Positions 1 to 33,984 of a stretch of 33,984 nucleotides of DNA are shown here, piece by piece. Source of the stretch: a virus. Below the pieces are notes generated by a model. That model worked only from the letters and a program-made list of their open reading frames with translations, searched no databases and was not told the origin of the DNA. Numbering within the stretch: position 1 is the stretch's first letter; the number at the start of each line of letters is the position of its first letter. The translations under genes and the position numbers were made by a program. The DNA lies in the IMG/VR virus record IMGVR_UViG_3300032770_000069, positions 1-33,984 of that record, one strand, 5' to 3'.

Positions 1-154
1 TGTCTATCAGATAAAGAGCAGCACCATAAGTTTTACCGGATCGGCGTCCAGCCGGCACAACGACATGTTTAGCCGTACTTTTCCAGAATATCTCATCTTG
101 CATACGATTAACCGTATACTCGAGAGGTTTACCTGATACGGTAGCTTCTATCAT
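1..154 (-). CDS. terL: Terminase large subunit, N-terminal fragment (partial)
   Basis: This is the beginning of the ATP-driven DNA-packaging motor; the rest lies beyond the left edge of the window. The frame starts at an ATG (complement of 152-154) and stays open to base 1, giving 51 residues. It contains a Walker A loop, A-G-R-R-S-G-K-T, at residues 35-42, preceded by a hydrophobic strand (HVVVP). This is the usual N-terminal layout of phage large terminases. The start overlaps the stop of the upstream gene as ATGA, so the two are translationally coupled, as expected for a small/large terminase pair. The call rests on the P-loop and the gene pairing; the nuclease domain is not in view. Confidence 0.85.
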   Translation of the reverse strand, partial: MIEATVSGKPLEYTVNRMQDEIFWKSTAKHVVVPAGRRSGKTYGAALYLID

Positions 155-555
155 GTTTTAGAGCCTTCTGTATCAGTTATGGCAGGTTTTGGGGCATCTA
201 CGGTAGGTGCTGCAGCCTGTGCATCCATGACTTTTCTATTTAACGTTAAATTGATGGAACCGGCAAATTCTGCCGGATCGTCTGGTTTCCACTCTTTTGA
301 GTGCACACGAAGCCACTCTTTTAGCCAATAATCGTTACCAGCTTTAATTTTTTCGTGTACTTTGCTTTCAACGAAATCAACAAACGAGCCTTTAAGTGTT
401 TCTATAGCTGCAGCAAACTCTTTATCCTTTTCAAGCCATATATAGTAGGTACCGCGGTCGATGTGTAGCGCCAGGCAGGTATTACTGATAGCCCCGAAGC
501 TGGATTTGAATAACTCAAGAAACTTCGCTTTTAGGTCTTTTTTACTCATTTTCAC
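151..555 (-). CDS. terS: Terminase small subunit
   Basis: A 134-residue protein, probably the DNA-recognition subunit of the packaging motor. Residues about 15-45 read as a helix-turn-helix (F-G-A-I-S-N-T-C-L-A-L-H-I-D-R-G-T-Y-Y-I-W-L), which resembles the N-terminal DNA-binding domain of phage small terminases. The next residues form charged helices (EFAAAIETLKGSFVDFVESKVHEKI) that could oligomerise. The start ATG at 555 has a good ribosome site, GAGGTG, a few bases upstream. The gene overlaps terL by four bases. It diverges from the capsid operon, so it is probably controlled from the 556-705 region. Family membership is inferred from the HTH, size and terL coupling. Confidence 0.75.
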   Translation of the reverse strand: MKMSKKDLKAKFLELFKSSFGAISNTCLALHIDRGTYYIWLEKDKEFAAAIETLKGSFVDFVESKVHEKIKAGNDYWLKEWLRVHSKEWKPDDPAEFAGSINLTLNRKVMDAQAAAPTVDAPKPAITDTEGSKT

Positions 556-705
556 CTCAAAATGTATTAAAACGGGTCATTTTTGGTCTAAAACATACCT
601 AAAACCGACTAAAACCAGATAATTCTTAGAGGCTCATTACAGACTACTTAATTTTTAAGTAGTCTGTATTAAAGCTATACGTTATAGCCTTAGGAAAGAT
701 CTATT
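556..705. promoter_or_regulatory. Divergent control region between packaging and structural operons
   Basis: A 150-base gap between the divergent terS and protease genes. It holds direct repeats CTAAAAC at 588-594, 599-605 and 609-615, with a related TTAAAAC at 567-573. The three close copies are 10-11 bases apart, about one helical turn. On the capsid side it holds the perfect stem at 639-667. Protein binding is inferred from the phasing. I saw no convincing -35/-10 pair here, so an activator-dependent or non-canonical promoter is possible. Confidence 0.5.
639..667. repeat. Perfect 12-13 bp inverted repeat (hairpin or operator)
   Basis: ACAGACTACTTA at 639-650 and TAAGTAGTCTGT at 656-667 are perfect inverted complements, and A651/T655 can extend the stem. 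The loop is only Ts and no U-run follows, so it is not a standard terminator. The right arm continues into a sequence (658-675) repeated 17 of 18 bases at 3831-3848, in front of the major capsid gene. It could be a dyad operator or an mRNA leader structure. Confidence 0.6.
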
Positions 706-2706
706 ATGCCATTTAAGAACCAGATATCTGCCCGCCAGACGCCCCCCGGTAGATACAAGAAGTTCAGACGCGGTAACGATAAGTTCGGATCAGGAATCGA
801 TGTAATATGGGGAATCACTGCCGGGGGTAAGACCGAGGTGCAGTCGATACGTTTTGATTCTTCTAAGTTTACAACAGATGAAGCAAGAACATGGCTAAAA
901 GAGCACAAATACAAGACCGGCGTGACCGCGGCAACGGGATCAACAAAGGATCACGCAGACGGGGGTGCCCCAGCTACTGCCGGTACAGCAGGACCTGCCA
1001 ATTCAGCTTCGAGTATCACTGTGCAGACAGCCCTGCGCCCAATGTCAGTACAGTACCAGTATAACGAAGACGGCTCTGTAGAAACTCACGAAGTCGATAT
1101 TGACAACGACTACATGCTCGAATCTATAATCGATAACGATATAGATTTAGACGAGTTACGGGCTGGTGCTGAACATGAACTTGAACATACCTCAGATCGA
1201 ATACTCGCAATGCGTTTTGCATTAGACCATCTGATCGAAATACCGGACTACTATACACGTTTAAAGGCTGCTTTTCCTGAAGAAGCTTCAGAATTCAAGG
1301 AAAAGCAGGATAAAGCTTCTATTGTAATGACTGGCGATGGTATAAAAGACAAAGATATTGACAGTGACAGTGATGACTTAGATGAGCTTGGCTTTTCAGA
1401 AGACGGTAAACATCTGTGTGTAGAGGCTTTCGAGGCTGGCGAACAAACAGACGCTGAAGGTCAAACGGCTTCCTGGTCAGAAAAAGACCTGGATGATATA
1501 GCCTCTAAGGCAAATGCTCAGATAGCCACAAAACCTATCCCGGTTGTGATCGGACATCCAAAAGACTCTTCACCAGCATACGGCTGGGTAGAAAAGGTAA
1601 AACGAGTAGGCTCTAAGCTTAGGATGAAGCTATCAGAGCTTAATCCAAGCTTTGTAGAGGCTTTAAAATCTGGCGCTTATAAAGGCAGATCTATCAGCCT
1701 CTATGATGATAATAAGGTCCGGCATTTGGGGTTCCTGGGTGGCGCTCAGCCTGCCATCACTGGTCTACAACCGTTTAGTTTTAATGAAGATAACAAGTAT
1801 CGTACTTATACATTCTCAGAAGAAGGGGATCCGCTTATGGATGCTATGAAAGAGAAGGAACTTAGTTTTTTGCAGAAACTTATAGAGCGGTTTAGGATTA
1901 AAATAGACGAAAAAGAACGGAAGGAATTTATGGAAGCCAAAGAAGAACCTAAGGTAGAACCTGCAAAGACAGAGCCTGCAAAGGAATTCCACGAGGCGCA
2001 GGGTGTCGTAGCGCAAGAAATGGGCGAAGTCAAAAAGGCTAATACATCCGCTAATGCTATCAATGATAGCATCAAAAAGGCTGAGACCGTTGATTCGGGT
2101 GTACAGTCAACCGCCAAAGTAGAAAACGCCAAGATCCTTAACGAAGCCAACGAAGAAGAGACCGAAAACGAAAAACTGAAACAGATGGTAGCTACACTCG
2201 AGGCTAAAGTGAAAGCTCTCGAGGCCGCGCTTGAGAAAAACAAGCCGGACAACAAATCGTTCTGTGAACAGCTTATCAAAGAAGGCAGACTGCTTCCTAA
2301 GGATCGTGAGATTACACTCATGAGCTTGGAAGCACAGACTCAGATCGATGAAGCAAAGCGTAAAGAAGCTGCATTACTTGGTAAGAACTTCAGTGAAGGT
2401 GCAGAGACTGGTCTTGATAAAATGAAGAAGATCATGCTTGCACAGCCTAAAGTGATAAACTTTGGTGAGTTTCCGAATTTGCCTGGTGTTGAAGAGACTA
2501 AGACTTTTCCAGAACCAACCGACATGGCCGCATACATTGAAAGCCGTATGAAGGATTGTATGGCTGAAGAGGACAAGCTCGGACTTACAAATAAGACGTC
2601 TTACTTTGACATACAGAAGAAAGTGCATCGTGAATGTATGGAAAAGTATCCGGCTAAGTTCAGAGAGTATGTAGCAAAACAATTTTTACCGCCTATGGGA
2701 AAGTAA
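706..2706 (+). CDS. Capsid maturation protease/scaffold fusion (Mu gpI-like)
   Basis: A 666-residue head-morphogenesis protein. Residues about 1-75 form a small basic domain ending S-I-R-F-D-S-S-K-F-T-T-D-E-A-R-T-W-L, typical of phage XkdF-like/capsid-protease N-termini. Residues about 235-360 look like the Mu gpI protease family. They show G-H-P (H284), then Y-G-W-V-E-K-V, then K-S-G-A-Y-K-G-R-S-I-S-L (S329), with H284 and S329 as candidate catalytic residues. The second half is acidic, E/K-rich and alpha-helical, with a coiled coil around 484-515, as expected of an internal scaffold that is cleaved and expelled. In Mu the protease and scaffold also share a reading frame. It stands just ahead of the decoration and capsid genes. 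The long acidic insertion between the N-terminal domain and the protease is unusual. Confidence 0.8.
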   Translation: MPFKNQISARQTPPGRYKKFRRGNDKFGSGIDVIWGITAGGKTEVQSIRFDSSKFTTDEARTWLKEHKYKTGVTAATGSTKDHADGGAPATAGTAGPANSASSITVQTALRPMSVQYQYNEDGSVETHEVDIDNDYMLESIIDNDIDLDELRAGAEHELEHTSDRILAMRFALDHLIEIPDYYTRLKAAFPEEASEFKEKQDKASIVMTGDGIKDKDIDSDSDDLDELGFSEDGKHLCVEAFEAGEQTDAEGQTASWSEKDLDDIASKANAQIATKPIPVVIGHPKDSSPAYGWVEKVKRVGSKLRMKLSELNPSFVEALKSGAYKGRSISLYDDNKVRHLGFLGGAQPAITGLQPFSFNEDNKYRTYTFSEEGDPLMDAMKEKELSFLQKLIERFRIKIDEKERKEFMEAKEEPKVEPAKTEPAKEFHEAQGVVAQEMGEVKKANTSANAINDSIKKAETVDSGVQSTAKVENAKILNEANEEETENEKLKQMVATLEAKVKALEAALEKNKPDNKSFCEQLIKEGRLLPKDREITLMSLEAQTQIDEAKRKEAALLGKNFSEGAETGLDKMKKIMLAQPKVINFGEFPNLPGVEETKTFPEPTDMAAYIESRMKDCMAEEDKLGLTNKTSYFDIQKKVHRECMEKYPAKFREYVAKQFLPPMGK

Positions 2707-2716
2707 GGGGTAACAC

Positions 2717-3316
2717 ATGGCTTATCAGGCACAAACAAGTATAGACCTATCATACCAGGCTGGTGAAGATCTTTCTTCGAACCAGTGGCAGTTCGTGTAT
2801 AAAAATCCAGTGAGTAATCTGGTACGTGCATGTCCGACCAACCAGATACCGTTGGGTATCTTATCGAACGTACCGACTGCTACCATACAAGGACAGTATG
2901 CAGCGACAGTAGCAGTAGTCGGCGTCACTCGTCTCTGTGTAGGTGCCGCTTATCCGATCGACACGTATCTTGTTCCGGGCACTGACGGAACAACTTTAGG
3001 CTTAGGATACAGTGTGGCAGATGCAGGATCATCGAGCACTTATATCAGAGCGCGTATGCTTGAAGCCTCATCCAACGCATACGATATAGTATCAGTACTC
3101 TTGTGCGACGCTGGCTTTGGCACAATGGGTGCGACAGGATTGCCTGGACCGGCATCCGGTGGCGCTACTGGTGTACAAGGACTTGCTGGTGCAACAGGCG
3201 TAGGCGCACAAGGTCAACAGGGTGTTACGGGCTTGAACGGCCTCAACGGTGTAACGGGCTTGAATGGACTGCAGGGTGTAACTGGTATACAGGGTGAAAC
3301 AGGTATAGCGCCGTAA
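2717..3316 (+). CDS. Capsid decoration (cement) protein with collagen-like tail
   Basis: A 199-residue protein of two parts. Residues 1 to about 135 resemble the small beta-rich capsid cement family (DUF2190-like), with [10 protein letters not shown], a V-A-V-V-G-V-T-R strand and a closing D-I-V-S-V-L-L. Residues about 138-197 are a collagen-like tract of G-x-x triplets in which Thr often takes the third position ([18 protein letters not shown] and similar). The start follows AAGGGG with good spacing. The globular part is paralogous to the next gene, which has no collagen tract. It probably sits on the capsid outside, with short trimeric fibres projecting. SPP1 gp12 is a known precedent for a collagen-like head auxiliary protein. 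Confidence 0.75.
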
Positions 3317-3332
3317 ACATATATAGCTACGA

Positions 3333-3354
3333 CGTGCCGGGTATAGCCGGCACG
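3333..3354 (+). terminator. GC-rich hairpin between decoration genes
   Basis: CGTGCCGG (3333-3340) and CCGGCACG (3347-3354) make a perfect 8-bp stem around a 6-base loop. The bases that follow are only partly T-rich, so it is either a weak terminator or an mRNA-stabilising or processing element that lets the two decoration paralogues be expressed at different levels. Confidence 0.55.
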
Positions 3355-3400
3355 CGGCTATTTATTACATAGAGAACAAACACTTAAGAGAGGAAACATT

Positions 3401-3823
3401 ATGGGATACACTTCTCAGACTTCCATCAGTGAATCGTGGCAGGCAGGTGAAGATCTTTCTGCCAATCAATTCACATTCGTGACTTTGGATAGCACCGCAC
3501 GTGTGCAGGCTTCCAGAATCACAGATGTCCCCACAGGCGTACTCACAAATGTACCGAGTGCTTCTGCAGGCGGACAGTATGCAGCGACAGTTGATCTGGT
3601 TGGTGTGACACGTATCTGCGTCGGCGGTGTATATCCGATCGGCACAGTGTTGGTACCAGATACCGATGGTACAATCGAAGGTATCGGATACTCAGTAGCA
3701 GATGCGACATCAAACTATAAGTATGCGAGAGCTAAAACTCTACAGGCTTCAACAGCCGCGTATGATGTCGTAGCCGCGATGCTTATTGATCCGAACCCGG
3801 GTACAGATAGCACGCTTCCGTAA
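3401..3823 (+). CDS. Capsid decoration (cement) protein, collagen-free paralogue
   Basis: A 140-residue protein aligning over nearly its whole length with residues 1 to about 135 of the gene at 2717. Shared features are the G-E-D-L-S-x-N-Q-x-x-F-V start, the V-P-x-G-(V/I)-L-(T/S)-N-V-P segment, G-Q-Y-A-A-T-V, the G-V-T-R-(I/L)-C-V-G strand and the A-Y-D-(I/V)-V end. It lacks the G-x-x tail. A purine-rich ribosome site (AGAGAGGAAAC) precedes the ATG. The position directly before the major capsid gene fits an abundant head-decoration protein. Tandem duplication followed by gain or loss of the collagen tail is the likeliest history. Confidence 0.75.
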   Translation: MGYTSQTSISESWQAGEDLSANQFTFVTLDSTARVQASRITDVPTGVLTNVPSASAGGQYAATVDLVGVTRICVGGVYPIGTVLVPDTDGTIEGIGYSVADATSNYKYARAKTLQASTAAYDVVAAMLIDPNPGTDSTLP

Positions 3824-3830
3824 CATGTAC

Positions 3831-3848
3831 AGTAGTCTGTATGAAAGC
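3831..3848 (+). repeat. Copy of an 18-base element also at 658-675
   Basis: The sequence from 3831 to 3848 matches 658-675 at 17 of 18 positions (core AGTAGTCTGTAT, then T or G, then AAAGC). Both copies stand a few tens of bases upstream of a head gene start (706 and 3876). Two copies in equivalent positions suggest a regulatory role, such as a late promoter element or leader motif, but that role is inferred. Only the upstream copy is part of a hairpin. Confidence 0.5.
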
Positions 3849-3875
3849 AAACGAACTTTAAAGAGAGGATAACTT

Positions 3876-4868
3876 ATGGCACTTCCATCTACTTCGCAGA
3901 TCACAGTACAGGTTGCAAATCCGAACCTCACTGTGCAATACAAACCGGAAAATTTGATAGCTGACTCTGTGTGGCCTATCATGCCACTCACGTCGCCTTA
4001 TCAGAAGATCCTGAAGTATGTAAAGTCTAACCTGTTCCGTATCGAAGAAGGAACACTCTACCGCTCTGAAGGCGGCGAGACGAAGATCTTCGACTGGGAC
4101 ATCGAGAGTACAACCGCAGCGCCTAAGCAGATCTCTGCTGGTGAGAGCGTGCCGGTTGAAATGATCGACGTTGAGAATATGCCTGGACAGCTGCCTACTA
4201 ATTCGATCATCGATGCGCAACAGCATGCGATGGCAAGAGTAGCACTGTTCAAAGAAAAGCTTGTCAGTGACACCATCTATGGTAATCTGTGGCTCGACGG
4301 CACACTTGGTGGATCAGCACCTTCTGCCGGCAACGGTGGCTGGTCGCTGGATACAACTGCCAACAGTTTTATCAAGGACGTGTATGCCGCGAAGGCCGCG
4401 ATCCTGCACAACACCGGCGTACGTCCGAACGTGCTCGTCCTCGACGTTGATACGTTCTATGCACAGCAGTTCAATCCTATCGTATCTGATAAGATCAAGT
4501 ACACACAGCGCTCAGTACCGACTGCGGAACTGCTTGCGTCGCTGTTGCAGCTTGATGAAGTGTTGATCGGATCTTCTGTTTATACCGGCAATGCGGAAAA
4601 CAAGAAGACCAAAAATCCGGCGAATTTCAACCAGGTGTGGAACCCATCCGGAAATGGAAACGCTTATCTGTTCCACAAAGAGGCACCAGGACTGAGAGTC
4701 TTGACAGCCGGTCTGCAGTACAGACTGCCGTATCGCGGATCTATGACATACATCGAAGGATACTATGACTATCGTAAGCGTGCGAATGTTTACACGGTCA
4801 CAGAGCAAATCGATGTAGCGCCTGTAGCTACCGATATCGGCTGGACATGGACACATATTCTGAAGTAA
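3876..4868 (+). CDS. Major capsid protein
   Basis: A 330-residue protein in the normal position for the head subunit: after protease/scaffold and decoration, before the connectors. Length and composition suit an HK97-fold coat protein. The N-terminal part contains an E-loop-like stretch with charged beta segments (residues about 45-75). A central alpha-helical segment (R-V-A-L-F-K-E-K-L-V-S-D) follows, and the C-terminal strands end at I-G-W-T-W-T-H-I. The ribosome site AAAGAGAGGA is strong. A strong hairpin follows the gene, as often seen after highly expressed coat genes. The fold is inferred from context, since the sequence has no short diagnostic motif. Confidence 0.8.
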   Translation: MALPSTSQITVQVANPNLTVQYKPENLIADSVWPIMPLTSPYQKILKYVKSNLFRIEEGTLYRSEGGETKIFDWDIESTTAAPKQISAGESVPVEMIDVENMPGQLPTNSIIDAQQHAMARVALFKEKLVSDTIYGNLWLDGTLGGSAPSAGNGGWSLDTTANSFIKDVYAAKAAILHNTGVRPNVLVLDVDTFYAQQFNPIVSDKIKYTQRSVPTAELLASLLQLDEVLIGSSVYTGNAENKKTKNPANFNQVWNPSGNGNAYLFHKEAPGLRVLTAGLQYRLPYRGSMTYIEGYYDYRKRANVYTVTEQIDVAPVATDIGWTWTHILK

Positions 4869-4887
4869 GGTTCCTTGTAAATGTGAG

Positions 4888-4920
4888 AGAGTAGAGGTCG
4901 CAAGGCCTCTACTCTTTAAC
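4888..4920 (+). terminator. Hairpin after major capsid gene
   Basis: AGAGTAGAGG (4888-4897) and CCTCTACTCT (4906-4915) form a perfect 10-bp stem with an 8-base loop, followed by a short T-run (TTTAAC). It is probably a partial, rho-independent-type terminator or mRNA 3' stabiliser that separates high capsid expression from the connector and tail genes, whose first gene starts 12 bases later. Confidence 0.7.
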
Positions 4921-4931
4921 AAAGGATAAAC

Positions 4932-5414
4932 ATGAGCTACAGTACTCTGACACAACTAAAAGATTATATACCTGCGGCCACCATACAGATGCTTACAGAC
5001 GATAACAATGAGCTCAATGATATCGATATAGAGAAAGTGACATACTGTCAAGCACAAGCAGATGATTTAATTGATTCTTATTTGCGTGGAAGATATCCGG
5101 CACCGATCACAGGTCCAGTACCGGTGATGATATCGGAACTCTCGGTAAAGCTTACAGCGTTCTACTTGTATAAGAGAAGTTTGCTGTTGACGTTACCGGA
5201 AGCCATGAAAGATGACTATCAATATTGCATGAGTATCCTGCGGGATATACAGCGTGGTAGGATCAGCCCGTTTGAAATAAAAGATAATCCTACATGGTTT
5301 AAAAGCAACCATGCAGCTGGTGAGGTGACTCTCGTGAATCAGACAACGAATAACTGGCAGGATTATTTGGTAAGACCGATACCAGGGACAGCACGTCCAG
5401 GGACGGCATATTAA
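4932..5414 (+). CDS. Head-tail connector, Mu gp36-like (DUF1320)
   Basis: A 160-residue protein matching the DUF1320/gp36 pattern. It begins with Y-x-T-x-x-x-L-K-D-Y-I-P. It then has a helix with I-E-K-V-x-x-x-x-A-D-D-L-I-D-S-Y-L-R-G-R-Y-P-x-P, and a second helix with L-T-A-F-Y-L-Y-K-R. In Mu this protein lies directly after the coat and belongs to the head completion/connector set, and the same place is seen here. Its C-terminus ends in a short P/G-rich tail (I-P-G-T-A-R-P-G-T-A-Y). Start ATG 4932 has AAAGGA upstream. Function is assigned from family and synteny. Confidence 0.8.
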   Translation: MSYSTLTQLKDYIPAATIQMLTDDNNELNDIDIEKVTYCQAQADDLIDSYLRGRYPAPITGPVPVMISELSVKLTAFYLYKRSLLLTLPEAMKDDYQYCMSILRDIQRGRISPFEIKDNPTWFKSNHAAGEVTLVNQTTNNWQDYLVRPIPGTARPGTAY

Positions 5415-5417
5415 GCT

Positions 5418-5990
5418 ATGATGGCAGAGATTGTCAGAGCCATAGTCGATAAACTCAAGAAAGACGGACTTGATGTAAAAGAGTATGGTTTCAAGGACCT
5501 GATAGACCGGCGAATAAACTTACAGAGGCCGGCTGTAAACGTAGTAATAAACACTGCAGGTCATCAAAAGGTGACTCAGTATACATATAAGACGAAAGCA
5601 AACGTAAGTTTAATTGTTCTTTTCCAGATGTTAAATCAGACACCGACCGGTGACGCTTTAAGGCGTGAAGGTGTTTATAAGATCATAGAAGGTATCGAGC
5701 AGTCGTTATTACTACAGAAGCTTGGATTACCATTAGAGAATGGATTTTATCCGGAAGGTTTCAGGAACATAACGACAAGTGCGTTAGCAGCGGCGATGTA
5801 TCAGTTGTATGAGTTAAGGTTTTGGTGTGCATACAATACAACTTATAATGATGATCCTACTGATGATGGCACACTGACATCGATACTCGCTCAGTATTAT
5901 CTGCAACCGCGTGACTATACCGGTATGCAGGGCGTGACAGGACCAGAGGCAAGTGACTATATAGGTTTAACAGGAATTTCGAATATATAA
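5418..5990 (+). CDS. Mu gp37-like tail-completion protein (DUF1834) with a short collagen-like end
   Basis: A 190-residue protein three bases after the gp36-like gene. Residues 1 to about 140 suit the DUF1834/gp37 family, with a helix containing L-R-R-E-G-V-Y-K-I-I-E-G-I, then K-L-G-L-P-L, F-R-N-I-T-T, and a strand Y-E-L-R-F-W-C. In Mu-like phages this protein precedes the sheath gene and is a connector or tail-terminator component. The last 20 or so residues include G-M-Q-G-V-T-G-P-E-A and G-L-T-G-I-S, fragments of the collagen-like pattern found elsewhere in this genome and not expected in gp37. ATG 5418 or the adjacent ATG 5421 could be the start. Confidence 0.65.
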   Translation: MMAEIVRAIVDKLKKDGLDVKEYGFKDLIDRRINLQRPAVNVVINTAGHQKVTQYTYKTKANVSLIVLFQMLNQTPTGDALRREGVYKIIEGIEQSLLLQKLGLPLENGFYPEGFRNITTSALAAAMYQLYELRFWCAYNTTYNDDPTDDGTLTSILAQYYLQPRDYTGMQGVTGPEASDYIGLTGISNI

Positions 5991-6004
5991 CGAAGGGATA
6001 ACAA

Positions 6005-7477
6005 ATGGCATCCGCAAACATTTCGTTTTCACAAGTGCCAAGCAATGTACGCAAGCCGGGCGTGTACCTTGAGGAAAATACCTCTAACGCTCTCACCGGT
6101 CTTGTGCCTTCTCAAGACAAGATCGTCATACTTGCACAGAAGACAGCATCTGGATCAGTAGCCAGTAAGACGCCTACTCAGGTTTTTGCTGATACTGACG
6201 CCGCACTGTACTTCGGTCAAGGATCTATCGCTCACCTGTCTGCCAAAGCCGCTCTTGAAGCAAATCCTAACCTCGATCTGACTGTAGTAGGTATCGATGA
6301 TAACGGTAGCACATACGCTAAAGGTTCACTTGGTATGACCGGTCAGGTCGGACAAGATGGTGCTTTGGCTATCTTCATCGGTGACGTAGAGATAGACGTC
6401 TCACTCACTAACGGTATGACAGCCGCTCAAGGTGCCACGATGATCTGTGGTGCCATCCAGAACGTACAGAATTTGCTGCCTGTTACTGCAGGTTTGACTG
6501 GATCGTCTTATGTGACACTGACAGCCAAAAATGCCGGTACTCTTGGTAATGAGATAGCACTCAACTACAAAGTCACAGCCGGTTTAACTGGTGCAAGTTT
6601 TGTAGCAGCTTCACCGGCAAACGGTGCGTCTGATCCGGATCTTGGTGACTATAGTGTCGCTGGTACTGTTTTGAACAGCATCGCCGGTGCTCGTTATACT
6701 ATCGTAGCGAATACTTTGCATGATGCTACGAATATGGGCAAAGTCAAAAATGAAATAGAATTTGTTTCTGGACCTATGGAAGAACGTCCTGCTATTCAGG
6801 TCGTTGCTGGTACTGATGAGATGGGTGCACTGGCGACCGAGATGGCAGCTGCCGCACTTTTCAACCACGGACGTACGACTTTCGGATATGCCGCATACAC
6901 AAACGGTTCTATAGCCAAGACCGAAAGCTTTAAACTTTGTGGTGCATATGCAGCGATGATAGCATATAACAGTGATCCGGTTGTACCGTACGATAATCTT
7001 GTGCTTGCTGGTGCTTCGGTACCTACAGTGCCGGATCGGTTCACACGGACGCAGCAGGAAGCTATGTTGAATAATGGTCTTGCACCGTTCATCGTGATAC
7101 CTGGTGAGGAACTGGCTATTTGTCGTGCTATCAGTACTTATGTATTGAATGCTTATGGGACACCTGATCCGACACTACTGGATATCAATACATATAGAAG
7201 TTTGGATTATCTTAGATTTCAAGTTATGACCAGACTACAAAATGTATTTCAGCGTGCTAAACTAAGTGCTAAAACACCACGTAGAGTAGTAGCACAGGTA
7301 TTGGATGTTCTCTATTTGTTAGAGCAGCAGGAAATAATACAGAATGTAGATCAGTACAAATCTGGCGTTATCGCTGAGAGAGATACCAGTGATCCGACAC
7401 GTATAAATATACGTATTCCAGGTCCGCTGGTGACCGGACTACACGTACTTGCGGGCGTAATCCAGTTGATACTGTAA
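6005..7477 (+). CDS. Contractile tail sheath protein (Mu gpL-like)
   Basis: A 490-residue protein, the normal size for a Mu-type sheath. It begins with the characteristic F-x-x-V-P-S-N-V-R-K-P-G-V-Y-x-E at residues about 8-23. It ends with the conserved sheath C-terminal domain: Y-L-R-F-Q-V-M-T-R-L-Q, then V-L-Y-L-L-E-Q-Q-E-I, then R-I-N-I-R-I-P-G-P-L-V-T-G-L-H-V. The middle part is variable and Gly/Ala/Thr-rich. Together with the following tube gene it defines a contractile tail, so the phage is a myovirus by morphology. Ribosome site GAAGGGA precedes the start. Confidence 0.9.
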   Translation: MASANISFSQVPSNVRKPGVYLEENTSNALTGLVPSQDKIVILAQKTASGSVASKTPTQVFADTDAALYFGQGSIAHLSAKAALEANPNLDLTVVGIDDNGSTYAKGSLGMTGQVGQDGALAIFIGDVEIDVSLTNGMTAAQGATMICGAIQNVQNLLPVTAGLTGSSYVTLTAKNAGTLGNEIALNYKVTAGLTGASFVAASPANGASDPDLGDYSVAGTVLNSIAGARYTIVANTLHDATNMGKVKNEIEFVSGPMEERPAIQVVAGTDEMGALATEMAAAALFNHGRTTFGYAAYTNGSIAKTESFKLCGAYAAMIAYNSDPVVPYDNLVLAGASVPTVPDRFTRTQQEAMLNNGLAPFIVIPGEELAICRAISTYVLNAYGTPDPTLLDINTYRSLDYLRFQVMTRLQNVFQRAKLSAKTPRRVVAQVLDVLYLLEQQEIIQNVDQYKSGVIAERDTSDPTRINIRIPGPLVTGLHVLAGVIQLIL

Positions 7478-7497
7478 CCAAAGAAAGGTTTTGAAAT

Positions 7498-7875
7498 ATG
7501 GCTAACACTTATATCATCCGTGCAGAAGTAGACATGAATGGTCAGCCTGTGACTGATTTTAAATCATTCACAGAAACAGCACACGTACTCAGCAAGGCCG
7601 TTCATCTGATGCATAAGACTGGGAATGCAGCCATGACTCGTCGGTTTGCATTTACTCTGGATTATGTGCTGCCTACAACTAATCCTATTGACTGGGAAAG
7701 TTTTGTAGGTACCGGATCTACTGGTACAGCTTCTATCGTATATGATGGTGGTCTTGAGAAAGACTTTGGTGGCGTAAGCGTCATCGAGGTCGGTGAGGCT
7801 ACTACAGACGGCGAGAATGAAACTGTACAGAAGATATCGTTCATGGCAGAGTCGAAGAACGGGGCCGTTGAATAA
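7498..7875 (+). CDS. Tail tube protein
   Basis: A 125-residue beta-rich protein immediately after the sheath gene, the standard place and size for the Mu-type tube subunit that stacks into the inner tail channel. N-terminal strands (Y-I-I-R-A-E-V-D-M-N-G) are followed by a helix and then alternating strands, ending with K-I-S-F-M-A-E-S. AAAGAAAGG precedes the ATG. Its last base is shared with the first base of the chaperone gene. The assignment is mainly by synteny and size. Confidence 0.75.
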   Translation: MANTYIIRAEVDMNGQPVTDFKSFTETAHVLSKAVHLMHKTGNAAMTRRFAFTLDYVLPTTNPIDWESFVGTGSTGTASIVYDGGLEKDFGGVSVIEVGEATTDGENETVQKISFMAESKNGAVE

Positions 7876-8387
7876 TGTCTTCGCTACTTGAAAAGCTAAA
7901 GCTCGGTACACTCAATACGAAGCTAATGAAATGGCCTGGGACGGACCAGGCCATACTCTTACGAGTACTTTCCATGCAGGAAAGACAGGATGCTACGTTT
8001 GCGACCGAGCGCCTTTTCAAGTCTCAGAAGATAGATGTCAACATGGTCTCGGCTAATGAATATGATAGTGAGTACATCACGCAGATACTTTTCAGAGCTA
8101 TACGTAATCCTGAAAAGCCTGACGAACAAGTATGTGAGAACATTACCGAATTTCGTAAGGCTCTTACGTTAAAAGAGCGTCAGGTGTTATCTGAAGAGTA
8201 TATCGCGTTTGAGGAAGAGTGTTCACCTGCAATAGAGAACCAAACCCAGGATCAATGGGATGCGCTGGTCTCTAGTTTAAAAAAAAACCCAACGGAAACG
8301 CTTGGGAAACTTACGTCTATCGCCACGCTGAAAAAATTGCTGCTTATTACGGTAAGCCAGCCTGTGAGCTTACCGAAGGTCAACTGA
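7875..8387 (+). CDS. Tail assembly chaperone, zero-frame product
   Basis: A 170-residue protein between the tube and tape-measure genes, the place of Mu gp41 and lambda gpG. It is helical and charged (S-M-Q-E-R-Q-D-A-T-F-A-T-E-R-L and so on), with many Arg/Glu. In the zero frame it ends at 8387 with a low-complexity tail (K-K-L-L-L-I-T-V-S). A second, better-looking reading of the 3' end is available by a -1 shift at 8276-8282, described separately. In such phages the short form is the major product and chaperones the tape measure during tail assembly. Confidence 0.8.
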   Translation: MSSLLEKLKLGTLNTKLMKWPGTDQAILLRVLSMQERQDATFATERLFKSQKIDVNMVSANEYDSEYITQILFRAIRNPEKPDEQVCENITEFRKALTLKERQVLSEEYIAFEEECSPAIENQTQDQWDALVSSLKKNPTETLGKLTSIATLKKLLLITVSQPVSLPKVN

Positions 8388-8476
8388 TAGCGTTATATGT
8401 TATCGAGCAGCAATCCGCCGAAGAGTCTTCTAAACCTGTAAATTCTGTGCCTATTATGAGAGATAAGGCTGTATAG
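7875..8476 (+). CDS. Tail assembly chaperone, -1 frameshift product (gpG-T type)
   Basis: If ribosomes slip back one base at T TTA AAA (8276-8282), translation continues from 8282 to TAG at 8474-8476. This adds 64 residues and gives a protein of about 200 aa. The new segment reads like a real domain: W-E-T-Y-V-Y-R-H-A-E-K-I-A-A-Y-Y-G-K-P-A, then L-T-E-G-Q-L-I-A-L-Y-V-I-E-Q-Q. This resembles the T-domain or gp42-like part of tail chaperones. It ends just one base before the tape-measure start at 8478, which explains the otherwise empty 90-base gap after the zero-frame stop. Family knowledge: G/T-type frameshifting at this position is widespread in tailed phages. Confidence 0.85.
8276..8306 (+). 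promoter_or_regulatory. Programmed -1 ribosomal frameshift signal
   Basis: The heptamer T TTA AAA (8276-8282) is in the correct zero-frame phase (AGT TTA AAA) and continues into a run of nine As. After a 5-base spacer a hairpin can form. CCCAACG (8288-8294) pairs with CG (8299-8300) and TTGGG (8302-8306), with a GAAA tetraloop at 8295-8298 and C8301 bulged. Slippery site, short spacer and stable stem are the classical parts of a -1 frameshift element. Confidence 0.85.
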
Positions 8477-8477
8477 T

Positions 8478-10031
8478 ATGCCTACTGAAAAAGAACTAAA
8501 TATTAAGGCTACCGCAGAAACAGCGGGTGCTGTACGTGGCCTTAATCTTATTAAAAATCATTTGACTGGTTTGGATACTGAAGCTAAAAAAGTATCACAG
8601 CAAATGAGACAGTTTAAAAGGACTATAGATGGGCTAATAGTCACTACTGGTATTGTAGCTGCTATAAAGTCTGTAGGTGATTTCGATGATAAAATGCGGC
8701 GTATCGCTATAGACTCTAATATGTCTACAGCAGAGATGTTAGCCTTTAAACAGCAAATACTATCTACAAGTATCGCTACTGGTCTATCTACAGATAAAGT
8801 AACTGAAATGGGTGCCGCGGCTTATCACAGCTCAAAAGACATGGCATTTGTACGTTCAGAGATGCAGTTCATGGCTAAAGCAGCTATGGCCTCTGGTGCT
8901 TCAGCAGAAGCTCTTGGTGAGTCTTTTGGCGATATACATGAGAAATCCGGCATGGCAGGCGCAGACATAGAAGAGCTGTATAAAAACCTATTTAGTTTCG
9001 GCAAACAAAAAGGTGTACAGTCTAATTTAAAAGATCTACTACCTTCTATACCAGGCCTTATTAAGACGTTCATGGCACTTAATCCTAAAGCATCTTTTGC
9101 ACAGCTACAGAGCTTTTTGATGGAAAGTATGTTTGTTGGTAAACCAGAAGTACTAAGCAGAGCATATACGCGTATGATGCGTGGTAAAGGTCTGGATATA
9201 GTACGTAAGTCTTTAGGTATGGGCGGTGTACCGGATGTAGAAAAAGTAGTAGCCAAAGTCAATGCTATGTTTCCGAATGATACCGCGGCACGTTTAAACC
9301 TTCTTACTAAGATATTTGGGCCTGCCGCACAGGATCTTGTACGCTTAATAGATAAACAAAATGAGTATAATGAAGCTGTAAAAAAGATGGATGCTGGTCA
9401 GTTATATAAGGATGCAGATGTAGAGGCAACAACTTTTACCGGATCTATGGAAACGTTAAAAGCGGTGAGTCTCGAGTTTGCAGATAAAGCACTTACTAAA
9501 CCTATATCAGAATTTGCAAAACAAATAAAAAACCTTGATCCAGAGGCTATAGACAACATAGCTACAGCTATGACATCTCTTGGTGAAGCTTTGGCTTTTA
9601 TAGCTAAAAGTGCTGGTGCCATCAATGCTTTTGGTGATCAGTTTACTATCTTGGGTACGTTAGCTGGCGGCGGTACGCTGCGTGGCGCTCTTGAGCAGGT
9701 GCGGCTACGTAAAGAAATTGGTATGGCTCAGGGGATGGGTGAAGCCGGAAAAGCTTATTTATTTAATTTAAGAGCAGAAAAACTAGCGGAAGCAGCACCT
9801 TTGGAAAAACGTCTAAAAGAAGGTGGCTGGCAGATCAGCGAGGCTGAGACTAAAAAGAGGACTGAACTTGAGAATGAAGCAGACATACTTCAACAAGCAT
9901 TAAAGAAGCTTGTTGATGATACTAAAAAAGAGCCTATATCCGTAACCGTAAACGCAAATATACCGATGACTGCAGAAGTACACACAGGCAGTGCCGGCAG
10001 ATCTCATCACGTGATAGTAACAAAGAGATAA
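8478..10031 (+). CDS. Tail tape measure protein
   Basis: A 517-residue protein after the frameshifted chaperone. The N-terminal half contains the TP901-1-type tape-measure core: a helical region I-K-S-V-G-D-F-D-D-K-M-R-R, then A-G-A-D-I-E-E-L-Y-K, then a glycine-containing M-R-G-K-G-L segment and A-A-Q-D-L-V-R-L-I. Alanine-rich helices with hydrophobic patches (residues about 355-385) follow. It is short for the family. At about 1.5 angstrom per residue the tail would be no longer than about 75-80 nm. It ends in a beta-like stretch V-T-V-N-A-N-I-P. Confidence 0.85.
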   Translation: MPTEKELNIKATAETAGAVRGLNLIKNHLTGLDTEAKKVSQQMRQFKRTIDGLIVTTGIVAAIKSVGDFDDKMRRIAIDSNMSTAEMLAFKQQILSTSIATGLSTDKVTEMGAAAYHSSKDMAFVRSEMQFMAKAAMASGASAEALGESFGDIHEKSGMAGADIEELYKNLFSFGKQKGVQSNLKDLLPSIPGLIKTFMALNPKASFAQLQSFLMESMFVGKPEVLSRAYTRMMRGKGLDIVRKSLGMGGVPDVEKVVAKVNAMFPNDTAARLNLLTKIFGPAAQDLVRLIDKQNEYNEAVKKMDAGQLYKDADVEATTFTGSMETLKAVSLEFADKALTKPISEFAKQIKNLDPEAIDNIATAMTSLGEALAFIAKSAGAINAFGDQFTILGTLAGGGTLRGALEQVRLRKEIGMAQGMGEAGKAYLFNLRAEKLAEAAPLEKRLKEGGWQISEAETKKRTELENEADILQQALKKLVDDTKKEPISVTVNANIPMTAEVHTGSAGRSHHVIVTKR

Positions 10032-10032
10032 T

Positions 10033-11373
10033 ATGCCATCTCAATATAACGCACAACTTGACAGTTGGTTACTCAATATCCTGGATATATCAGACGATAT
10101 ACGTCCAAATATAGCCAAATATGAGTTCGTGTTCCGTGATGGCGCTATCCTTGATAATATGGGTAACAGTGCACGCGTTATCAAGTTCAAAACATACTGG
10201 TTCGGTACACAGGCTAACCTGGATGTCGTACAACGCTCACCAACGTATCTACAGCATAAAGCATTCCTGGCAGATATCACAGACTCTACTAAAGCATATC
10301 ATACATTGACTCATCCAAAATACGGTGTAATAAAAGGTCAGATCGGTAACTCTATAGGCATATACCACGATGATACACAGAACTATGTGACTATAGATAT
10401 AGAGTTTATTGAGGATGGTATCATATTAAATGGCAGTAAAATAAACAACTTTGCCATAGATAAAGCTGTAAATACAAGTCAGCTGTCTCTTTTGAACGGC
10501 CAATTAGCTAAAACGAGCTCTACACTCACATCCAGCGGTTTATCTGAAGTACTTGGTAAAGCCATAGACTTTAGTAAGACTATACAGTCACAACTATCCG
10601 GTATATCTACTAAAGCTTTAAATTTCTGTAAAGAAGCTGATAAAGTCACTGGTACTATAAGTAGCTTCTTGAACAATGTTACACAGCCTATCAATACACT
10701 TACTAATGCCGTAAACTACGCATCCGACGTACCATCTAAGATAGTACAGACGGTGCAGAAGGCTTGTGATCGCATCATAGCTAACGAGCAGGCTATATCA
10801 AAAGCGCCGGCTACAGCAGTAAATAACATGGTATCATCTGTACAGAGTCTTGCTACAAGTATCACCGGCAGTCTGACATCCGGCAATCAGTATAACACAT
10901 TATGGTCTAACGTGATATTGAGTATAGGTGCTGGTGCGGTTGCACAGGCATCCGCGGCTGCTATGATGCAAGATCAGACTAATCGTGAAAACCAAAAGGC
11001 TATAGAGTCTTTAAAGACGTTTGATGATAATGGACAGCGTATAAGCAGCACGGTAAGCGTCATAGATACTATGTCTCAGACGGACCTTGAGAATATGCTA
11101 TACGTACAAAGAGGTCTGGCTCAAGATGCTATAGAGGTGGACCGTGACCAACCTGACCTCAAAAACCAGTGTAGTCTACTTATACGGTTCCTGGATAGTA
11201 TAAAGCTTTTGAAGACGCAGATAGTGACCATGAAGGTCACCAATATGCCTATACATACACTATGTTTACAGCTTGGACTAAGCTATCAGGCGGCGGATCG
11301 GATACTTAAATTAAATCCGCAGATCACCAATCCGACTTTCGTGGACGGTGTCATCAAGGTATATACGCAATGA
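10033..11373 (+). CDS. Tail/DNA-circularisation protein N (Mu gp43-like)
   Basis: A 446-residue protein two bases after the tape measure. Residues about 1-110 resemble the DNA_circ_N domain of Mu gpN, a baseplate/tail-tip protein: Y-E-F-V-F-R-D-G-A, then T-Y-W-F-G-T-Q-A, then L-T-H-P-K-Y-G, then V-T-I-D-I-E-F-I-E-D-G. The middle is a long Ser/Thr-rich helical segment. The C-terminus (L-C-L-Q-L-G-L-S-Y-Q-A-A-D-R-I-L-K-L-N-P) reads like a LysM-type element, and many gpN homologues end the same way. It overlaps the next gene by four bases (ATGA). Confidence 0.8.
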   Translation: MPSQYNAQLDSWLLNILDISDDIRPNIAKYEFVFRDGAILDNMGNSARVIKFKTYWFGTQANLDVVQRSPTYLQHKAFLADITDSTKAYHTLTHPKYGVIKGQIGNSIGIYHDDTQNYVTIDIEFIEDGIILNGSKINNFAIDKAVNTSQLSLLNGQLAKTSSTLTSSGLSEVLGKAIDFSKTIQSQLSGISTKALNFCKEADKVTGTISSFLNNVTQPINTLTNAVNYASDVPSKIVQTVQKACDRIIANEQAISKAPATAVNNMVSSVQSLATSITGSLTSGNQYNTLWSNVILSIGAGAVAQASAAAMMQDQTNRENQKAIESLKTFDDNGQRISSTVSVIDTMSQTDLENMLYVQRGLAQDAIEVDRDQPDLKNQCSLLIRFLDSIKLLKTQIVTMKVTNMPIHTLCLQLGLSYQAADRILKLNPQITNPTFVDGVIKVYTQ

Positions 11374-12662
11374 ATAACGTACAACTATTACTAAACGGCG
11401 TAGAAGCCAACATCATATCATATTCTTTCAGGAAGAATATCTTTCATGGTGCGGCTACGCTTGAGGTAAGCGTATCGCCTTTGGATACTTATACGCTATT
11501 TGATAAGCCGGTCATAGCGGATTTATACATATCGCCAAGTAACACCGCATCAAACGGTGCACATGTATTCCACGGCTATGTGGATACTATAAAGAAAAGC
11601 TACGATAAACACGAGAAAAAACAGACTATCACCGCACGTGATGTGTGTGCTATCTATATAGATAACAAGATACCGATCATAGAAAATTTTCAAGGTATAG
11701 ACTTTACAGAAATAGTAGATACTATCACAAACTACTTTCCGATAAGCACCTTGAATGACGAACCTGTAGTGCCACCATTTGATCTACCATTTCCGAGTAT
11801 ACTTTTTTCTACTGAAGGTCTGGCTACCATAAACACCAAGTTTCTTAAAACCAAATATATAAGTGGTCATCCTGGTGAAAGTTATTATGACTTTCTTATG
11901 CGTATTCTTAATCCGTATGACCTTATCATGTACGTGCCACGTGATGCCTGGTATATAGAAAGCTATGCAGACACGTTACAGGTAGAGGTGCTTGGTGGTA
12001 CTGCAGAAAGAAGCTATAACAATAATGTATATGTAGGACCACAAAGGTTTACGTTTTCTACAGACTATATATCATCCGTGAATGCGGTCATCTCTTGTAA
12101 GTATACAGAAGATATCACTAAGTACTATCCGTATGTAAAAGCAGTAGGACAGACTGATGGACCTCAGATAGACTATACGGTAGGCGGTGTGTCTAATAAA
12201 AAGAACTATAACGAACTCAAAGCCGAACGTCTTGACAAGTACTGGCGAAGTCTTAACAAGTGTCGTGTAGAAAATTTAAAAGAGATAGATCAGGCTGCGT
12301 GGCAAGGTGATCAGGTGGAAAACATGCTTGATACGATATTTAAAGAAATGACTCGTAATACGCAGACCACACAGTATACGCTTGCCGGTCATATGTTTAC
12401 GCCTAATGTCACAGCAGGTACCGCACAAATACCGTTCAACATAAATGATGAGGTATTTGTGAAGGATAGCTTTTTAGGCATAGAAGGTTCATATCTGATA
12501 GTAGAGCTCGAAATGAAAGGTGATAAACAATCCGGTCAGACTACTACAGTAGATCTGGCTTTGCTTGGTACGTCCGTGAATGGTATCCTTGGTAATTCTC
12601 AGCAGCTTGTACAGCTGGCACGTACCAACGAGTTACAGCCGGCAACACAGAAGGCGTTATAA
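11370..12662 (+). CDS. Baseplate hub protein (Mu gpP/gp44-like)
   Basis: A 430-residue hub protein of the late-control-D/gp44 type. It starts V-Q-L-L-L-N-G-V-E-A-N-I-I-S-Y-S. An early domain follows with the strand V-F-H-G-Y-V-D-T-I-K-K-S and then T-I-T-A-R-D-V-C-A, a signature of hub domain I. Later come a cell-puncturing-hub-like region with Y-Y-D-F-L-M-R and, near the end, F-N-I-N-D-E-V-F-V-K-D and S-Y-L-I-V-E-L-E-M. In Mu this trimeric hub links the tube to the spike. The stop shares its final base with the start of the spike gene, indicating tight coupling. Confidence 0.85.
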   Translation: MNNVQLLLNGVEANIISYSFRKNIFHGAATLEVSVSPLDTYTLFDKPVIADLYISPSNTASNGAHVFHGYVDTIKKSYDKHEKKQTITARDVCAIYIDNKIPIIENFQGIDFTEIVDTITNYFPISTLNDEPVVPPFDLPFPSILFSTEGLATINTKFLKTKYISGHPGESYYDFLMRILNPYDLIMYVPRDAWYIESYADTLQVEVLGGTAERSYNNNVYVGPQRFTFSTDYISSVNAVISCKYTEDITKYYPYVKAVGQTDGPQIDYTVGGVSNKKNYNELKAERLDKYWRSLNKCRVENLKEIDQAAWQGDQVENMLDTIFKEMTRNTQTTQYTLAGHMFTPNVTAGTAQIPFNINDEVFVKDSFLGIEGSYLIVELEMKGDKQSGQTTTVDLALLGTSVNGILGNSQQLVQLARTNELQPATQKAL

Positions 12663-13195
12663 TGTTTTTAAGAGGCTTTTTTAAAAGTATAAAAGAGGGC
12701 GTCATCCGTAAGGCTACTATCACCGGTCGTGTTGATGAGACCAAAGTAGTATCTCACTATCAGCATTATGGTTTTAGTAGTATGCCGGCATCAGATCCTA
12801 TGATGGACTGTGTATGTCTTGAGGACGGTAATAATACAGCTATAGTAGCTGAGGATAATGGAAATTTAAGACCACCGCTCACTACAGGCCAGGTATGTTT
12901 ATATGTGGATACTAATAACTACATACTTATGGATGCAGACGGTAGTCTTACTATAAAGACTAAAGATAAGCCGGTTACGATAGATAGCGGATCTGGTGAC
13001 GTGACGGTAAAGACCACCGGCTCACTAAAATTAGGTGATGCGTCTGGTACGCAAGAACTTATGACTAAAGCCTATGCAGATGCGATAGTGCAGTATTTTG
13101 CACAGATCGTGACTGGCTTTTTATCAGTACCATATACATTGCCGGCATTTGTGGCACCGACGACCGGCTTAACGAGTACGACAGAGGCTAAGTGA
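12662..13195 (+). CDS. Baseplate spike/puncturing protein (Mu gp45-like, gpV type)
   Basis: A 177-residue protein. An OB-fold-like N-terminal part begins with K-A-T-I-T-G-R-V-D and contains V-C-L-E-D-G-N-N-T-A-I-V-A-E-D. A region of short repeated strands follows (S-L-T-I-K-T-K-D-K-P-V-T-I, then D-V-T-V-K-T-T-G-S-L-K-L-G), which would form the triple-stranded beta-helix spike. A helical C-terminal end (T-K-A-Y-A-D-A-I-V-Q-Y-F) matches gp45 proteins. The spike tip normally contacts and pierces the outer membrane. No His-x-His iron-binding tip motif was seen at the end. Confidence 0.85.
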   Translation: MFLRGFFKSIKEGVIRKATITGRVDETKVVSHYQHYGFSSMPASDPMMDCVCLEDGNNTAIVAEDNGNLRPPLTTGQVCLYVDTNNYILMDADGSLTIKTKDKPVTIDSGSGDVTVKTTGSLKLGDASGTQELMTKAYADAIVQYFAQIVTGFLSVPYTLPAFVAPTTGLTSTTEAK

Positions 13196-13196
13196 T

Positions 13197-13547
13197 ATGG
13201 ACTATACACTAAAACCAAACGGTTACAATATACTGATGACGTTTGATAAGAACTCAAGCGTAGTCACTGAGATAGCGGCTACGCTGGCTACTACGCAAGG
13301 TACGTTCTTTCAGAGACCGGACTTTGGTATACCGACCATCACGAAGCTTACTACAGATCGGATAAATTTATTTCAACAGCAAGTATTGAATGCTTTACAG
13401 TATCTAATCGCGATAGGCAGAGCTTCTACGATAGACGTTCTGTGTGAGAAAGACATCACAGTAGTCGGACGGCTGAATATAAAAGTGACAGCGACAGAGC
13501 CGTCTGGACTAATCGTAACATATGAAACATTTCAAAGAGTGGTGTGA
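13197..13547 (+). CDS. Baseplate wedge protein, gp46/gpW (T4 gp25-like)
   Basis: A 116-residue wedge protein, one base after the spike gene's stop. It has the small gp25-like pattern: an early strand, then F-F-Q-R-P-D-F-G-I-P (compare the R-P-x-F-G segment of this family), a helix with F-Q-Q-Q-V-L-N-A-L-Q-Y-L, and terminal strands G-R-L-N-I-K-V-T-A-T. It helps initiate sheath polymerisation. Order spike-wedge-J is exactly the Mu order. Its stop overlaps a possible GTG start of the next gene. Confidence 0.8.
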   Translation: MDYTLKPNGYNILMTFDKNSSVVTEIAATLATTQGTFFQRPDFGIPTITKLTTDRINLFQQQVLNALQYLIAIGRASTIDVLCEKDITVVGRLNIKVTATEPSGLIVTYETFQRVV

Positions 13548-14605
13548 CTATGAGCGGACCTTATTCAAAAGACTTTGATAGTATCCTGAGCGATCAGTTG
13601 ACGGACTATTCCAACTTAGATCCTGCACCGGATACATCGATCGGATCAATGGTATACGTCGGCTGTGCTACACATTCATCCGCGCTATGGGGTGCCTATA
13701 AGTATCAAGACTTCATAAGCACCGAAATATTTCCGGACACCTGCAGCACGACAGCGCTTAATCACTTCGGATCAGACTACGGTATACCGAGACTGACCGG
13801 CGAAAACGATAATGACTATGCAGGCCGTATCCTCTCTTTTATGAGACAGCCGCCTGCTGGTGGCACCGCGACAGACTACCAAAACTGGGCGTTAGCCACA
13901 CCAGCCACACCAGCAAATTTAACAGAAACTTTTGTACCGTCCGCTGTCGTCGGTGGTGGTATCACTACTACACAAGAATGGCAAAACGGATCTATAGTAC
14001 AGTTTTCTACTACTAATACGCTGCCTTCACCGCTGGTAACCGCCACTAACTACGTGCTGGCAGATATCGGACCGACGTCTGTACAAGTATACGATAGCAC
14101 GTTCACGACGTTGATACCATTGACGGACGGCGGTATCGGTGTACATACGATCACACCACAAAGTACTACACTATATACTGTGGCTTATGCACGTGCGTCC
14201 AGTCCATCGCCAGGCGCAGTCGTAGTGGTCATCCTGCCTAACGATCCGTCTATCATTGGTGGCGGTGCTATGCAGACACTGGCAAATGCGGCGTTTACAT
14301 ATATCGACGCACGGCGTCCTGTAACAGCCAGCTTGACACAAGTGGTCGGTGCTGTACCGGTCACTGCAAACATAAATATCACGGTGAAACCGATCACATC
14401 AGATGTCACGCAGATGCAGTCTGATATCACAGCGTATATAAACACTTTGGCACCTGGCGATACATTATACGTCAGTAAACTATCAAGCCTGTGCATACAG
14501 GACGGGGCATACGATGCCGTGGTCACGCTACCGGCATCAGACATCGTGCCGACTATCTATCAGGTAGTAAGACCAGGTGTCATCACAGTAACAGCATCAG
14601 CATAA
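13544..14605 (+). CDS. Baseplate wedge protein J (Mu gp47-like)
   Basis: A 353-residue Baseplate_J-type protein. The N-terminal region has D-P-A-P-D-T-S-I-G-S-M-V-Y-V, then a helix and F-P-D-T-C-S-T-T-A-L-N-H-F-G-x-D-Y-G-I-P-R. The last is the conserved 'Lxxhaxxyg' type segment. The next part is A-G-R-I-L-S-F-M-R-Q-P-P-A-G-G-T. The C-terminal half has A-R-R-P-V-T-A-S, a hallmark of J proteins, and strands ending V-R-P-G-V-I-T-V. The start is uncertain: GTG 13544 overlaps the previous stop as GTGA, while ATG 13550 lies two bases after it with a slightly better-spaced purine stretch. Confidence 0.85.
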   Translation: MTMSGPYSKDFDSILSDQLTDYSNLDPAPDTSIGSMVYVGCATHSSALWGAYKYQDFISTEIFPDTCSTTALNHFGSDYGIPRLTGENDNDYAGRILSFMRQPPAGGTATDYQNWALATPATPANLTETFVPSAVVGGGITTTQEWQNGSIVQFSTTNTLPSPLVTATNYVLADIGPTSVQVYDSTFTTLIPLTDGGIGVHTITPQSTTLYTVAYARASSPSPGAVVVVILPNDPSIIGGGAMQTLANAAFTYIDARRPVTASLTQVVGAVPVTANINITVKPITSDVTQMQSDITAYINTLAPGDTLYVSKLSSLCIQDGAYDAVVTLPASDIVPTIYQVVRPGVITVTASA

Positions 14606-14617
14606 AGGGGATATACC

Positions 14618-15313
14618 ATGAGTACAACGTATCGCAATTACACACTCAATGCAGCACACGATGATCCGTGGGCACCTACTGAGATCCAGGTATTGAAAGA
14701 CATCATCGATAAACTGCCAGTTAAATTTACCACGCTGGTCGGATCTGAGCACCGGCATAGCTTGCTGGTCGGTGGTGGTGGACCGGACGGATCTGGTACT
14801 GCTATCAACTGCTCGCCGCTTAGTGTTGGTGAGATCGATCTCACAGCTAAAACGTTAGTCATGACTGGTACGGCACCGCAGATCAACCTGGCGGACAACG
14901 CAGTGGCAACCGGTGTCATCGCTCAGAATGGACCGTCATTGACTTTAAGTCCGGCTGCAGCGTCTACAAATACTATCAGTATGAACCCTGCTGGTGTGGT
15001 CATCAGTACAGACACGAAAATTACAGGTCCTCAGATCTCATTGGATGGTGGTGGTGCAACACAAGGCGTCATACTACAGTCAAATCAAGTTATGACTATC
15101 ACGTGTGCAACGACCATACTCACAGTGGATGGTGACGCTGGTAAAATTGCAGCGACAGCAACGAACGGTTTTGTGACCGGTAAAATATCTACAGATAATA
15201 GTAATTTCTGGCAACTTGGACCGGCTTCAGGATCTGCACCGACACCTGATACGGCAGTGCTGATCCAGATCGGTGCGACATATTATAAACTTGCAGCAGA
15301 AACGGTAGTCTGA
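14618..15313 (+). CDS. Unknown beta-rich baseplate/fibre-associated protein
   Basis: A 231-residue protein sitting between gp47-like and gp48-like genes, where Mu has none. The first 45 residues are helical (L-K-D-I-I-D-K-L-P) and lead to S-E-H-R-H-S-L-L-V-G-G-G-G-P-D-G-S-G-T. The H-x-H followed by Gly-rich residues recalls trimeric fibre domains that bind metal. The rest is Thr/Ala/Ile-rich with many short strands (T-L-V-M-T-G-T-A-P-Q-I-N-L and similar), suggesting a beta-helical or stacked-strand shaft. The AAGGGGA ribosome site is good. A role as a baseplate-attached short fibre or adaptor is inferred. Confidence 0.55.
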   Translation: MSTTYRNYTLNAAHDDPWAPTEIQVLKDIIDKLPVKFTTLVGSEHRHSLLVGGGGPDGSGTAINCSPLSVGEIDLTAKTLVMTGTAPQINLADNAVATGVIAQNGPSLTLSPAAASTNTISMNPAGVVISTDTKITGPQISLDGGGATQGVILQSNQVMTITCATTILTVDGDAGKIAATATNGFVTGKISTDNSNFWQLGPASGSAPTPDTAVLIQIGATYYKLAAETVV

Positions 15314-15315
15314 TT

Positions 15316-15894
15316 ATGAGTTACGGTGACGGTGGATATGGTGACTACGGTTATGGTGATGCACCGTATGCTGGTGTCACCGGCATGCACTATCAGGCTT
15401 TAAAAAAGCTGTGGCCTATCAAAAACGTAGAAGGCGCACTGGATGATGATCTATCTATCCAAGGCAAGTACCTGGATCAGTTATATGCACAAGCACAGCA
15501 GTTATATACCGAATTCTTTCCGTCTACTACTACGCTTTTACTATCAGACTGGGAACGTGTATACGGTCTACAGCCGACTGGCACTGTAGATCAGAGACGT
15601 GCTGCTGTCATCGCTAAGATGAGAGTGCTTGTTAATAAAGATGGCAGACTTACTAAAGCATATTATTTAAGTATAGCGTCTGCTTTAGGACATCCTGAAG
15701 CTTATATCGTTGAAGGTTCTACACTTTTGTTTATAGTAGGTGTGACCATACTGCCGCACGTGCTTTACAGTGATACAGAAAAGTGGGTATGGGAATTACA
15801 TGCGACTGTAGCAGTAGAGGATAGACCGATATGGGAAGCGACTTTTAATCCATTGAAACCAGCGTTCACGCAATTGAACTTTATTTATTTCTAA
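15316..15894 (+). CDS. Baseplate protein gp48-like (DUF2313/YmfQ)
   Basis: A 192-residue protein. Residues about 25-190 follow the DUF2313 pattern: Y-Q-A-L-K-K-L-W-P, then L-L-L-S-D-W-E-R-V-Y-G-L, then V-D-Q-R-R-A-A-V-I-A-K-M-R, then L-T-K-A-Y-Y-L-S-I-A-S-A-L-G-H, and F-N-P-L-K-P-A-F-T near the end. Mu gp48 is a baseplate component made just before the fibre gene, as here. The first 20 residues are an unusual Gly/Tyr/Asp-rich extension (Y-G-D-G-G-Y-G-D-Y-G-Y-G-D) not typical of the family. It starts two bases after the previous stop. Confidence 0.8.
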   Translation: MSYGDGGYGDYGYGDAPYAGVTGMHYQALKKLWPIKNVEGALDDDLSIQGKYLDQLYAQAQQLYTEFFPSTTTLLLSDWERVYGLQPTGTVDQRRAAVIAKMRVLVNKDGRLTKAYYLSIASALGHPEAYIVEGSTLLFIVGVTILPHVLYSDTEKWVWELHATVAVEDRPIWEATFNPLKPAFTQLNFIYF

Positions 15895-15905
15895 AAGGAT
15901 AAGTT

Positions 15906-16919
15906 ATGAGCAAGACGACATTTGTAGACGGCGTATCTGATCTAAGTTCCGCATGGGTAAATACCGTGTATGGTACAGGCACAGCAGGTGGTCACACGCA
16001 TGATGGTGCTGATGCGGACGGACACGTACACCAGATAAATCTTCAAACAGAAGTGACCGGTATTCTTCCAACTATTAAATATGCACCACCACGTGATCAT
16101 ATAGCCAATTTAAACATGACCTACGGCGTGACCGGCGCACAATTTATGGTGACCATAGCTGCCGGATCATGTGCTGATACAAACGTGGGCGCACTGCTGG
16201 CACAGACTTCTTCTACAACTAAAATAGTTATAGCCAGCACCGGCACAGCTTATTCGGCATGGGTCGCTGGATCTAACCAAGGCGGCGTGGCACCTATAGC
16301 TGTACCAGCACCTGGCGTGAGTCAGTGGTTACATTGTTTTGCGATTGGTAATAGTGTCACATCATATGTGATGGACGTCGGTTTTGATACGTCGTTCACA
16401 GCCGCGAACTTACTATCAGGCACAGGCTATGTAAGATACCGTAGAATAGGATCTGTACTTATAACGAACATGGCTGGGACACTCACGATGTCAAAATTCA
16501 TTCAGGTCAACGACACGTTCTTGTGGGCCAGTACGACTGGTAGAATTATTTATCAAAAAGATGGTACTGCTGGTGGCACTACTATAAACGATACGCAAAC
16601 AATCGCTGCTGGTATAAATAATCTACAGTGTGAAATAATTTACATTGCACGTGCAGTGCCGCAAGATGTAAACGGTACAGCTAAAATCGTCGCATATCAC
16701 ACATCACAGACGTACGATGCCGGCGCAGACTTTGATGCAACAACTAACGGTGTTTATAACTGCAGTGTATCCGGTAATGGTGAATCACGGATACTATCAG
16801 ACGCGTCTGGCAACATCAAAGTCAGCAGCACACTTTATAACAGTGTGAGTTTGACGGCGTCATCCTATACGTACATACGCGAACGCGGATATGTAGACTA
16901 CCGTGGAAAGATTTTATGA
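15906..16919 (+). CDS. Tail fibre protein with N-terminal baseplate-binding motif (Mu gp49-like position)
   Basis: A 337-residue fibre protein. The N-terminus T-T-F-V-D-G-V-S-D-L-S-S-A-W-V-N-T-V-Y matches the attachment motif common at the start of Mu-like and other tail fibres. It is followed by G-G-H-T-H-D-G-A-D-A-D-G-H-V-H. Two H-x-H pairs in a Gly/Asp-rich setting suggest a metal-binding trimerisation segment, as in T4 gp12-like fibres. The remainder is beta-rich and predicted to be globular. It ends with Y-R-G-K-I-L, and its stop overlaps the next start (ATGA). The receptor cannot be read from sequence. Confidence 0.65.
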   Translation: MSKTTFVDGVSDLSSAWVNTVYGTGTAGGHTHDGADADGHVHQINLQTEVTGILPTIKYAPPRDHIANLNMTYGVTGAQFMVTIAAGSCADTNVGALLAQTSSTTKIVIASTGTAYSAWVAGSNQGGVAPIAVPAPGVSQWLHCFAIGNSVTSYVMDVGFDTSFTAANLLSGTGYVRYRRIGSVLITNMAGTLTMSKFIQVNDTFLWASTTGRIIYQKDGTAGGTTINDTQTIAAGINNLQCEIIYIARAVPQDVNGTAKIVAYHTSQTYDAGADFDATTNGVYNCSVSGNGESRILSDASGNIKVSSTLYNSVSLTASSYTYIRERGYVDYRGKIL

Positions 16920-17341
16920 TTTTAACGTCGCCTGTTAGATATACCATATTTGATTTGGAAGTACCGTATAATCGTGTACCGCTGATACAGATCTATAGTG
17001 ATAGTATGGCGTACGGTACTGTCGAAATGAAATTGCCATTGACAGCTGCGGCGGTCACAGCACAGGTATATCTGGTGACGGCACCGACGTCGTCTGAGGA
17101 TCGTTGGATACGTGCGAGTGCAGATATTTATCCAGGTAATCCTGACGTATTATCGTGGCAGACTACATTATTAGATGACGGATACTATCAGATATCCTGG
17201 CAGTTTGCACCGACTGCTATCACAGCATTAGATGGTCAGAATTATAGCATAGAATTTTTTGTGAATTATACACCGTCAGCGACGGTGGCACAGTCAGCGC
17301 CAAAGATCATAGTAAAAATTCATGATGAGATCATAACATGA
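16916..17341 (+). CDS. Small fibre-associated beta protein, paralogue of the next gene's N-terminal domain
   Basis: A 141-residue protein coupled to genes on both sides by four-base overlaps. It aligns with residues 1 to about 140 of the protein starting at 17338. Shared features are Y-(T/Y)-x-(F/M)-x-(L/V)-x-V-P, A-Y-G-(T/S)-V-(E/L)-(M/L)-K-L-P-L-T, A-P-T-S-S-E-D-R-W, D-G-Y-Y-(Q/R)-I-(S/D)-W-(Q/E)-F, and A-P-K-I-I-V-(K/E)-I at the end. It therefore represents a stand-alone version of that domain, probably an immunoglobulin-like or jelly-roll beta sandwich. It may be an adaptor holding the collagen-like fibre, or may co-assemble with it. No known family recognised. Confidence 0.55.
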   Translation: MILTSPVRYTIFDLEVPYNRVPLIQIYSDSMAYGTVEMKLPLTAAAVTAQVYLVTAPTSSEDRWIRASADIYPGNPDVLSWQTTLLDDGYYQISWQFAPTAITALDGQNYSIEFFVNYTPSATVAQSAPKIIVKIHDEIIT

Positions 17342-19158
17342 GCACGTTCAACCAAATTTACTACACTGTTATGTCAGTTGCGGTACCGACTTCACGGCTA
17401 CCGATCGCTACTATATCGTCTGATCAAGTAGCCTATGGATCAGTACTACTTAAACTACCGTTGACGTCTTGTAGTGTGTCCGCATCAGTATATAGACTTG
17501 CACCGCCGACTTCATCTGAAGACAGGTGGGGACGACTACAGCCGGAACTTCTACACACATATCCGGATGCACTTGCTTTTACTACGACATTACAGTCTGA
17601 TGGCTATTATCGGATCGACTGGGAATTCCAGCCGGATGCGATACCGTCTGTTTTCACTGGACAGTATTTTAGTATTGAGTTCGCCGTCAATGCAAGCATG
17701 ACCGCCACCGTGGCATCGTATGCACCTAAAATTATTGTTGAGATCAAAAACGACATCGATTTTACTGGCGTGACCGGCTATGCAGGCATCACCGGTTTAT
17801 CATCTGTGTATATGGGTGAGACGGGTGCGGCGGGTAATACTGGTCTACAAGGACCGACAGGTGTACAAGGACCACAAGGCCAGACCGGTGTGATCGGTTT
17901 TGGTGGTACAACAGGATCACCGGGTGAGCAAGGTATAACAGGCTATCAAGGTTTAACCGGATACAAAGGTATCACAGGTATACCGGGCCTGCCTGGTTTG
18001 GGCGCGACAGGCGTACAAGGTAATACCGGTATACAAGGTAAAGGTGAGACTGGGCTGCAAGGCCTTACTGGTTTAAGTGGTGTTACGGGTGTCGTAGGCG
18101 TAACCGGTACCGGACCGCAAGGTGTCACTGGTTTTCAAGGATCTACCGGTTTAGAAAATTTTTATGAACAGGCAAACTACACAGGTCCGTCGTTGCAACC
18201 GGCTGTGATGTGGCAGACGGTAGACGACACACAGTTTATACGAGTACCGGATCAGGATGCTTGGATACAAGTCAGCTCAGCGATGGGCCAAGGTGATACG
18301 GGTGTACGCGGACCTACCGGCTATATGGGCGTAACAGGTACTGTAGGTGCCGGCGTCACTGGTTTAGTTGGTGTGACTGGTTTTCAAGGCGTGACCGGAC
18401 TGCAAAATTTTTACAGTGCGACATATAGTACGCCTGCATTAGTACCAGCACATTTATTTGAGACTAATGATGAAGCGACGTTTTTCTGGGTTACGTCCAT
18501 CAACGCATGGGTGCAGTCGTCGGCGGGCGCTATGCAAGGCGGCACTGGTTATCGTGGTGCTACAGGTGTACAAGGATGTACTGGCGTACAGGGTGTGACC
18601 GGTACTGCAGGTCTGACCGGCTTATCTGGTGTGACTGGTCTGAGAGGACTGACTGGCGTACAAGGTATACAAGGACAAACAGGTATAGGTGCACAAGGTA
18701 CACAAGGATCAACTGGTGTTCAAGGTCAAGGCGTGACCGGGTTGATCGGTGTAACCGGCTTTCTTGGTCTCACAGGTATACAAGGTCAGACTGGTGTACA
18801 AGGATCAACTGGTGCTGTAGGTGCAGGAAGCACAGGACTTATTGGTATCACAAAAGATTCATTTAACGGTTACTATGAAAATCCTGTAAACAAAGTTTAT
18901 ACAATTGATAGCTACGCGCCTGCCAGCTATACCATAAATAGTCTATCTGTAAAGTGTTATACAGGAAGTGGTAACTGTGATGTATTACGTAATGGTATTG
19001 GTATCACTGGTCTATTTGGTCTGGCGTTTTCAAAAACACGTTTAAATGCTACAGCTACAGGAAATATTTTGATAAGTGCTGGTGATACTATAACTATGAA
19101 TCTTTATAATGTAAATACTGTTTTAAATTACGAATATACTTTGGCTATATCGAGATAA
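17338..19158 (+). CDS. Collagen-like tail fibre with repeated inserted modules
   Basis: A 606-residue fibre. Residues 1 to about 140 are the beta domain duplicated from the previous gene. From about 144 the chain is collagen-like G-x-x repeats with frequent Thr (G-V-T-G, G-L-T-G). Two related modules of about 50 residues interrupt it, starting L-E-N-F-Y at 272 and L-Q-N-F-Y at 355. Each has P-x-L-x-P-A, T-x-D-(D/E) and A-W-(I/V)-Q. A further repeat block leads to a C-terminal beta domain (about 506-606, ending with A-G-D-T-I-T-M-N-L). Collagen shaft plus beta knobs is typical of phage receptor-binding fibres. Several triplet blocks share DNA with the gene at 20632, suggesting exchange. Confidence 0.75.
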   Translation: MSTFNQIYYTVMSVAVPTSRLPIATISSDQVAYGSVLLKLPLTSCSVSASVYRLAPPTSSEDRWGRLQPELLHTYPDALAFTTTLQSDGYYRIDWEFQPDAIPSVFTGQYFSIEFAVNASMTATVASYAPKIIVEIKNDIDFTGVTGYAGITGLSSVYMGETGAAGNTGLQGPTGVQGPQGQTGVIGFGGTTGSPGEQGITGYQGLTGYKGITGIPGLPGLGATGVQGNTGIQGKGETGLQGLTGLSGVTGVVGVTGTGPQGVTGFQGSTGLENFYEQANYTGPSLQPAVMWQTVDDTQFIRVPDQDAWIQVSSAMGQGDTGVRGPTGYMGVTGTVGAGVTGLVGVTGFQGVTGLQNFYSATYSTPALVPAHLFETNDEATFFWVTSINAWVQSSAGAMQGGTGYRGATGVQGCTGVQGVTGTAGLTGLSGVTGLRGLTGVQGIQGQTGIGAQGTQGSTGVQGQGVTGLIGVTGFLGLTGIQGQTGVQGSTGAVGAGSTGLIGITKDSFNGYYENPVNKVYTIDSYAPASYTINSLSVKCYTGSGNCDVLRNGIGITGLFGLAFSKTRLNATATGNILISAGDTITMNLYNVNTVLNYEYTLAISR

Positions 19159-19160
19159 AT

Positions 19161-19922
19161 ATGCCACAACTTTTACACGAACCATATAGTCATATGATAC
19201 TTGTACATCCAGGAAAGTATCCTGATACCGGTACATTAACTGACTATAACTTTGGTACTATACATTCTACACAGTTTAGCAGGTATCATAGCACTGTGAT
19301 AGATCCTATATCGTACGGTACACCAGGACCTTTTTTAGTTATAGATGCTTTTCAGAATTACAACACCTATCATCTTAATCTACAAAAAATAAATGATGAG
19401 TGTTATTTGGTGGCAGCAGCAGACTCTTTATTGGACTATGACTTTGAAAAAAGATTTACTATAGATTTTTGGTTTAAAATAACTTCTTTATCTTTGCAGC
19501 CAGGAAATACTTTTTACTATTATTATTTTGAAAATGGTGCCAATGGCTTTTATGCAGCGCTTACAGTAAAAGACGGTTCTAATTATTATGTAACTACATA
19601 CTGTGATGATGCACAGACTGGTACTAAAACTACACAGTTTACTGTGCCAAACACTATAGCATGGCACCATTATGCGGTGATACGTGATAGCGATACTACC
19701 ATAAATTCATATTTAGACGGTACCGTAGGATCTCAAGCAATAGTATTAGACTCTACATATCATTTTGCATCTGTAAACAAGTCGATATGTAAAATAAAAG
19801 GCACAGCTAATCCAGACGTAAGCCAAGAGATAGCCGATCTGGATATGTCTGAGTTTGCAGTATCGTCTATGTCATTGTGGTCGGGTAATTTTACACCACC
19901 TGTTTTTCCGTATTTGCATTAA
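19161..19922 (+). CDS. LamG/concanavalin-like jelly-roll protein, probable receptor-binding
   Basis: A 253-residue protein three bases after the collagen fibre. The central part suits a LamG-like jelly roll: F-T-I-D-F-W-F-K-I, then I-A-W-H-H-Y-A-V-I-R-D, then I-N-S-Y-L-D-G-T-V-G. The W-H-H-(Y/F)-A sequence followed by a strand and Y-L-D-G is the recurrent laminin-G_3 signature. Such domains commonly bind carbohydrate and occur in phage adsorption proteins. It is richer in A+T and aromatic residues than its neighbours. Location in the fibre cluster supports a role in host binding; the ligand is unknown. Confidence 0.7.
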   Translation: MPQLLHEPYSHMILVHPGKYPDTGTLTDYNFGTIHSTQFSRYHSTVIDPISYGTPGPFLVIDAFQNYNTYHLNLQKINDECYLVAAADSLLDYDFEKRFTIDFWFKITSLSLQPGNTFYYYYFENGANGFYAALTVKDGSNYYVTTYCDDAQTGTKTTQFTVPNTIAWHHYAVIRDSDTTINSYLDGTVGSQAIVLDSTYHFASVNKSICKIKGTANPDVSQEIADLDMSEFAVSSMSLWSGNFTPPVFPYLH

Positions 19923-19932
19923 GGATCTAAAA

Positions 19933-20631
19933 ATGTCATTTCCACTATCACCGTCTGATCAGCAATATTATACAAATGCGCTCGGTACACAATATCAGTA
20001 TAGTGCATCTAAAAACGCATGGCTGATAGTCACTCAGAATTTAGGCGTGACCGGCGTACAAGGACCAACAGGCATTGTTGGCCTTACAGGTATACAAGGA
20101 CAAACAGGCGTACAAGGACAAACAGGCGTACAGGGCGTGACCGGGCTGATCGGTGTCACGGGTATACAAGGTATAGCAGGCACATCTGCTGAACAATTTT
20201 CTGGACTGACTGGTAATCAAGCAGCTACAACATCTGTAAATACACTGGGAAGCATACAGTGGTCCGCATCAGCTAATACGAACTATTATTGGGAATTTAA
20301 TGGTCTGTATAGTGGTGTGACCGGAACAGGATCGCCAGTATCTTGGCTCGGTTTTACTGGGCCGGCGTCACCATCGGGATGGACACAGTGCTTATCCTTT
20401 TTTCCAATTGGTACTACAAGCATATCAAATGTAAATGTATCTACTACGTACGGTGCGTTGATGGGCGGATCAATAACCTATAACGGTAATGGTCCGGGTA
20501 ATCGTGTATGGTGTACCGGTTACATGTTCAACGGATCCAGTGCTGGTACTGTATATGCAATGGTAAAAATTGATAGTGGTGCGGCGACATGGTATAAGGG
20601 AACTTTTTTGCGTGTAACAAGGATACCGTAA
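19933..20631 (+). CDS. Short collagen-like tail fibre
   Basis: A 232-residue fibre. I place the start at ATG 19933, ten bases after the previous stop, with AAGGA upstream. The open frame extends further up, but that part lies inside the LamG gene. Residues 1-37 (M-S-F-P-L-S-P and so on, ending with K-N-A-W-L-I-V) match the start of the next gene. Residues about 38-77 are G-x-x repeats (G-V-T-G-V-Q-G-P-T-G type). The rest is a beta-rich tip with W-T-Q-C-L-S-F-F-P-I-G and a closing Y-K-G-T-F-L-R-V. It is likely a smaller relative of the 862-residue fibre with a different tip. Confidence 0.75.
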   Translation: MSFPLSPSDQQYYTNALGTQYQYSASKNAWLIVTQNLGVTGVQGPTGIVGLTGIQGQTGVQGQTGVQGVTGLIGVTGIQGIAGTSAEQFSGLTGNQAATTSVNTLGSIQWSASANTNYYWEFNGLYSGVTGTGSPVSWLGFTGPASPSGWTQCLSFFPIGTTSISNVNVSTTYGALMGGSITYNGNGPGNRVWCTGYMFNGSSAGTVYAMVKIDSGAATWYKGTFLRVTRIP

Positions 20632-23220
20632 ATGTCATTTCCAAACAATCCAGTAAATAACCAGCAGTACCAAAATACTCTTGGCACTATATATGTGTAC
20701 GACGCCAGCAGAAATGCGTGGCTTTTAAAAACTCAACTTTTAGGCGTCACCGGTCCTGGCGGTGTGACCGGTACTGTAGGTGCCGTAGGTGCTACAGGTG
20801 CACAAGGTCAAGGCGTAACAGGTTTAAAAGGTCTTACTGGTTTACAAGGCTTGACTGGACTGCAAGGTCTTACCGGCTTACAAGGTTTAACAGGTCTAAA
20901 CGGTATAACTGGTCTGATAGGACCTACAGGTATAGCCGGTACGTCAGGCTCTACCGGACTTATAGGTCTTACAGGATTACAAGGATCTACTGGACTACAG
21001 GGTCAAACAGGCGTACAAGGCCTAATAGGCTTCACAGGACCGCAGGGACAGACCGGCCTGGTAGGTGACCAAGGATCTACCGGCAGCGTAGGTTTAACTG
21101 GTCTACAAGGCCTTACTGGTTTAAGTGGTATCACAGGTATCGATGGACCTACAGGATATCAAGGACTTACAGGTTTAGTAGGATCTACCGGCGTACAAGG
21201 CGTCACAGGTTTTTTAGGTCTCACCGGTTTAGTCGGTGTGACCGGACTTCAAGGCTCTACAGGCGTACAAGGTCTACAAGGCGTCACTGGCTTGCAGGGT
21301 CTGACTGGACTTGACGGTATCCAAGGCTATACTGGTCTTCAAGGTCTCACTGGTCTTCAAGGTTTGACCGGCTTACAAGGTATCACAGGTTTAAGTGGCG
21401 TGACCGGGCTGATCGGTGTCACCGGTTTTAGAGGTCTTACGGGTGTACAAGGTACTACAGGCGTCCAAGGAATAACAGGCCTTCAAGGTTTAACAGGTAT
21501 ACAAGGTCTTGGTGGTTTCGGTACGCCATACTATTTCCATCAAGAAGCCTCTGGTGTAAGTGGATCATTCGGACCGTTTGAGAGCTTATTGCGTACGCCT
21601 GCTAATGATCCAGAAACGGTAGATACTGTTTCTGGTGTAGTAAATAACGGTACTACCGGTTTACTGTTTGGTGGTCATGGTTACATCACGGTAGCTGGTG
21701 ATCCGTCTCTGACCAGCATACCACCTGGTATATGGACTTTTAATATTTATGCTACATCCTCGAGCACTTTTGCCGGAAGAAATCCACGGATACACGCAGA
21801 AATTTTAAAATATAACGTCGGCGGATCTACGGTTAGTCTATTTATAACAGAAGATTCTGATCTGATTGCTGCAGGTGTGACCGGTACCGCAATATTGTAT
21901 CCGATCGTATACACACAGACGACGGCTATAACACTAACTGCTACAGATCGTTTAGTGTGTAGGCTGTGGGGTACTAACTCTGATAACACGGCAGTAGATA
22001 TTACGTATTGGTACGAGGGTACAACTCATACTTCGAATATTATTTCTACGATCGGCACAGGTAATCAAGGCGTTACCGGCTTACAAGGTATAACAGGACT
22101 AAGTGGTATCACAGGTTTCCAAGGACCTACCGGTATGATAGGCCTGACCGGCGTGCAAGGCACAACAGGTCTGCAAGGTCTTACCGGACTACAAGGTTTA
22201 ACGGGTCTGGATGGTGTGACCGGTGTACAAGGCTCTACCGGACTGCAAGGTTTAACAGGACCTCAAGGCCAGACAGGCATTGTAGGCTCTACGGGTATAG
22301 ACGGAAGCCAGGGTGAGACCGGGGTACAAGGACTTACCGGCGTACAAGGCACCACAGGATCTACAGGACTTACTGGTTTACAAGGACTTACAGGCCTTGT
22401 AGGCGTGACCGGCGTCGATGGTATCCAGGGGGAAAAAGGCGATCAGGGCGATCCTGGTGAGACTGGTGTCGACGGTGTCAAAGGTGATACAGGTGTAGGT
22501 GATCAAGGCTCTACTGGACTACAAGGTACCGCGGGTCTTACAGGCTTACAGGGTGAGACCGGGCTGGGTATTACAGGACCTCAAGGTTCTACCGGTATAG
22601 GCTATGTAGGCAGTGACGGTGTTACAGGCTTACAAGGTATAACCGGATTACAAGGATTAACTGGTCTTGCTGGTGTGACAGGTTTACAAGGTACTGCCGG
22701 CACCAACGGAAACGACGGCGTCACTGGTCAAACCGGTGTGACTGGTTTAAGCGGATCGAATGGCACCAATGGTACGACAGGTTTACAAGGTATCACAGGA
22801 CTGATTGGTGTAACAGGTCTGGCAGGATCACAAGGCCAAACAGGTTTACAAGGTATAACCGGTGTAGGCACTGCAGGATCACAAGGTGCAACAGGCGTAC
22901 TTAGTTACGGTCTATACGATGCTGGAAACTTTAACGGCTCTGGTATAAACTTTAATTTGGCGAATGGTTATAGCCAAAAATGCTCTTTGGTTTCAGGATC
23001 TACAGGTGGCTACTTTTTTGTAAATGGCGGTGTAGCCGGCAGCAAATATAGCATACAAATAAATTATGGTGTGAATGCGTCAATAAAAGGTTTTACCGGT
23101 ATAAAATGGACACCGGCAACACCGGTGCTTTCTGCAAGTACATCTACTACAGATCTTATACATTTGTATTGTGATGGATCTGTGTATTATGGTATGGCCT
23201 CTCTATACTACGCGTACTAA
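20632..23220 (+). CDS. Giant collagen-like tail fibre (862 aa)
   Basis: Begins directly after the previous stop (TAAATG). Residues 1-37 are the shared N-terminal module ending R-N-A-W-L-L-K-T-Q. Two long collagen-like tracts follow, about residues 38-296 and 475-757. They are almost all G-x-x triplets with Thr, Gln or occasional Pro (G-L-T-G-L-Q, G-V-T-G). Between them lies a globular beta domain (about 297-474) with I-P-P-G-I-W-T-F-N-I-Y, T-D-R-L-V-C-R-L-W and Y-W-Y-E-G-T-T-H. Related domains occur inside other phage collagen-like fibres. The C-terminal domain (about 758-862) has G-G-V-A-G-S-K-Y and T-T-D-L-I-H-L-Y-C-D-G-S-V-Y-Y-G, a common fibre-tip type. Codons of the repeats are strongly varied. 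Confidence 0.85.
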   Translation: MSFPNNPVNNQQYQNTLGTIYVYDASRNAWLLKTQLLGVTGPGGVTGTVGAVGATGAQGQGVTGLKGLTGLQGLTGLQGLTGLQGLTGLNGITGLIGPTGIAGTSGSTGLIGLTGLQGSTGLQGQTGVQGLIGFTGPQGQTGLVGDQGSTGSVGLTGLQGLTGLSGITGIDGPTGYQGLTGLVGSTGVQGVTGFLGLTGLVGVTGLQGSTGVQGLQGVTGLQGLTGLDGIQGYTGLQGLTGLQGLTGLQGITGLSGVTGLIGVTGFRGLTGVQGTTGVQGITGLQGLTGIQGLGGFGTPYYFHQEASGVSGSFGPFESLLRTPANDPETVDTVSGVVNNGTTGLLFGGHGYITVAGDPSLTSIPPGIWTFNIYATSSSTFAGRNPRIHAEILKYNVGGSTVSLFITEDSDLIAAGVTGTAILYPIVYTQTTAITLTATDRLVCRLWGTNSDNTAVDITYWYEGTTHTSNIISTIGTGNQGVTGLQGITGLSGITGFQGPTGMIGLTGVQGTTGLQGLTGLQGLTGLDGVTGVQGSTGLQGLTGPQGQTGIVGSTGIDGSQGETGVQGLTGVQGTTGSTGLTGLQGLTGLVGVTGVDGIQGEKGDQGDPGETGVDGVKGDTGVGDQGSTGLQGTAGLTGLQGETGLGITGPQGSTGIGYVGSDGVTGLQGITGLQGLTGLAGVTGLQGTAGTNGNDGVTGQTGVTGLSGSNGTNGTTGLQGITGLIGVTGLAGSQGQTGLQGITGVGTAGSQGATGVLSYGLYDAGNFNGSGINFNLANGYSQKCSLVSGSTGGYFFVNGGVAGSKYSIQINYGVNASIKGFTGIKWTPATPVLSASTSTTDLIHLYCDGSVYYGMASLYYAY

Positions 23221-23229
23221 AGGTTTTGT

Positions 23230-23865
23230 ATGGCACTCACAACACCTATATCACGCTGGAAATTTGATGGCAATACAAACGATCTGTATGGTGCCCATAA
23301 TTTAACAAATAACGGTATAACCTTTATAAATAGCACTAAACGATCTGGAAACTATTGTGCTAATTTAGTATATGCATCCGCACAATATGCGTATACAAGT
23401 ATAAATGTTAATGCATATACAGCCTATTCAATTACCGGCTGGTTTAAATCGCCAGGCAGTGCAACGTTTAATTATTTCATAAACGAAATAGTAGGTACAT
23501 CATCTAATTATATAGATATTTATTTTATCAATAATCACAACTATGTAACGTTTTCTAAAACAAGTTCATATACTATAAATTCTGGCGTGGTAAATGATAA
23601 CAACTGGCACTTTTATGCGTTAGTTGACAACAACGGTGCGGTTGCTGTTTATATGGATGGCGCATCCGTCAATACAGCCAGTTATGTGCGCGGATCAGAA
23701 ACGTATTCTACATATTATTTTGGTCATTCTGCAGGTGGTGCAAATTTCGGTGGAAATTTTGATGACATGCGTCTATACAACGTCGCACTATCAGCCACAG
23801 ACGTCGCTGTATTATATCGTTCATACAGTGGCGAACAAGCACCGCTGGCAAGCAGTTCACTTTAA
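23230..23865 (+). CDS. LamG-like jelly-roll protein (second copy type)
   Basis: A 211-residue protein with a clear LamG/concanavalin-like plan. It starts I-S-R-W-K-F-D-G-N-T-N-D and continues with Y-S-I-T-G-W-F-K, N-N-W-H-F-Y-A-L-V-D-N, V-A-V-Y-M-D-G, and ends N-F-D-D-M-R-L-Y-N-V-A-L-S-A-T-D-V-A-V-L-Y. The last block is the characteristic end of laminin-G_3 domains. It has no attachment domain of its own, so it may be a small secreted or tail-attached carbohydrate-binding protein, working beside the fibres. It is only distantly similar to the LamG protein at 19161, so it does not look like a recent copy. Confidence 0.8.
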   Translation: MALTTPISRWKFDGNTNDLYGAHNLTNNGITFINSTKRSGNYCANLVYASAQYAYTSINVNAYTAYSITGWFKSPGSATFNYFINEIVGTSSNYIDIYFINNHNYVTFSKTSSYTINSGVVNDNNWHFYALVDNNGAVAVYMDGASVNTASYVRGSETYSTYYFGHSAGGANFGGNFDDMRLYNVALSATDVAVLYRSYSGEQAPLASSSL

Positions 23866-23901
23866 ACTTCGGCATCCGTAAAAGTATATTGTAGTACTAC
23901 G

Positions 23902-24588
23902 ATGTACTCAAACGCACAAAACCCACGCCACGAAGAATTTGCAGAAGGCACGTCCGCGGACTGGACGCCATTCGATATAAACACTCATCTGACAACATAC
24001 GTACGTTGTGTAGATCCACATATTTTAGATCAATTCTGTCCTCACCTGACATTAGCCGATATGATCGGCTCTTCAGATCCTGATGCAGATCGTGCTACAC
24101 ATAATAAATTTTCTGAGATATACGATCAGCTGCCGGTCTGGTTTAAAGACGTGATCGATCTTTATTACGGCGAACGCAAAACGCGTCAGGTCGATGTCAG
24201 TCAGTTGTTAGGTATCACGCAGAGCGGTTTGTCACATAAGATCAAACGGTTACATGCTGCGTGCTACTATTATACAATAAGACCAAAAAATTTTATTGAG
24301 ATCATAGATGCCGCACACGTACGTCCGAAAATAGCATATGTATTAAAAAGTTATCTACAGTCCGGCTGTCAGTCAGACGTACCGCATGATCGCTCTATAC
24401 CTAAAGAATTTCGTTGTAAAAACCAAAGCACTGTCTGTCAAAAAATACACATAGCGTTGCGGATACCTAAGCTTAAAGCACTGTGGCCTGCTATAAAATT
24501 TTTACTTGAAAAACCGTCGTTGTTGGTATCACCGGAACGAAGTGCTCGCTATAACTGGCGCAATAAACGGCGTAAAAAAGGCCGGTGA
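23902..24588 (+). CDS. Sigma-region-4-like HTH protein, possible late regulator
   Basis: A 228-residue basic protein closing the late operon. Residues about 73-115 read like sigma-70 region 4: Q-L-P-V-W-F-K-D-V-I-D-L-Y-Y-G, then V-D-V-S-Q-L-L-G-I-T-Q-S-G-L-S-H-K-I-K-R-L. The C-terminal half has several Arg/Lys-rich helices and ends N-K-R-R-K-K-G-R. No region 2 is visible. It could be an HTH regulator of phage transcription or a DNA-binding virion-end protein. ATG 23902 has no obvious ribosome site, so a downstream start or weak translation is possible. The TGA stop lies inside the loop of the terminator hairpin. Confidence 0.55.
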   Translation: MYSNAQNPRHEEFAEGTSADWTPFDINTHLTTYVRCVDPHILDQFCPHLTLADMIGSSDPDADRATHNKFSEIYDQLPVWFKDVIDLYYGERKTRQVDVSQLLGITQSGLSHKIKRLHAACYYYTIRPKNFIEIIDAAHVRPKIAYVLKSYLQSGCQSDVPHDRSIPKEFRCKNQSTVCQKIHIALRIPKLKALWPAIKFLLEKPSLLVSPERSARYNWRNKRRKKGR

Positions 24589-24604
24589 CTGACGCCGGCC
24601 TTTT
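24574..24604. terminator. Bidirectional terminator between convergent operons
   Basis: GGCCGG (24580-24585) and CCGGCC (24595-24600) form a GC stem. It is flanked by AAAAAA on the left and TTTT on the right, so each strand has a U-run after the stem. It separates the plus-strand late operon from the minus-strand replication operon, whose last stop codon (24603-24605) overlaps the T-run. Confidence 0.85.
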
Positions 24605-25004
24605 ACCTCTGAGCGTTGGACCTTTTTCGTGCAGCTTTTAACAATCCATTTAAACGATATTTTGTAAGTACGCGTATCGTAGCCGATGGACAATTTATTA
24701 GTAGTGGCAATGATCTTAAAGATATCCGCCGGAATATATAAATAAAAATGCGTAATCGTCGTTTATAATTATCTGCTTCGTGTACTGGATCATAAGAATA
24801 CGTATAGATCGGTTCCGGACCTGGATCTTTTAAATGTAACAACTTCCGTATATAATACGTTACCTCAGACTCATCTAATAGACAACCTTCTTCATAATCT
24901 GTTACATCTACATAGTCTAATTTATTAGCATCGTGAGTTTTCAACCAGGCCTTTATAGACTCGACATAACCACGTAGACATTCTATATGAGACCTGTTGT
25001 TCAT
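24603..25004 (-). CDS. Unknown basic protein
   Basis: A 133-residue protein, last in the minus-strand replication operon. It begins at ATG 25004, overlapping the upstream gene's stop as ATGA. The first 65 residues are acidic and probably helical (V-E-S-I-K-A-W-L-K-T-H-D, then D-V-T-D-Y-E-E-G). The C-terminal half is strongly basic (Y-K-R-R-L-R-I-F-I-Y-I-F-R-R-I, ending A-A-R-K-R-S-N-A-Q-R) and could bind nucleic acid. I recognise no family. Its place beside primase and a nuclease-like gene hints at a DNA-metabolism or control role, which is an inference only. Confidence 0.5.
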   Translation of the reverse strand: MNNRSHIECLRGYVESIKAWLKTHDANKLDYVDVTDYEEGCLLDESEVTYYIRKLLHLKDPGPEPIYTYSYDPVHEADNYKRRLRIFIYIFRRISLRSLPLLINCPSATIRVLTKYRLNGLLKAARKRSNAQR

Positions 25005-25552
25005 TTTAATGCTTCTAAAATATCTACAGCAGACTCATTACCTGGTTTCACATATGTGTTCTGCAGTACAGGTGGTTTCTCACCCCCGGTCGCATACACA
25101 ATGTTTTCCGGTATTTTAGAACACTCAAACGCTGCAAAATAGCTTGACTCATCCCCATTAGGTATAGCGGATATATAAGGATGATCTTCTTCTAGATATT
25201 TTCGAAACGCCTTTAAATCTATGATACGCCAAAAGTGTATTTTAGTTTTATCTTCTGTGGCAAACGCATATAGCAGATAATCCCCAAATCCTTCTTTAAT
25301 CTTTTGCAACTCGGTTTTGGTTCCAAAAGGCCGGCTTTTTCTTATAGTAAATTCATCAGAAAAGTTTTTGTAGTATGAAAACGTACGTATACGGCATGCG
25401 AAACGTAATGGCTTTATATCAAGAACTATCAAATCTGTGTTGTGCTTTTGATCTTCAGCCAACGTTGCTTCGCCTATAAAGTTCATGCCAAGTATACACT
25501 TTAAGTATGGTATAAGATTGTCTGTCCATTTTTTATCGTCTTTCCAACTCAT
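25001..25552 (-). CDS. Possible PD-(D/E)XK-fold nuclease-like protein
   Basis: A 183-residue protein. I start it at ATG 25552; a longer frame would need a TTG at 25564, inside the upstream gene. Residues about 25-55 show E-A-T, then H-N-T-D-L-I-V-L, then R-F-A-C-R-I-R. Next comes T-E-L-Q-K-I-K-E-G-F-G-D-Y-L-L-Y-A-F-A and a W-R-I-I-D-L strand. The order Glu, Asp in a strand, R-x-R (replacing the usual E-x-K) recalls divergent PD-(D/E)XK proteins found next to phage replication genes. The catalytic lysine is not conventional, so activity is doubtful. It lies between the KilAC protein and an unknown gene with small overlaps. Confidence 0.4.
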   Translation of the reverse strand: MSWKDDKKWTDNLIPYLKCILGMNFIGEATLAEDQKHNTDLIVLDIKPLRFACRIRTFSYYKNFSDEFTIRKSRPFGTKTELQKIKEGFGDYLLYAFATEDKTKIHFWRIIDLKAFRKYLEEDHPYISAIPNGDESSYFAAFECSKIPENIVYATGGEKPPVLQNTYVKPGNESAVDILEALK

Positions 25553-25554
25553 AT

Positions 25555-25899
25555 CTAATCCCAAAAATTTTCTTTCTCTTTTTTAGGTACTATCAGATCC
25601 ATGTAATCAAAGCCGTCTCTATCATCCTTAAACTTTTTAGCTGGTTTACGCGGCATATCTTTTAGCAGATCTCTCAAAAATTCTACACCAGCACGTGTGT
25701 AGTATGTAGTCATAGTGTCAAATCGTTTACCAGCAGCTACCATGAAATATCCTTTGCTGGCGTATGCCTCTTTAGGCAAATTGTTTTTTGTCAGTACGCC
25801 CAAATCACGTAGATACTGTAACATCGTGCGTTGACCCAGATTGAGTAGAGATGCGACGCCCCGGCTTGAATAACATTCTGTACCACGGATGTTTATCAT
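25555..25899 (-). CDS. KilAC-domain (antirepressor C-terminal type) protein
   Basis: A 114-residue protein. It suits the KilAC/ANT domain: Y-S-S-R-G-V-A-S-L-L-N-L-G-Q-R-T-M-L-Q-Y-L-R-D-L-G-V-L (an HTH-like first half), then K-E-A-Y-A-S-K-G-Y-F-M-V, then Y-Y-T-R-A-G-V-E-F-L-R-D-L-L. These domains occur at the C-terminus of phage antirepressors. Here the domain stands alone with a basic tail (K-P-A-K-K-F-K-D-D-R-D). It starts ten bases after the primase stop, with AGGA upstream. A role in replication control or lysogeny-type switching is possible. Confidence 0.7.
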   Translation of the reverse strand: MINIRGTECYSSRGVASLLNLGQRTMLQYLRDLGVLTKNNLPKEAYASKGYFMVAAGKRFDTMTTYYTRAGVEFLRDLLKDMPRKPAKKFKDDRDGFDYMDLIVPKKEKENFWD

Positions 25900-25908
25900 A
25901 AGTTCATC

Positions 25909-28434
25909 CTAATCAAAAGCTATTTCACAATTATAGTATTTCATACCCAGCTCAGTCAGTTTGAGTGTATCACCGTCTTCTACGATGATACCATTTTCAC
26001 GCATGTTGCCTTTTAGAGTATTGTATAGAGTCTCGGTGATCGGCATACCAAAAACCTGATATCCTTCTGATACTTTTATCAAATGTGCTGCTTTACTCAT
26101 ATCGCTGTATACCGGACCATTTTCAGTCGTTTTCCGAAAGGAAAATACAAACAACATTTTTAAATTTGTTATGTTAGCGTTGATCGGTCCCGGCCCGGAT
26201 ATATTCATGTATTCCCCTTTTTGTATTGGTTTATCTGTCCGTAATGTTTGTATGCCTGGTTCATCATCTACTATGCTGTAGGTCTCACCCGCATAGAGTG
26301 CCTGTGCTTTTTCTGTGAATTTTACTAACTTTTTATTTGTACCTAATATTTTTTCTTTTACTATATATCCGTCTTTTTCATACTCATTTAGTCTGCGTAC
26401 AGCTGTTATCTGTGAGCATTTTTCTGACAGCACTATCAGATCAGTAGCAGCTGATACAGATAGCTCGGTTACGGTTGACGCAGCCTTCACAAACTCTAAT
26501 AGTAAATTTTTAGTTTCGTCCATTTTCCCTTCCTCTTGTAAAACAAGTCTCTGACCAGTATACGTATAGTTTAATCTCAGTCCATCTTTATCTTCTATTT
26601 TATAGGTGAATGGCTCATAACGTTTTAAACCCTTGCCGGCACTACCCGACTTTACAGGATGTACATAACCGGCCCCATCTATAGGCTGTATGTCTGCATC
26701 GTTTGAATAAACAGGCGAGACAGCCAAGACCCAGTCACTTTTTGCAGATATATTACCCGATCCTCTTAGATCGTCTAGTGATAGCAAAAACTGTTTTTTA
26801 GCCACCATAGTACTACTTTTACGTATATGATGTACCAATATGACTATATGCGGATACATACATGACATCATTTTTAGTTTTGTTAGTATGGTGCCCATTT
26901 CTACCGGATCATTTTCATCTGTAGTATGAAAGGACGCCATACTGTCTATGATCACTATGTCCGGCCTTTTATCTCGTATGATGCCATTATATATAGAGAA
27001 CTTATCACTATCCAGTATGTTGAAATTTACTACTGTTTTTCCCAACTCTTTATCTTCACCTACAGGTAAGTTATATTTTTTAGATATTTCCAACAGGTTT
27101 ACTATGGTCAGACCGTCGGTGTTTTTATATGATAGCCCAAACGGATTAAGATACTCTCGCTCGTGTTGTGTAAATGTAAGTTCCCCTTGGAACATTACCA
27201 CCTTCATTTTATCCTCAAACATGACATTACCGTCCCAGCACATATCGCCTGTAACTGCCCCTCGTACAAAATCTGTTATCAATGTGGTTTTACCTACGCC
27301 TGGCAGTCCCATTATGATGGCCAAAGTCTCTGCTGTGCCCCAAGGTGACCAAATTTTTTTAGGCTCATGATACGTGTAATCCATCGCCAAAATGTCTCGT
27401 GCAGTCATGATCGGCGCTACAAGACGTTCATTCTTTTCTGCACGAGTTTCTTTTACTCTACCCTCTATACCGACTTCCGATACGGCATTGTTCCACATAA
27501 CTGCAAAAAAGCTTTCATCTCTCTCTGCAAACTTAGATATACCTTTTACGAGATCTCTGGTGACTTTAGGACTGATACCAAGGCGCACAAACGTACACAA
27601 AGTTTTATAGCACGCTTTTGATCGATCTTCACCTTTTGGCAGGTTCTTAAGTATATCTATGTCTTTTTCCAACCATGCTTTTTGCTTTTCGGTGAGATCT
27701 TTCAGCTCTAACTTACAGCGTTCTGTATTCAACGTAGTATTGTTTTCCCGTTCTGCAGGCCTATTCACTAAAAAATTTATCAAATTCTGAGGTGGAAAGT
27801 CTACATGCAGATTGTGTCTTTCTGGATGTTCTACTTTATATTGTAGCTTTGTATCATTGCCATAATCTCTACAATAACTCGGTGGTGCAAATATCAGTCC
27901 ACCGTTACCGCGGATATCTATTTTATGCCCATCCCCAAAAAAACCGCTTAGTGTAGTAGGTACATCTTCTAACTCTTGAGGAAATTTATAGTATACGTGC
28001 AATCCGTTGCCAGATCCGGACAGGACTGTATATGCGTTCTCATATATACGTATACCCAGACTAGCCAGGTATTTTACGCCGGTTTCACGCTCATCTATAT
28101 CTAATACCAATAAATTACTGATACGTCCTGTGAGGATAGCCAGAGAGTTTGCAGGTGCACTCAAATGCATGGCTTTAAACGTACGTAGTGCATCTACACG
28201 GTGATCTAACTGTGTAGGATAGTCTTTCCATTCCTTCTTTTTACCTTCTTTGGTAAAGCCAAAATCTACCTGCTTTTTAGATCCCTTTGCCGGTGACTTG
28301 TACACGAAACACGGTATGGATATCCATCCGAGTTTGTCATACATGATCATCCAGTGCTCTAAGTTTTTACCTTGTACAGTCTCTAACGGTTGGCTTGAGA
28401 AAAGATCTTTGTTTAAGTAGGTGTGTATGTTCAT
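25909..28434 (-). CDS. Primase-polymerase/RecA-like helicase fusion
   Basis: An 841-residue replication protein. Residues about 85-200 match the bifunctional primase/polymerase domain: S-L-A-I-L-T-G, L-V-L-D-I-D-E (catalytic D-x-D, about 110-115), S-G-S-G-N-G-L-H-V-Y-Y-K-F, and D-I-R-G-N-G-G-L-I-F-A-P-P-S. Residues about 365-580 match a RepA/AAA_25 helicase: I-I-M-G-L-P-G-V-G-K-T-T (Walker A), D-I-V-I-I-D-S-M-A-S-F (Walker B), I-V-I-L-V-H-H-I-R-K-S, and D-L-R-G-S-G-N-I-S-A-K-S-D-W. The C-terminal third probably holds winged-helix elements. It should prime and unwind at the origin. The gene starts next to the iteron region and looks leaderless (no ribosome site). Confidence 0.9.
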   Translation of the reverse strand: MNIHTYLNKDLFSSQPLETVQGKNLEHWMIMYDKLGWISIPCFVYKSPAKGSKKQVDFGFTKEGKKKEWKDYPTQLDHRVDALRTFKAMHLSAPANSLAILTGRISNLLVLDIDERETGVKYLASLGIRIYENAYTVLSGSGNGLHVYYKFPQELEDVPTTLSGFFGDGHKIDIRGNGGLIFAPPSYCRDYGNDTKLQYKVEHPERHNLHVDFPPQNLINFLVNRPAERENNTTLNTERCKLELKDLTEKQKAWLEKDIDILKNLPKGEDRSKACYKTLCTFVRLGISPKVTRDLVKGISKFAERDESFFAVMWNNAVSEVGIEGRVKETRAEKNERLVAPIMTARDILAMDYTYHEPKKIWSPWGTAETLAIIMGLPGVGKTTLITDFVRGAVTGDMCWDGNVMFEDKMKVVMFQGELTFTQHEREYLNPFGLSYKNTDGLTIVNLLEISKKYNLPVGEDKELGKTVVNFNILDSDKFSIYNGIIRDKRPDIVIIDSMASFHTTDENDPVEMGTILTKLKMMSCMYPHIVILVHHIRKSSTMVAKKQFLLSLDDLRGSGNISAKSDWVLAVSPVYSNDADIQPIDGAGYVHPVKSGSAGKGLKRYEPFTYKIEDKDGLRLNYTYTGQRLVLQEEGKMDETKNLLLEFVKAASTVTELSVSAATDLIVLSEKCSQITAVRRLNEYEKDGYIVKEKILGTNKKLVKFTEKAQALYAGETYSIVDDEPGIQTLRTDKPIQKGEYMNISGPGPINANITNLKMLFVFSFRKTTENGPVYSDMSKAAHLIKVSEGYQVFGMPITETLYNTLKGNMRENGIIVEDGDTLKLTELGMKYYNCEIAFD

Positions 28435-28440
28435 ATCTAT

Positions 28441-28469
28441 AATCTACCACAAATAAAACCAAAAGTCAA
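28441..28469 (-). promoter_or_regulatory. Promoter-like pair for the replication operon
   Basis: On the minus strand TTGACT (complement of 28464-28469), a 17-base spacer and TAGATT (complement of 28441-28446) sit just upstream of the primase ATG at 28434. Initiation about seven bases further would put the transcript start at or next to the ATG, consistent with the absence of a ribosome site. Confidence 0.5.
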
Positions 28470-28749
28470 TAGGATAATATGAACTTGTTATTTTTTTATT
28501 TTGTTGTTATATAGTTACAATAAAAAATGATATGAACAAATGATATATAGCCTGATATATAGATGCTGATCTACATATCATTTTTGCTAAAAAGTACATA
28601 TCATTTTAAGAACATATCATACGTGATATAAAGAAATGATATATAGGTGTCCAAAAAAACATACAAAATTATAACGAGAACGAAGTGCTGTTTTTTTGTA
28701 TATTTCCTATATATAAGTATGATTGATATATAGTTTGATATATAGATGA

Positions 28750-28778
28750 TATGTAGTTTTGATACTGACATCTGTCAA
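28750..28778 (-). promoter_or_regulatory. Promoter-like pair reading into the iteron region
   Basis: On the minus strand a perfect TTGACA (complement of 28773-28778) is followed by 17 bases and TACATA (complement of 28750-28755). The -10 is only moderate. The pair lies within the palindrome at 28759-28790, and its transcript would run leftward through the repeats towards the primase gene. Confidence 0.35.
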
Positions 28779-28790
28779 GTATAGTATCAA
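28759..28790. promoter_or_regulatory. Nested palindrome, operator-like
   Basis: TTGATACT (28759-28766) and AGTATCAA (28783-28790) are perfect inverted arms. Inside them TGACA (28766-28770) and TGTCA (28773-28777) form a second short dyad. It overlaps the promoter-like hexamers on both strands, as an operator for a dimeric repressor would. Confidence 0.45.
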
Positions 28791-28887
28791 TATATCATCA
28801 ATATCTATATGCCAGGGGTTTTGGCGTATGAGTCTTCCAAAATTTTGCTAAAGACACCTCGTCAGAATTCGGACGATACGCAAATTT

Positions 28888-28918
28888 AGTGTGGTACCTC
28901 AAAGGTACCACACTTTTT
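28888..28918 (+). terminator. Strong rho-independent terminator in the control region
   Basis: AGTGTGGTACC (28888-28898) and GGTACCACACT (28904-28914) make a perfect 11-bp stem with a TCAAA loop, followed directly by TTTTT. There is no gene upstream on this strand other than tiny frames, so it may end a short RNA of about 100 bases started near 28800. Confidence 0.8.
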
Positions 28919-28950
28919 CCCGCGGTTCCTCACTGGTACTGCGGGAAAAA
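28914..28950. repeat. Second hairpin, related in sequence to the terminator stem
   Basis: CCCGCGGT (28919-28926) pairs with ACTGCGGG (28938-28945), with one G-T wobble. After a T-T mismatch CC (28928-28929) pairs with GG (28935-28936), leaving the loop TCACT. The flanks TTTTT (28914-28918) and AAAAA (28946-28950) extend it to a long stem. The core 21 bases match the previous hairpin at about 15 positions. The T-run is shared, so the two structures compete for it. Confidence 0.65.
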
Positions 28951-28985
28951 AGAAAAAATTTCCATATTTCGAAGGATTATTGCGT

Positions 28986-29030
28986 ATGCCTGTTTATAAG
29001 AATTTCTACGGCCGGCCGCATCTTAAGTGA
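28986..29030 (+). CDS. Possible 14-residue leader peptide
   Basis: A tiny frame M-P-V-Y-K-N-F-Y-G-R-P-H-L-K ends at TGA 29028-29030. It has a fair ribosome site, GAAGGA (28971-28976), nine bases before the ATG, and follows the second hairpin. The sequence just before the ATG (GCGT) is also found before a seven-codon frame at 28828. Size and context suggest a leader peptide or chance; there is no other evidence of coding. Confidence 0.2.
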   Translation: MPVYKNFYGRPHLK

Positions 29031-29205
29031 TATCAACAACTTACATATATCTGTATTCTGATAGTGTTTTACGGTCGTCTTTCATAGGTACCCGCGTGTT
29101 ACTTATGACGCCTATTTTTACAGAATACAAAAGCTTTATACATATCAATGACTTACGTGTATGTATAACGTCAGAATACGCTAATTTAAAAATAATGTAA
29201 ATATG

Positions 29206-29236
29206 TTGATACAAAAACGGAAATAAAGCGTATATT
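29206..29236 (+). promoter_or_regulatory. Promoter for the accessory operon
   Basis: TTGATA (29206-29211) and TATATT (29231-29236), 19 bases apart, lie upstream of the first accessory gene. Initiation about seven bases after the -10 would give a 5' leader of about 36 bases, with AAAGGA (29268-29273) in front of the ATG at 29279. Confidence 0.45.
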
Positions 29237-29278
29237 GTCTGTATGAATAAAACTATTAACAAAAACGAAAGGATACAG

Positions 29279-29602
29279 ATGGAACAGACAGCGTACGAAC
29301 GGCTTTTCGGTACAGACGACGTGTTACATGCAGCACAAGAAGAATTCACGGCACGTACAGCACAGATAGATACAGACACGCTACGTGCTATGTATCAAGC
29401 AGAAAATGCAGCAGGCAGACGGATCATGTCAGAACGCGATCGCTGGCTGTGTGATATCGAACTTCAGTATCGTGAGATCAAAACGGAAGCGGACAAGGAA
29501 AACAAAACGCCGGCACAGTTTTATCTGGAAGGACAGACAGACGCATGTATGCAGACTGTGTTTGACATAACTGAAGAAACTGATATTTTAAGAAATTTAT
29601 AG
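29279..29602 (+). CDS. Unknown helical accessory protein
   Basis: A 107-residue protein, first gene of the accessory operon. I choose ATG 29279 because AAAGGA lies five bases upstream. An in-frame ATG at 29243 has no ribosome site and lies about where transcription should begin. The protein is charged and mostly helical (A-A-Q-E-E-F-T-A-R-T, then A-G-R-R-I-M-S-E-R-D-R-W-L-C-D-I-E-L-Q-Y-R), with no membrane segment or signal peptide. I do not recognise a family. Position suggests an early-expressed protein. Confidence 0.55.
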   Translation: MEQTAYERLFGTDDVLHAAQEEFTARTAQIDTDTLRAMYQAENAAGRRIMSERDRWLCDIELQYREIKTEADKENKTPAQFYLEGQTDACMQTVFDITEETDILRNL

Positions 29603-29614
29603 AAAGGTCACACA

Positions 29615-29911
29615 ATGCCACGAAAAAAGTCCGAAAGGCGAAAATTGATCATCCGTAACGTGATCGAACCGGCGTACACGCACGTACATGTGCCGACCGC
29701 GGTCTGGAAAGGTTTTAAGTACGAAGCCAAGGCGCACGGTTTTCAGCCGGCAACGTGTCTGGAACGTGTCATACAACACGTACTGCGGCACAACATCCTG
29801 AAAAACATTATACAAGAATTCATGGATCAACCTGGCGAAAACATTGTGCATGATGAAGTCGAACGGTTAACGAATGAAGATCCACTTACGTCAGCGCTGG
29901 AAGAAATATGA
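29615..29911 (+). CDS. Small ribbon-helix-helix-like DNA-binding protein
   Basis: A 98-residue protein with AGAAAGG upstream of its ATG. A basic N-terminus (P-R-K-K-S-E-R-R-K) leads to H-V-H-V-P-T-A-V-W-K-G-F-K-Y-E-A-K-A-H-G-F, then A-T-C-L-E-R-V-I-Q-H-V-L-R. A short strand, a helix containing G-F, and a second helix is the pattern of ribbon-helix-helix (Arc/MetJ-like) repressors. The acidic C-terminus is probably flexible. It overlaps the next gene by four bases. It could regulate the accessory or replication operon, for example at the palindromes in 28750-29180. The assignment is tentative. Confidence 0.5.
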   Translation: MPRKKSERRKLIIRNVIEPAYTHVHVPTAVWKGFKYEAKAHGFQPATCLERVIQHVLRHNILKNIIQEFMDQPGENIVHDEVERLTNEDPLTSALEEI

Positions 29912-30171
29912 TCACAATAAAAGATCTTGAAGGTCAGTCAGTCCGTATCGTCGCACAGCGTGCTGGTATGACTTATAACATGTTAAGTAAACGGCTTGGT
30001 GGTTATACGCGGTGGCAGATCGGCGATGAAGCAAAAGTTTTGCGTGCGATACACGAACGTCATCTTCCTGTACCGGCACCGACACCTGTACTGCTTCCGT
30101 TGGAATTCGAACTGCCGAAAATTATTACTGATCTGGAAAATTTATTACTTAAACTAAAGGCGTACCTATGA
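29908..30171 (+). CDS. Small HTH-like protein
   Basis: An 87-residue protein, coupled to genes on both sides by ATGA overlaps. Residues about 10-50 look like a Cro/CI-type helix-turn-helix: V-R-I-V-A-Q-R-A-G-M-T-Y-N-M-L-S-K-R-L-G, then W-Q-I-G-D-E-A-K-V-L-R-A-I-H-E. A proline-rich linker (P-V-P-A-P-T-P-V-L-L-P) joins it to a C-terminal leucine-rich helix that could dimerise. Together with the preceding RHH-like gene it may form the control part of this operon. Target unknown. Confidence 0.5.
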   Translation: MITIKDLEGQSVRIVAQRAGMTYNMLSKRLGGYTRWQIGDEAKVLRAIHERHLPVPAPTPVLLPLEFELPKIITDLENLLLKLKAYL

Positions 30172-30380
30172 AAGCTATTAAGCCTATCTCAAAAGAAGAA
30201 TTACTGGACGGATCTGGACCGGAACTTGTCGAATTGGCATCCATGCTTGAACGGTTGTCTAAAGACAAGATCAAAAAGTTTAGCGGTCTTACACAGATAT
30301 ATGCACTGCTGAAAATTTACACAGTTGAAGAATTGTGGCGGATCGTCGGATACTGTGCAACTTTGACAAAGGACAAATAA
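30168..30380 (+). CDS. Unknown small protein
   Basis: A 70-residue helical protein: L-L-D-G-S-G-P-E-L-V-E-L-A-S-M-L-E-R-L-S-K-D-K-I, then L-K-I-Y-T-V-E-E-L-W-R-I-V-G-Y. No membrane segment. Its start overlaps the upstream stop (ATGA) and its stop shares the final A with the next ATG, so it is an integral, translated member of the operon. I recognise no family. Confidence 0.5.
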   Translation: MKAIKPISKEELLDGSGPELVELASMLERLSKDKIKKFSGLTQIYALLKIYTVEELWRIVGYCATLTKDK

Positions 30381-30682
30381 TGGATAAACTATCAGAATTA
30401 TTATCACTATGTGAATACAGTGTAACTATAACGATAAATGATCATAGAGACTATTTTCAGACAGTTGAAAAATATCTACAGGACGCTGACGAAGAACCGA
30501 GCGATCCAGAAGAAAATTATTGGGATATACCTGCCAACGTCCGCGCCGAAATGATACGCACAAACACCATCGTAAAAATACAGGCGTATCCAAAAAGCGC
30601 TAACGGTTTTTATAGGACGTATCACTATGATTTACAACAGGCAATTGCTACTATTATACAACAGATAAAGGAAAAAAAATGA
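30380..30682 (+). CDS. Unknown acidic phage protein
   Basis: A 100-residue protein. I start it at ATG 30380, overlapping the upstream stop as TAATG; the frame continues further up but inside the previous gene. It has an N-terminal helix and strand (C-E-Y-S-V-T-I-T-I-N-D-H-R-D-Y-F), then an acidic segment D-A-D-E-E-P-S-D-P-E-E-N-Y-W, then I-V-K-I-Q-A-Y-P. Small proteins of this general make-up, with a strand around I-N-x-H and a Y-L end of helix, are common in phage accessory regions, with no known function. Confidence 0.5.
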   Translation: MDKLSELLSLCEYSVTITINDHRDYFQTVEKYLQDADEEPSDPEENYWDIPANVRAEMIRTNTIVKIQAYPKSANGFYRTYHYDLQQAIATIIQQIKEKK

Positions 30683-30747
30683 CTACTATAACTATAGTTT
30701 TACTTTTAGGCGTGTTGATAGGCGTTGCGGTGATGAGGCTGGCATGA
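30679..30747 (+). CDS. Tiny single-pass membrane peptide (22 aa)
   Basis: ATG 30679 overlaps the previous stop (ATGA) and TGA 30745-30747 overlaps the next ATG (ATGA), giving a 22-residue peptide: M-T-T-I-T-I-V-L-L-L-G-V-L-I-G-V-A-V-M-R-L-A. It is almost entirely one hydrophobic helix with G-V-L-I-G in the middle and one Arg near the C-terminus. The upstream AAAGGA is a good ribosome site. Four-base overlaps on both sides and the non-random composition argue that it is translated. It could be a membrane-acting small protein (inhibitor, holin-like or anchor); the function is unknown. Confidence 0.6.
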   Translation: MTTITIVLLLGVLIGVAVMRLA

Positions 30748-31016
30748 GGATAATAGACACATATAGGTTGATAGATGAATTGTGTATGTATATAGTACGG
30801 TCTGGCCGGATAAAGTACGATCCGTATGATCCACCAATACCTGACCAGATAAGACAAATAAAAGAGTACATGTTATATGATGCCAAATATCCAGAATTAT
30901 CAAATAAATTAGAAGATCTATGTAACAAACCAATAGTGGATATGCCTCTGTATATAAACGACAAAAGTGATATAACAGCATTTATCGCAAAATGGCGACT
31001 TAAAAATGGTTGTTGA
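30744..31016 (+). CDS. Unknown protein ending in the K-W-R-L-K motif
   Basis: A 90-residue protein with charged helices (I-D-T-Y-R-L-I-D-E-L-C-M-Y-I-V-R-S-G-R). It ends D-M-P-L-Y-I-N-D-K-S-D-I-T-A-F-I-A-K-W-R-L-K-N-G-C. The last 25 residues resemble the end of the protein at 31931 (L-P-L-Y-V-K-D-E-N-E-F then I-A-K-W-R-L-K-V-G). The 14 bases 30987-31000 are identical to 32159-32172. It overlaps the glycosyltransferase gene by 11 bases. Family not recognised. Confidence 0.5.
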   Translation: MRIIDTYRLIDELCMYIVRSGRIKYDPYDPPIPDQIRQIKEYMLYDAKYPELSNKLEDLCNKPIVDMPLYINDKSDITAFIAKWRLKNGC

Positions 31017-31650
31017 TGTAGTCATACCACACTATGGCGACGCTTACAAACTGGACACGTGTGTCCGTTGTGTACAGCACGATAAAAACGCAGACTATAA
31101 CATCATCACCGTAGACGACAACGAAACTAAATTAGGTTTTACAAAAAGTTGCAATATCGGTATCCGAAAAGGCACTGCAGAATTTATCTGGTTGCTAAAT
31201 AATGACGCCTGGCCGCTCACCGGATCTTGCGCCGCTTTAATTTACAGAATGAGCACAAGCAGTCGTATCGGTATCGTCGGTAGCATGCAACATAAGCCGG
31301 ATATGGATACTATAAGTTTCGGTGGCGGTTTAGCATACTGGCCATACGGCGTACACGCTGGCGGATCTATAAAGGCCGGGCACTGTAGTATCGCCTGTAA
31401 ACAAGCATGGGTCAACGGTGCCAGCATGATATTACGCAGATCCATGTTAGACCAGATCGGTTTACTGGACGAAAATTTGGAAATGTTTTATTCTGACTCA
31501 GACATCTGTTTAACAGCTGCTAAGAATAATTGGGAAGTCTGGTATGAACCGGCTTCGCGTGTGATCCATGAACTACATGTAAGCAAAACGGCACATCCGC
31601 GTATGCAGATCGATAAAGAAATTTTTGGACAAAAATGGGGGCTGGTGTGA
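31006..31650 (+). CDS. GT2-family glycosyltransferase (rhamnosyltransferase-like)
   Basis: A 214-residue GT-A-fold enzyme. It begins V-D-V-V-I-P-H-Y-G-D (nucleotide-sugar strand), then I-I-T-V-D-D-N-E, then G-F-T-K-S-C-N-I-G-I-R-K-G, and L-L-N-N-D-A (the D-x-D-type metal site, about 63-68). Later it has W-V-N-G-A-S-M-I-L-R-R and G-L-L-D-E-N-L-E-M-F-Y-S-D-S-D-I-C-L, a typical acceptor/catalytic part of GT2 rhamnosyltransferases. It should transfer a sugar from a nucleotide donor. It is shorter than many cellular homologues. It ends G-Q-K-W-G-L-V. Targets could be virion protein, DNA or host surface glycan. Confidence 0.85.
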   Translation: MVVDVVIPHYGDAYKLDTCVRCVQHDKNADYNIITVDDNETKLGFTKSCNIGIRKGTAEFIWLLNNDAWPLTGSCAALIYRMSTSSRIGIVGSMQHKPDMDTISFGGGLAYWPYGVHAGGSIKAGHCSIACKQAWVNGASMILRRSMLDQIGLLDENLEMFYSDSDICLTAAKNNWEVWYEPASRVIHELHVSKTAHPRMQIDKEIFGQKWGLV

Positions 31651-31934
31651 CAAAAGAAGAATTAAATTATTTAATGGTAACGATCTGTCTATGCAGAGAA
31701 TACTGTGAAACAAATTTAAATGGTGGATCATTACACATAGTGTTAGATGATGCGAATGTTAACGACAGTCATATACAGTATTGTATAGACGAAGCAAAAA
31801 AACTACAGGACATACCAGCGTTGGCTATTGCAGATCGGTTAATGGGTATGGCAGATGAAATGCGAAAAAAAGTTGTTATGTTCCGGAAACCGTTTGATCT
31901 AACTGTCCTAAAACAAAAATGGGGGCTAAAATGA
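31647..31934 (+). CDS. Small phage protein of unknown function, G-S-L-H-I-V-L-D-D type
   Basis: A 95-residue protein. I choose GTG 31647, which overlaps the glycosyltransferase stop as GTGA and has GGGGG a few bases upstream. An ATG at 31635 would overlap more. It includes Y-C-E-T-N-L-N-G-G-S-L-H-I-V-L-D-D-A-N-V and I-Q-Y-C-I-D-E-A-K-K. A helix-strand-turn of this kind (G-G-x-L-H-I-V-L-D-D) recurs in small phage proteins of unknown function. It ends L-K-Q-K-W-G-L-K, like the gene before. The next gene's start overlaps its stop. Confidence 0.5.
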   Translation: MTKEELNYLMVTICLCREYCETNLNGGSLHIVLDDANVNDSHIQYCIDEAKKLQDIPALAIADRLMGMADEMRKKVVMFRKPFDLTVLKQKWGLK

Positions 31935-32188
31935 AAACAGGTTTTGAAGTGTTATGTGAAAAGGATCACGGTGTACGGGGTGAAGGTCATTTGACATTAG
32001 CGTCTGTGTTAAACGCTGTATATCCTGAGATAAAATTTGATGCGTCGACAGTGCCGTTTGACTTTATTGCAGCGGCAGAACATACGACTGTGTGCACCTG
32101 CGATCTAAGTGCATTACCGTTATACGTAAAGGACGAAAACGAATTTGTACAGGCGATAGCAAAATGGCGACTGAAGGTGGGAATGTGA
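31931..32188 (+). CDS. Unknown protein ending in the K-W-R-L-K motif (second copy)
   Basis: An 85-residue protein. ATG 31931 overlaps the upstream stop (ATGA), with GGGGG seven bases away; the ATG at 31919 would begin inside the neighbour. It has F-D-F-I-A-A-A-E-H-T-T-V-C-T-C-D and ends L-P-L-Y-V-K-D-E-N-E-F-V-Q-A-I-A-K-W-R-L-K-V-G-M, related to the end of the protein at 30744. The N-terminal parts of the two are not obviously alike. Two Cys three residues apart (C-T-C) are notable. No family recognised. Confidence 0.5.
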   Translation: MKTGFEVLCEKDHGVRGEGHLTLASVLNAVYPEIKFDASTVPFDFIAAAEHTTVCTCDLSALPLYVKDENEFVQAIAKWRLKVGM

Positions 32189-32243
32189 AAAAAAGAAACT
32201 AACATTTCTTGAATGGCGTTTGCATCTGCGAAAAAAGCAATGA
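32185..32243 (+). pseudogene. Mini-gene split by one base in an A-run (frameshifted or programmed)
   Basis: GTG 32185 overlaps the previous stop as GTGA and has AAGGTG upstream, but zero frame stops after V-K-K-R-N. If the A-run at 32188-32194 is read with a -1 slip, or had one more A, a 19-residue peptide results: V-K-K-K-K-L-T-F-L-E-W-R-L-H-L-R-K-K-Q. It ends at TGA 32241-32243, which overlaps ATG 32240 as ATGA. Two matching couplings and an E-W-R-L-H-L end like the neighbours' K-W-R-L-K suggest a real small gene. Sequencing error, decay or programmed slippage cannot be told apart here. Confidence 0.4.
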
Positions 32244-32404
32244 AAAATTTTCGTCCAACTGATCGGCAGCTGGCGAATATGGCCGTGCCATATAAAAAAC
32301 ACGAACTATACCGTACGTGGACACGAAAAACATATCGTGGCACAACATTTACAAAATTAGTAATAGTGTGGACAAATGATGAAAAAGAAACTAAAACCAA
32401 ATAA
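32213..32404 (+). CDS. Unknown small basic protein
   Basis: A 63-residue basic protein. Two starts are possible: ATG 32213 (no ribosome site) or ATG 32240, which overlaps the possible mini-gene's stop as ATGA and would give M-K-N-F-R-P-T-D-R-Q. I report the longer form to keep all residues. It contains Y-K-K-H-E-L-Y-R-T-W-T-R-K-T-Y-R-G-T and ends V-I-V-W-T-N-D-E-K-E-T-K. No family recognised. Its 3' end is shared with the start of the following small frame. Confidence 0.4.
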   Translation: MAFASAKKAMKNFRPTDRQLANMAVPYKKHELYRTWTRKTYRGTTFTKLVIVWTNDEKETKTK

Positions 32405-32504
32405 AGCTAAAATAGTAATAATACCTCTGCCGGAATTAGCTGCGGTGAGCGTACTGCGCATACCATCGCCGATCTGGTTTCACTTTAAGAAAAAAGGAAG
32501 GTAA
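32376..32504 (+). CDS. Possible 42-residue basic peptide
   Basis: ATG 32376 (or 32379) opens a 42-residue frame in another phase than the previous gene. It has a Lys-rich start (M-M-K-K-K-L-K-P-N-K), a hydrophobic middle (I-V-I-I-P-L-P-E-L-A-A-V-S-V-L) and the end I-W-F-H-F-K-K-K-G-R. It stops at TAA 32502-32504, three bases before the next gene, and its last codons contain that gene's GGAAGG ribosome site. The amphipathic or membrane-leaning composition looks non-random, but a ribosome site is only weakly present (GTGGA). Confidence 0.4.
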   Translation: MMKKKLKPNKAKIVIIPLPELAAVSVLRIPSPIWFHFKKKGR

Positions 32505-32507
32505 CCT

Positions 32508-33299
32508 ATGAACCAAGACCGTGCAATGGAAGAATTCCGTAACCAGATCTTTTATCTGGAACATAAAATAAATTTACTAAAAAAACTTACAGGTACTGCT
32601 GGTGAGTTTGATAGACTGTGGCCGTCATACTGCTATAATGAAGTAGGTCTACCTAACCAAGAAGGAAAACAAAAGGGTTATTGCCAGGTGAATAAATATC
32701 CTCTGTGTACTGTATCTGTAATCACTGCAGCGAGTCGCGGCACCAAACATCTCTCTAAACTGTTAGAGGCTATGTCTGCTCAGACGTTTAAAGATTTCGA
32801 ACACCTGATCATCTACGACGGTAAATGCCAGTCAGATGTACGTGAACTCATGAGCTCTCATCCTGGTTTTTATGAGCTGCCGGAAAAATCTAAAGATAAA
32901 TATCCTGGTACGACACCGCGTAACATTGGTATACGTATGGCACGCGGTGACTGGGTATGTTTCATGGATGATGATGATCGACCGCTCAGTAACTGGCTTG
33001 AGTCACTCACAACACCATTGCGTGATGATTGTATAAATTTAACACAGATGGTTTGTAGTGAGACGCGTGTAAAAGCTATCGGTGATAAAAGTAAACGTAT
33101 TTTGCTGCCAAAAGGACCGGAACTCATAGCAGGCCGTATAGGTACACCGAATTTTATTGTAAAGCGTGAGCATGCTCTACTAAATGAGTGGCGTGATGAG
33201 AAGAACCATGACTATCTATTTATAAAGCAGATCCAAGAACGTTATGGTTTAAATATACAGTTTCATCCTGGTTGCACCGTGAATGTGGGTGAAAAGTGA
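32508..33299 (+). CDS. GT2-family glycosyltransferase with N-terminal coiled-coil
   Basis: A 263-residue protein. Residues 1-30 form a charged helix (E-E-F-R-N-Q-I-F-Y-L-E-H-K-I-N-L-L-K-K-L). From about 65 there is a GT-A domain: C-T-V-S-V-I-T-A-A-S-R, then Q-T-F-K-D-F-E-H-L-I-I-Y-D-G, then P-R-N-I-G-I-R-M-A-R-G-D-W-V-C-F-M-D-D-D-D. The four Asp at 154-157 form the metal/donor site. The C-terminal part is short, ending in F-H-P-G-C-T-V-N-V. A purine-rich GGAAGG precedes the start. The next gene begins by GTGA overlap, so the two enzymes are made together. Confidence 0.8.
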   Translation: MNQDRAMEEFRNQIFYLEHKINLLKKLTGTAGEFDRLWPSYCYNEVGLPNQEGKQKGYCQVNKYPLCTVSVITAASRGTKHLSKLLEAMSAQTFKDFEHLIIYDGKCQSDVRELMSSHPGFYELPEKSKDKYPGTTPRNIGIRMARGDWVCFMDDDDRPLSNWLESLTTPLRDDCINLTQMVCSETRVKAIGDKSKRILLPKGPELIAGRIGTPNFIVKREHALLNEWRDEKNHDYLFIKQIQERYGLNIQFHPGCTVNVGEK

Positions 33300-33984
33300 G
33301 ATACACAACTATACACAAAGACGATCCGAAGATGGGCTTGATAGCCGGTAAAAGCTATGTCATGTCTGAAGCCGTAGAAGCAGAACTTAATGTACCTGGC
33401 ACATCTACGCCACTTGATACAGTAAGTATCTATCATCCATACAAAGGCGAAAACTTAACTGGTAAACGTCTGATGATGTGGCGTAGTGGTGGTATAGGTG
33501 ATACTTTTTTCATCACGCCACTTATCTCATACTTAAAGAAAAAATACGGCTGTTTTATACGAGTAGCTACGCCATGTCCAGATCCTCTTATCGCAAACGG
33601 CGAAATAGACGAGATATATCCTATACCATTTGACGCAGATCTTTTAAAGGACACAGACTATCATTTGCATTTTCAGGGCGTCATCGAGTCATCTAACGTA
33701 CAGGCGCGGACCATACCTGCAGTGGATCTGCACTTTTTAAGAGCCTGCATAGATCCTTCCGCATTAACAAAAGAGGATATGCTACCGCGGCTGTTTTATT
33801 ATAAGGACGAGTTAGACTGGGCTCGTGAAGAAGTTAAGCGTATCGGTATCACCGAGCAAAATAAAGTGATCGGCGTAGCGCCCAGCTCAAGTACATGCCG
33901 GCGTGACTATCCGTTAGACAGGCTTTGTATGATAATAAAAGAGCTCGTGAAAGATCAGGCCGTCCGTGTAGTGGTAGCCGGCTC
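33296..33984 (+). CDS. GT9-family heptosyltransferase-like glycosyltransferase (partial)
   Basis: Open from GTG 33296 (GTGA overlap with the GT2 gene's stop) to the right edge, giving at least 229 residues. The signature W-R-S-G-G-I-G-D-T-F-F-I-T-P-L (about 62-76) is that of GT9/ADP-heptose transferases. It is followed by L-K-K-K-Y-G. Later come V-I-G-V-A-P-S-S-S-T-C-R-R-D-Y-P and V-R-V-V-V-A-G, the start of the donor-binding Rossmann domain. GT-B enzymes of this type usually add heptose or related sugars in Gram-negative LPS. An unusual N-terminal extension of about 60 residues (M-R-Y-T-T-I-H-K-D-D) precedes the fold. The C-terminus lies beyond the window. Confidence 0.75.
   Translation, partial: MRYTTIHKDDPKMGLIAGKSYVMSEAVEAELNVPGTSTPLDTVSIYHPYKGENLTGKRLMMWRSGGIGDTFFITPLISYLKKKYGCFIRVATPCPDPLIANGEIDEIYPIPFDADLLKDTDYHLHFQGVIESSNVQARTIPAVDLHFLRACIDPSALTKEDMLPRLFYYKDELDWAREEVKRIGITEQNKVIGVAPSSSTCRRDYPLDRLCMIIKELVKDQAVRVVVAG

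Follow-up and report, generated by a model that had tools for sequence, protein, structure and literature searches.

The virus described here probably combines three tail fibres built on collagen-like stalks with a collagen-like tail on a head protein (2717), which would project triple-helical fibrils from the capsid among plain subunits encoded by the neighbouring gene (3401). The window is the whole stretch of DNA that was analysed, the 33,984 bases of the environmental virus record IMGVR_UViG_3300032770_000069 (G000). It represents a Mu-like, contractile-tailed phage, in which a Mu-like gene order fills the left two thirds and the tract-bearing genes belong to the structural region (Table 1). 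No relative that could provide a host link was found when a genome collection was scanned with the major capsid protein (MCP) and the sheath. In the fibres, the tracts would form long stalks linking an anchor or cap to distal domains, and the C-terminal tail of 2717 would form fibrils standing off the capsid, intermixed with plain 3401 subunits. The triple helix would be built from three chains held in register by oligomeric end domains; weak adhesion by the head fibrils and receptor reach by the fibres are the probable uses. At the collagen rise of 0.286 nm per residue, the computed lengths are ~18 nm for the tail of 2717 and ~71 and ~80 nm for the two tracts of 20632. For these proteins we infer presence in the virion, trimerisation, the triple helix and adhesion.

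Table 1. Genes of the window referred to in the text, with the internal layout of the tract-bearing proteins (proteins are named by the first position of their gene).
Feature	Position	Strand	Details
Head protease	706
Decoration-type gene pair	2717, 3401		Between protease and MCP
Collagen-tailed decoration-type protein, 199 aa	2717..3316	+	PF01391; beyond shuffles; domain residues 1-134, then 20 G-x-y triplets (3119-3310) up to the C-terminus
Plain decoration-type protein, 140 aa, no tract	3401..3823	+	phrog_673, 1.7e-4
MCP	3876..4868	+	phrog_1005, 2.5e-31
gp36-like	4932
Mu gp37-like	5418..5990	+	phrog_490, 3.3e-14; no collagen tract
Contractile sheath	6005
Tape measure	8478
Baseplate hub and wedge genes	10033-15316		Fibres come next
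Plain fibre-anchor copy, 141 aa	16916..17341	+	50% identical to the N-terminus of 17338
Collagen-like fibre	17338..19158	+	PF01391, 4.7e-26; 83 triplets in three tracts: anchor 17338-17760; tracts 17767-18156 (39 triplets), 18292-18405 (12), 18547-18852 (32); C-terminal domain ~18853-19158
Short collagen-like fibre	19933..20631	+	PF01391, 3e-7; beyond shuffles; N-terminal cap, 16 triplets (20044-20187), C-terminal domain
Long collagen-like fibre	20632..23220	+	PF01391, 2e-76; beyond shuffles; 173 triplets in two tracts: cap; 82 triplets (20761-21504); middle domain (21505-22059); 91 triplets (22060-22902); C-terminal domain
GT2 glycosyltransferase genes	31006-31650, 32508-33299	+

The PF01391 model gave 17 matches across the frames of 2717, 17338, 19933 and 20632. 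Its curated cut-off was exceeded by 17338, 19933 and 20632 in both searches, and 2717 was borderline, with 27.6 bits (over the cut-off) in one search and 27.0 bits (just under 27.2) in the other. Each protein was also submitted to 1000 composition-preserving shuffles, in which the longest tract was scored. The longest tracts of the four proteins (20, 39, 16 and 91 triplets, respectively) were reached in 0 of 1000 shuffles each, with shuffle maxima of 7, 11, 7 and 10 triplets. The tract pair of 20632 is near the size originally noted for the largest fibre, namely two tracts of about 85-95 triplets each.

Over 292 triplets, the Y position is occupied by Thr (44.9%), Gln (27.7%) and little Pro (2%), in agreement with the originally noted prevalence of G-x-T and G-x-Q, and the X position by L/I/V/M/F/Y (68%), Asp/Glu (4.8%) and Pro (4.1%), with neither Lys nor Arg; charged residues amount to 0.11 per triplet. 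A triple helix is the best reading of the tracts, given their three-residue period over more than 80 triplets and the trimeric state of phage fibres and of several decoration proteins. The tracts had been likened to BclA, the collagen of the Bacillus exosporium, and this comparison holds for the Y position, which is Thr-rich in both, but fails for the X position, as Gram-positive collagens are similar to the window at Y and contain 31% Pro in X (PMC3368898 Table 4). The BclA-type combination of a Thr-rich Y with ~31% Pro in X was thus not found in the window, and the stability of BclA-type collagens is not transferable to its tracts. As Pro and charge are scarce, the usual stabilisers of the triple helix are weak, and a stable helix is plausible but unproven for these sequences.

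The same low Pro and charge contents and the largely hydrophobic X position would also suit tracts that do not wind into trimers and serve as spacers, be it as flexible or polyproline-II-like stalks or as bundled G-x-x strands, and a rough estimate from host-guest propensities places the tracts ~15 degrees below Gly-Pro-Hyp. This alternative is nevertheless unlikely, as the strict three-residue period is kept across 80-90 triplets with few breaks, the Y position is rich in Thr and Gln like that of Gram-positive collagens, and Scl2.28, which is low in proline yet rich in charges, melts at 35.6 C (PMC8968730). Read as triple helices, natural G-[LVI]-T/Q tracts nearly devoid of proline or charge would probe the true needs of the collagen fold.

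The two decoration-type proteins are 56% identical over their common domain and only 2717 has a tract, which indicates that one member of the pair acquired the tail. A profile of the decoration domain aligned (hhalign 96.6%, E 6e-10) to actinophage genes and a gene of Pseudomonas phage KPP23, each located directly upstream of the MCP gene. Direct sequence links are weak and consist of the phrog_673 match (Table 1), of the category head and packaging, and a tblastn match to ValentiniPuff (E 0.1). A decoration-type gene adjoins the MCP gene in the head modules of the window, of its relatives G001, G003, L146 and L152 and of the phage records. The putative identity of the decoration domain thus rests on position and homology. 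For this domain, AlphaFold supplied with three sequences gave a mean pLDDT of 32 and no usable model, and no match was found between the domain and solved structures. A strong RNA hairpin (3330-3360; z-score of -4.2 for a 75-base stretch) lies between the tailed and the plain gene and may set their relative expression.

The label of phrog_673 is head scaffolding protein, and 2717 might accordingly be a non-virion protein, e.g. a scaffold or an assembly factor, whose tail does not decorate the head. We consider this quite improbable, as a homologous product, KPP23_086, was detected in KPP23 virions by mass spectrometry (PMC4031330) and the homologue in Ottawa is annotated as head fiber protein. 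As far as the head is concerned, a virion "coated with triple-helical fibres", as originally proposed, can reasonably be inferred.

Collagen on a phage head is not new, since gp12 of SPP1 is a trimeric collagen-like capsid accessory protein, which is located at hexamer centres and is non-essential (PMC6813328, PMC6316719). Compared by description, gp12 and 2717 are both small proteins with a short collagen-like tract and a gene beside that of the MCP, and a place on the capsid surface like that of gp12 is predicted for 2717 from gene position and homologues. However, gp12 has 64 aa, a mid-protein tract and probable terminal helices, whereas 2717 has its tract at the C-terminus, behind a decoration-type domain, and is paired with a plain paralogue. 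Ottawa gp99, KPP23_086 and ValentiniPuff gp55 show profile-level homology and the same position upstream of the MCP as here, but a single decoration copy without collagen tail was seen at these loci. The decoration proteins of TW1 and of the contractile-tailed phage XM1 (gp53; PMC10457771) were likened to 2717 and 3401 by role only, and no sequence match between them and the window proteins was found.

With regard to fibres, the phage collagen EPclA is trimeric and contains a triple-helical domain (PMC3368898), so that, together with SPP1 gp12, collagen is already known on both phage heads and fibres. EPclA and EPclB, which are side-tail proteins encoded by prophages of E. coli O157:H7, contain a collagen stalk between fibre domains, as in the window, but the X position of these EHEC phage collagens contains 48% Pro and many charged residues (PMC3368898 Table 4), whereas that of the window has 4% Pro and almost no charge. 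Collagen-like stalks in three fibres are an ordinary, common style. A decoration protein that has been duplicated and has gained an optional collagen tail is less common and is new as an arrangement; in the open-access papers searched, no decoration gene pair of which one copy is collagen-tailed was found to be described.

The closer relatives G003 (MCP 84% identical), G006/L152 (MCP 76% identical) and G005/L146 each contain one plain decoration gene in the head module, and the tailed copy is absent from these modules. In G001 (MCP 37% identical), a plain copy is found upstream of the MCP gene and a tailed copy, with 37 triplets followed by a 42-residue end, downstream. The plain-plus-tailed pair is therefore present in two of five distinct head modules (window and G001), in differing arrangements. 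The claim that a head-type protein and fibres share one repeat style was correct, and G001 shows the same pattern. The tailed copy of the window is nearest to plain copies (56% identity to its own and 53% to those of close relatives, vs 30% to the tailed copy of G001), and sequence identity thus favours separate duplications in the window and G001. In AU tests in which the tailed copies were held together, a single origin was not rejected (p 0.10-0.21), and the trees were weakly supported. We propose only tentatively, and with considerable doubt, that collagen tails were gained repeatedly and independently on spare decoration copies in this Mu-like group, giving a mixed coat, and that the fibrils are stable triple helices almost without proline or charge. 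Duplication of a decoration gene, with one copy tailed and the plain copy kept, would be a simple route to head fibrils.

Sugars added to the tract threonines by phage glycosyltransferases might stabilise the tracts, as suggested for BclA; Thr makes up 45% of Y, and two GT2 genes are present near the right end of the window. This explanation appears rather improbable, because PF00535 (E 0.001) matched no more than 13 of 50 records that show the tract style, mostly the larger ones among them, and had no match in G001 and G003. A general link between glycosyltransferases and tracts is thus unsupported, and glycosylation by phage enzymes was rejected as a general rule. An open-ended frame at 33296 is GT9-like by eye, yet has no match to PF01075.

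Five tract-bearing proteins had originally been noted, of which 2717, 17338, 19933 and 20632 were retained and the gp37-like protein (5418) was not. The latter contains only GMQ-GVT-GPE, three consecutive triplets that were equalled in 67 of 1000 shuffles. Its tail GYTGMAGVTGPEMSD is also present in L146, in which the decoration gene is plain; YTGMQGVTGPEASD of the tail is matched by YTGMAGVTGPEMSD of L146, and the gp37 ends of the remaining relatives differ and do not have this tail. The shuffles and the occurrence in L146 rule out 5418 as a fifth collagen protein, and its C-terminal stretch is best described as a gp37 tail and not a collagen tract. Chance, i.e. glycine-rich sequence without shared cause, suits this run and perhaps also five successive triplets in the sheath, which were equalled in 4 of 1000 shuffles, but as an explanation of the style it is negligible and already refuted for the other four genes, the main tracts of which lie beyond every shuffle and differ in synonymous codons along their length. 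A collagen-like gene of G001 (L116:3203-4357) is placed between gp37 and the sheath, so that collagen near the neck genes occurs in the group, though absent there in the window. The ORF that follows it (4363-4944) bears a WYIDADV motif.

The low-proline G-x-T/G-x-Q style was searched in environmental virus DNA with the pattern G-hydrophobic-T, G-hydrophobic-Q, G-hydrophobic-T and was found in at least 119 stretches (viral contigs), a sample picked by pattern, the figures of which describe the style and do not measure its frequency among viruses. Among the matches listed, the pooled composition (6% Pro in X; 48% Gln and 34% Thr in Y) is similar to that of the window. Several such proteins in one phage had been considered unusual, but a mechanical ORF count revealed two or more collagen-like ORFs in 32 of the 118 collagen-bearing loci among the matches listed, with a maximum of five. 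One locus of an 84 kb virus record (L043:3119-4447) encodes two neighbouring small proteins, each with a tract of 12-13 triplets, whose starts of ~148 residues differ from each other.

Among the fibres, the middle domain of 20632 matches L118 (1.2e-52), and homologues of the anchor of 17338, each followed by collagen, are present in G001, G002 (two) and G003. The AlphaFold model of this anchor domain (pLDDT 59) was too poor for a fold search. The anchor pair 16916/17338 echoes the plain-plus-tailed pattern of the decoration pair. Two Laminin_G_3 (concanavalin-like) proteins, encoded at 19161-19922 and 23230-23865 amid the collagen fibre genes, are possibly carbohydrate-binding parts. Outside the structural genes, a KilAC-type antirepressor and a Prim-Pol/helicase protein are encoded at 25555-28434 (-). 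A terminase small subunit-like gene (151-555, -; phrog_4044, 1.2e-4) lies on the strand opposite to the head genes and is resembled by a frame of G001 (L141:193-543).
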